DNA of 64,000 nucleotides from NCBI RefSeq assembly GCF_032854445.1, contig NC_088303.1, positions 13,957,501-14,021,500 of the forward strand. The letters are read 5' to 3'. Of the stretch, positions 1 to 64,000 are shown one piece after another; the first letter of the stretch is position 1, and every line of letters starts with the position of its first letter. The stretch is from Liolophura sinensis (taxonomy: Eukaryota > Mollusca > Polyplacophora > Chitonida > Chitonidae). The translations under genes were made by a program, and so were the position numbers. A model generated the notes under the pieces. It had not been told where the DNA came from. It saw only the letters and a program-made list of their open reading frames with translations, and made no database searches.

Positions 1-2424
1 AATAGAATGGCTATGTTGAACTGATACAACATGTGTTATATTTAACACAATTATAGGCTGCAATAACAGGATACATTCTAGCATCACTCAGACAACAGAC
101 TTAAAATCTGTTAAATTTAACAGGTTAATTTTTTGAGTTGTAGCTTAAACAAATACTTTATCTGCTAAGAAGAACTAATTACAAATTTGGTATGCCACCG
201 ACAGAGATACATCAGGCGTCCAAGTGTTATTTGGCATGTTTCAATGGACATGTCTAAAAAGGAAATGATACTTTGTTATACAATGAAAATATGTAGTATA
301 GACGGTTGTAAATGGTAATTCATACTTAGCCTTACCTCTATGAAAGCGGGTATATCTTGATCAACGGAATGTACATGTGAACAATTCCATGTTACCTCTG
401 ACGATACAGACAACACGCAGGGGCTTTCTGCTGGTCAGAACTTACAACCAGCCGTGGTCACCTGTGATGTTAAGTCAGTTGTTCATGAATGTGAGACGGC
501 GTTATATGTTCTGCCTTGGGCTATTTGATTATACTGGACCTATATCAGTGTTGGAACACAAGGCGTAACGCCAAGTCTCGTGTGCTAAGCGTCAAGTGTA
601 TGGGTGGATGGAATGGGGAGGTCAGCTATAATGAGGGTGTTAAAACGGTTTTGTTATTATCTTACACTGGGTCATTACTGAAAGCAAATCCTCGGTAGAA
701 TTTTAACCATGATGGCAATATTAAGCATATTGAGAACCTGTACTCGATAGCGATCACTGGGTAGAATTTAAACGGATATTGCTCTCCGAAACCAGTGGGA
801 CTAATGACATAATTTCTGGCACGGATTCAGCTCTGCTGACAGAGCAAGGGGAAAAATTGGTCTAATTACGTGACTCGGAATTAATTGGACAAGCGAAGAG
901 TGGATTGAGTCGTCAATCATCACCTATCTTGATGACATTCATGATGTCCAAATTTAATGTGAGGCTCTTTGTGTAATTACTGCTGTAACGCACCATGCGT
1001 AATAATATATCACTTAAACTAAGGTGATCAGGTTGGGGTGTTGAGTGAATCATGTGCTCCCTAAAGACTACACTATATGAACGAGTCGTATAAAGTACTG
1101 AGGTAAAATCCACCGCATACCGCTGATGTACATGTCACTGTGGATGCGCAAATTTACAACAACTGTTTCAGAAGGTGGAAGCCACACAGAATCATTACTC
1201 CTCGTGTGATAACCAACGAATTACTTTGCAAAAACAAACGAAGGCAAATTAAAACCCACAGTGATCAGTCTGAAATCTGAAGACAAATTCAGTCTTTCAG
1301 TATATCCAGGAAAACATCGGTTTGTGTCAACCGAGTGCATGATTGTATACATTGTGTAAGCTATTAGTATATACCTAGGCGGCCCTTTTATTAAAGACGT
1401 TCATGTTTTGGACGGTGTTGTTTTTCATGTTATGCTTCGTGGCGATTGCGGTATAGAATAAACGGTTATAGAAATAAAGCACTTCCTGGAAATCTACCTT
1501 AGCATTTACGAAATATTAGATTAAAAATTCAACTCTTCCACGGCCCAACCTGCATGAAATGTTTCAATAAAATATAGATGCATTTACCGGTTTCCTGATG
1601 GCAATGTGTATCTCTTCATGTTTTTGGAAAACTGCTCTGAATAAACATTGCTTTGTATGCTTTTCTTTTGACAATGCTTGAACATGTGTACATGTACATA
1701 GCTTGGGTCACACCGACATTGTTTCATTTCATAACTATTACAATAACCGTTGGATTATTTAGCCTGAGGCTGGACTTTGTGAAAGGAAAAAAGGGACACG
1801 CTTATGGAATATTCATGTTAACATGCTTTGGTATTCCTCATGTCATTATTGTAACGAACCATGTCAGAGATAAAAGCATATTTGGCCGGAGGCCATCGGA
1901 CCAGTGATCTAAGACTGCAGTTACACGATAACTTACATCTGTGGCCTACTGCACCCTTGCGTGTGGGTTATTGTTGAAGCGCATGGTTATTACGGTCTAT
2001 GTACCGGTACGTATTTCAACATGCCATCTGCATGGAACCGCGTAGGTATCGGAGAATGAACCAGGGCTCGACTTTCCAGCAGAAACAGATGAAGACGATT
2101 ACGGGGTATACAACCTGGTTATCCATTGGCTGTGTAATGTTGATGTATGCTAAATGTAGTGTTGTGCATTTTCAGTAATTCTAGACCAGTGACGTCTAAT
2201 AAAATGCATTTAACATCAGTGTATTTTTTTTGACCTAATTCTGCTTAATACTGGCGGTAGAGGGTGTGAACTTTGCTACTATATAAGCAATCACATGAAC
2301 AGTTATGACTAAACCCTAACTAACTAAAGGTAGATAAGCAAGAGGCCGTATATCACCGGTTATAAGGGTGGCCATATGCCAGCTGGTTTTACTCTCCGTG
2401 CTCTAAGTTTTTAAGTATATCGGA

Positions 2425-2610
2425 GACTAGACGCAAACAAGTAACCAGGTAAGCAGGCAAGCAACAAGTCAATCAAACAAGTAAACAACAAAGTAGGCAG
2501 GCAAAACAAAGAAAGCGAGACAACCAAATAAGTAACTAACAACTAAGGCGGCAAACAAAACAATCAACAAGCAAGCAAACTAGGAACAGTCAAGTACGCA
2601 AATAAACAAT
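2425..2610. repeat. Low-complexity caag/caaa tract
   Basis: Loose tetranucleotide-like repeats (aagcaggcaagcaac, caaacaagtaaacaac). Confidence 0.75.
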
Positions 2611-3506
2611 CATGCAGGAAAAACACATTGTAGAATCGTTACATTAAAGAGACCGCATTCAACTATATGTAAACTTTCTTCTTCATGAGACACGACGTAA
2701 TGAAAAGTTTTTTCTTTCCAATCCCATCTAAATACCACCGTATAGAATAGCATACCACATCCATGTATAACTGTACAGAGTCTTATCGCGCAGTTTATGG
2801 GTTTCCTAATCACAGGTCCTCACATGGACAGACGGACGATTCTTCTGATATATTCACACTGATGTAATAGTGGTTCATCTGGCAGTGAATTCAGGATTAA
2901 TTGGCACAGACTTGGTTTTTAATTAAAATCGCTAATAAAATGTCAGCTGAGGAAAAGTCTCAGCGTTTGATAAAAATATTATATCTACAAAAAGAAATGC
3001 ATGTTGACTAATTAGCAAGGGATTTGTTATAATCAATGGGATTTTCTCGCTGGTCGCGTGTGAATGGTGCGACATATCGGCTGATATTCACAAGGGCACG
3101 TGACAGCCAGTCTGGCACGTGATATAGTCCAGGTAGCTACAGTGTTCGTTGACAGAAGCTACAGCGGTCGGCAGCTGAGGCAACAGTTGGCCTGACAGGA
3201 CGGGTGAAATGGACGACGAGAATAAGAAAATGAACGTTTGATTTGGACCTTGAATGTCCCAACTATCCGAATGAAGGAAAGAGTTCCAGAATAACGTCCC
3301 CTTGTGCGTATATATACCATTTAAAACAATGATAAATGGGCATTGGGGCCCACAAGGCTTGGTCATATGTATATATAGAACAATACATTGGACGTGGCAG
3401 AAGATGTTGGATCTGTCTGTCTTACGCTGAACCAGTTACTCTGCGTTTTCTAGTAAACAGCTAGGATATGTATAAATATAATACAAGAAACCACCTCATA
3501 CAAATG

Positions 3507-3563
3507 AAATATTCCTGAGTATGGCGTAATACAACAATGGAATAAATAAATAAATAAATAAAC
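3507..3563 (+). mobile_element. SINE tail fragment
   Basis: gaaatattcctgagtatggc, then AAATAAATAAATAAATA. Confidence 0.6.
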
Positions 3564-5859
3564 ACAAACAATGATTCTGAAAATTAAAAGCTGAAAATGC
3601 AGTAAATTGTATTGCAACGATAATGTTTATTTCTTCTAGGGTCTATGAAGTTGACCTTCTGAAATGTGGTGGATTGTGTCACACACCGCAGCAATGTTGA
3701 CAGTATTTATTACAATGTTTTGTTTGTGGTAATCAGACGCATAGCTTAGCTGTACAGCTCAGTGCACAGGCTGACTAAAGTTACTGGTTAACGATGATCT
3801 GTAACGGCTAATCGACGTACACTCTCTAACCTCGTCCGGCCCTCGATCTAAAGCTATGATTATGTCAGATCACCTATCTGAGATCGATTTTTCAACCCGA
3901 TAACCAGAGATATAGATACCATGACAACCACCCCATTCACTGAAACTCTACTTTGTTAATCGCTGTCCTAGGGATAAATATTTCGTTTGTAGCCTAACAG
4001 ACATGTAGATACAGACAGACCCAAAAACAGCGGTGATGAAATCATCCAAGTTCGACAACTCTTCGAACATAAGCACCGTACACACTGTGTCTTAACACTA
4101 TCCTTCAAAAACGAGATACCTGTGCGTTGTATGTCTGTAAAATGCTATTAAATCCGCGACAAAAGGTATCTGTGATACGTTCACCTAAAAGATCAAATAA
4201 AAAGTCAAATAAATAAAAATAAAGGTTTTTTTTTCTCTAGCCGTATTGTGCACTGCGCGACACCTGTGAAGGCTTCACGCTCGGCCGCAAGGGACAGGGG
4301 GCCCGATAAAATCAGTGAAGCGAAACAGCGGAGCGATGCAGCGCTGTTAAGAGATGATAAAGATGATAAATTTCACACAGATGTTTAAATTCTGTGGCTT
4401 TTAGATTAATCAGCGATACCCGCCTTTATATCTCATCGTAAATTATACTTTAGTCTACAATTATACAGGCACGTTTACTTCTTTCCTTGCACTTGTTCAG
4501 CTGAGCTCAGACATTGGTATAGAAAACCCTGTACACACAAGGAAATATTTCTTACAGTACGCCTCCGTGGTATATACATATATCATATCAGTCCCAGTCG
4601 ACTATTGTACTAGTAGCTCTGTGTGTGGTATCGCACTGAATACAATTTCACACACAACGGGCAAATGAAGTCCACTTAAATTTGAAACCAACACCCATAA
4701 ATATTATAAATACCATACGGATCGCACCTCAGGCTTCAGATATGTCTCTGCCTCCTACAAATATTTGATTGTTTTTTTGTCCAGACATTCGAGTCGACCT
4801 GGTTGGGTGGATTTTGCGACAAAACATAGCTCCATGAAAACCTGGTTCATTGGGATAAACAACAATGTCAACGTCTGAAAACGTGAGCAAATGTTTCATG
4901 AAGACTTATACACATGCATGTCTACTTCATCATATCTTGGTCATCAAGTGTGCGCTCATATCTTTTTACGTTACAAACAAAAGAATTCATTACAGACGAG
5001 AAAACCGCAAAGAAAACAACCATTAAAAATAAAATAATTAAAAATTTAAACCAAAAAAAAAAAAAAAAAATGGCCAACGTGGATACGTATCCAACAGTCC
5101 ATTTTTGAATCATAGTGATCCAGACATATAGATCAAACAGTGTAAGAAATTGATTAATTTGCATACGTCCTTTTTGATGGCATTCCAAACTCTCATCCCA
5201 CATATTTCATATATATCGTGACATTATCAAGTATACCAAGCTACTCAACCGTGTAACTCATTATCCTTACATCTCAAAAGAGATATGGGCGGAATGTTGT
5301 TTATGAAACATTAAATATAATATACCCGTGTAATTTTGTCAAATAAAAAGAAGAAATTACCTGTATACCTGTTTCCACATATTTGCATAACACTGTACCT
5401 TTCAGACGAAATTTACATGCATGATAATATGTTGTGAAGGGGAAGGAGAGAGGGTCTATGGTCCCTAATGTAACGCATCAGCATCTCGGGCACATCTCAC
5501 AATTCAGCGTTCCATTAAAAACCGGTAGTAAAGACGGTTATTCAAATAACGGGTCGTTCTTTCTTATCTCTGTTAATTTGTGGAGAGATTTATATCCCCT
5601 TAGTCCGTGAGATAAAATGCGAACTTTATTAATTAGAGTACATGGATGGAATTAGACAGAACTCTTGAGATGGACAGTGTGTCGACCGAAGAAAAGAATA
5701 TCTAAAACGTTAAATTAGAAGTTGATACCTAACGTTTGCAAAGTGAATAGAGGGAAAGTTAAAATGTCTTTGCTGTACTATCATTGGAGAATGCATTGGA
5801 ACACATTGAGCTACATGGGAAAGAGTGTTACATTGGTAGTACTCCCAATGTATATAAAA

Positions 5860-6095
5860 GATATAGGGTGTAAAACTAGAGCAGCGACGAAGGTGTGATA
5901 AATGACAAATGCTCACAAGTAACCGATGAAATATATACGACCTCTCGAGACTTATTTAAGTGTTCATTTAAATGCTTAACTATTGGTAAATTACACTCCC
6001 CTTAGTACCAAGTCTGCATCAGAATTAGCTTTAAAAATGCCGTGATACCAATTACAGTTTATTGCTAGTCACTGGTCAAGAATTACTCAAGATGT
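5860..6095 (+). repeat. Dispersed repeat family R copy
   Basis: agagcagcgacgaaggtgtg, ttacactccccttagtacca, ataccaattacagtttattg and cactggtcaagaattactca. Confidence 0.6.
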
Positions 6096-9000
6096 AAGAC
6101 ACCTTTAATAGCTAATGGCTACAACGGTTAGTTAGAATGAAAACAGCATCATTCCTTTGGACACTTCAACAAAGGCCTGTATATACGTTAATTAGTGCAG
6201 AAGACATGTGGGCGATTCTCGAAAACAGAAATGAACACGCTCAAAAAGCCAAGCTTGAAAAATGGAAATGCAGCACCAGTAGAAGGTTTAATTAAAACCT
6301 ACAGAATGTATTATCAAAAAAGAAAGATGGAGTCGATCAGCAGGATGTGATTAGATCGTCCAACGTGTTAATGGCGGTCTTTAATCAATGTGGGAGTTTC
6401 CTCAGCAAATCACAAAACAACACTGAGCAAAAACGTCTTCATAAACCTTCACAAATTACTAGAATTAATTACAGGGTGTTTAATTACAAAGTCTCGGGAT
6501 GACTAAGTTGTCTTTAGTTTTATCGATGAAATGAGTACACTTATGTGTTTTTTGTACCCACGCAGACTTGCCCTAGGCGAGTTCAGCGCAGAGATATCAG
6601 ACATGTGCAAGAACGTAAGAACGTATTTATTTGAAATGTGAGACACTGATGTAAGTCAAAGAACATATATCAGAATAAGGATCTTCGCCTCAAGCCCATC
6701 ATACTTATACAAGCTTCAAGGCCCATTTTCATCGGCAGAACTACTTGCAACACAAGTTATAGGTAAATATAATGGAAGCGGATAGAGGAAAAGGGGAGCA
6801 AGGTAAATAAAATTACAGGCAAGATAGAAGTGGACATCAACTTTCAGTGATGCTGGATTCGATAATTTAAGTATGACATCCAGTTAATATTGTCCGTCAG
6901 GAATTTTCAGGTCAAATACCAAATAGGTTTTTAGGAATCTCAGTGGTGCTTTGGCTGTTCCAAAAAGCACCGTGATGTAACAAAGATAGAATGCTTAGAC
7001 TGCCCCTAGCCCTGGGTTAAGCGTTGTTAGATACAAGTATGCCACAGATCGACAAAGATCCAGAACTTCTTGGTTCATATTTGCCAACATATTAAAATGT
7101 GTCAGACTATTTTCAAACACTTGAATTTCTGGTTATGAGGCAATCATTCATAGTTATTCACAACTCTCGTTTAAAGTTGAGAAATTCCTGAGCAGATTAA
7201 GAGTTTCCGTTAACGATTCTAGCCAGGAATCACAAACGACTCTGACGCAATGTGCTAATTGTTCCACAGAGTTACCTCCCTTGATAATCACAGGCCTATC
7301 CTGTATAGAAGAGCATGTGATATAGTTGTAAAAAAACATGCTGTTTGCAGTGACAATAATGTACATAACAACTGTAGTCAATAAACATAATTCTGGTTTC
7401 ATGAAAATAGGAAAAAAGAAAACAATCAAGTCAAAAAATAAGACTGTCGGGAGACGATATTAAATAAACGACCTTGTAGATTCACATAGAGAATTTAATT
7501 GCGGATCCAAAAAATAACTCATAAATCTTCTAAATATTAATAAAAACATACATATACGCAGCCATATTCTTATAGGTGAACAAAAATGTAAACAGCTTCG
7601 AGATATGCATGGATTTCCCCAAGATAAGGCTGAAATACTACCAACGTGGTGTAACCATTCACTTATTAAACATTTGATCGATTTTTTGTTTTTGTTTAAT
7701 TATCGCCATGCTCAATCGCTTTATCTCTGGTTGAACTATATTTTGAGTAAACGTTGCGCATGCAAAAACAGAATGCAAAACGAAATATATACATTCTCGT
7801 TATAGAAAAAACCTAAGAGAGATCTTCCCACAAAACAAATTTACGCACCACTAGATGCGAACATGTTTAATTCTGCAGGTGCAATTAATGCTAAGATGAT
7901 GATTGTTTATACTGTTCATATCGCTTACATCAGCTGTCAACTTCGATCAGACCGAAAATCGTGGGAAATACCTGCAGTCGTTTACCTAAACCCCCGGGGT
8001 ATACAACATTTTTAACACGTTTGTTTAGTTACAAAGAGTAATGCAGAATGTTTAATTACTAAACTACGGCATGACAATGCTAGAGCCCGTGAGGGGATCC
8101 ACAGAACAGTTCTGACGTGACGTATTCCAGCTGAGAAACTTCAAAGGCTGTCGACTATATTTGCTGTATATGTTTTAATAATTTAAACCTTTATTACAGG
8201 TTCTTCCATATAGGACACGTCAAAACCGACATTGCCGATCTGGACTTTCAGGTTTGTGTCCGGGGATATTACCTACCGCAATGGTCACACTGAATATTTA
8301 GATAATTAAATGTCAACGCCAATGCCTTGAGCGTGAGATATGAAATTGTCGAGCGAAATAGTCACATCAGTGGTCCGTGGCTGGGAAACTCGGCAGGTAA
8401 ATATGTAAGCCAATTGTGTTCAGGCGACTCCTGCACACTATTCTCAGCGGTCTGTAATTTGAAATTCGAGCTGTGCTTGGGCTAATTAAGCCGTCATTAC
8501 AGTGTACGCATATGTTTGGATAATATCGGTTCCATATACTGCCATTGTACAGACCTATATATGCCTCTAGTAAGTATATAAAAAAAATCAAATCGTTCTT
8601 CAAAGATGCACTGTAAACTGACTCGTGTGGCATGAAGTGTGCCTATTAACTGTGATGCTGAAATGTGAAAGTGGTTGCAAATTCTTCTATCAAGAAAAAT
8701 GCCGTTTTAACAGGATGTCAGCAAGTAGTGAAAAAAGGGCAATATAATAACATGTCCGGAAGGATAATTAATGAATATTAGTTGGATGGTATTTGTTTCT
8801 TTCTTGAGATTTTTTGTTTTGGAAATTAAAAAAAAGCGAAGTTAAGACCAGCACATTTGCAAATATAACAACATATTCACGTTCCTTAAAGTTGTAAACG
8901 CTTAGAATAGAACTGTATAGAGCAAAATATTGTCAGATATGTCAAATAAACTATATAAAACATTGTCAAATAAACTTTAAAAATATAATGTATAAAATGG

Positions 9001-9834
9001 CCAAATACTTTTGCTATTACTTCCACTTGTGATTTTCGCAGAAATATCAGTACAAAAAACATATTTTAGGCGTGTCGTAAAAGGGTAAAGAATGATATAT
9101 CACAAATTTTGTCATTATTATCATGACGTACATCAAATATATTATACGTAGCATATTATAACTCATAATCAGATCTGGTATGCAACGTTGACATAAGCTA
9201 TGATATTAACGTGTTAACGTGTCCTCGTCAGCACATCCTGGGGATAAGCATGTCTAACTGATAACCCACACTGACGTTTTCCTGATCCGCATGACTGGAG
9301 GACTCGTCTCTAATTAATTGTCGATCATATGTAGTAAGCGTATTTAACAACCTGCTCAGGGTGGCGGAACAATATCTGCTTAATTCCACCCATCACTGGC
9401 GTAGTTTAGCGTAATCCACAGAGATAGGACCACGACCGAATGCAGATTCACAAAAAGCTTTCAGCTTACGATATTCTTAGGTACATGTCATTGTGCAGGA
9501 ATGTTGTTAACATTACAACGTCTCGAATACTCATGTCAATGGGATTGTGTTAGAGCTTTCTTTTCTTCTCCCTCAGCAAAATATGCAGAAGGCCCAAAAC
9601 AGAGGAATTTTAAAATGGACGCTAATAATTTTCTTGAATTTTCTCTGCCGACGGCAGGTAAAGATCTGATTTTATTTTAATTTCAAGGTATGATTCATTG
9701 TGTTCATTATATACTTGTAACTACATGTAGGACGATCTCAGAATAACCTTAGCTTTTATTCACAATTTTCTTGTTTTTTTTTCCTTTCTGGCAAATGTCC
9801 CTTTTCCATAGAGATGCGTAGGGGGGAGGGGGAA

Positions 9835-10235
9835 TTCCATGGTACAGCCAGGACAGACTGAGGCGTATCACTGTGTCGCCTAAGTCATCGATGGTACAGC
9901 CAGAACAGACTGAGGCTTGGACCTGTATTGTATAGGCGTATCACTGTATCGCCTAAGTCATTGATGGTACAGCCAGAACAGACTAAGGCTTGGGCCTTGA
10001 TTGTATAGGCGTATCACTGTATCGCCTAAGTCATCGATGGTACAGCCAGAACAGACTAAGGCTTGGACCTGTATTGTATAGGCGTAAGTCATCAATGGTA
10101 CAGCCAGAACAGACTAAGGCTTGGGCCTGGATTATATAGGCGTATCACTGTATCGCTTAAGTCATCGACGAGACAGTCAGAACAGACTGAGGCTTGGACC
10201 TGGATTTTACAGGCGTATCACTGTATCGCCTAAGT
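9835..10235. repeat. ~73-bp minisatellite, about five units
   Basis: Unit landmarks: tcatcgatggtacagccaga, acagactgaggcttggacct, ggcgtatcactgtatcgcct. One unit is internally shortened near 10085. Confidence 0.88.
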
Positions 10236-11904
10236 CATATGTGATCCCATTACGTGGGGCTTCACCCAGTAATCACCTTTCACACCATTGCTGCATGCCA
10301 TGTAGAACACAGATATAACTTTATACATACCATATTTCCCATAAAATAATCCCATTTTACCAACCAACAAGGTTTTGGTAGAGAGATCGCAAGATAAGAT
10401 AAGAAATTCTTTATGGCGGCGATAATCTTTGAAGAATCCACCAAATTCACTAATAACCGCTGTTACGACATGTTACTAGATTAGACATTCCAGTAAGCTG
10501 TGTTGTCTTACGACACATATAAAACAATCACTAACTACTTATACACTAACTATACACTCTTTGCGGTGGTACTAAAACTTAAACGAGTTTAATTCTTGTG
10601 ATTTTTACCATCGTCCGCTCTCAAATACATGTATCTTCATATAACTGACGAACAAATATTTCGCCCACCTAAATAGCTGTTGACGTTGCTGAATCCATTA
10701 AGTGGTAAAAATGATTTTGATCAAGGAACAACAACGGTAAAAAATGTGAGTGATAGACAGATTATTTCTAGGTTACTTAAGACACTGAACAACAGGAAGC
10801 GGGATAGATAAAAACTTGCTGATATGGACAATCAATCTGCGTGATGTGACACATTGGACAGCTCATTAACTCCTGGCAGCGATACTATTTTGTGAAAGAG
10901 CAAACAACAACAAACCTCATAAATCAAATCATCTTCGTGTAATGGTGTAATGCGCATGAACAGAAATTAAATGGAAACACAATCAGACATTGCTAAGCCT
11001 AAAAGTTCAGTATGAATGGACTGACTTTCAATTTATAATTAATGCGTGAGTAAATTTTGAACATTGTCCTATCTTGTCGACAATTCCATCAGTACAGAAG
11101 TGAAACCTGTATGCTGTAATCAGAAGCTCTCATACTAAAATTTGCAGGGATTGCTTAAGAAAATCTTCTTGGCGTGCCACTCCGAATCTATAAGGTGTTT
11201 TAACTCATTCTAAAATATTTCACCCTTCCACATTTTAATAAGATGAAGGTTTGAATTATTAAATATAGCATCTTTAGGCCTCAGGATTTGAGACAGATTA
11301 TATTTGTAAAAAATATTACTGTGTAAACATGCTGAAGATGAACTTGCTGTTTTTTCTATTCTTATTTTCTAGAGAAGTTTTCGTAAACCGTCTTCGTAAC
11401 ACATGCTGTACAGGACCACTTGTCATACAATTGTTCTTATGTCGGTAAGCACACCGGAGAGTCACGACTCGTATTAATTACGGCTTAAAAATAGCGACAA
11501 TAAGTCAACAAACAGCTCCGTGACAAATATTGTGTTTGAGAACCACGGTCTACAAAGCTTAACCTCCAGTCAGTTTTCGTGTTGCTGTGCAGTCCGAAAA
11601 ACTTGGCCAAAAGCCTAAAATACAGATCAATGTCTTTACAATTGTTTGAGTTACAAATGGAATCTGTAAATACCTAGACACCTCCGATGACTCATTGCCA
11701 TTTATATACAGCTGGCTTATACAACTTTTGTCACCACCAGAGATTTTTCAGAAATGTCTACATATTAAACGGGAAAATGTTGCATTCAAAAATCTCAAAG
11801 ATATCGTAAAATTTTCTGAGTCATCGGGATCTAGCGTGCGTGGATTAAGGTTCAGTTCACCACTATGCCATGAATTACCATGTATCTTGTTGTATAAGAA
11901 GCCA

Positions 11905-11997
11905 CCTGTGGGTGGTCGTGGGTTTCCTTTCTGTGCGTAGTTTGAATGAAATATTCTTGAGTACGGCGTAAAACACTAATCAAATAAATAAATGAAA
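11905..11997 (+). mobile_element. SINE tail fragment
   Basis: gggtggtcgtgggtttcctt, gaaatattcttgagtacggc, AAATAAATAAAT. Confidence 0.7.
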
Positions 11998-12829
11998 TGT
12001 AGCCAAGCCCAGCATTTCATGTACAAAGGTATGTACATAGGTGCTTAAATTACAGCTAAATGGGCTGCAAGTTCAGCCTGCATTTAATACAAGCTAAGCA
12101 TGATTCGATTCAAGAGTCGCCTGGTTAAGGTATAAGTTTACGGCAAATTTGGTTCAGATGTCTGTATAGAAGGCGTCCAAAACAAAACGTCAGTACATTC
12201 CTATACAACTCATCTTGCTCCTCCAATCTTTGAACAGGAACTCCAGTATCTCTCATTTATTCATTGGCATCGACATACGATACTTTCTCAGCGGTATCGT
12301 CTGATTCAGAATTCTGAAGAAATCGAGGCTTGGATATAAATAATGCACCTGAATCATTCGGATAAAAAGAATGGGAACTACAATCGGGATTAAAAAGGCA
12401 CTAAGAACGGGTATCGTATGACATATAATCGGACTCGTACAGTCACAAATTACTTGCCGTGTATGGTAATTACCTCTTCCCACATCCCGTCCCACATCTC
12501 GCGTGCTTCCCTCACCCGAAAATATACACCACGGGTATAAAGGGTACAGAACTGTTCGGGCCATCCAGGCCATGGAGTTCAAGTGATCATAGTGCCCTAG
12601 GCCAAATTATCAGAATTAGATCGGCCCACCAACCATCCGAAACACCTATAACTGCAAGGCATGAATTTACATAGCAGCGCGCGAAAAAAATGGAAGCCTG
12701 ATGTTGTATGCGTCAATACTGTCAGAACAGGTTATGTTTTCATAAAGTTTTACTCACCACGTGTATTAACGTCACTTCTCGCATGCCCTTTATTTAAAGA
12801 AGACTTGATGAACTCACTGATTCTGTTTG

Positions 12830-12830
12830 G

Positions 12831-12855
<25 letters not shown>
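12830..12855. repeat. Short (TA)n microsatellite
   Basis: About 12 TA units. Confidence 0.9.
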
Positions 12856-12861
<6 letters not shown>

Positions 12862-14629
12862 CAAGATCAGGTCAGACATAAAAGGTACCTTTTTGCGTGA
12901 AACATGCAGTTGGGTGGATTTGAGGTATAGCTCAATTCAACCCCATAAAGACACATTAATATGTTGAATGTTCAAACCCTTCAAACTGCCACAAATATGG
13001 ATTCACTTGACTTGCAACAATTATCTTTCAATATTATGGTGATTAGTACTATATATGGATATAGCAATATAGAGGTGCACGGAATAAATAGACACCGTTA
13101 GAAAAATAGACAAAGAAGTACTGTTATCCTGTCCCAACATGCGTATTCTGTTTTTTTTTACATGTACTTTCAAAGTTAAAACAATGAACAACTAATGAAG
13201 AAAGTGGTTAAAGGGCTCTTTGGGAAACAAGAAATGTGACTTGCCAGATAACTGTTTTGAAAAAAAGTTGATTTGACGATTTTCAAAGCGCGACCAGGGT
13301 CGGATTTGACTACTCCTATATCCGACCCTTATATTTGTTAGGCGATGTCAGATTTACACCAAACAGTCAAATGTCCACACAACATCTGTTCAGATTTCAG
13401 CAATTATTTGAAATATGATCAGTAATTATACGTAGCAGTTTCACGTAGGTTTTAGGGCCGGGTGCGGTAGCCTGAAGGTGGTAGAGACGAATTAGGGCTT
13501 TTGCTTTGGCCAGACTGTGCTGATAACTCAGGATTCACTGGTTGTAACAGTTACCGCACTCAACACTGGTAAGCAAATGGCGTTGTGGTGTCAGTTAAAC
13601 TAAGGTATGTCAACAACAATATTCTGATCTCTCTGCAGGTTAATCAATTAATTGGCTGGGCGCTAAACGCCCATCTCTATACCTAGTGCCGGCCGCATGT
13701 GTATGTTTCTTGACCAGGGTTGACGTTGATGACGTAGGCCAGTTAGGTTACATTCAAACCTACCTAATAACCTGCTGGATCTGTTACCAGGACATAACAG
13801 GTAAAGTACTTGTATATTTGTATACAGACACACATAGCAGATATACACGCGTTTTACACTCGTCTTTAGCACGGATTCTGAGACAATGGCCCAAAGTGGA
13901 GCGCGCTTATACTTAGCGGTGTTTGAAAGCGCATAGCGAGCGTCACATTAGCTGTTGGCCAACTACATGTATATGCCCCGTAACGACATATCTGTTGTTT
14001 TTACGATTCGTACAACACACTGAACTACAATCCAAGTGCAGGTCGAAGTTTCACTTCGTATATTTGTGCACTTGACAGCTGCACATTTATAACAGTACTC
14101 CTCTAAAACACCCCAGCTGTCACCATTCATTAGCTGAGCCACCCACAGCCATATGACAAACGTGGTGCTGTTTAAACAACCCAGATAAGCAAAATTCAAA
14201 CAGAATATCTGGAATAACCTTGGCATAGGAGATTTTTTATAATAAATCAAGCAAAATATAACAATGAGGTAAACCTAACTTTAAAAAGTCGAGCCAACCG
14301 TTGACGATTAAGTATTGATCTATAGCAGCAGGGATCTGTGTTTACCTGGGAAGCCATGACGAGACCAATTCCAGAAATAACCAACAATAAGGGAATTAAT
14401 AGCTTGAATCATTCTCGTAGGGTAGATTAGACAAAACAAATTCTGGCCACTTAGGTATATATTCAACAATTGTCACTATTCTCTACTGAAGGCACTTTGG
14501 TGAATGTCCCAACATCAGAAATTGTTTAATATTTATCCAATTGGCCTGATTTAGTGTTTGTTCAAGTCGAATGGTGCATGTTCCGAAATATGTTGGAGAA
14601 ATCAAAACATAAATGGTCACAACATTGAC

Positions 14630-14770
14630 TGTAATGATCATGATATTGATTGCATTGATAAAGCTAAATGATAACAGTAATGATAATGGTAATCAACGGT
14701 AGCGATAATCATAATGACAATGGTGATAACAGCATTATTAGTGATGCATGATAATGATAGTTATAGAGAT
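14630..14770. repeat. Degenerate GAT/AAT triplet-rich tract
   Basis: Loose repeats of atgataatggtaat and relatives; looks like a decayed trinucleotide microsatellite. Confidence 0.7.
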
Positions 14771-16615
14771 AAATGACAGAGAAGATGGTATTTATTGAAA
14801 AAGGAATTTAATTATCTAATAAATATTAGCAATATGCGATAGGCAAGAAGAGATACTGCCGCGAACAACAGATGCAGGCAAGTAATATATTTCACGAGAT
14901 TTTAAAACTCTGCAATTACTCTATAGCTTCAGACAACAATTTCACGCCTTATCAATTCACTAGTAACACGGTGAATGTTTTGCAGGGTCACGTGGCCCAT
15001 TGGAACGCTGATTATCAACTGTTCTTGACATCTTTTTTTTCTACTGAGTTGACATCTGAGTTGTCGTACCAGAGACCTGGCCCCATCTAATCTGCAGGTA
15101 TAATATGCAAGGCAGGCTTAGACTGACACACAGTAGAGCGTCCAGCATACAGGCTTAACTACAGATAATGTATGTGATTCCTATACACTTATATCTACAT
15201 TAATAAAGGGTTGCTGCTGTTCGCCAGGTATGTTTGACTGCCTGGATATATACATTGTAATATGCCTTTGAAACCCGCTTATTAAGGTCTTACAATCATT
15301 CAGCTGTATTATATGCCCACCCACTGATGAAGATAACGGGTAATTAAGGTGTTGAGCGTTTGTTTTGTGCGGTGTATCATAACGGTTCCATGAATTTTCA
15401 AATCTACAACTCACATACCCAGCTGTGTCGAATAGAGATGGGCATGCCCGGCGCGGTGTAATGTTGCAGAATCTGCGTTTGCAGTACATTCATGTAAGTT
15501 GCATGCGTGCATGTATTCGGGTGTTTAAATGAGTCGTGCGACGCCACGTGGATCTTTATTAACTATGATAACTCACCTAAAGGAGCCATTCTGAAATCCG
15601 GTGACAAGGACTTGCATGTATACACTAGTTGCGTATCCACTCACTGGTCTTGTCTCTTTCCACCCTCTGTCTCCCTTTCGCTCTCTCCCTGACTACTCGC
15701 TCCGCTCACCCGTCGCTGTGAGGGGCTGCCCGGCAGGGGTAACAGGTAAATAAGCGCCCTGGTGTATCTCTAGGTAGACAGATAAGCAGATAGCATGTCA
15801 GAGGCACAGGTAAACCAGTGAAGTTAGCGACTTGCCCATGCTTCGGTTCATCCAGTCACGCTTCACTAACCGCCCGTTATTTTCCCACGAATTAAACTTT
15901 TAAGTGAGCCATCCACCATTTCTGTAAGACCGTTCATTCTCTCTCAGAGCAGACCACATGACGGCCGTCTTCGGGCAAACATTCCTGGCATATCCAAGAT
16001 TAGGAGGGCTTCACTGCCTAAATAGGTCTCTCGGCAAACAAGCCACTATACTCTTCCTCGGGTGTCTTCCTTCCTTAAAATATCAGAATGGCTGGTCAGT
16101 TTATTTGCCTGCCTCATCAGCTTATTTATTTTCACACGACGAGTGTGACCGGTGCAACCCGGAGACTCCAGCCTACCTGGAGATGTCCCAATGCTCTGTC
16201 ACGCCCATCCCCCAGGCGTAGAGGGGTGGGGGTAGATTGGGTCAGGCACTGGGCCAATGAAGTCACTTAACGCATTTTACACTAACGTGTTGCTTAATAT
16301 AACGTCGTGTGTCAAATTGCCTTCTCTCTAATCAGGCCTGGGGGCACGTCCAGTTCTCCCGGGGCCTGTGTAGGCATACTCCTGGGGTTACCAGCAGACG
16401 GGCTGAGGGTTAGATTGCGTACGAAAGGACAGGTAAAATCCCTGTGCCTGTACCAGACGTGTTCTGCGTGACCAGGTATCCCCAAAACCAGGGCTAACCG
16501 ACGGCTTAGTTCTAACACGTTCGCTATACTTCTGACACGTACAACGTTGTCTCAGCACTCTGGCTTTTGACGCCGAGGATTAGCGAAAACAGAACTAATC
16601 CGACCAAAAGAATAG

Positions 16616-16670
16616 CAAAAAAAAAAAAAAAAAAAAGAACAAAAAAAAAAAAAAAACAAAAAAAAAAAGA
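16616..16670. repeat. Long interrupted poly-A
   Basis: Three A runs broken by single G or C residues, then gagagag. Confidence 0.9.
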
Positions 16671-18181
16671 GAGAGGAAGAAGAATCCACAGGACATTCTC
16701 CGGCGGGATGGTTTATTTTTAAGTGTTCGCTGCAATAAATAGCGCACAAGCGGTCCCAAATCTAATCAACCAGTCAGTTAATCACATTGTCAATCATAAT
16801 ATCTGGCTATCAAAGACTGGGCCATAACAGTTATCCGCCATTTGTTCAATAGTTTTTCAGTTATCCAGAAGACATCATAAGCGTGCTACACTGGTGTTTT
16901 TCGCAGAATCATGGATAGGAATTTATAACTATCAAGGCTGGTGCTTCCTCGTTTGATATCTAATTGCAGTTTTGCGACATCCTCTTGGAATATCTCCGGT
17001 TTATGGGTGGATGAAATTGACAAAGCACTGATGGAAAGTAAGGAATCCTTGCCATGTATTTAACACATCTCCGGACCTAGACGCGACATAAGGTAATAGA
17101 TGAGATGTCAAACCTGAAGCTTTATAGGATAAGGGCAATATGGAACTTCCGACAGAAGTGATTGGTTCTTAGCCTGCTGGAGTTCAGCATACGGGAATAA
17201 ACCAGGAACTGGAAAGCTGGTTTCCAAATACCATAACTGGGTGTCTTTGCAGTGACATTTTAGTGAGGCAGCAGGCATTGAAGCAGGTCGGCCAGAAGGG
17301 AACTCCATTGTAATATAAACTTTACAAGCAAACAAACAAACAATTACATCCAGAATCCAGAATGATATGGAGTTGTACTTTACTCATATCATCCCGATTT
17401 CCTCCACAAATTGACCTAGTAGCTGTTGTACAAGTGAAAACTACTTGAGTATGTCGGTGAACAAATAACTAAATTTGTAATCAATTAAGGCCTCGATCCT
17501 ATGCTCTGGGTTTCATCTGGCGAGATAATCAGTCATTTTGTCAATCATTTTGTCGATCAGAAAATGATTCAGTTATTTAATACCAATCAAGTTGGCTGTT
17601 ACAGGTCAGACACAAGGCCTAATTATCAATGGTTTATTGTTAATCTTTCTGCATTAAATGTTTCATCACATCCATAAAGACAATCAGTATAACCGGACTT
17701 GGTACCTGTGTAGTTAAATTATGTCCACTTAGTATGACCAGTATATTCATCTGCATCCTCTTGTCTGGTGAGATTATCACCTCATCTCTTTAGGACGTGA
17801 GAGGAAATAACCCCGGGGAAACTTTATAGGTAGGGAGCACAGCAAGCGATCGTCATAACGTAAATAGCCGTTACAGGTGAAATAATGCGGGGAGTGGGGG
17901 AGTTGGGGTGTGGGTGTGGACATATATACTCGTGTATCAATGAGGATTGTCCTTTATATCGAACTTCAGGCGAAGCAAAAAAAAACGCTTACATGGTGAT
18001 AAAAAAAGAAGGAAATTTATTTAGCCTGAAGACGTTATTATCAGGCATGGTGTGTAAATTAGTATGAAATAAGGTGATGTTATCAGCCTATAATCTAATG
18101 GGATAAGCTTACCTTCTCACGGCATGTACAGAGAACAGCTACCTTGTTTGAATGATTGTTTTAAAAATTATGGCTGTTGTA

Positions 18182-18448
18182 TTTTATTCATTTATTTGAT
18201 CGATGTTTTACGCCGTACTCAAGAATATTTCACTTGTACGACGGCGGCTAGCCTTATGGTGGGTGGACACCTGGAACAGCCCAAGGGAAGCCCACAACCA
18301 TCCGCAAGTTGCTGAAACACCTTCCCAAGTAGTGCTGGAGAGGAAGCCAGCATGAACTGGACTTGAATTCACAGAGACCGCATTGGTGAGAGACTCCTTG
18401 GTCATTACGCTGCGCTAGCGCGCTAACCAACTGAGCCACGGAGGCCCC
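18182..18448 (-). mobile_element. Full-length tRNA-derived SINE with target duplication
   Basis: On the - strand: head ggggcctccgtggctcagtt, body with box B, tail motif cgtacaagtgaaatattctt and AAATAAAT end. It is flanked by an 11-bp direct repeat tggctgttgta (18171-18181 and 18451-18461). It serves as a reference copy for the family in this window. Confidence 0.9.
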
Positions 18449-19384
18449 GCTGGCTGTTGTACGATTACATGTCAGTATTATGGCATCACATTATATCGTC
18501 TATATCTTCCCCACGATATGGTAGCAACATTTGCAGAAGGAACGTTAAGTCATAATCATTCATTGATTAATTCTATCGTCTATTCATTTATGACGTTTCA
18601 TTGAGAAACCTAGCAGTCCTGGGGAAATCACCACATCTCATTATACAGGCGCCTGACAAACTTTTTGACTTAAAGACTTGACATGAGCTGGATACGAGCC
18701 TGCTACCCCATTAGTCAAAGACAAGGGAATATCGTTGGAAGTTATACATACAGTTCTCTAGGTCACCTTTGGAATGTTCCGGAATAAACCCAGAGTTAGT
18801 AACAGAATCATATTGGTCCACCATATTTAAAGAGAACTTGTAAAATTCTTCAAAATAGCTTCAAAAACCAAGCAAAAAGATATAAAACTAAAGTCCTAGA
18901 CTATGAAAACAATAAAATATGGGAGTTTTTTATTTGCTTGACAAAGCTTTGCGCATTTTAAAGCAAAAGTATGCAGCAAAGCATTACATCTTGAATCATA
19001 CGGCCATACACTAAAATTAACGTCAGATTTGAACTTGAGTCAATTTATGGAATACAATACATTTTAAAATAAGAATGGAAAACCTTTTCCCTCTCTGTGA
19101 CTAACAGGTACATTACATTACATTATGTTACTAGTCATGGTGGATTAACATAGACGGATGGTCCTAACGTACAATGTACCTTAAATAGTGTGCGTAAATA
19201 GAAGTTCTTTTCTGTACGTATTTCTCATTACATAGACATTTACAGACGTCACAAATCAACATTTATTCAAGAAATTAATTAAACACCAAAATATCTTCAT
19301 TTCAGTTGTAACACTATATGTGTAAGCAACAAGATATTTAAATTTATTCAAGAGCCATTGATTAATAATTTGAGCCCGTGCTGG

Positions 19385-19548
19385 CTTGATGTCAGGCTGT
19401 ACGCGAGAAGGCCTGCAGCAACCTGCGGACGATCGTGGGTTTCCCCCATGGCTCTACCCTGTTTCCTCCCACCATAATGCTTTCCACCGTCGTATAAGTG
19501 AAATATTCGTGAATGCGGCGTAAAAACACCAATCAAAGAAAAAATCAA
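19385..19548 (+). mobile_element. SINE, 5'-truncated
   Basis: Body and tail only (cagcaacctgcggacgatcg to gtgaaatattcgtgaatgcg, then caatcaaag). Confidence 0.8.
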
Positions 19549-20511
19549 AGAATATTACGTTTAGGTCTATCCCCTCCATAAATCTTTCCCGTGTTCAATC
19601 TTACATCCCAGAATACAAACGAGATTTTAAACAAATATCAAAATTCAATTGTTTTATATACATGTATATATACGTGCCTCAAAGCGGCTGATTTTTTGCT
19701 GACAGTTCACAGCTAAAACGTTAATGTTTCGTTCAACATTAAAGCCCGAGAAAGCTATAAGTCAACTCTTGACACCCTTAATTGTCGTCAAATCATTTGA
19801 ATTAACCAGATTAAGCTCAAGCCATTTACTTTTCAAGATTTTATGAAACTTCTCATCCCGACCATTAACAGTTAAAAGATGACAATTATTGAATAGCTCT
19901 GTTACGTGAGTGAAGAGCCCAAATCTTTGTAACAATCACCATGTTGTTAGCTTTCTTTTGATCGAACTTCTATACCCCGTTATTATCATGTGTCAAACAT
20001 CCAAAAGGCACCCTGTGACAGCTGCTTATCTTGTCACGAACTAATACGACAGTTTCTTCGCGCATTGGTGTGTAAACGACACAAATAACCGAGTGCTGTC
20101 ACGTTATAACACCTCACTGGTCGCCGAATACGTGTATTGTGTCCTTATTCATATCTACTCAGGCGTAGTCAACTTCCGCCTTTTCATTGGTTAGAATCTT
20201 CAGGGTGTGAAAGAATCACTTGCGTAACACTTATGCCATTCACTTTTAACCCCAGCTTTTGGTGTTTAGCTTTCTGTCATAAAACTACACGGATAACTCG
20301 GTATCCACTAGATAATCGAAACACAATCCCGTTACGTTCAGCTTGTCCGTTCGGGGTTTGATATGAGATTAGTACGTCAGCGACTAAGCACTTATTAGCG
20401 ACTTACATGTACTGTTGACATAATCCACTCTTTTAAAATCCATGTTTCATCACCACAGATAGTTATTCGGAAAGTTTATTCCAAGTCGGGTCTAATCTTG
20501 CTTGGTGTACG

Positions 20512-20780
20512 ATTTATTTATTCATTTGATTGGTGTTTTAGGCCGCACTCAAGATTATTTCACTTATAGGACTGCGGTCAGCATTAGGGTTGGACTTAAC
20601 CGGGCAGAGCCCGGGGGGAACCAACGGCCATCCACAGGTAGCTGGAAGACATTCCCACGCACAGCCAAAGAGGCACTCAGCCTGAGCTGGACTCGAGCTC
20701 ACAGCGACCGCATTGATGAGAGGCTCCTGGGCTATTGCTTCGCGCTGGCGTGCTTGACCTCTCAGCCATGAGGACGCCCA
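20512..20780 (-). mobile_element. Full-length tRNA-derived SINE, diverged
   Basis: Same order of head, body and tail as the 18.2-kb copy, with more substitutions in the head (gagaggtcaagcacgccagc). Confidence 0.85.
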
Positions 20781-21373
20781 CTTGATGTGTGAATGTCAAG
20801 ACAAACATCATCAAATATCTCACGCTCCCACACTCAACACACGAGGCCTGAACCGCTACATCAGCTTTAAAGTTTGACTTCTACATGTAAATTGGATTTA
20901 CATGCATACACATTGGATAGTTGTTTTTAAAATGCTGTAACTATGGCTTCAGAGTTCCTCCTCATATCTACTTCACCCTTTCAGATTACGAGCCTTATTG
21001 TGTATATATCTACATCTTATACATGGTAACTGTGTTATAAGAAAATAGCAGTTATGTATTATAAACCTCTTCTCTTAGCTGAGGCGGGCCGCTCTACTGA
21101 GTATAGCGTTGTTTGAGTTGTCGCTCTTCTTGTGTCGTGTTGGGCTTGGTTTTCGTTTTGTTCTTGGGGGGCATTTTTGAAATGAGCATGCTCTGCAGGT
21201 TGTGACAGCACATGGCTTATTTTGTCTTCTTTGACTTTTACTGATTTAAAGCGCACTGTGACATCCAATATCTCATCCCTTAGCACTGTGATGTAACTTA
21301 CCTGGTCCCTATGTATTATTTTTTTAATATGTTTGTATATTAACGGTGATGAAAATACAACATTTTGAAGCAC

Positions 21374-23331
21374 ACTGAAGTTAGCAGCCGGTTAGTTATT
21401 AGTTATTCGAATAACTAATAACTAACTCAGCAGTGGGTTAGTTATTTCAATAACTAATTACTAACAAGCAGTGGGTTAGTTATTCGATTAACCAAGAATT
21501 ATTTATTTATTTATTTATTTGATTGGTGTTTTACGCCGTACTCAAGAATATTTCACTTATTCGACGGCGGCCAGCATTATGGTGGGAGGAAACCGGACAG
21601 AGCCCGGGGAAAACCCACGACCGTTGCTGAAAGACCTTCTCACTTACGGCTGGAGAGGAACTCACTTACGCCTGTGACTTGAACTCTCAGCAACAGCGTT
21701 GGTGAGAGGCTCCTGTGTCATTACGCTGCGCTAGCGCGCTAACCAACTGAGCCACGGACGCCCCCATCCAATAACTAAGCCAGCACAGGGTTAGTTATTT
21801 GAATAACTAATAACTAACCAGCAGCTGGTTAGTTATTCGAAATCAGTTATTTGAATGACTAATAACTAACATAGCAGCGGGTTAGTTATTCGATTAACTA
21901 ATAACCAACCAGCAGTGAGCTAGGTAATTGAAAGACTGATAATAAACTTGTTGCTCTTTAGTTATTCCAAATCAGGTATTGAATAACTAATAACTAAACA
22001 GCAGCGGGTTAGTAATTAGAAAAACTATTAACTAACCAGTAGCGGGTTAGTAATTTGAAATTAGTTACTTGAATAGCTAACACAGCAACGATTCGAATAA
22101 CTAGTAACTAACCAGCTGCGGGTTAGTAAATCGAATTACAAATAACTAACTAGCAGCGGTCTACTTATTCGAAATCAGTTATTTGAATAGCTAATATCAA
22201 ACACCGCAGCGGTGAAGTTATTCAAAATCAGTTACTTGTATAACTAATGACTAACACATCAGCAGGTTAGTCATTCGAATAACTAATAATAACTAACTCA
22301 GCAGCGAGTTAGTTATTCGAATAACCAATAACTAAGCCAGCACCGAGTAGTTATTTGAAAAACTAATAACTAACGGGTTAGTAATTCGAAATTAGTGATT
22401 TGATTCGATTAACTAATAACTAACTAGCAGTGAGTTAGGTAATCGAATAACTAATAACAAACTTGCTGCTCTTTAGTTATTCCAAATCAGTTATTTGAAT
22501 GGCTAATAACTATCCAGCAGAGGGTTAGTTATTGGAATAACCAATATCTAACCCAGCAACTATTCAAAATCAGTTACTAGAATAACTAATGATTAACACA
22601 GCAGCGGGTTAGTTATTCGAATAACTAACCCGCTGCTGGTTAGTTATTAGTTATTCAAATAACTAACCTGGTGCTGGCTTAGTTATTGGTTATTCGAATA
22701 ACTAACCTGCTGCTAGTTCGAATGTCTAACCCGCTGCTCTGTTAGTCATTAGCTATTCTAGTAATTGATTTTGAATAACTACTCCGCTGCTGGGTTAGAT
22801 ATTGGTTATTCCAATAATTAACCCGCTGCTGGTTAGTTATTAATTATTCAAATAACTGATTTGGAATAATTAAAGAGCAGTAAGTTTGTTATTTGTTATT
22901 CGATTACCTAACTCACTATTAGTTAGTTATTAGTTAATCGAATAATCAACCTGCTGCTGGTTGGTTATTAGTTATTCAAATAACTAACCCGGTGCTGGCT
23001 TAGTTATTAGTTATTCAAATAACTAATTTGGAATAGCTAAAGAGCAGCAAGTTTGTTATTAGCTATTCGAGTACCTAACTCACTGCTAGATAGTTATTAC
23101 TTAATGGAATAACTAATCTACTGCTGGTTAGTTATTAGTTATTCGAATAACTAACCCGCTGCCAGTTCGAATGACTAACCTGTGTTATTCATTTGTTATT
23201 CAAATAACTGATTTCGAATAACTAACTCGCTGCTGCTTTGTTATTAGTTATTCAAATAACTAACCCGCTACTGAGTTAGTTATCAGCCATTCAAATATGT
23301 AATAACTAATAACTAACCCGCTGCTAACTTC
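21374..23331. repeat. Fold-back array of 38-40-bp palindromic units
   Basis: Dozens of units of the type gttagttattcgaataacta, then ataactaaccagcagcggg. The left part reads in one orientation and the right part in the other, switching at a perfect 40-bp palindrome (22599-22638). Both ends carry gaagttagcagc as an inverted repeat. This is the structure of a fold-back element or a satellite inversion. A SINE at 21495-21765 interrupts the left half. Confidence 0.85.
21495..21765 (-). mobile_element. Full-length tRNA-derived SINE inside the fold-back array
   Basis: On the - strand it runs from a tRNA-like head (gtggctcagttggttagcgc, box B gagttcaagt) through the family body to an A/T-rich AAATAAAT tail. 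It is close to the 18.2-kb copy. Confidence 0.85.
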
Positions 23332-23379
23332 AATCTCCCACAGTTTGAGTACAGTTAGAATAAAGCTCTAATTGTGGTA

Positions 23380-23520
23380 AATTGACAAGAGGCCGTGTTT
23401 CACCGGTTGCGTTTGACTATTTGCCAACTATTCCACTGTTGTCTCTGCTTTTGCTCGCAGTTACACTCTGTATTCTTTTATATTACAACATTAGAGATTG
23501 GCCGAGAAAATATAATATGA
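23380..23520 (-). repeat. Dispersed repeat family R, reverse copy
   Basis: ttgacaagaggccgtgtttc, accggttgcgtttgactatt, tgccaactattccactgttg. It lies beside the fold-back array. Short relatives occur at 2335-2400 and 48115-48195. Confidence 0.55.
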
Positions 23521-24074
23521 ACAGGTGGGTGTTAAAGGCTAGAAACAAAGGTGTTGAAAGGTAAATTTATAATGTTTGAACTTACATAAATGAATGGGTT
23601 TTTTCGTCTACGTTTATTGAATGGAAGAAAGTCAGATGCACAGGAATGTTGTAGTGGTTGAATTATTGTATTTGTCTTATGTGTTTTCGTTTCTTATGAT
23701 GTCTTCTCCTCAAGTATGGAGGTACCTATAAGTGCCACACCATTCACTCACTTTAATTCTGTTCGATATTTAACGTGCCGAGTGAAGCTTCTTAAATGAA
23801 TAAACTAATCAGGATTCTCTCCCCTGAACTCAGAGACGCTGTTACTATTTGGATCCGATTTCATAACATTTCCTGAACTCGGGTTGTTATCCAGTATGAC
23901 TTGCACGTGAGATTCGAGATTCTTATACGAAATGAAAGTTCCCCAACAACAGATTGTTAGTGAATCAGATGATGAATATTTATTATGATGAGGGAGGAAC
24001 CAGCAGTTGACACAAGTACCAAACAGTTGAGTGTCATATGGGACAGAATCCCAGTTAAACACAATACATGGCAC

Positions 24075-24605
24075 AGAAAGTCTCATGAGACTCTTGTCTC
24101 AAATTATGGTACAAAGTTCTGGTTATTTATTCTGGTATATAGTCTCCGTAGTCCACTTTTGATATCTCAGATAATTTCTACTTGCACGAGACTAAAGCTG
24201 GATTCTCGGGCTTCGTGAGACTGGAGCGTCCCAGAATTTTGGGACTGGGAAAAGTCTCATGAGACACTTGTCTCAAATTATGGTACCAAACTTCAGGTGA
24301 CTTATTCTGGTATGTTGTCTCTGTGGTCCACTTTTGATATCTCAGATAAGTTCCACTTGCACGAGGCTGGAGCTGGATTCTCAGGCTTCGTGAGACTGGA
24401 AAGTCCCAGAATTTTGGGACTGGGAAAAGTCTCATGAGACTCTTGTCTCAAATTATGGTACCAAACTTCAGGTGACTTATTCTGGTATGTTGTCTCTGTG
24501 GTCCACTTTTGATATCTCAGATAAGTTCCACTTGCACGAGGCTGGAGCTGGATTCTCAGGCTTCGTGAGACTGGAAAGTCCCAGAATTTTGGGACTGGAA
24601 AAGAT
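24075..24605. repeat. Three tandem units of ~175 bp with built-in palindromes
   Basis: The anchor gtctcatgagac occurs at 24080, 24254 and 24429 (spacing 174 and 175). Each unit also has the palindrome gtcccagaattttgggac. Units 2 and 3 are nearly identical; unit 1 is more diverged. Open frames here come from the repeat. Confidence 0.88.
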
Positions 24606-27071
<2,466 letters not shown>

Positions 27072-27073
<2 letters not shown>

Positions 27074-27363
27074 GCGGTTGGTGAAATGATACAATGATTA
27101 AACAGAAAAGATTGTTTGGGACAGGTTTACGATTGATTGTGACAGGTTTACGATTTCTTGGGCCAGGTTTACAATAGGCATTGTTTGATGACCATATATT
27201 GAGTTTTTCTTGGCGATGCACATCAGAGATATTCTATGGAAATTCATGAAACAATTATAATTAATATTATCAGTTATATTTGGTATATTGCTCTCCTATT
27301 TTTCCGACAGCCATTGAAGTTTCCTAGTGTTTTTCAGCATGTTGAAGTTAATCTGTCTGAGCG
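27072..27363 (+). pseudogene. Broken duplicate of gene 1 exon 1 and its upstream intron end
   Basis: Starting at agcggttggtgaaatgat, this stretch is nearly identical to 29187-29509. The match includes the polypyrimidine tract, the acceptor and the first codons of the signal peptide (M-L-K-L-I-C-L-S). Codon 9 onward is replaced by a (TA)n tract. About 30 bases before the acceptor are missing compared with the intact copy. It cannot encode the signal peptide. Confidence 0.8.
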
Positions 27364-27365
27364 TA

Positions 27366-27366
27366 G

Positions 27367-27435
<69 letters not shown>
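27366..27435. repeat. (TA)n microsatellite inside the broken exon copy
   Basis: About 35 TA units start in place of codon 9 of the duplicated signal peptide. Confidence 0.95.
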
Positions 27436-27438
<3 letters not shown>

Positions 27439-27531
27439 ACGCACCTTACAACCCAGTTTGCAACAAGTAAACATAATATTTGTACACGCACCTAATGACT
27501 CCTCGTCTTCATGTGACTCAAAAATTGTTAA

Positions 27532-27588
27532 GTACGACTTTAAATCTCAAGCATACATGTACAATATCATTAAAGACGTGGCAATTTA
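27532..27588. repeat. Right inverted arm flanking the duplicated exon
   Basis: Reverse complement of the left arm at 27012-27073. The arms enclose about 460 bp holding the broken exon copy and a (TA)n tract. Confidence 0.75.
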
Positions 27589-27685
27589 CACACCCCTTAG
27601 CACCATGGCTTAAGCAGAATTAGGTAAAAAATGCAGTGATGTTAATTGCAATTTATTAGACGTCACTGGTCTAGAATGACTATAA
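27589..27685 (+). repeat. Dispersed repeat family R, right half
   Basis: caccccttagcaccatggct, gttaattgcaatttattaga, cactggtctagaatgac. It begins at the end of the inverted arm. Confidence 0.6.
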
Positions 27686-28299
27686 ATGCCGTGTTGTCAT
27701 AACATTCAACATACAGTCACATGCTTGCATTCAAGCCAGTTCAGTAGCTCCATGTATATAAGTGGTTTGGTTATATACACGATACGACTTCAACTTCGTA
27801 CCTCGTCTGACATTTCAGACAAAAAGACACCAAAATACAACAGTTCATTCGTTTGTCAACCGCCTAACAGGTTTCTCCACACCATGCTTATTGCCACCTA
27901 CAAATGGTCAATACTTCATGGCATAAAATATAATTTGACAGTTTCCTTAACAAGTTCGCTGGCGCTTTCTGGGAACAAGTAGCAGACAAGATGAGGGTAA
28001 AGTTCTATGCCGATGGTCAGCTTCTTCCTCTTGTACATTTCCCACGTGCGGGTTTTCAATTGATTAAGCGAACAGGCCAGTCAGAATGTAAGATATTACA
28101 TGTATTTCCTTGTTATGACGTAATCAGCCCGCCAGACTGTCAAGAGAGTGACTTGTTGATTATTTCCGCCTGCAGACACATCGCCTATAAGCATGATATT
28201 TGCTCAGGCTTCAAATGCCTAGTGTTGCACTTGGGTTACATCCTGTTGAGGAACTTGTATTTCCTCACCCCTTTATTAGTTGCGCGCAGGTTTGTGTCT

Positions 28300-28336
28300 G
28301 TGGCAGTTACGTATATAGCTTTCACGACGACAACAG
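28300..28336 (+). other. Possible end of an untranslated first exon of gene 1
   Basis: Strong donor ACAACAG|gtaagt at 28336/28337. Gene 1 needs an upstream leader exon because an acceptor lies one base before its ATG. The extent of the leader and the promoter cannot be read. Confidence 0.2.
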
Positions 28337-28422
28337 GTAAGTGCGGCGGCTGCATGTAAGCACTATTCACTTCATACAAATGCTCGATATGTTTCTGTTA
28401 TAATACACAGTAATGACAAGTG

Positions 28423-28490
28423 GTGCAGTTTTACAGTGCCCTATGCAGTTTTACAGAGCCCTGTGCAGTTTTACAGTGCCCTGTGCAGTT
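28423..28490. repeat. 20-bp tandem repeat
   Basis: Three and a half units of tgcagttttacagtgccctg, just downstream of a possible untranslated exon of gene 1. Confidence 0.8.
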
Positions 28491-28623
28491 TTGGCTATAC
28501 AGTGTAATTTTTGTCTGCAGATAAAAGCTGTTTTCTGACTTAAAACAGGCCGTATGACTATAACATCACCTCATGTTTTTTCACAGCCAAAGTCCTGCAG
28601 AGGTATAAACACCGACCAAATAC

Positions 28624-28710
28624 ATATATTTATTTTGTTTATTTTGTGTTCTACGCCGTGCTTAATAATATTTCAATTATACGACGACGGCCAGCATAAT
28701 GATGGGGTGA
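28624..28710 (-). mobile_element. SINE tail fragment
   Basis: ttctacgccgtgcttaataa, then cgacggccagcataatgatg. Confidence 0.7.
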
Positions 28711-29478
28711 ATTAGTAATTATAGTATTTTTTGTAGATCTACTCCCTTTGTCTTTGTAAAGGATTTACAATACTTCTCTTTTTCGTAAAATGCAGCAACA
28801 TATTTTGTTCAGATTGAGAAATTTTAAACATTGTATTCTCCTCTTGACCCTGTGTGAAAGTGAGTTGGTCGTGGTAATTTATTTTGCTGTGTTTACAATT
28901 TGTTACAAAGGTTGTAGTGGTTGTATAGAAGCAGCAAAGGTCGTAGGTGAGTTGAGAAGGTTTTACTTCAGAGAGAACTTGCATGAGATATACGTATCGA
29001 TGCATTGGTGAATATTGGTGCTTAGTATATGGAAAGACTTTCCATTCAGAGATTTTCTGCAATGTTTATGATATCAATACTCATGGAATATTTTGTCAGA
29101 GGCTGACGTATGTGATCCAGGCAGTCAAGTTTGATACATCGTTAAAAATAATGACCAGATTTTTTTTTTTGTTTCACTTAAAATAGCGGTTGGTGAAATG
29201 ATTCAATGATTAAACAGAAAAGATTGTTTGGGACAGGTTTACGATTGATTGTGACAGTTTACGATTTCTTGGGCCAGGTTTACAATAGGCATTGTTTGAT
29301 GACCATATATTGAGTTTTTCTTGGCGATGCACATCAGAGATATTCTATGGAAATTCATGAAACAATTATAATTAATATTATCAGTTATATTTGGTATATT
29401 GCTCTCCTATTTTTCCGACAGCCATTGAAGTTTCGTTCCTGGTGTTTATTGGTGACACCTTTTTTTGTGTTTTTCAGC

Positions 29479-29580
29479 ATGTTGAAGTTAATCTGTCTGA
29501 GCGTGGTATTTTGCCTATTGCAAGGCTGTGAGTTATTCGTTACCGGGCAAAAGTGTGATGTACCCATAGTCAAAAGCCAG
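29479..29580 (+). CDS. Gene 1 exon 1: signal peptide
   Basis: ATG at 29479 opens 34 codons, MLKLICLSVVFCLLQG then a short polar segment with K-C-D-V-P-I-V-K-S-Q, ending exactly at the donor CCAG|gtatga (phase 0). The first 16-23 residues are a standard signal peptide. A pyrimidine-rich acceptor ends at 29477, one base before the ATG, so an intron separates this exon from an untranslated leader. Gene 2 has the same intron just before its ATG. The C-x-x-P segment after the signal peptide recurs in gene 2 exon 1 (S-C-H-I-P) and at the end of gene 1 exon 5 (Q-C-H-L-P-P). It is therefore a conserved N-cap of the module. Confidence 0.82.
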
Positions 29581-32500
29581 GTATGAAATCTGTCACACCA
29601 TCCATACGGACAGGTGACGTCTCAATTCAATTTAGCCGAGAGGGCATATACGTATATATGATGGCTGATACCGTCCCTCTTTGACCACCACCCTCGTAAC
29701 TCCGTGACCCTTGGGGGTCGCTAATGGTCACCATCAGCCAGCAAACATATAAATGAGCTGTATTACATTTTACCAAACCAAAGGGGCATGTACATTTTCA
29801 TACTCGGTGTAATGTAAACGAAGATGACGTAGCCGTTTTTAAAAAAATGTTTGAAACATGTTTCATGAAAGTGTGTTTGACGGAAGTGGTGTTCATAAAA
29901 GAAACCGAGTTTGGTGTAAACGCTCGATAGAAACGTGTTAGATGAAAATGTATACGGTGTTGGACTAACATGGAACTAATACGAAATCGTTATTTATCTG
30001 CAACCAAGTACCGCCCATGAATGAAACGTTTACCACTAGGCACAGAATTTCAAATGACCACCCCTAGATGGCTCTCCCTGCCCACCAACAAACGATCGTC
30101 GATCTATTTGTAAAGAATTTTAGTTCAAATATACTGCTTTGAAACTGGGTCCGCGTTCTGTGTTAAACAAGGATAGCATGGTTTAGGTTTTGTGACTTAG
30201 TTTTACGGTCAGTCCTCATTTCAAACACGTCTTATTTAAAGAATATTGTTTTGTACATCACTGTGTTCATAAAATCAACACACATTATAATTTTAAATAA
30301 AATAAACACGAGCAGGACGAAGAGTAAAACGTCTACATTGATGTCTTTAATTGATGGTTTAATGGTATTGAAAGAAGACTGTTCTTCATCTCCAAACTTA
30401 TGACAGCCATTATGTATATATATTTATTTCGTAATGTAAGAAAGTCTCCTGGATACTGGACTATTTGACTTATAACGAGATTCTATTGCATATGGTGTGT
30501 ATATATGTTATGTACTATGCATGGCCGTGTTTTACCCACAGGCATCCCCGAATCAGCCGGCCATTAGGTTCAGCACGTCTCCAGTACGGGTCAGCAGTGG
30601 TTTTCCTGACCTAACAGTTACCTTTGAGGACAAAATTTTTACAGTGAAAGGATGTGAGTGAATTTTGCAATATAAAGATAGGGTTAATCTGAACGAATTA
30701 TAGTTTAGGAAAATAGAACACAGGCCTTTAAGTGTTCAAATATTCAATTTTGCTTTTAACTTTAGTTCAGTGTTACGGAAAGTTTAAACTGATTCTGTAA
30801 GGTACTAATTCGTAGATTTCTGGTGAGGTCACTAAGACATCATAGTGACAATTCAGTGCAACTTGAATGCGTCAAATCTTTACAGTGCAGTAGGGCTACT
30901 TGCATATAATTTAAAATTTCTGTATTTGTATTAAAGGACAAGATTTGAACAGGGTTTAAGTTTTTTCTTGATGCTTTTTCATACACATAAGATCGGCTCC
31001 CCTGTAAATCAGTTTTAATGTAAGCGAGTAATTAATTAACCCTAAAACGGAAGTGACCCATGTGGTGAATGCAGGCAGTGCAACAACAACAACATAATAC
31101 TACTGTGAGCACGCACCGTTCGGCAATAATACAGAGCTGTGCCGTAGCTATTTGCCAAAATATATATGTGTCCCTCATATCAAACATTTACTTGTACTTA
31201 CAATGCGTCACTTCTGTTTTAAGAAATTAATTAATTAATCGCTTATTATAAATCTGATTTAAGTGGGCGCTGATCTTATGTTTATAACACAGCATCTAGA
31301 AACAACTCAAACCTAGTTGAACTCATTTGTCTTGTCCTTTAAAATAGTAGTTATGTCCGAATATCATTATTTTTTTTCTATACGATACCCCAAACTACCC
31401 AGGAACATAATTCAGTCCAATCCGGTTTTAAAAGTTTTCTTTTTCGCGTATAACATCCATGTTAAAATTGGCGGAATAAACCTACCGTGCCGTAAAACCG
31501 ACGACATCACGTCTCAAGGGCGCCACCTTGTTGTCTCAACGCCGTACATGGACGTCGGAACGCACGTATTGCGTCGGAAAAAATACATCAGTTGAAGGTG
31601 TCCTGAATAGTAGGCAAGATACAATTCCTTTTCAAGAGATATATTTTGTATTCAGTTTTTGAATTCTATGTCATGACCAGCTTGCGGCTAGGTATGAGTC
31701 TTTCGCGTATTTTTGTCTAAATGAAATCACCTGAAATGAAATGTATTTACCTCATTCTATGTATTTTCACCGTCATTTTCGCATGTTTTTTTCGCACAGG
31801 TGTCCTTACGCTGTACCTAAAAACCACATTGATAAATACAGATGGCTTACCGCTTGATTTTGCTGGCGATCCCGTAACTTGCTATAAGGCAGACGATGGC
31901 TCTGATCAAAATCGAACAGTGGTCGCCATGGGTATGGTTCTGAAATTTCAGACGAATTCTGTAGACAGACCGGAAATTGTACCTCCATCTTGGTACGACG
32001 GTGAACGTGCTGTGCTAAACTTAACATACAGCACATTCCCAAAGGCTGTCGAAGAAAGGATGACTTGTGAATTTGTTGTGTTTGGACCGATTAAATTGAT
32101 GGCGGACGTGAATACCACCGCTGTAGGTAAGCTACCTGTGAACTATGTGACCCAGACAACAAAAGTTATTGTAACGTAATGTACCGTTACTCTCTTAAAA
32201 CCAATGATTCAAATTTGAGCATTCACAATTACATATTTATGCAGTGGTAATTGTGGATGGATTATACAAATTACACAAGATGTTTACTGCTTGCGCACAT
32301 AATTGTGTTCATGTGTATTTTTGCCCAAAGCGGTCGGGTGCTCGAATCAAGCTCTCATGGTTTCGGCTGCGGCTTAAACTAGGTCTGTTACTCCAAGCAC
32401 TCCGAATTCCTCCAACTATCATTCTCAACACCGTCATATAATTGAAAAATCTTGAGTAAGGTTTTAAACACCAAACAACCAACCATTCAATCAATCATAT

Positions 32501-35500
32501 TTCGGTTAGTGAGGTTTCAAACAGCACTATTCATCAAAAACTTTCACCGCTAGTTTACATATTTTGTTCCAAGAGGCTGAAATATTACATTCCCTGAGCT
32601 GATAGACGCATATTCAGATTTGTTTTCTATATTAACGCTTGTTACATGTGCATAATTTACAATATAGGTTGTCCAAACAGTCACTGGGGTACCCGATGCC
32701 AGAATGTGTGTCCATGTCAAAATGGTGGTCGATGTGTTGGTACTTTTTCCGCCAGGTGTCGCTGTCCCACTGGCACGAGCGGTGATCACTGTCACAAAGG
32801 TATACGTCTTCTCTAGGGCATGAAGAGTAAAACACATTTTATATCCAGTAAAATTCATGTGAAGTCTAAAATCTGAAGTGATAAATGTTCTCAACATTTA
32901 AGAAAAGTTAATTATTATATTCCCCCTTGTTACATTTGTTTATTTCTTCAATTTGTGTAATTTATTTCATTAAAGTAAGATGTATTTTGAAGATCTTGTC
33001 AGTAATCTTTGCAAGCCCATCCGAGAAGACGAGTAAAAATTAACGGTTCGTAAAATAATAAATTAATACTTGCCTACATAAAATAAATGATGATCGGTAC
33101 TTTGTCTATACTTATGTATAATCATATAAGGGAATGCACCACCGCACACGGCATGTGGGGCCTTACAGACAATAAGCCGATTCAACATTTCAGGAGTCTC
33201 GCAAATTAACGCAGGTTTGGACGAGATAAAATGGGTGCTTTTACAAATTAACGTGGATGAAAGGGTGATTTTACAGAAGTTTCTAGATTGAACATACATC
33301 TTGCATAGTCGGGACAGTCGGCTCAACAGCGCCGTTAGCAGTTAGCGTAAAATCGTGTCTTTCAGAAGCACCAGTTTGCAGGAGTGTCAGTCTTATCTTG
33401 TCTCGCGAGACTCATGAAATGCCGATTCAGCTTGTAAATGGTCACGCAAGCAGCCGACGACACATGTGTGACGGTTTACTCAGTTCTAAATTTGTTGATG
33501 ACATATATCTCACGTGTGAAAAATGTTGTCAAATGTGGGTCGTTGGTTTACCCCGGGTTCTCCGGTTTACTGTGTCCATTCCTCCGTCCATAAGACTGAC
33601 CCCCATCATAATGGTGAGAAAATCTTGAGTATGGCGTTCATTAACAATGAAATAAATAATTAAAATATCGTTAATAACTGACGGTCTTTAACACACTCAC
33701 GAAATACTTCTTCAAAATAGTTGTTACAAATTTTCATTCGCGGCGAGCAGCCCTGTAGACGGGTGGTATGGTTGGTGTTGTTGTTGACATTGTGTCCAGA
33801 TTGTCCTTGGCATGCATATTGCCGTGCTATGCAAATGGATCGCAGCTCATTTTTTCCCTGTTTCTGTCTTAGCGACCGCTGCACAAAATGGCACTGTGCC
33901 GTCTGTATCAAAGGATGGCCCTATTTCATCAAGTTTGACCCCACCTGTCTTATCCACCGACTCACCTACTCCAGACAACCTAAAACGGTCTGTGTCAGAA
34001 GGCAGTCTACAAGTGACACGTAACACATATGATTATCAGGGTAGCGGACTTCTTGATCAATGTCACCTACCACCTCGAACATCTATGGCAGTAAGTACAT
34101 ATATCTTGTAGGACTGTAAAGCTGGCAATACAGGCCAAACTAAAAGAGAGCGCATATCTTGGCCTGAGCAAAATGTACAAAAGTGTATGATGAATTTCAA
34201 CGAGCGGACAATACTTTGCTAGGCACTATTGCGCGGGAAAGGAAAAATATGAACATCTGTCCTATATGGCAATGTTGAAAAACTGTTTTAAAAACTCTCC
34301 ATCCGAATCAAGGCCTGGTTCACCGGTAAACTGTAATGAATTGTCTTTATCACATGGCCTGCAAAATATCTGGATAACTTTTCCTGTGTAATTGATGACG
34401 ACTAGAGAGTAAACGCCGGCAAAACATAACTTCCTTGGGAGATTTAAATCCCTGTACTGTATTATCAAGTTATAAAACTGATCTATATTTGGCTGAAATT
34501 ATAGAAATGTAGTAATTTGCCTCTATAGATACTGCTCTCGACGACAAATTCAGTGATTGAATGCTGTTGAAAAAACTTGTGCTGTGAAGGTCACAGTATA
34601 CCGTAATGACACCGGATGGAGCATTTCTTATTCTGTAACTTTAATATAAGCTTGAGGAAGCACTGTATGTATCATACCGATTTGTAAAGTCCTGGGTGTC
34701 CTCATGGAAGATTAGCTCCGCCATTATCGTAATCTAATGTGCGCAGGTAAAATTAGAAGATGACGCTGCGTTACAGTTTTCCTTTGACCCGATTTCCGTC
34801 AACAATCGAGTTCTGCATGATCTGACAGCAGAGGACCATCGCTATGAAGTCAGGCAATGTGAGTTGAAACATTTGACATGAGTGCCATTGGCAATTCCAA
34901 GTGCAACTACATAGGGAGCAGCGCCTTCATGCAGGTCAGCTTCGCTTACCGATGGACAAAGTGCTGCAATATACTGCATAGGAATGGACAGCAGACTGCA
35001 CAAGAATGGACAGTAGACCGCACAAGGATGAATAATAGACGGATAAAGAATGGACAAAAGACTGTATTAGAATCGACAATAGACAGTATTAGAAGAGACA
35101 CAATACTGTACAGGGATAGACGACAGACAGCAGAGCAATGGCCAGTATAGGTTGTACAGGAATGGGCAAAAGGCTGCATAAGAATAGACAACAAGTTGCA
35201 AGGAATGGGCCATACAGACTGTACAGAACTGTATAACTGGCAGAGCAGGAATGGGCAATAGACTGTACACAAATGGACAATGGACTCCAAAAAATGGACA
35301 GTAGGCTGTATATATAAACATTAGCATATAGAAATACATGTAGATGATAGAAAGTGCAGGATGATGGATTTGAAAGAATGATATACCATACAAGTGTGAA
35401 CAACAAACTACAAGAATAGACAATAGAATGCACAGGAATGAACAACCACGTACTGGATAGAAAGTAACAGTAAGAAAGTGAAAATAGCCTACGCAGAAAC

Positions 35501-38115
35501 GTCACAAAGATATACAGGAATGGACACTGCAAAGAAACACAGCATACAAGAATCAAGAGCAGACAACACTGTAATAAAGAATAGCATACAAGAGAGGACT
35601 ATAGACATCACTGCAATGACGATTATCATATACAAGAGTGAACAAAAGACAACACTGTAACGAAGAACTGCATATACAAATGGACAATGGACGATACTGT
35701 AACGAAGAACAAAATACAAAAATTAACACTAGATGATACTGCAGTGAAGAATAGCATATAGGAGTAGATAATAGGCAATGCTGTAACGAAGAACAGCACA
35801 TACAAATGGGCAATGAATCATACCGTGATAAAGAACAGAACTGTAACAAAAATTTGACACTAGATGATGCTGTGACAAAACTGTAATGAGGAATAGCATA
35901 CAAGCATAAACAGTAGACAAAACTGTGGCAAGGAATAGCATACAAGCATAAACAGTAAACAAACAGTAATGAGGAATAGTATACAAGCATCAACAGTAGA
36001 CAAAACTGTAATGAGGAATAGCATACAAGCAACGACAGTAGACAAAACTGTGGCGAGGAATAGCATACAAGCATAAACAGTAGACAAACTGTAATGAGGA
36101 ATAGCATACAAGCATCAACAGTCGACAAACTGTAATGAGGAATAGCATACAAGCATCAACAATAGACAAACTGTAATGAGGAATAGGATACAAGTATCAA
36201 CAGTCGACAAACTGTAATGAGGAATAGCATACAAGCATAAACAGTAGACAAAACTGTGGCGAGGAATAGCATACAAGCATAAACAGTAGACAAACTGTAA
36301 TGAGGAATAGCATACAAGCATCAACAGTCGACAAACTGTAATGAGTAATAGCATACAAGCATAAACAGTAGACAAAACTGTGGCGAGGAATACCATACAA
36401 GCATAAACAGTAGACAAACTTTAATGAAGAATAGCATACACGAATCAACAGTCGACAAACTGTAATGAGGAATAGCATACAAGCAACGACAGTAGACAAA
36501 ACTGTAATGAAGAATAGCATACACGAATCAACAGTCGACAAACTGTAATGAGGAATAGCATACAAGAAGGGATAACCCACTACACGGCAATGCACAACAA
36601 ACTGCGCAGGGATGTACTATAGAGTATACAGAAACGGAAAATAGACAGAATACGATTGGACCATAGAATACAGGAAGTCTATTAAGAGTGTAGAAAATGA
36701 ACAAAGGCACTATTAAAAGTACAAGAAAAGAAGAAAGCATTACTCAGAGTACAGGAAATAGCTAAAGAATATGATTTCATAGAATTTAACAATGAATAGC
36801 AGGGATTGACATTCGAATACTTCGCACTGTTTCAGCAATAGAATTTTAGTCGTATGCCAATCTTGTAAGTAAAGAACGATTATTTATATTACATATACAT
36901 ATTAATCAGGACTACATAAAGGATTTTTGGACTTTCAACTAGTACTAGCAAACTGTATGCTTGGGAGCAGGGATGGATATTTTGATATCTTGATGATATA
37001 CAGTTGTTTAGACTTGGATCAAACCTAAATTTCATCCAAATGAGGGCACAGATAAGACCGAATAGGCATGAAAACTGAAATGTATGAAATTTTTTTATTT
37101 TATATCCAACAGGCCAGCTGACGGTGTGGATAAGAAGCTCGCCTATAACCGTAACGCCTTTCCTCAGGACGTTGTCACCGTCGGGAAAAGGGGTGTTGTG
37201 TCATTCCAGTGACCCTTTCCAAACTATAGCGGAGGCCAGTGTGGTTTACTACTTGGGGGACAAGGCCATTCCTCGACCAATTCCTGTACCGACAGATTGG
37301 TACGACGGGACATCGGCTGTCGTTGAGATCAGTTTTCCGTCGTTCTCGCCTTATTCTAACACCTCATTGAAGATGTCCTGTCCCTTCAGTCACAACATTG
37401 GCAATTTCACCATTAAGTGGGGTGTAGACATCCAGGCCTTAGGTACGACACAAAGTTTATTAAAATTTAATATAACCAAATGAATCCCAGCCTTGGACAG
37501 GAAGTTTTCGAGATTCCCATGCCTGTACAGTGCAATCAGAGCCTTGGTGACAGTAAAGAGTTTAGGTCATTTCACATGAAGATGGAGATCACTTGGTTTT
37601 CATCAATATGACATGTGCATTAAGCTCGCTCAGCAGGCGAAAATAATAGTTAGTTACTTGTCAAAACACGGTGGTTGGCATCCAACACTTTGAATACACT
37701 GCCGTGTACGTGAAATATTCTTGAATAACTTGTTCAACAGCAATGAATCAATCAACAGGACCAAATAAATGAACCGCTAGATAAGAAACGGCCACCTATC
37801 ACCATGTCTGGATTTTAATTAGTTATGTTTGTCATTTTAATTAAAAGAAATAGTCAGCTTCAAATAAATCAAAATCTTAAAATCTTTAACAATTATTTTC
37901 AAGGTTGTCCAGTAAGAAAATGGGGAGCGTATTGCCAGAATGATTGTCAATGTGGAGGCAACAGCTACTGTCATACTTTTAGTGGCTGCTTTCTCGGTGA
38001 CCCGCGGGAAGTGATCTCCAGTCGCCCGGAGTCTGCGTCAAGTGCCACTTCTCGTCCGCTCATCAGCCGTCTGTTTCACGCATCTATGTTTTCGTTGCTA
38101 TTATTGTTGGTGTAA
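29479..38115 (+). CDS. Gene 1: two-module Ig-EGF surface protein with GPI-like tail (8 coding exons, 514 aa)
   Basis: Joined exons: 29479-29580, 30542-30653, 31800-32126, 32668-32799, 33873-34090, 34747-34858, 37113-37442, 37904-38115. All junctions are GT-AG and in frame (1545 nt, 514 aa plus stop). Order in the protein: signal peptide (about 1-23), Ig-like module 1 (35-180), 8-Cys EGF (181-224), Ser/Thr/Pro linker (225-297), Ig-like module 2 (298-444), shortened 6-Cys EGF (445-478), Ser-rich stretch and a C-terminal hydrophobic tail ending LLLLLV. Likely role: a cell-surface, GPI-anchored adhesion, recognition or decoy-receptor-type protein; this is inference. The EGF style G-C-P-x(3)-W-G-x(2)-C-x(3)-C is like that of Tie and MEGF proteins. 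No kinase or ordinary transmembrane segment is seen. It converges on gene 2 to its right. Modules 1 and 2 are clear internal duplicates. Alternative: a fragment of a longer Tie-like receptor annotation; the in-frame stop at 38115 argues against that. Confidence 0.8.
30542..30653 (+). CDS. Gene 1 exon 2: module exon A (start of Ig-like domain 1)
   Basis: 112 nt, acceptor cccacag|, donor GGAT|gtgagt, phase 0 in and phase 1 out. It encodes I-R-F-S-T-S-P-V-R-V and, later, D-L-T-V-T-F-E-D-K-I-F-T-V-K-G. The final T starts a Cys codon (T|GT) completed by exon 3. Exon 6 (34747-34858) and gene 2 exon 2 (47028-47139) have the same length and phases and align without gaps. This makes the exon convincing although it is short. 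Confidence 0.78.
31800..32126 (+). CDS. Gene 1 exon 3: module exon B (Ig-like domain 1)
   Basis: 327 nt, acceptor ttcgcacag|, donor CTGTAG|gtaagc, phase 1 at both ends. It begins (C)-V-L-T-L-Y-L-K-T. It carries V-T-C about 30 residues in, then P-P-S-W-Y-D-G, then M-T-C-E-F. The two Cys are placed like the B- and F-strand disulfide of an Ig-like fold. Possible N-glycosylation sites are N-R-T, N-L-T and N-T-T. The open frame runs upstream of 31800 to an ATG at 31721, but that part is the polypyrimidine tract and upstream intron, so the splice start is preferred. Confidence 0.85.
32320..32490 (+). mobile_element. Old SINE fragment in intron 3 of gene 1
   Basis: ccaactatcattctcaacac, cgtcatataattgaaaaatc, ttgagtaag, caccaaacaacc; heavily diverged. 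Confidence 0.45.
32668..32799 (+). CDS. Gene 1 exon 4: 8-Cys EGF-like domain
   Basis: 132 nt, acceptor aatatag|, donor CACAAAG|gtatac, phase 1 at both ends. It encodes G-C-P-N-S-H-W-G-T-R-C-Q-N-V-C-P-C, then Q-N-G-G-R-C and a C-x-C-P-T-G-T-S-G-D-H-C end. Eight cysteines in the laminin/Tie-type EGF pattern, with the W-G signature of MEGF and Tie EGFs. Gene 2 has an equal-length exon at 45571-45702. Confidence 0.87.
33540..33662 (+). mobile_element. Old SINE fragment in intron 4 of gene 1
   Basis: gggttctccggtttactgtg, cccccatcataatggtgaga and cttgagtatggcgttc; diverged. Confidence 0.5.
33873..34090 (+). CDS. Gene 1 exon 5: Ser/Thr/Pro linker plus duplicated N-cap
   Basis: 218 nt, acceptor tttctgtcttag|, donor ATGGCA|gtaagt, phase 1 in, phase 0 out. 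It encodes a low-complexity extracellular linker (T-P-P-V-L-S-T-D-S-P-T-P-D and similar), then L-D-Q-C-H-L-P-P-R-T-S-M-A. The last segment matches the C-x-x-P tail of signal-peptide exon 1. The second module therefore appears to have been copied together with the mature N-terminal cap. The phase change from 1 to 0 is what is needed to feed the phase-0 A exon. Confidence 0.72.
34747..34858 (+). CDS. Gene 1 exon 6: module exon A (start of Ig-like domain 2)
   Basis: 112 nt, acceptor gtgcgcag|, donor GGCAAT|gtgagt, phase 0 to phase 1. It encodes L-Q-F-S-F-D-P-I-S-V and, later, D-L-T-A-E-D-H-R-Y-E-V-R-Q, then the split Cys codon. It aligns with exon 2 without gaps (F-S-x-x-P, D-L-T, E-D, x-V). The following intron is 2.25 kb and is mostly minisatellite. 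Confidence 0.78.
34960..36760. repeat. Minisatellite filling intron 6 of gene 1
   Basis: The core from about 35880 to 36560 is an array of 41-42-bp units (aatagcatacaagcatcaac, then agtcgacaaactgtaatgagg) in more than a dozen copies. Older, more diverged units of the type 'aatggacaatagactg' extend to about 34970 on the left and 36750 on the right. The long open frames on the - strand here (up to 199 codons) arise from this stop-poor repeat; I do not call them genes. Confidence 0.88.
37113..37442 (+). CDS. Gene 1 exon 7: module exon B (Ig-like domain 2)
   Basis: 330 nt, acceptor atccaacag|, donor GCCTTAG|gtacga, phase 1 at both ends. It begins (C)-Q-L-T-V-W-I-R-S-S-P-I, with V-L-C-H-S-S-D, then P-T-D-W-Y-D-G-T-S-A-V-V, L-K-M-S-C and N-F-T-I-K-W. 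This is a clear paralogue of exon 3, sharing the Cys pair, the W-Y-D-G motif and both end phases. Confidence 0.87.
37904..38115 (+). CDS. Gene 1 exon 8: shortened EGF, Ser-rich stretch, GPI-like tail, stop
   Basis: Acceptor ttttcaag| at 37903, phase 1 in. It encodes G-C-P-V-R-K-W-G-A-Y-C-Q-N-D-C-Q-C, then C-H-T-F-S-G-C, which is six Cys; the last two of the 8-Cys form are missing. Next comes a Ser/Ala-rich segment (E-S-A-S-S-A-T-S) and a tail H-A-S-M-F-S-L-L-L-L-L-V followed by TAA. Small residues, a spacer and a terminal hydrophobic run with nothing after it fit a GPI-attachment signal. I saw no convincing AATAAA within the first few hundred bases after the stop. Confidence 0.83.
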
Positions 38116-38379
38116 ATAAGTGTAAGTCCCGTGCACTTCGATGGTAGTCAATAATGAGACAAATTAAGACTGCTGCTAACCTTTCTCTATCGCAATTACT
38201 GGATACTGGTAGTTTTGCGGGTTTAGTTTACATCAACAAAGAATTCTAATGTCCCTTCGATTATAAATCAATGGCTTTCACGTATATAATTTCAGCTATT
38301 TTTTAAATTGTGTATATTTCTCGGAGATCTCCGTTGCCGAGATGTAACCGATTATTCATTATGTGTATATATAAAAGCA

Positions 38380-38474
38380 TCTATGATATATATATATATA
38401 TATATATATCTATGATATATATATATATATATATATATCTATGATATATATATATATATATATATATATATCTA

Positions 38475-38527
<53 letters not shown>
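38380..38527. repeat. Compound (TA)n with tctatga spacers
   Basis: Four blocks of TA dinucleotides, separated by atctatgat, about 270 bases after the gene 1 stop. Confidence 0.93.
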
Positions 38528-38531
<4 letters not shown>

Positions 38532-40267
38532 CACACACATGTATCAAATATATCTATAAGTCAATGTATATTATTAATTTATTGATTTTCTTTGTGTTCC
38601 AATTCCGGTACCTTACATTGTTATATTGTAACTAATATAGGATGCCTCAGAACACGTTTTTAAGTTAAAGGATTAGTGACCAGATTTATAATTTATTCAT
38701 AATTAGACTGTGGATTGTTAAATTGAGTATAAAAATATTGAAAAAGGGTACATTAATTAAGGGTGCTTAGATGAATAAGCGTTCATGAATAGTAAAATTA
38801 TCTGTGTGGCATTTTAAAATAATGTTTATATATAAGGTGTAACTATTCAAAGCATTGGTTATGCTAGCTCTCATTCGATTTAGTTATTTTGTTGTTTTTA
38901 TTTTTTGTAAAAGAATGATAAAGTTTTATAAAACTTATATAATGCCGTTTGTAATTTTTGACAAACTAAGACATTTTCATTCCTAATTGTATATTGATTG
39001 TGTAATTTCGTACTACAGGCCTGCCTTCCAACAGGTAGAATACCTGAAATGCTGGCTCAGTTTCGCTCGTTAAAGGCCAGTTTTTATCAGTACATCACAC
39101 ATGAGAAATTTCATCGGTAACTTGCCAATGGTCGGTAGTTTATCACAGGCAGGGCGGTTTCCTCCACCTATAAAAGCGATCGCCATTAATCAAATACACA
39201 CCTAGATTTTTTGCGGTTATGGAGTATGCATACTGTACTTGTTACGAAGAATTACATTGTCTGCTAAATTCTACTCGGTTGATGTTAAATTATACTCGGT
39301 TGCCACTCACCAATGGTCTGCCTCTGACCGGTTTTGGCTGTGATCTTTCCATTGAAATGAATGAATGAATGATCCTCAGTATTTCAGCTACACCGTGACG
39401 AACATTCCATCTGGAATTAACATCATCATTTACCACGATCCAGGCCCCGGCTTCCTCCAATAGACAGTAAAATCTAATACCTTCTTATAAATTTTCCATT
39501 TCGGCGTAAGCATTATGTTAATTGTTCACAAGTCAGAGACAAAAATAGCCGAAGTTGGTGTAAAGTGTAAGTGAACAACAAAATAGTTATATGATTAATT
39601 TGAATAATAATCATCTGGTAGTTCTGTTACATGTAATGCACAAAGGGATCATTTTTATTAGCAATCACACCATTTGGCACAAATTACACAAAATCCGCAG
39701 AAAATAAAAAACATTCTCCATAGTTATGCATGGGAGAACCTAATGAATATAGTCGGCTTAAACGACAAAGTTCATTAAAAAAACATACAGAATCTACGCT
39801 GATTCTTAGCCACAGTATTTGTATTGCCTCGCTAATGCATTCGACCCCATGTCACGGTATTCCAATGGGCACAATCCGCGCTCCCGTGTTTACAGGCATG
39901 TGTCTGCGATAGTGTAAATTATCAACGAGTAATTCTCATTCACTATACGTCATATTGACGATGTAACGGTTTTGTACAAATCCTACATTGCAAACCATGT
40001 GAAAGACATATATTCAACTTTTCTCGATTTAAAGTAAAATACAGACAATCAAAATGTATGTACAAAGACAACAACGGTTTTATACCACGCTAACTTAAGA
40101 ACAAGAATGATATTTTCAGTTTTGGCACAGAATTTTATTACGCTTTGAATACTTGGATAGCAACAGACAAAAAGGTCGTGTATTAGGTGTGTACTTATTT
40201 CGCTTTGTTGCGTTCGTTAGGTCATGTATATTGTGTGACAATTTCAATTAATGTCTCTCCGAACGTA

Positions 40268-40350
40268 CGTGGGAAGGTCCGTCGGTTTCGTCATATAGGT
40301 GAAATGACATAAAACACCAATCAAATAAACAAATAAATAAATAAATCAGT
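40268..40350 (+). mobile_element. SINE fragment
   Basis: gtgggaaggtccgtcggttt, cgtcatataggtgaaatgac, then caccaatcaaataaac and AAATAAAT. Confidence 0.65.
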
Positions 40351-40867
40351 AATGTAATGTCACAAGTTGTTACTAAAAACTAGCGTGTCATAAATATTCC
40401 ATCAGATGCCTTGATTCAATAATTCACTCGCCTAGAACATTCCTTCCATCTTTCCATTACTATATGAAACTGTTGACTTTCAGTGAATCCGTCCTAATTT
40501 CGTATATCATGTACTTTCCTAGTTCTTAATGGTTGTTCTTATTGAACGTTGTGTTGGGAACTGGTATGCATTTGTCCATTTGGTTGACGGCTTGCAAATG
40601 ACTGTCTGTTTTCACGCATAGATTCATAAGTAAATGTGGACGGAGTGTCCAAAATCTCTGACACACTACTTTATGTTTTTGCCTAATTCCACATAGACCG
40701 TTGGTAAGCGCCATGCATGCATCGTGTTGAATAAATCGCCAGGCCAAGGGCAGTGTTTTGGGGATTTATTTTATTGTATATGTAGAATCTACATGTATAC
40801 GTAAATGTGAATTTATGCGTCGAAGCCGACATCCGTATACCAGCCGTATACCAGCCGTATACCAATA

Positions 40868-41075
40868 TGAACGTTCCAGGTCAATCATTGCACGGGCAAT
40901 TCCCAAAATGACATCTCACACAAACCATCAAAACCTAAGAAAGCGTATAAAGTACGATAATGGGAAGGAATCCTGCAGAGAGAAGCAGTCAATAGTTTTC
41001 AACGATGTATGTTTGAAAAGCGCAAGTTATGTTCCAGGCGGATGAGGGAAATCAGTATTTAGATCGTGTACTATG
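40868..41075 (+). repeat. Dispersed repeat related to 46735-46925
   Basis: Shared landmarks: gcaattcccaaaatgacatc, agaagcagtcaatagttttc, aaatcagtatttagatcgtg. The 46.7-kb copy reads gccaattcccaaaacaacg, agatgcagtcaacagttttc, aaagcagtattcaaatcgtg. Confidence 0.55.
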
Positions 41076-41494
41076 TTACTATATCTCTTGTCGATAATAA
41101 AACATGTGTATCGATTGCGCTTTGATTGCAACTGTTCATATATCCAATGTGACCATCTAATTCAACACGATGACTATACATACATCCTGGCCTGTTAAGC
41201 AGAATTAGACATCATCATGAACCAGAGTACCAGAGATTCTGGACCCTCTGTTCAAATTTACTTACAAGAGAATTATACTCATTGTAAAGCTAAAGAAACT
41301 CGGAGTGAAGGCCTTTGATGGAATAACCCTGAAATACTAGTTTTTACAGTAATAACTTGCGACGTTAATTGAAATTGTCACATAACATACAGGGTCTTAC
41401 AAATGCTGCAAGGCAAGTTATGTACACGCCATTTGCAAAATTCTTCAATATATTGCTGTCCAAGTAAGGATCACTTAAGGGTATGATCATATGG

Positions 41495-41645
41495 CTATCC
41501 ACGTAAATGCTTAAATAGTAGCAACTTATACGTCCCCTAACACAATGGCGGGCCAAACAGAATATCATGAGTGGGTAAGAAAAATTAGTTATGTCAACAG
41601 CAATTTATAACATGTCATTAGTTTAGAATTACTCCAACGACTGTG
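41495..41645 (+). repeat. Dispersed repeat family R, right half
   Basis: cttaaatagtagcaacttat, cgtcccctaacacaatggcg, cagcaatttataacatgtca, gtttagaattactccaac. Confidence 0.6.
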
Positions 41646-41752
41646 TCTCCTGACTTAAAGGAGAAGAAAATTTAAATATCAATCAAATACCATTGAAAAG
41701 AGTATGCATTTCCTCCCAGGTGCATGCCATAAAGAAAATCCTAATATGTACC

Positions 41753-42222
41753 TCAAGTTGATAAATTATAAATAAAGTCAGCGCCAAAATCCGCTGTGGA
41801 CAACTCCATTTTGCCTAAGAACCAGTCCTGAAGTCTCCTGTATTAGGAGGAGAACTGTCATCGGAAACCGCCGAAGTGCAGTTCGTACATTTCCGGTAGA
41901 ACTCTTCTTCCCAGAAGTAGCGAACGGTACAGTTCGTTTTCCCCTTGACGATCGGGAAACCTGAATGCTAGACGTAGGTTCCGAATTTACACGAATCGGC
42001 AGTTTTAACGACTCTCATTGGCTGAGAGGCAACACACCCCCAGCATAAATTACAGGGTGTTAAAGATGGAGGATCCGGTGGACTATTTATGCCAGCTTTC
42101 AGACTTTACGTGTATGGCGAGGAAAATGGCAAAATTATGCATCAGTCACCACCAGATAGAAAAAAAAAACATGCTCTTTTCAGCCTATAGTGTCAAGTTT
42201 TTAAGTTTTCTTCTTTAATGAA
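41753..42222 (+). repeat. Copy 1 of a two-copy ~475-bp repeat
   Basis: Colinear with 52348-52830 over its whole length (tcaagttgataaattataaa start, gcctatagtgtcaagttttt end), with scattered substitutions and small indels. It contains a reverse CCAAT box (tctcattggctgagaggc) followed 40 bases later by a short ATG frame. No protein match recognised. Confidence 0.7.
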
Positions 42223-42887
42223 CAATAATATTTAAAAACGTAGATATATTTCTATACAAAATGTATAAAGAAAATAGTAGTTAAACCTACAATGTCTTTT
42301 ATTGCTAATGATTTCAGTGAATTACTTTGGAGTCTTCGTCATTGTATAACTTTTTACCACCAGATGATAATATCCATGATTACCTCACAACAATTCTGAA
42401 ATCCAGGCATGTGCAACCAAACTCTATCCATAGTCCAAACAACACTTATGATTTAGTGACTTTTGTTAGCCATATTCAGAAATTATCTTTGCACACAAAC
42501 TTCTAATACATGTATATCCAGTCAAAACCTATTGTTTTGATCCATGTATTATGTCTTCCTAGCGAGAAAAAAAAAAGATATTATATAACTGATATCGACA
42601 ATTTGATGTTTGACATGAATTATTTAGAAATCAAAGAGAGCTCCTAGGCTAACAATAATTAACGGGCACTCATAGAATCTTGTGACAAATATGGTGTTTT
42701 TATCCACCAAGTAACCGTAATTTTAGCACACCACCTGACTATATAAATGCGTTTAACTATCACAGAAATTTGCAAAACAGTCGAGCTGAACATACAAAGC
42801 CAATCCCCTTCCCCTTCCCGCCAATTAACTAATTCGTAATAATACAAGAATATATAGGCTACAGTGTAAACAAATGAATGAATGAAT

Positions 42888-42975
42888 GGATACTTGGAGT
42901 TTAACGTCGTACTTAATTTTTTAGTCATATGACGACGAGGAGTCATTACATATGTATATATGTACTGTGTCCAGT
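42888..42975 (+). repeat. 5' fragment of the second dispersed repeat family
   Basis: acttggagtttaacgtcgta, then gtcatatgacgacgaggagt. Confidence 0.6.
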
Positions 42976-44169
42976 GTAAACGATGCAGCTTATTAAAGCA
43001 TCCAAACCAACGTGGAACTGTTGATATAGTGAATGGATACCATTTAACCTTGGTCAAATACAAGTACCGGTTGTATCATATGACAAAAAATCTACCGGAA
43101 CCTGGTAATACTTATTTGGGGCACTTTGAACAGCTAATGATTCGGTGCCCTGATGCTCAGGCGTTCGTCTTGAAGTCAAACCCGGGGTCGGGTCACACTA
43201 GTGATTTTGAAATGATATAAACATTTTTGAAATAAACACGACAAGAAACCAATATGGCTGATATGAGGTCACAAGCTGCGACGCATGCGTACTTCAAAAG
43301 TGCATCTCACTATCAAGAACAAGAACCTCATCCCTAAAAACAAGCATAACAACAACGTCGTCTACCCACAGAACTGCTTGTCTCATATAAAAACGGACTC
43401 GTAACTATTTGTATTGTTCGAAAGTATTATTGTTTGTAGTCATTCATCATATACGTTCATATATCTTCATAGAAAAAAAATGACAAAGCCCACAAACAGA
43501 TAGTCAGTATGAGACACATGGATGCAAAACTCTTTACTTTTTGAGATAACGCCCTTAACATTTATCTTAATGTTGAATAATACACACTAGCAACTGGTAT
43601 TTTGTGACTCATGGTACATGGCACGAGCACAGAGCATTTCCGTCGTGATGATGTGGTTTGCATGTATGCAAAACATGAGCTTGATACATGCACCTGTTTT
43701 TCAAAATCCCACCCTGAGCATTTTCTTAACAGCCATTCCAACACACAAAAGAGACTAAGATATTAATTTTGTAATTAATAGTTATTAAAACGAACGTACA
43801 GTATCAACAATGTACAGGTCATATTCCTAACATAAAATGTTGAATTACGGTTCAAATGTAATAAAACATATTAACATGCATTTATTCCAATGATCTTTGC
43901 ATATCTCCTTACCCAAATGTTACAAATTGTTACACTTCAAAGTCAAGATTAGTTCAGGATGTTAAAAAGAATCTTTTGATTTGTTTAACAGTAACTGACC
44001 ACGACGCCATTCCCAACTGTATGACATAACTTCCGGCCGTCGTTTGTAGAGACGAGACAAATGAAAGGAGAGTCAGCATGAAATTAGTTAAAACATGTGA
44101 AAATAATAACAACATATAACAAGCTTGTCCAGAATTATATACACAAAAAACAAAGCCTTATACTGTCCG

Positions 44170-44175
44170 TTTATT
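44170..44175 (-). promoter_or_regulatory. Candidate polyA signal of gene 2
   Basis: AATAAA on the - strand, about 145 bases after the gene 2 stop. The position is plausible but no transcript evidence is available. Confidence 0.35.
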
Positions 44176-44318
44176 TACCCTTCCCTCAAACCGTAGTTAC
44201 TCATGCCCAAAAGTCTTCATTATCCAAATGTAGACAACGCAAAGATATTTGCATTGGAGATTGTTAGGTAATCATGCATCTGTTCTGAAGATAACATCTC
44301 GGCAGTACATAGTTTAGA

Positions 44319-44656
44319 TTATGCGAAGAAGAATCTATAAACAACGCAGCTGAGATAAAACAGGGTTAACGTTCGTACTATTTTTGCGCTGTACATACGT
44401 GAGTGACCTGACGTAGGCTTTGTCATCTGATTGGCTGAGGCTGTAGGTTGTGTTGAGGTCGTCTGCTGTGTTGATATTGTTTGTTGGGTTGATGGCGTCT
44501 GGGTTGTGGGTGTCGTCTGTTGTGTTGATGTCGAAGTGTCCCGCGTAAAGTTCATCTGCTGATTTCCGCTTGTAGTCTTATCCTTTAAAGTCATGTTAAC
44601 TGATCGTGTAGTGCCAGTGGCCGTTGTTAAAGGTTGCGTAGTACTCGTTGTCATGC
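44319..44656 (-). CDS. Gene 2 exon 5: mucin-like Thr/Ser/Gln stalk and C-terminal tail
   Basis: Acceptor gttcctttaag|, phase 1 in. The frame is open to a stop at 44319. It encodes many T-T-S/T-Q-Q repeats (for example S-T-Q-Q-T-T-P-T-T-Q-T-P), then G-H-S-R-M-Y-S-A-K and a terminal hydrophobic stretch L-T-L-F-Y-L-S-C-V-V-Y-R-F-F-F-A. The tail may act as a GPI signal, but the Arg inside it is unusual. A gtatgt sequence inside the exon at Ser-Arg could serve as a donor, which would remove the tail. Confidence 0.68.
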
Positions 44657-47600
44657 CTTAAAGGAACAAAATATCATCGTCAGTGCGTTTACAGAGGATA
44701 GATAGAGGAGATTCCCAGATATCAGCCAAACACAATTCGTTTCCTTTAATAGAGCTATATTATAAATCATACACATCATACATTCGGTTTCATTTATATG
44801 TACAGTCTACAAATATTTATTTATTTCCTTTTTGTATTCTAGGGACAGTTGCATTTGTATGGTAACGTTATTGTTGATTTTCTTCATAATGCAGTTTTCA
44901 TTTAAGGATAAGAAAACATAACAATGATGCCAATCAAATGACAGCGCGTATAAACTTATTTCCAAATATGGCCTCTTAATATTTCTTTCGATTTTCTCCG
45001 AGGGAAAAAGGGTATTTGAAAATATTTTTGCGTGGTGGGTATTTGTGGCCACCTTTTAGTATTTATCGTCGTTGCATAATGATGTTCTAAATAAGGCTGT
45101 GATTGCATGCCTAACAGATTTATCTGAATGTGCATTTGTCGTTTATATTCAAACATATGCATTTAATCTGAATTACGATAATATTTATGAATATATTATG
45201 AATATATTAAAAACAAAGATATGATCAAAATCCAGGTTGAACATGTGTTTAGCTGAAAAGATCAAATTCTAGAGCAAATATATTTATTAAACATGTGCTA
45301 CATCCTCCACCGTTAAAACAAATTTTATGAGAACTCAAACAGCCATTAAACAAACCCACAAAGGTTTTATTCCCGCCTTGCCAATTGACATTATATAAAT
45401 ATATTGCAAATATTTGGTGAATTAAAAAACAATTTAAAAAAATTAATTTGCTACTATTACGCATTTACATGAACAGCTGCCAAGTATCACACTGTCGTCG
45501 CTGATCTGGTTTTGATCTCCGTGCTGTAGTTTATTTGTGTTTCATTACATTCTATAATACAATAACTCACGCGTTTCACACCGCGTTCCAGTGAATCCAT
45601 CCAGGCACCAACATTGGCCCTTAAACGTGTCGCACTCGCCACCATTTTCACAGCTGAAGCAATATGTTCCGCAGTCTGAACCCCAGTGGGTTTTCGGGCA
45701 GCCTGTACAACAACATCACAACTCATGCAGTTGATTTCAAAGCTAAAATACACCCAGGAACTGCATTTAGTATTTAGAACTGATACACTCACAGTAATTA
45801 TATGTACATCAGAGACTAATACATGGATAGGCTATTCGCCTACTTAAACTGAAATAAAGCAGAATTCTTTTTTAACATTTGCTTGCGTCATTTCCGTATA
45901 TCTATTGTTATTTAATGTCATAGTCAAGATTTTTTCATTTATAAGTTTTATGGGTGGAATTTTTTTGAAGAATTTTCCAAGATATGACCTAAGTTTTTTT
46001 TGTCTTGTGAAAGCCCAAGGGCTTTCGGCGAGGACGCGATTGTTCTAGTGTGTATGGCCAGACACAAGACTTTTCAATGCTTGTCTTGTACACAAGGCAT
46101 TTCAATGCTTGTTTTGTACACAAGGCATTTCAATGCTTATCTTGTACACAAGGCATTTCAATGCTTGTCATGTACACAAGGCATTTCAATGCTTGCCTTG
46201 TACACATGGCATTTCAATACAATTTCAGAAGAATTTAACAGAAACTTACCGACTTTCTGAACAGAAAAATTTGCTGTGACAACCACATTTATCACAGAGG
46301 AGAATACAGTGACGTTTCGCTCTAATTTACACCGGTAGGTGGTGCTTTGCTGGGCGGGAAATCCACGATAAAAGAAGAGCTGCATGATAATGTTAGCGCT
46401 GTTATACCAGAATGTGGGTATGACTTCAGGTTTAGTGGCTGGATTATCGATCATCTTAAGCACCACTCCGTACACACTCTTCACTAGGGGGTCTGTGTCC
46501 TTGGAGCAAAAGAAAAGCGTGCCCTTAATGCCGGCATTGGCGAGAAAAGGACTGGGGTTTTCGATGGTTTGGCTTACCAAATACACCGTAAGTCCACCTG
46601 AAACAATACCCACAAAAAGCTTGTTATTTTTCTGATTATTTTGGAAACATGTAGTGTTATGAATATAATAAAATAAAATAATAAAGACTTACAGCACTGA
46701 GATCTTCGCTTCGAAACATTCGCACTCCAACCCACTCAGAATGGATATTCGAGGTCTATAATCGCAAGGCCAATTCCCAAAACAACGTTTAACACGAGTC
46801 ACCAAAGAATTAAGTCAGTACAAAAGTACGATATTAGGACGGAATCAAGCGAAGAGATGCAGTCAACAGTTTTCAATGTTCTCGGCGAATAAGTGAAAGC
46901 AGTATTCAAATCGTGTATTCTACGTCAGGATCTGTGCTTACGTCACATGACCTGCGTGTCAAATCGAGTATTCTACGTCAGGATATGTGCTTACGTCACA
47001 TGACATGCGTGTGACATGTGTACTTACAATCTGTCACCGCATACACGTGATCCCGAACCATTACATTGGGCAGAAAGTAGTTCACGTTATTCTCGATTGC
47101 GGAGAAATTGAATCGAACGGCATCTCTGTTAACTGCAGCCTGAAATGTGGAGACGGTATTCAAACAACCAGACAAACTTATTTCAGTTACAAACAGGGGG
47201 GCCTCCTTGGCCGAGGGGGTTAGCGCCTAAGCTCGGCGCAATGACCCAGTAGACTCTCGCCAATGCGGTCGTTGTGAGTTCAAGTCCAGCTCATGCTTTC
47301 TTCCTCTCCGACAATACGTGGGAAGGTCTGAGCAACTTGCGAATGGTCGTGGATTTCCCACGTACTCTGCCCAGTTTCCTCCAACCATCATGTCATATAA
47401 GTAAAATATTCTTGAGTATGGCGTAAAACACCAATCAATCAAATAAATAAATAAATAATTACAGATGTAAAAGACAGCATAGAGACCAAAACCAGACCAG
47501 CGACGGAAGCATGATAAACAGTTGGCAAATGGCCACATGCAACCGGTGAAATCCGGCCTCCTGTCAGTTTATCGCAGGGTTTTATTCTATAGTTTTTCAT

Positions 47601-48404
47601 ATAAAATCTTAAATAGTAGCAACTTAAACGCCCTCTAGCACAACTGCTTTTGCGAGTTACAGGCAAGCAGAAGTAGTGTACCTCACGGAAATAAAATAAC
47701 TAAATGAGTTTGATCTTCCATAGAATTTTACATTATCCATGTTCCGGTGTAAATTCTGTTCGTCACTCCAGTAATGTCTTTCAAGTTTCAGTATTATCAC
47801 ATTATGTTCATTTCTTTGTAACATCACGGCCCATAAATACATTCACCATCCTTAACAACTCCTTTATTTGACCTTTTGATGTACATGATTTGCGTTCATG
47901 AACCACTGAAAATATCAGTGTTGCTAACCAATGGACTCAGAAGAAACAAGATCTTCGGAATCCACTATTTCTTAAAAACTGAAGATTTCCTTTGTTGCTA
48001 TTAACATCATTAAATTTTTAAAACTAATTCTGTTTAAATCGTGGTGCGAGGGGGCATGTAAGTTGATTGTATCAACGCATTTACACGAAAGGTTTATCAC
48101 TGACATATTTAGACTGACAAGAGGCCGGATTGTACCGTTGACGTGTGAAAACTTGCCAACTATACGCACAGCTCTGGTTTAGTATTTTGTATCCGTGATC
48201 TTAATGAAATGAAAGTGTGTGCTATTCAGCGTGTAAGCCTTGTATGATCGTGGTACAAGATGAAAAGATACACTAAGAGGTACTCACCAGGGAAGATTTT
48301 CCTGCAGGGATGTGACAGGAAGGGCTCCGAATCTGCCCAACCGAAGTGACAATCTGACTGGTAAGGATCAGCAACATCAGCTGAGCCGCCGTCGCGACAA
48401 GCAT
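44319..48404 (-). CDS. Gene 2: single-module Ig-EGF protein with mucin-like stalk (5 coding exons, 348 aa)
   Basis: Joined in transcript order: 48404-48288, 47139-47028, 46597-46250, 45702-45571, 44656-44319. All junctions are GT-AG and in frame (1047 nt). The protein has a signal peptide (about 1-22), C-x-x-P cap, one Ig-like domain (40-192), one 8-Cys EGF (193-236), and a Thr/Ser/Gln-rich stalk likely to be O-glycosylated (237-325). It ends in a short hydrophobic segment with one Arg near the end. It looks like a one-module relative of gene 1, on the opposite strand, tail-to-tail with it. Likely at or outside the cell surface; the partner is unknown. A second reading uses an internal donor in the last exon (see findings), which would continue to an unseen exon. 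Confidence 0.78.
45571..45702 (-). CDS. Gene 2 exon 4: 8-Cys EGF-like domain
   Basis: 132 nt, acceptor gttgtacag|, donor GAAACGC|gtgagt, phase 1 at both ends. It encodes G-C-P-K-T-H-W-G-S-D-C-G-T-Y-C, then C-E-N-G-G-E-C and C-W-C-L-D-G-F-T-G-T-R-C. All eight Cys are present. Length equals gene 1 exon 4. Confidence 0.87.
46060..46220. repeat. 28-bp tandem repeat in intron 3 of gene 2
   Basis: About six units of aaggcatttcaatgcttgtc plus ttgtacac. The array begins about 30 bases from the donor of the Ig-like exon. Confidence 0.88.
46250..46597 (-). CDS. Gene 2 exon 3: module exon B (Ig-like domain)
   Basis: 348 nt, acceptor attgtttcag|, donor AAAGTCG|gtaagt, phase 1 at both ends. It begins (C)-G-L-T-V-Y-L-V-S-Q, with L-F-F-C-S-K-D-T-D, then I-P-T-F-W-Y-N-S-A and T-Y-R-C-K-L-E. 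Possible N-glycosylation sites are N-V-T and N-F-S. It is a direct paralogue of gene 1 exons 3 and 7. A 28-bp tandem repeat starts within about 30 bases downstream of its donor. Confidence 0.86.
46735..46925 (+). repeat. Dispersed repeat related to 40868-41075
   Basis: See the 40.9-kb entry for landmarks. It lies in intron 2 of gene 2, next to the CRE-like duplication. Confidence 0.55.
46911..47016. repeat. 53-bp direct duplication with CRE-like sites, intron 2 of gene 2
   Basis: Two adjacent copies of attctacgtcaggatctgtg followed by cttacgtcacatgacctgcg. Each carries TTACGTCA, which resembles a cAMP-response element, and CACATG. The second copy ends about 12 bases from the donor of exon 2. 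Confidence 0.7.
47028..47139 (-). CDS. Gene 2 exon 2: module exon A
   Basis: 112 nt, acceptor cacatttcag|, donor GATT|gtaagt, phase 0 to phase 1. It encodes V-R-F-N-F-S-A-I-E-N-N-V and, later, R-D-H-V-Y-A-V-T-D, with the split Cys codon at the end. Length and phases are identical to gene 1 exons 2 and 6. Confidence 0.78.
47196..47458 (+). mobile_element. Full-length tRNA-derived SINE in gene 2
   Basis: Head gggcctccttggccgagggg, box B gtgagttcaagtcc, body, tail gtaaaatattcttgagtatg and AAATAAATAAAT. It lies in intron 1 of gene 2, with an unrelated dispersed repeat abutting its tail. Confidence 0.88.
47460..47665 (+). repeat. Dispersed repeat family R copy
   Basis: Has gttggcaaatggccacatgc, aaccggtgaaatccggcctc and agtagcaacttaaacgccct, directly after the SINE tail. 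Confidence 0.65.
48288..48404 (-). CDS. Gene 2 exon 1: signal peptide
   Basis: 39 codons: M-L-V-A-T-A-A-Q-L-M-L-L-I-L-T-S-Q-I-V-T-S-V-G, then R-S-P-S-C-H-I-P-A-G-K-S-S-L, ending at donor CCCTG|gtgagt in phase 0. The acceptor ctactgcacag lies two bases before the ATG, mirroring gene 1. The C-H-I-P piece corresponds to the N-cap of gene 1. Confidence 0.8.
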
Positions 48405-49369
48405 GTCTGTGCAGTAGGGTGAAACAACAACAACGCATATAAATGTGCACGAACTGAGTGAGGCTTTCAACGATTTACCAAAGACAGTGTGAGCTACGAC
48501 CATCATAGTATTAGTGGGCATGTAAAAATGCACGGTACTTTTGGTTTAAATATTTGAATTTTGCCTTCACCAGTGAAGTGGCATGTATCCTTTGCCAGAT
48601 TGTTACCTAGATGATCACAATACACCACACTAACGGGGTGCACAGCTGATAAATTCCATCACGACCCAACCACAAGTCTCTGGCCTCATTTCGGAGGAAG
48701 ATCCTGAAGATGCTCCTCAAAAAACACAAATCGTTATATTGATTTTTATTCAACAATTCAGGCTGCACAAAATATACAAGAACCACAAATGTTCAGTAGA
48801 CCCTTTACTCAGACGCCGCCGATTTTCTTAGTATTCTGAGCTTGTCTGATCCCCATATTTGAACACGTCACGTGACATCCATTGCGTTGAAGTTAGCACT
48901 GTGGTCAATGCATGTAGCCATTTGCCAAGGTTGCACGTGAAGACATTTGATGCATTGAATAACCCTTGGGTTAATTCTGTTAAAACAGACTGTATAAGTT
49001 TTGACAACACTGTCGTATTAGACACTGTAATTAACAATTTTTTCTATACTGTATATGTATACTGTAAAGAAACGGTTTAACGTGTTTTATTTACTGCTTT
49101 CAAACTGCTATGTCACGTGACAAAGAGCACGTTCTGCTCATGTCTAAGACACTATCCTATCCTGTACTATCTTATCCACAAAACGACGGAGCGCCACACC
49201 CAAAACCACACATTGCACAATAGCCAATGGAATATGATATGCCTTTCACTAGTGGATGTTCTGTCGGTAAATGCTATAAATGAACATGTGGCTTTGTCAT
49301 GTTGGCCAAACACAAAGGTATTGCTGCGCATGGGTGCTTTCCACTTTTCAATGTATGTATGTACATGTA

Positions 49370-49420
49370 TGTATGCTTGGGGTTTAACGTCGTACTTAAC
49401 AATGTTTCAGTCATACCATG
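49370..49420 (+). repeat. 5' fragment of the second dispersed repeat family
   Basis: tgtatgcttggggtttaacg, then tcgtacttaacaatgtttca. Confidence 0.6.
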
Positions 49421-49767
49421 TTCAAAGTAACCAGGTCGGCCGTGGTCAACGGTTTCAGATGAAAACCTGGCCGTCTAGGTATAATGCAGCACATTGGTAA
49501 CTCATACTACAACTAGATAGACACACTGTGATATCAACCTTACGGCAAGGTAGACAGCCAGTGACAAAGTTATTTATGAGAACAAAGTTTTAAAGTTTAG
49601 GTTGCTGTTTTTGTCACCTGGTTAGAGGATATGACGTCAGTTCATTGAAAAGTCTGCTTTTCACTCATTAGGTCCGATAAGCTGGCCGACAACAAATAAT
49701 GCAGCAACTTAAACTTTACAACTCCCGAACGACGAGTACGTGAAAAATATATGTATAAAACTTAGTT

Positions 49768-49884
49768 TGTCAGCAACACGCCGATGGTAGCGAATTTCCC
49801 AAGGCTTCTGTTCTGTTTCCTCCCACCAAATGCTGGCCGCCGTCGTATAAGTGAAATAAACCACAAATCAAATAAATAAATGAA
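49768..49884 (+). mobile_element. SINE, 5'-truncated
   Basis: Body and tail: tcctcccaccaaatgctggc, ccgccgtcgtataagtgaaa, then AAATAAATAAAT. Confidence 0.8.
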
Positions 49885-52047
49885 ATGGATACAAGTTATA
49901 TACAACAGTTGTATACACGATTGTGCTGGTTTTCCAACAGATCTAGGATAAGCAGATAGAAGACTAAGGTCCTCTGACTGACTGAAACGTATATATACAT
50001 ATATTGCCAGACTTAGCTCCAAATGTTCATATGGACTGACACCAGTGTCCATGTAAGCTAAACCTGTCTATGTAAGAGGGCAGTTTATGTACAGCCTGAC
50101 AAGGGTTGAAGAGACAGTGGGGCGTACAAGCCAGGGTGTCACACAGGCCACAACACCGCACACACTGGACAATCCGCCACTGAGGACATTTACCGACTTA
50201 CCTGTAGTTTCCTGTGCCTGTACGGTACACTTGTGTGATAGGTCAGCTGGTCATGTTTTGAGGCGCGGACTTAAAATCTAAATTATGGTCTCAAGAAAGC
50301 GTGGGGTGAGACGATCTCTCCTTTGGAATATGGGACTGTCCTGAATTCAGTTCAGGGAACAATGTGAGCTCGCTTGGATGACGCGCAAGGGCAGCGAAGC
50401 GGCCTTTCATGAGTATACAAGGTCGAGTGAGTCAATACAGCATGCACTACTTACGACTGGCTTGAACTGCGAGCTTCACGCAAATGGGGTGCATGGGGTA
50501 AACATAAAAGGGGCGTTTTAAAGGGTCGGTGGGGTGAGGTATGAACATAATCTTTCAATAGGACCACCTCCATATATTTACAAAACGCTGCAGACAAACT
50601 TGTCCAAAGAGAGATTTCTCTTTCAATTCGCATTCTTACTGTTATGGTCAGAAAAAGCGTGTCAGTAAACCGTCAAATAACAAACTTGTGAATGCTAAAA
50701 TCATGTGGTTAAATATTTAGCTTACACATAAATTAGAAATTTAATTATGAAAATTATAATTTAATTCACAAAACTGTAAACTCGCCTTGGGAATTCTTGC
50801 TGATTTTCAAATTGCGCGTAAAAATATCTGACCGGATGTTTGTAATGTTGACAAAAGTATGTAACGAACATTTTTGCCGAGAAATGCTGCTACTGATCGC
50901 ACCAAAGTTAATGTCGGTGAACTAATTCATTCAATCTCATGGCTGTATGTAGAAACAGAATTCTGGCCAATGTTAAACTGACGTCTGGCAGGACACCATA
51001 TTCACGAATATTTCACTTTTACAACGTTACATGGTCGAGTATATATGGCCTAGGTTGAAATTTAAAACTTCTAATTTTAATGTTATATTCTGGTGACAGC
51101 TAGTCGTAAGCTGATATATTTGTTTCACCCTTACGAAAAGACCGGATTGGTCGACGGGAAATGTGGCCAATACAGCTAGACAAAAGCATGTGTTTAAACG
51201 GGGATTCAAAATGGCTGTGAGGAATCGAGCTCAATAACAATGTGCTTTACAAAAATTCAAGTTTGTACTCACCTACCTCAACTCACGGATTCATCAGTGA
51301 CAGTTTTGGGGTTAAGTTATAAAAGTTAAGTTATTTTGTGTCAGCAATACGGTGGTGTGTACATATATACACGTTCACACACGAATGTATGTATTTACCT
51401 GAGTCTGACTCACAGTAGCACACCGAATGCTGTTACGCTGGGATACATGTCACATGTATAGTTTTATTCGTTCGTGTTGAAGAGGAAATTATTTCCTTAT
51501 TTCATTGTTCTGAAGCCACTATACATTTTGCCCAGCGGGTATAGTATTAGGTACAGCTACAGAATCTTAATGTTGTATACGGATATGTATGTAGAACAGT
51601 GACAGGTTTGATCTAGCTGACATAACAGGATGTGTATAGAATACATTGTATATAACTATGCTAGGAGTGGTATAAGTGTAACTGATTAAAAATGAGGCTT
51701 CAACACCCCTTTGTGGGTTGCCAGTAGAAAAAAATACTATGCGATATTAAACTTCCACAGATTTGTTTCATTAGTAAAACTTAAAACGTCAAATGTAATT
51801 TGAACGAAACATACACTCTGAATATGTATTTAGGGCCTAAACACAAAGATCCACACAATCTTCCTTTTACTTCTGAAGCACATGGCTTGCTAAACACGTA
51901 ATGGGAAAAGGTGCTCAGGTTGAAATGTGGAGGCATTAAACATGTGGAGGGTACAAAATATTTTTAGTCCGGAAATCCTAAACATTTGAACTTAAAACAC
52001 TTGGTATGCTAAACATGTTTGATAACTATAAACTGTGAACCTCCACA

Positions 52048-52137
52048 TGGGGCATCCGTAGCTCAGTTGGTTCGCGCGCCAGCGCAGCGTAATGACACAG
52101 GAGCCTCTGCACAATCCATAACCTCAGTGAGTGTCAT
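52048..52137 (+). mobile_element. SINE head only
   Basis: ggggcatccgtagctcagtt and gcgcagcgtaatgacacagg match the tRNA-like head. The body is absent. Confidence 0.7.
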
Positions 52138-52347
52138 TGTGCTATTATAATGATTTCAGAGAAATTTCAGAAACACACAGCTCATAGACATTGTACATCG
52201 TAACAATATTTGCAGGTAGTTAAATACTAAAACTGTCGGTCTCGTTCTAATATATTAATAATGAACTGACTTTCTGTCTGCTACAATTTACCACCTTCAA
52301 AAATCCATCGTCATATTCGCTTCGCTGCAGTAGGGTACTTGGTTACC

Positions 52348-52830
52348 TCAAGTTGATAAATTATAAATAAAGTCAGCGCCAAAATCCGCTGTGGGCGACT
52401 CCATTTTGCCTAAGAACTAGTCCTGAAGTCTTCTGTGTTAGGAGGAGAATTGCCGCCGAAAACCGCCGAAGTACAGTTCGTACATTTCCGGTAGAACTCT
52501 TCTTCCCAGAAGGTAGCGAACAGTGCAGTTCGTTTTCCGCTTGACGATCGGGAAATCTAAATGTTGGACGAATGTTTTCCGAGGTTACACGAACAAGCCA
52601 CTTTACACGACTCTCATTGGCTGAGAGGCAACACACCCCAGCATAAATTACAGGGTGTTAAAGATGGAGGACGCAGTGGACTCAGCGATTTATGCCAGCT
52701 TTGCCGTTTTCAGGCTTTACGTGTAAGGCGAGGAATAATGACAAAATTATGCAGCAGGCACCAGCAGATAGCAAAAATGTGCTCTTTTCAGCCTATAGTG
52801 TCATGTTTTTAGGTTGTCTTCTTTAAAGAT
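52348..52830 (+). repeat. Copy 2 of a two-copy ~475-bp repeat
   Basis: Colinear with 41753-42222. The short ATG frames in the two copies diverge and end differently, so no conserved protein is supported. Confidence 0.7.
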
Positions 52831-55274
52831 GGATTATGAACTGGCCACATCGCCTTCTTTGCTCTAGCACTGAAACGTGCTACGTATATTTGAGCTGGAC
52901 TCAAATGACCGATAAAACAATGCCAGAGCCAACCCTGAAGAGATGAAGGATTATGACCTTAAAAACTTCTTTATTGTTGATAATATTTTTCTAATGTAAA
53001 GAGCTGTCTGGCGTGGAATTCATTAGCGTGTACTATTACTGTACAGTGTATGAACAGATAGCAAATCACCCAATTCTCAAACATCAGCAAATTTTGCTTA
53101 TTCATTTACTGGCATATTTTGTGTTTAAAATATCAAGGATTTTGCGCTATTTTTGTATACAACATACATGTTGATACTGGCACCTTACTTTCTTTCATCC
53201 ATAAAATACTCTTTAGTACCAGGGAAGAACTGCAGTCATATGCACAAGGGCAAAATAAGGTGGCAATCCTGTACAACAGTCAGAAATTGGTGAAGTTTGT
53301 TGGACATTGTCTTCTCCACACAATCAACTTGTGAAGCACAAATTAGTGACTTCAGTTTACTTTCAATCAGTAGAACTGGCTTACAAGGTATTTAGAAAGA
53401 AAAGCCAGATGCATTTTTTTAATTGAAGTTTTTGATTTAATGATTTGTATTAATTTATACCTATAATAACCATGCTCCAAATTTCACTACACATACATCT
53501 GGCTGTCACTGGTTTGGAACGCAATATAACTAATAAATAAATATATAACAATACATGTATATAATACATACAAATAAAAATAATATATCTCATCTAAGAT
53601 ACACAGTAATACCACCTACCAGGTTTACATCCTCTGCATGGGGTAATACATGTAGGTTCTATCATGCGCATTATGTTACATTCACCTTGGAAACGGCACT
53701 AAGTTAATGTATGTTGAACTGGAAAACAAACAGCATGAATGAATTTCAAGCAGCCTCGGTTTATTGACCGAGGAATATCGATATTTTACCATCCGGTACA
53801 CATAAATACACAGGCGACATGTATCCCTCCGGTAAGCTAGTGTTCCAGTACAATCTGCAATGCACATCCAATGCTATGTTGTTACATTCTAGCTCTGATT
53901 CGCTCTGATTCCTAAAAGTATCTGTTCTGTGACAGTATTTTCCTAAATGAAGGAAAACACACCTTTAGTCAATTAAAACTTATTTCAAAATTAAGGTCCC
54001 CTTTCCCCTATTTACAGTTGGGGATTGACAACAAATTATCAAGTATACCAAATCATTATTTTACGCACATCACTTTACAGGTCTTTGCTTATGTAACGAG
54101 GTCAAATTCAAGCAGAGCCTGAAACGTTAGGAGATGGAGTCAGCGTCATGTGCATAAATGTGCGAGTCATCATACAAATACATGCTGATTAACACACTGG
54201 CTGATGCTTCGGTTAACGCTGCATGTGGTTGTAGTGAACTTAAAGTTAATTAAAATATATGAGAATCTTTTTATAATTTTGACATAACTGTAAACTCTTT
54301 GTCAAGGGTTTTTCACGCAGTGTTCTAGAGGTCAACATGATTATGCGTGACAATTGCCAGACTAGCATTTATAATAGTACGTAACACAAGTGCACGGTAA
54401 CACTACTGTTGGGTAGGCCTATACTTGTATGCTTGAATTTTCTGTATGTTGCAGAGAAAAGTGCAAACTGCACGTGGTTGTATGGAATCGCACCACGCCA
54501 AAGCTTACGGATATATACATATTGTTTCAGGTAAAGAATACAATGGAAAATCACATGGATAGAAAATCCTCATGTAACCTGGGAAAAATATATCTGTCAT
54601 ATTAGTCCCAGATGTAACCTACAGCTACAACACACTTATCACTTACACATCACTACTCGCTACAACAACTACGTACGTATATAATGATGCTCAACACAGC
54701 ATGAATTGTGCAGCAGACACAAATACAAATAATTTTATGAGAAATGATAAAACAGTCAGTACATACCAGTACCGATACCGCAAATTCAGAGACACTTCTT
54801 CACATCTTCCAAAAATGAGCAGCCTCGTTTTCAGTAAGGGAGCATGTGCAAATAGAACGTGTAGAGGCCTACACATGTTTTGACTAAACACGTTCGGTTA
54901 GCAACTGAAGTAAATAATAGTCATATAAATCGTCATTCCGTGAAGCAATATTCTACATGTTTAGACAGATAAGCGCTTAGCTCTGTGTCATCTTTTGTGT
55001 TTAGCTCGGATATGCTCATACAAATAAATAACGATTATGTGTTTAGACTAATCGTGTTTAGCAATTAAACATCACGAAACAGATGTTTCGTTATTTTGCT
55101 AAACGCGGTTAGCCTTTTGATACATCGTGTGAGATGTCAAGCCTTAACAGGCGTCTCCAATATGTGTTTGTCCTCCACACCACATTTAGAGTGTAGGTAG
55201 TGGACGGTATTCGACAGTTTCTAATCGTATCAGAAAATGTTACAAAATCATAAAACACAAAAGGCATGGAGAAA

Positions 55275-55690
55275 AAAACACGGTGGAGTGACGACAGTGG
55301 CAATTTGCCATACATAACGGGTGAAATCCGCCCTCTTCGTCAGTTTACCCCAACAAAAGCTTCATTCCTAACGTTCCCGTAACTGCATGCATAAAGCAGA
55401 ATTTTTAAAATATGCAATGATCTTAGTAGTAATTTATTGTGAGGCACTGGAAGACCTAGAATTACCCCAAAAATCTGCGTATTCGTCACACTAACAATGA
55501 CATGAAAATTTGTTGATCAGCAGAGTTCTGGTATATGCTAGCATACAGTAGACTACAGCATGGAGAGTAAACCCAGAAGGTCGACAGTGTGATAGTTGAC
55601 AAATAGTCACAGGTAATCGGTGAAATATGGCCGCTTGTCTGTTTACTTCTTTTCGGGTTTTATTCCAACTGTTCATATAAATCAAACTCA
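55275..55690 (+). repeat. Dispersed repeat family R, two copies
   Basis: Copies at 55275-55470 (gtggcaatttgccatacata, gggtgaaatccgccctctt, gtaatttattgtgaggcact) and 55555-55690 (gtgatagttgacaaatagtc, ggtgaaatatggccgcttgt). Confidence 0.6.
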
Positions 55691-55707
55691 CACCCCCCTC
55701 GCACGAA

Positions 55708-55800
55708 GAAATATTTATTTATTTATTTGATTTGTGTTTTACGCCGTACTCAAGAACATTTCATTTGTACGACCGCAGGTTGCTGCAAGACCTTCCCACG
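55708..55800 (-). mobile_element. SINE tail fragment with internal deletion
   Basis: The tail (tttacgccgtactcaagaac) joins directly to the cgcaggttgctgcaagacc part of the body. Confidence 0.75.
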
Positions 55801-56186
55801 TACACCGAGAATAAAACATATTAAATACGAACATTGCAGTAATAATACTATCAGTTCTTTGAGTCTACTGCTCTGTGTCAGATAGGTTAAGCTTGCGTAT
55901 TCATATGATCACCTTTCTCTGATCAGTATTCTCGCTCGGCAATTAAACGTCGAGGACACGGCGCCAGTGATGTCATTATCTAACCATTACCATTACCTCC
56001 ATTACCAGTTTAAGCGGCACGAAAACATAGAATACATAACCTCAAAGTAATTAATGCATTTAAGTTTACACTTGCAACTCACACCAATCTAAAAGAACTT
56101 TTGTCTTTAATTTGATTGACTATGTACGCCGTATGTATGAATATTAAGTTACATCTTACAATCTTACATGATAGCCGGGATTGCCG

Positions 56187-56345
56187 TATGGTTGGCGTAA
56201 TTTTACTCAAGAATATTTCCCATTTACGACGGCGGCCAGCAATATCGTGTGAGGAAATCTGGGGGAGTCCGGGGGAAACCCATGGCCATCCGCACCTTCC
56301 CATGTACGGCAGGAGACATGAGCTGAACTTGAACTCACAACGCAA
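56187..56345 (-). mobile_element. SINE, partial
   Basis: Tail and body (actcaagaatatttcccatt, cggcggccagcaatatcgtg, ccgggggaaacccatggcca). Confidence 0.75.
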
Positions 56346-57089
56346 GATTTCACAGATGTTGTGCTTTGTATATTGCTCCAGTGACTAACGGAAATAATCC
56401 ACGGCTTGAAGCTAATACTTTGTTGCTTATCGTGATTAACTCACAGGTGCTCTGACTGGCACATTTACCCTAAGTGTTGACCTCGCCACATTCACATCTT
56501 CGAAACAATCATGCCGCAGGATCGAGTTCAGCTCTAGATGATTTTTCCTGCGGCTGTAAGTCAAAGGGGCGGGCAGGTTCTTTCCTTAGTTTTTCTCCTC
56601 CCTAAACCTGTCCAACCTCATAAAAGTGAAAAAATCCCGGGAACAGGATCATACATCCCTTGTATGTATTTATTTATCTATTTTTGTTTGTTTGTATATT
56701 CCATGATGGTCGGTTGTATGGGTGGAGGTAGCCGTAGTAGAAACGGTAAATCGCCGACCTTTGGTAACTTGCTGACAAACTTTCCGACGTGTGTAAAACA
56801 GTCCCACCAGAGCCAATAACCTACGGGATTGAACCTGAATCTCATGTATCAGCGTGATGTGATAAATAGGCGGGATTCATCTTCGCTACGTCACTTGTAA
56901 ATCGCTCACAACAATCAGTCCAGCAAAAAAAAAAAAACAAGCAAAAAATCACCTCTGAATCACGGGATAAGTTTAATAGTGCGATAGACAACATCAGTTT
57001 GTCTCGAGGTGAAAATCTTCAAAACAACTCTACACAGGTCTATCATTGAATGTACACATGGAAAAATTTCTTCTCTCTGGATTTAAAAT

Positions 57090-57560
57090 ATAAAATAATA
57101 ACAGCATAGAGAGGAAAACCACAACAGTGACGACAATGTGAAAGTTGGCAAATGATCAGACGTAACCGATAAAATCCGGCCTCTTGTCAGATTACCTTCG
57201 CTATTTTTTCTAACCTTGCTTGTAAATGCTGAAAAAGTTGCAACTGGTACTGATACACCCACTAGCACCGTGGCTGACGGCAAAATAGGTAAATGGAGTG
57301 CAGTAAAATGCTGCTTTATACAGGAATACATAACAAAACAAATACAACAGACAGGATAAAACCAGCGCAGCAATAACCGGTGAAAATCCGACGCCTTGTA
57401 AATTTACATCAGTTAGGGTTTTATTCAAACTGTTCATGTAAATGCTTCTAAACAGTAGCGACTTACACACCTCCTAGCACCACGGAATAAACAACAGTAG
57501 GTAAAAAGGAATTGCAGTAAAATCAATTACAATTTATTAGACTGTTTAGAAATATTCAAA
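57090..57560 (+). repeat. Dispersed repeat family R, two copies in tandem
   Basis: Shared landmarks: gttggcaaatgatcagacgt, accgataaaatccggcctct, ttattcaaactgttcatgta, agtagcgacttacacacctc and caattacaatttattagact. The two copies are at 57090-57290 and 57340-57560. No coding capacity. Class unknown. Confidence 0.6.
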
Positions 57561-58310
57561 ACAAAACGTTGAGTTATATGCTACTTATACTCAGGCTGGT
57601 TTCATATCCCATGGCAAGTATTCGTGACTAAGACAATCAACTATAACTAGACTAGTAAATAAATCGCTGAATCTTTTGCTTAATTCTGCTTAAGCCATGG
57701 GGTCAGGGTTAGACCTGAGATCAGATGGTCATGTTCCAAGCTCAGATTTCCATATGAACCCCTCTCATTTGTTACTTTCACTGACCTAGAACTCGGTCCT
57801 GTCGCCTGCGCTGTTCTCAAAGTCACCTATGATCTTAAAATAATTCTGAATTCACATCACCTCAGTATGCAGGAATAATAAAGACCATGACATCGTAATA
57901 CCACAAATGTAACTCGGGCGGCACCAGGACTTCGCCTGCGGCCATTCAAATCACGTCACTCCATCGTCATGGTGGACTCGGCCGCTCTTCCCAAAATTAA
58001 AATCACCTCTTGTTTTTTCACCTTAGAGGATTATACTTTCTTTCTGTACATTATTAACAAACAATGTTAAGAATCCCAATGAATTTGCCAATGACCCTTT
58101 AGATGGTGTACATCTCATTGGTTTCAATCCAATTATTCCACGAGTTAGATGGGGCAAAAAACAAAAAATGTACAGCCATGACCGCATAGAAAATTTTCCA
58201 CACATGTTCTTTTTTTAAACGGAAAGATTTTTCACTGAAAACAATGTTCACTTTCTTCAGTTAGGCGGCTGGCCGTTCTCCAACGTTCGCTGGCAATAGG
58301 GTGTGTCGCG

Positions 58311-58465
58311 GTGATGGATTTCACTTGGCCAAGATCACAAAGAAAGTGAAATCATTGTGTCACTGGGACAGACTACAGCTGTCCAAGAGTATCAAGAAAA
58401 TCCATCAGTGAAGTTGGCACTGTGACATGGAGAACGTATGTCACTTGTCCAAGAACGTGAAAAGA
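58311..58465. repeat. Outlying units of the same minisatellite
   Basis: Three more diverged units (gatttcacttggccaagatc, tccatcagtgaagttggcac, tgtcacttgtccaagaacgt), separated from the main block by the tRNA-like region. Confidence 0.6.
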
Positions 58466-58621
58466 TGTGTGCAAAATTTTCGATGCGGTCAGTTTCCTTT
58501 AATAATTTCCTTTAAAACACTGAGTTGTTACACATACAAATTGTTTTGTAAATGTTGTGAGAGTTCGTGAAAAGCCATTCACTCCGTAAAAATGGGCTCC
58601 AACAAGGGAGCCGTTCCCATG

Positions 58622-58698
58622 TGGATAGCTCATTCAGTGGACAGGTGCATGGGGCGCTAGACACCCCAAGTCGTGAGTTCGAGTCTCCCTAGAGCCAT
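58622..58698 (+). repeat. tRNA-like sequence (SINE head or tRNA pseudogene)
   Basis: Contains a box-A-like ggatagctcattcagtgg and a box-B-like gtgagttcgagtctccc, closing with agagcca. A related, shorter copy lies at 58880-58930 in a tandemly repeated context, so this is not a unique tRNA gene. Confidence 0.5.
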
Positions 58699-58844
58699 TA
58701 TACTTCACGGGACTTCATCAGTGTAGGAAATTAAAACCATGCATTCTTTGATGATCATTGCGATTTGCTTTCGAACAAAGAGTCGTCTCTTAGTACATTG
58801 TACTGTAAATGTTATTTGCTTTTTGTGAAATATTATTCACTTCC

Positions 58845-58850
58845 TTTATT
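58845..58850 (-). promoter_or_regulatory. Candidate polyA signal of gene 3
   Basis: AATAAA on the - strand about 500 bases after the stop. If used, the 3' UTR would contain the 59.03-59.35 kb minisatellite. No direct support. Confidence 0.25.
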
Positions 58851-58879
58851 TGAACTCCGTTAAGAGAGCCGTTCCAATT

Positions 58880-58930
58880 TGGCTGATAGCTCAGCTGGTA
58901 GTCATGAGTTTGAGTCTCACTGGAGCCAAT
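58880..58930 (+). repeat. Degenerate second tRNA-like copy
   Basis: ttggctgatagctcagctgg, then tcatgagtttgagtctcact and ggagccaa. The acceptor-like ends pair (ttggct/agccaa), but the anticodon arm is missing. Confidence 0.5.
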
Positions 58931-59025
58931 ATCTCACTTCGCTGGTCAGGACTCATCATTGTAGGAAATTATATCTATTCCATTTTTTTCCTGATGATGA
59001 TTGTAATTTACTAGAAAAAAACGTC

Positions 59026-59400
59026 AATGAAGTTGAGACCGAGCCATGGGCACGCATTTTACTGGTCCAAAAACATCAAGGAAAAACCAAGAGTGAATTT
59101 GACACCGAACCATGTAGATGTCTTTCACTTGTCCAAGAACACGAAGGGAAGCCATCAGTGAAGTTACCACCATGCATGCCGCGGGGATGTATTTCACTTG
59201 GACAAAGATCACAGGAAAAACTATCAGTGAAGTTGACATCGTGCATGCCATGGGGATGTATTTCCTTACACATGAGAATCATAAGTGAAGTTGATGGCGT
59301 ATTTCACTAGTTCAAGAATAGCGAAAATACCGTCAATCACGCAGACGGATTTCACAAGGCCGAGAAAACTAGGACCACCATCAGTGAACTCGTGAACCAC
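59026..59400. repeat. 64-68-bp minisatellite overlapping the 3' end of gene 3
   Basis: About six diverged units containing atttcacttgtccaagaaca, then ccatcagtgaagttgacacc. The rightmost unit (59349-59400) is part of the coding sequence of gene 3. Confidence 0.75.
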
Positions 59401-59563
59401 CAGCTCTGGTGACTTGCCGTTGAATTGCCAGGTTCTGTGATTGTTGAATTAGTTGATGGGTCGGACTCAGTAGTGATCTCTACAGGTGATGTCGTATTTG
59501 GCGTAGTGGTTAAAGGGGGCAGGGTCGCGTCATTTCGTGGTATATAGGTTGATGATGGGGTAA
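59352..59563 (-). CDS. Gene 3 last exon: Thr/Ser/Pro stalk and GPI-like hydrophobic tail
   Basis: Acceptor ctatatttcag|, phase 1 in, stop TGA at 59354-59352. It encodes a stalk rich in T, S and P (P-L-T-T-T-P-N-T-T-S-P, N-S-T sites), then S-H-Q-S-W-W-F-T-S-S and a terminal hydrophobic run L-M-V-V-L-V-F-S-A-L. It fits a GPI-attachment signal. The last 50 or so coding bases are homologous to the downstream minisatellite units (see findings). Confidence 0.74.
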
Positions 59564-60402
59564 CTGAAATATAGAAAGTACTGGTTTCAACAATGAGTAT
59601 GTATGTGTGTATATATGCTTGGGATTTTACCTTGTGTCTTTGTTTTCAGTCATATGACGACGAGGAGTCCTTATTTGTTTGAACTTACACCGTGTCCTCT
59701 TGTGACAGGGTGAGTCCATGCCGCCAAGGTGCTGCCACCACTGAAGTATCATGCCCAGGACACCAGACACGTCATTACACCCAGTCATGGTATACTGGCT
59801 CCGGGCCAACCAGTCCTGTTTCGTTGCTGAAACCTCTCAGTGCTGAGCGCCAAGCAAAGCATCAATAAGTACTATTTTCAAAATCTTTGGTATGATCAGA
59901 CCCGGGTGTGATCCCATGTCTCTAATCATTAGGTCAGTGAAGCGGATCGACAGTGAGTATACCTGTACGTTTTGTCCTTAGAGTGTTTGCCAACCCTTCA
60001 GCGGGTCAGGAAACATCCAGAGTAAGTTTTGAAAGAACAGCGTTATGATTTTCAAAAGGGTCTTAACACAGCATTTTATTGGTTATATGATGCTGCATTT
60101 GTTTTGATTTATTTGATTGGTGTTTTACGCCATACTCAAGAATATTTCACTTATACGACGGCGGCCAGCATTATGGTGGGTGGAAACCGGGCAGGTTGCT
60201 GACAAACCGCATTTGTTTTGATGTTACGTGTACATGACATGTCATGTATATATACAAACCTTTATTACAAGTTTATGACATCTTGAATTGTTTAGCACTC
60301 ACCGCTTAAACAAAACAGTATTCGGCGTAAGACTCAATAAAATAATTATTGATCTACATGTATTTGATTGTTTTTTAACGCCGTGTCCAAAATGTTTTTC
60401 TC

Positions 60403-60492
<90 letters not shown>

Positions 60493-63400
60493 TTGAAAAA
60501 TAGAGAAAGATATCCTGGTGAGGAAAATTTACATAGGAAAAAAAATAATAAAACGCCTTCTCAACTTTCTACATTCTGTTATATTCCAACTGCACTTTCA
60601 AACTTCGTGTTATTTTCAAGGAATATGAATATGAATGTCCACAGAGGTCTTTATACAGGATATGTGTTATCAGTATTTCAGGAACATGTTAAGTACATGT
60701 CAAAACAGGCAGTGGTTTAGTTACATGGCATAATACACGGATAAATTGTTGCTGGGAGAAAGGTTGTATATGTATAAAGCTGTTGAGTAGCGAACAATAG
60801 ATTAAACAGTACCTGACAGTGTTTTTTCCGCAGGGCAACTAGAGACGATGCATCTCTATTAGCATGGAACTGATGACCCTGCGGATAATCTGTGACATAA
60901 CATTTGTACATATACAACGAGTAATGTATACAATGAGTAATAAAAATGAACTTGTTTGACAAAATTAATCAACATAAATTATACAAGCACGTGGTTCATC
61001 ATCATATTATGAGATAGGATATTAGGGCCGATGACTACCATTGAGACGTGGGTTGTATTTACTTATGAAGAAAGTTTCTTTTACATCTAAGGTGGTTTGA
61101 TCCATTCGATGCTAATAAAGATGCATCGTCACTAGTCGCCCAGCGGATACACACTGTCAGGTAAAAGCAATGGTAAACTCACCAGGCTCAGGCAAACACG
61201 CCCCTGTAAATGTGTGACAATTTTCACATGATGGGCATTTTATGGAACAGTTTGCTCCCCAGTAGCTCAGAGGACAACCTGTAACAAAAGGTGAACAATA
61301 AAAGACTGACTTTTACAAATGTCAATCATAACTGATGTTTGAATTCAAGGCCAAGCTAAAGAGGTGCGCCATCTGTCATCTGTCCATCCATCGCTCTACC
61401 GGTATCCCATAATACCACATGGTGATACCGTAACAGTATAGTTGTGAATGCATTTAAAGAATTCGCCGAAATGCACCCAATAACTTGAACAAAAAATATA
61501 GATAGATAAATAAATGAATAAATGAATTCATTAATTAGATCAATTAATTCATTAATTAGATCAATAGCATAGTTGGTATTTTCATTAGGAAGTCCATGTT
61601 ATAGATTTTTAACACTCAGTTCAGTATGTCATTGGTGGTTAACATCTAGTTCAAGAATTTTTCACGTACATATCGGCGGTAATAATTATGGGTGGAGGAA
61701 GCAAGTCTTCGCCAGGCGAAACCACGAGAGCTAGATTCCAATCTGCCATGCTCCTCATTTGTCAAGGATCTGTCGGATACGGCTAAAAGCAATCTTCGAC
61801 TTCAGGAGCCAAATAGTTTACTGGACACAGCACAGTTGCGGAATGGATTAACTCTTGTCGAGCAATTCCAGAGTTACAGAGAGAAACCACCCAGATGTGT
61901 CGGGTTGAGGGTAAGGAACATTTACCGCGGTACACGCAAGCATGAAATCTTCGCTGGCGAAAATCGATGTCAACCATATGATCTGAAAACTATCTAACCT
62001 GTTCTTGGGTTGGTTTAACCAAAAACAGTCCATGGCAGTAACACAAATAAGCCAATAAAGCCTTTTTAGCGTCTACCCGTACTGCGGCTGCCATCACGAT
62101 AACTCACCAACTGCTATGGTATAGGCTAAAACAATGTGTTTATTTTTCATGTAGATACGTCATTGCTATGGATTCTATTGGTTTGCCGAGTCTCACAACA
62201 GGTTAGTTCATAACAGAGACCACACGTTTGACGTTGATTTATGCTAGGGAAGATTTAATGCACGTATGAACAGCATTGTTGGCCTACGCTTCATGCAGTA
62301 TGTGATAGCCCATAAATTTTACTCCCGATATTCAATCACTTGTCAAAGAAATCACCATTGCAGTTTGGATTCGAAGTAAAGCATGCCTGTAGGCCTCAAT
62401 GAATGCCGAGTAATACACACAACATTGTTTTTTTTTTATATTTAATCCAACTAGTTTCTGATTTCTTCTTTCAGAGGCATTTAGGAATTGGGATGGTATA
62501 GATTGACAGAGGCATTACTTATGGATAACAATTCCTGGATTTATTGTGTTGGTGACGTTTCGATGTAGGTTCTTACATCGTTATCAAACCATATGAACAT
62601 ACAGAGATACAAGACAACATATATACAGTAAGAGAGTGAGTGGTGTCAAAAACAGGCAACAATGTAACATAGATAGTAACTTCAGGGTTAATAATGGCTT
62701 CAGGGTTTAAGGCGGTCACTGTTTAATCTGATGAGGCCATTGTAGGCGCTCGGTAGTTGGTACCCGCTGTCTCGGTTAAGCTGAGGATTGTGTCGTCGGA
62801 TCATGATGGCTTCCAGCAGTTTCCTTCTTTTTATAGTCTGACTGATTTTTTTGTAGGGTATGAACTGTGTTCCATTGGAGTTGGTTTCTGGATGGGCTCT
62901 GATGTGGTCACTGAGGGCTGATTTTCCATCTAATTTTTCTACTGAGGCCTTGTGCTCTGCAATTCTGATATTGAGTGGTCTACAGGTTTCTCCAATGTAT
63001 TGCTGTTGACAATCACAATTAATGCAGTACACCACTCACTCTCTTACTGTATATATGTTGTCTTGTATCTCTGTATGTTCATATGGTTTGATAACGATGT
63101 CAGAACCTACATCGAAACGTCACCAACACAATAAATCCAGGAATTGTTATCCATAAGTAATGCCTCTGTCAATCTAGTTTCTGATTACAGCCGAGGTCAA
63201 GGTATTAGCATCCAGCAAAAGAGTGAAGAGCGTTTTCAGACGAGTCTTAATTTATACCTACCAATTTTTGCCAGCGTAAAATTCAGTATGTTGATCCTGG
63301 TTGCAGCGGGATCCCAGTGGCACTCGTACGTAGTACTGTCTGCTTTAGGATACGTCAAAAAGGGCAAACTAAGTATTATAGCGGTATAGTTATTCCAAGT

Positions 63401-63582
63401 TTGTGGAGAGCTCCATCCCACATCACAACTTCCAAACTTTGAGATTTCCCCCATAACAGACGGACGGTGACTGGATTGCCCGCTCTCGTAGCAAGCAATG
63501 CCTGACCCGGTCAATGAGCTGCATAAGGAAATACTGGTGTTTACAAATTCCGTCACAACAAACATCTCCAGGCTTAGCATTG
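59352..63582 (-). CDS. Gene 3 (5'-partial): Ig-EGF protein with GPI-like tail, three 3' exons in window
   Basis: Joined in transcript order: 63582-63262, 61278-61183, 59563-59352. The junctions are GT-AG and in frame, giving 208 visible residues before the stop. Order: Ig-like exon B, shortened 6-Cys EGF, Thr/Ser/Pro stalk, hydrophobic C-terminus. No A exon or signal-peptide exon is visible between 63583 and 64000, so they probably lie beyond the window; more modules may be upstream. Same family as genes 1 and 2, same strand as gene 2. A 5'-truncated Penelope-like element sits in the intron between the first two visible exons. Confidence 0.75.
59595..59960 (+). repeat. Second dispersed repeat family, near-complete copy
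   Basis: Starts tatgcttgggattttacctt, with gtcatatgacgacgaggagt, actgaagtatcatgcccagg, accagacacgtcattacacc, gccaaccagtcctgtttcgt and gtgctgagcgccaagcaaag. Partial 5' copies at 42888-42975 and 49370-49420 share the 'cttgg..tttaacgtcgta' start. Similar sequences are common in mollusc-type genomes (my recollection, unverified). Confidence 0.6.
60102..60210 (-). mobile_element. SINE tail fragment
   Basis: gattggtgttttacgccata, then cggcggccagcattatggtg and aaccgggcaggttgctgac; truncated after that. Confidence 0.8.
60403..60490. repeat. (TA)n microsatellite
   Basis: About 44 TA units, directly after a short SINE tail remnant (tgattgttttttaacgccgt). Confidence 0.95.
61183..61278 (-). CDS. Gene 3 shortened 6-Cys EGF exon
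   Basis: 96 nt, acceptor tgttacag|, donor GAGCCTG|gtgagt, phase 1 at both ends. It encodes G-C-P-L-S-Y-W-G-A-N-C-S-I-K-C, then C-E-N-C-H-T-F-T-G-A-C. It lacks the last two Cys of the 8-Cys form. This is the same shortening seen in gene 1 exon 8 (C-H-T-F-S-G-C), where the EGF also immediately precedes the C-terminal stalk. Confidence 0.82.
62502..62646. repeat. Left inverted arm of the Penelope-like element
   Basis: Reverse complement of 63029-63173, with only a few differences. It contains the hairpin cgatgta/tacatcg at 62561-62580. Confidence 0.8.
62700..63035 (-). pseudogene. GIY-YIG endonuclease domain fragment of a Penelope-like element
   Basis: About 111 codons. The visible motif V-Y-C-I-N-C-D-C-Q-Q-Q-Y-I-G-E-T has the paired Tyr and Y-I-G of the family. 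It is followed by R-I-A-E-H-K, then S-D-H and a C-terminal E-A-I-M-I-R-R-H-N-P-Q-L-N-R-D, the usual GIY-YIG Arg, His and Glu/Asn positions. The frame is closed upstream by TGA at the arm junction. This is therefore the C-terminal end of a longer polyprotein and not an independent gene. Confidence 0.75.
63029..63173. repeat. Right inverted arm of the Penelope-like element
   Basis: Reverse complement of 62502-62646. It ends flush with the right 13-bp target duplication. Confidence 0.8.
63262..63582 (-). CDS. Gene 3 module exon B (Ig-like domain)
   Basis: 321 nt, acceptor ttttaaacag|, donor AAAATTG|gtaggt, phase 1 at both ends. It begins M-L-S-L-E-M-F-V-V-T-E. It has G-I-A-C-Y-E-S-G, P-Q-T-W-N-N-Y-T-A-I-I and T-Y-E-C-H-W-D. 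The Trp and Cys positions match the other B exons, and N-Y-T and N-F-T are possible glycosylation sites. There are extra Cys (S-L-C, G-S-C) absent from the other copies. This is the most diverged member. Confidence 0.8.
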
Positions 63583-64000
63583 CTGTTTAAAAAAAGTAAA
63601 GGTCAAGAGATAGGGAAAATATTTTACTAAATAAAGAGAAATACACACACATAAAACATTGTAAATTCTGTTCACATACTGATCAATGTGATATCCAATT
63701 GTTACATAGCTACCAATGTCAAGACACAAGCACATGTTGAAGGCAAAGACATTATCAGGAAGAAAAGCCCCTTCTTGACATTTCTCTTTGTATAATTTCT
63801 ATTATGACTGCTTTCAAACGTATTTCTAACTTTGAAATGTATATTGGCTAGATATATTCTTCTGATCTTGGAGAGAAAGTAAGATACAAAAAATTGTTTT
63901 GTTAGTACAAATTATCTCTCTTAAACAAACCTCTGCAATCGACAGAACAGCGAGTTTAGTCTGCATGAGGTTCTGACAAGGCTACGTTTGTGCGAAATAT

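Follow-up and report, generated by a model that had tools for sequence, protein, structure and literature searches.

A putative small family of modular surface-protein genes sharing an A+B/EGF module in the chiton Liolophura sinensis

The central question raised by this locus is whether neighbouring genes whose domain order recalls the ectodomain of Tie receptors are kinase-less relatives of such a receptor, or whether they form a family of their own. We examined a 64,000-nucleotide stretch of contig NC_088303.1 (hereafter, the window), together with its flanks and the rest of the genome. Our analysis favours the second answer: these genes probably belong to a small chiton family of modular surface proteins, composed of an A+B domain, an epidermal growth factor (EGF) unit and a stalk, that arose by phase-compatible duplication.

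Three neighbouring genes

Working from the sequence alone, we modelled three genes end to end, each with GT-AG splice sites and an open frame from ATG to stop (g1, 514 aa; g2, 348 aa; g3, 286 aa; Table 1). The exon lengths and phases quoted in an earlier note on this DNA proved correct when re-derived from the sequence, and every exon is bounded by GT-AG. All three genes of the cluster that it described could be modelled, with the qualification that g3 is incomplete in the window, as its leader and A exons lie beyond the end. The note also gave the A exons as exactly 112 nt; this is true of the three in the window (phase 0-1), but the A exon of g3, past the window, is 124 nt, and the length therefore holds for only three of four. 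The last exon of g1 contains, at 37997, a GTGACC that could serve as an inner donor, so this gene may have another ending.

Table 1. Exons of the three modelled genes, in window coordinates; plus signs before numbers denote positions beyond the window end
Exon	Position	Strand	Length (nt)	Phase	Content
g1 leader	29479..29580	+	102	0-0	start codon, hydrophobic leader, CDVP cysteine motif
g1 A1	30542..30653	+	112	0-1	
g1 B1	31800..32126	+	327	1-1	
g1 EGF1	32668..32799	+	132	1-1	
g1 stalk	33873..34090	+	218	1-0	Ser/Thr/Pro-rich; CHLP motif at end, resembles leader exons
g1 A2	34747..34858	+	112	0-1	
g1 B2	37113..37442	+	330	1-1	
g1 last	37904..38115	+	212		truncated EGF2, tail, stop
g2 leader	48288..48404	-	117	0-0	
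g2 A	47028..47139	-	112	0-1	
g2 B	46250..46597	-	348	1-1	
g2 EGF	45571..45702	-	132	1-1	
g2 last	44319..44656	-	338		Ser/Thr-rich stalk, weakly hydrophobic end, stop
g3 leader	+1709..+1816	-			in the next 2 kb of sequence
g3 A	+20..+143	-	124		
g3 B	63262..63582	-	321	1-1	
g3 short EGF	61183..61278	-	96	1-1	
g3 last	59352..59563	-	212		Ser/Thr-rich stalk, hydrophobic tail, stop

An open reading frame is rare at the length of the B exons: among 250 phase-matched splice-site pairs spanning 321–348 nt in the 284 kb around the cluster, 2 are open (a count based on GTRAG donors only, which omits those of B2 and B_g3). At short lengths it is not unusual (8 of 22 pairs for A and 4 of 14 for EGF).

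The predicted proteins all have a hydrophobic leader and STP-rich stretches (50–63%). The stalk and hydrophobic tail previously assigned to each gene are partly upheld: the Ser/Thr-rich stalk is present in all three, and the C-terminal hydrophobic end exceeds the threshold in g3 only and is short but visible by eye in g1. In g2 this end is weaker and interrupted by arginines, which makes anchoring of its product doubtful. The models stop right after the tail, with no kinase and no transmembrane-cytoplasmic part, and Pfam returned no fibronectin match in the proteins. These predictions support a description of the products as kinase-less, modular, surface proteins.

One module and its extent in the genome

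Homology among the copies was assessed with leave-one-out profiles searched against the 9,567 open reading frames of the 284 kb. The held-out exon scored above background in all eight cases for B (E = 4e-12 to 1e-6; best background, 0.2 to 4) and EGF (E = 4e-8 to 7e-5; best background, 0.03 to 0.6). Three of the four A exons also exceeded the best background, only one of them strongly in E (A_g2, 3.9e-5 versus 1.9; A_g3, 0.053 versus 2.2; A2, 0.049 versus 0.1), and A1 fell under it (0.81 versus 0.065). Pairwise comparisons gave a similar gradation. No shuffle of 500 reached the score of any of the six EGF pairs, of five B pairs or of the A pairs A1–A2, A1–A_g2, A2–A_g2 and A_g2–A_g3; the weak pairs were B_g3–B2 (14 of 500), A_g3–A1 (9 of 500) and A_g3–A2 (75 of 500). 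The proposal that the genes have a single exon-coded module in common is thus strongly borne out for B and EGF and more weakly for A. In the alignments made, the B exons are 14–28% identical to one another.

Elsewhere on the same chromosome, 8.4 Mb from the cluster, there is a fifth B exon (327 nt, phase 1-1) with its own 129-nt EGF exon; together they are the visible part of a fourth gene, for which no A exon was found in the 1.5 kb upstream. When the 609-Mb genome was searched with the B1 exon, five matches were obtained to E = 10, all of them B exons of the family, including B1 itself; the fifth copy (B5) gave four matches, again all within the family, and missed the g3 copy alone. Neither search found anything beyond the four loci to E = 10, a search with B2 plus EGF2 found nothing else better than E = 0.3, and no more copies were seen in the 100 kb before or the 120 kb after the window. 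An isolated 28-residue match to B2 (E = 0.036), at coordinate 139,182 in window numbering, was rejected, as no open exon surrounds it. By these sequence searches the family is small, with five predicted B exons. Among the matches listed in the literature, with few subscription journals covered, no title or abstract opening describes an A+B/EGF family.

Identity of the EGF unit and the A+B domain

A profile search of the PDB matched the EGF unit at E = 6e-7 to 6e-4, including Tie2 EGF1 (2gy5; E = 1e-6) and SCARF1 (E = 6e-4), and a direct profile alignment with Tie2 EGF1 had a probability of 97.9% (0 of 100 shuffles). The Tie style ascribed to this unit is therefore real in that Tie2 EGF1 is matched, but 6u11, another EGF-containing chain, is matched slightly better and SCARF1 is matched too, so the unit is not Tie-specific; judged by these matches it is of a Tie/SCARF type. 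Among the Pfam matches listed, no family, EGF included, reached its curated cut-off, and g2 has a weak teneurin EGF match under that cut-off. The last cysteines are absent from EGF2 and from the EGF of g3. The EGF style is shared with SCARF/MEGF/teneurin-type proteins, as the SCARF1 and weak teneurin matches indicate; those proteins carry long EGF arrays, whereas the chiton genes have one EGF per module plus the A+B domain.

The A+B domain comprises approximately 145 residues and is cysteine-bearing. Its immunoglobulin (Ig) label was not sustained by the searches: Pfam returned no Ig family up to E = 10 in 4 of 4 and 5 of 5 modules, with nothing beyond chance level for A+B up to the same value, and the seven PDB matches of the B profile included no Ig region and none that was credible. 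With a B+EGF profile, Tie2 chains were matched, the best stretch lying inside the EGF. We treat as chance a Cav1.2 match of the B profile (E = 0.03), which involves an unrelated channel protein and covers less than half of the domain, and a nifD match of g1 in NCBIfam (E = 0.048). AlphaFold2 returned a pLDDT of 38.6 for B2 alone with four sequences, a value too low to inform on the fold.

Features of the B exon point in different directions. Its size, its phase of 1-1 and the spacing of its cysteine pair (57–62 residues) fit the pattern of an Ig-type exon, whereas an invariant tryptophan lies 32–37 residues past the first cysteine (in the four copies with positions), which differs from the usual Ig tryptophan position. 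For snail FREP Ig domains, custom profiles are described as detecting more than a conventional search (PMC7588048), and the Pfam miss thus leaves an Ig fold possible; we consider this fold plausible but unproven. That A+B is instead not Ig, and is an extracellular domain of an undescribed kind that serves in adhesion, in the biomineral matrix or in gamete recognition, is supported by the unusual tryptophan and by the lack of a Pfam or credible PDB match, and is opposed by the Ig-type exon pattern; we find it rather doubtful. Slightly less doubtful, and put forward tentatively, is a reading in which A+B is an undescribed domain restricted to molluscs or chitons, with no sequence relative described, that became fixed to one EGF as a mobile, phase-compatible block and gave rise to a small surface-recognition family.

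Relationship to known systems and proposed origin

The resemblance to the angiopoietin receptors Tie1 and Tie2 lies in the order of an extracellular domain and then an EGF unit, and in the EGF unit itself, where W-G follows the first cysteine. Molluscs are reported to have a Tie kinase, one being named in the oyster kinome paper (PMC4883820). The genes might on this basis be kinase-less copies of a chiton Tie ectodomain, that is, truncated or decoy relatives that compete for ligand. When the B profile was first aligned with Tie2 Ig1, the result gave weak encouragement (probability 2.5%; score reached in 0 of 100 shuffles), but with the fifth copy added the alignment weakened to 0.8% and changed register (3 of 100 shuffles local, 1 of 100 global). 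In pairwise comparison with Tie2 Ig1 only B_g3 rose (8 of 500 shuffles; the other three, 172–464 of 500). Neither these alignments, a check of the kind that the earlier note had called for, nor a genome search with Ig_Tie2_1 (PF10430) supported the Tie Ig relationship that it had suggested. The genome search gave nothing above the cut-off, with no match at the B exons and one at chance level on C14 (E = 8.8), although this model, which matched 0 of 14 control genomes, has no mollusc positive control. Homology of the Ig part to Tie was not upheld by these tests.

The remaining differences are of architecture. Each module has one EGF unit, whereas Tie receptors have three, placed between Ig domains, and also carry fibronectin III repeats. 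The absence of a kinase, as first described, is confirmed in the genes and extends to their surroundings: no kinase motifs occur in the 284 kb around the cluster, and among the matches listed to the tyrosine-kinase family PF07714 (140 of 671 candidates scored) the nearest on C9 is approximately 2 Mb from the fourth gene and approximately 10 Mb from the cluster. As the B1, B5 and B2+EGF2 searches gave nothing outside the family within the E values stated above, no kinase-bearing parent was seen. We regard a Tie origin as very unlikely; at the sequence level, it is the EGF unit that would carry any 'Tie-like' label, and a Tie-looking domain order need not mean a Tie gene.

Molluscan immune recognition offers another comparison, in which the copies would have diversified to bind pathogens in the manner of FREP/CREP Ig-lectin proteins or the snail polymorphic transmembrane clusters (PTC). 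The clustering of the copies, their low B-exon identity and the compatibility of the Pfam miss with an Ig fold are in keeping with it. FREP, CREP, GREP and FReM are described as mollusc proteins that join Ig or EGF to other domains, with FREPs sitting in genomic hot spots (PMC10075465); the PTC, likened here by description only, are clusters of mollusc surface-protein genes (PMC7494358). The chiton genes differ in that no fibrinogen, C-type lectin or galectin match was found in any of the three proteins with Pfam, A+B is only possibly Ig, and the family is small. This immune reading seems improbable, though less so than descent from Tie.

Under the chiton-family reading that we favour, a leader peptide would be followed by one module of A+B then EGF (two in g1), a Ser/Thr-rich stretch that may be O-glycosylated, and a short C-terminal end. 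This end, having no cytoplasmic tail, would most likely be exchanged for a GPI anchor, and A+B would form a binding head, perhaps an Ig-like sandwich, held off the membrane. Because there is no kinase or other inside part, the protein would have to work by binding in trans (for adhesion or for recognition), with the help of a partner receptor, or as a decoy. The family offers a compact, well-bounded case of a domain missed by standard libraries, in chitons, for which few genomes exist. If A+B is Ig-like, it adds to the Ig domains that profiles miss; otherwise it is a new domain, for which the five B exons form a ready test set.

The copies probably derive from duplications of a phase-compatible block, in an order that can be proposed only provisionally. 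This block, extending from A to the stalk, begins and ends in phase 0. Within g1, A-B-EGF is present twice, and the C-x-x-P motif of the leader exon recurs before A2.

Gene models in the cluster

Reading the DNA of the window (C9:13957501-14021500) and joining exons at GT-AG sites gave three open gene models (g1, g2 and g3), which, together with a partly seen relative elsewhere on C9 (gene 4), form on the sequence evidence a coherent, small chiton gene family. The leader and A exon of g3 sit past the window end, in the adjoining stretch L009. The exon lengths quoted in the earlier note proved exact; however, 112 nt is not a fixed length for A exons, because that of g3 is 124 nt. The start codons of g1 and g2 are directly preceded by AG, so their leader exons may follow a 5' untranslated exon. 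The last g1 exon contains a possible inner donor (GTGACC at 37997); if this were used, EGF2 would be a 93-nt exon resembling the 96-nt one of g3, with the tail elsewhere.

Positions and composition of the family members
Feature	Position	Strand	Length	Content
g1	29479-38115	+	514 aa	leader, A1, B1, EGF1, stalk, A2, B2, EGF2 with tail
g2	48404-44319	-	348 aa	leader, A, B, EGF, stalk with tail
g3	1,816 bases past window end to 59352	-	286 aa	leader, A, B, EGF, stalk with tail
Gene 4 B exon (B5)	C9:5,626,183-5,626,509	-	327 nt	phase 1-1; then 129-nt EGF exon
Gene 4 region read	C9:5624026-5628004 (L033, L034)			B exon and EGF exon; cluster 8.4 Mb away

A tandem copy (27072-27370 and 29184-29510) covers the DNA preceding g1 together with the opening bases of its leader exon, with 89.6% identity over 328 aligned columns with gaps and 92-100% in ungapped blocks; reading of its upstream member enters a TA microsatellite. 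A minisatellite with units of about 41-42 bp occupies 35526-36592 in the g1 A2-B2 intron, and g2 is flanked on both sides by repeat copies (about 41750-42220 and 52345-52830; 86.4% over 491 columns). An open frame of 111 aa in a g3 intron (62703-63035, minus strand; Pfam without match) recalls the GIY-YIG end of a retroelement. About 65 kb past the window, a 994-codon open frame has a leader-like stretch at its start (L015:5063-8044, plus strand).

Homology and number of copies

The earlier note had the Ig-type and EGF exons belonging to one shared module. We built profiles from three copies at a time and ran them against the 9,567 ORFs of 284 kb (the window with flanks of 100 kb on its 5' side and 120 kb on its 3' side). 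The held-out copy was recovered in 4/4 cases for both B (E 4e-12 to 1e-6, against 0.2 to 4 for the best background) and EGF (E 4e-8 to 7e-5, against 0.03 to 0.6 for the best background), which bears out the module for these parts, whereas A is weaker: A_g2, the copy from g2, was well recovered (3.9e-5 versus background 1.9), A_g3 modestly (0.053 versus 2.2) and A2 barely (0.049 versus 0.1), and A1 did not rise above background among these ORFs (0.81 versus 0.065). Pairwise, A1, A2 and A_g2 are mutually related, as are A_g2 and A_g3 (0/500 shuffles); the relation of A_g3 to A1 (9/500) and to A2 (75/500) is not clear. The direct pair of B_g3 and B2 is weak (14/500) and is linked via B1 and B_g2.

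Searches of the whole genome (609 Mb in 632 contigs) gave match counts that are lower bounds. The B2+EGF2 search, with at least 17 matches to E 10 (six family exons and eleven weak matches, E 0.3 and above), exposed gene 4. At least five matches to B1 were the five family B exons, B1 itself included; at least four to B5 were all family, with only B_g3 missed. The B_g2+EGF search returned at least 68, mostly over the EGF part, on C1, C2, C7, C9, C10, C15 and others. The 100 kb preceding the window and the 120 kb following it yielded no further copies, and no A exon of gene 4 was found in the about 4 kb read around that gene's B exon. Identity of the gene 4 copy to other B+EGF units is 26-37%, and the duplications are therefore old or the copies fast-evolving.

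The A+B domain and the proposed likeness to Tie

A+B of the four complete modules has four recurrent cysteines: one in the C-x-x-P motif that closes the leader exon (or the stalk of g1), another where A meets B, and two in B, the first B cysteine of g2 being out of register in the alignment. Five B residues are invariant in 5/5 copies (G24, C29, P58, W61 and C86). Ig-type exons have a pattern of size, phase 1-1 and cysteine spacing, and because B fits all three, an Ig fold for A+B is possible. It is also possible because custom profiles are reported to have recovered more snail Ig domains than conventional searching did (PMC7588048). Pfam detected nothing above chance on the modules beyond EGF families, none of which passed its cut-off among the matches listed. 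AlphaFold2 gave an uninformative pLDDT of 38.6 for B2 alone with four sequences. A calcium-channel match of B in the PDB profile search was chance-like and was rejected.

The proposed resemblance to Tie receptors holds for the EGF part but is not supported for the putative Ig part. PDB profile ranking of the former placed 6u11, an EGF protein (6e-7), before Tie2 (1e-6) and SCARF1 (6e-4), and by this ranking the EGF unit is of Tie/SCARF style. Pfam Ig_Tie2_1 had no over-cut-off match genome-wide, although this model may miss a divergent molluscan Tie; an oyster kinome paper names a Tie kinase (PMC4883820). The B profile aligned to human Tie2 Ig1 initially beat 100/100 shuffles, with a probability of 2.5% over 34 columns (Ig2 control, 43/100). 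With the fifth copy added, the probability became 0.8% in another register, reached by 3/100 shuffles locally and 1/100 globally (Ig2 control, 42/100 and 14/100). Pairwise against Ig1, only B_g3 was raised (8/500; others 172-464/500). Homology of B to Tie2 Ig1 was not accepted, and a Tie label for the family is not supported.

Absence of a kinase and possible mode of action

The kinase motifs HRDL, DFG[LM][AS]R and [VI]RWM[AS]PE are absent from six-frame ORFs of the 284 kb around the cluster. A PF07714 search (140/671 candidates scored) gave at least 152 matches; those listed on C9 lie at 3.55, 26.26, 27.7 and 31.7 Mb. Gene 4 is at 5.63 Mb and the cluster at 13.99-14.02 Mb, so that among the matches listed the nearest to the cluster is about 10 Mb away. 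By sequence the family is kinase-less, and its members are probably surface proteins. Leader peptides are hydrophobic and Ser/Thr/Pro reaches 50-63% over a 40-residue stretch in 3/3 genes. The claimed stalk is present throughout, whereas the claimed hydrophobic tail exceeds the threshold only in g3 (a 15-mer); the g1 end (SLLLLLV) falls below it and that of g2 is weakly hydrophobic.

In the simplest reading, a GPI anchor would display the proteins at the surface, with the A+B head carried outward on the EGF spacer and a glycosylated stalk, and they would act by binding, not by signalling of their own. The A-to-stalk block spans phase 0 to phase 0, and the C-x-x-P motif closing the g1 stalk is the same as in leader exons, which suggests that g1 arose from the joining of two one-module genes.
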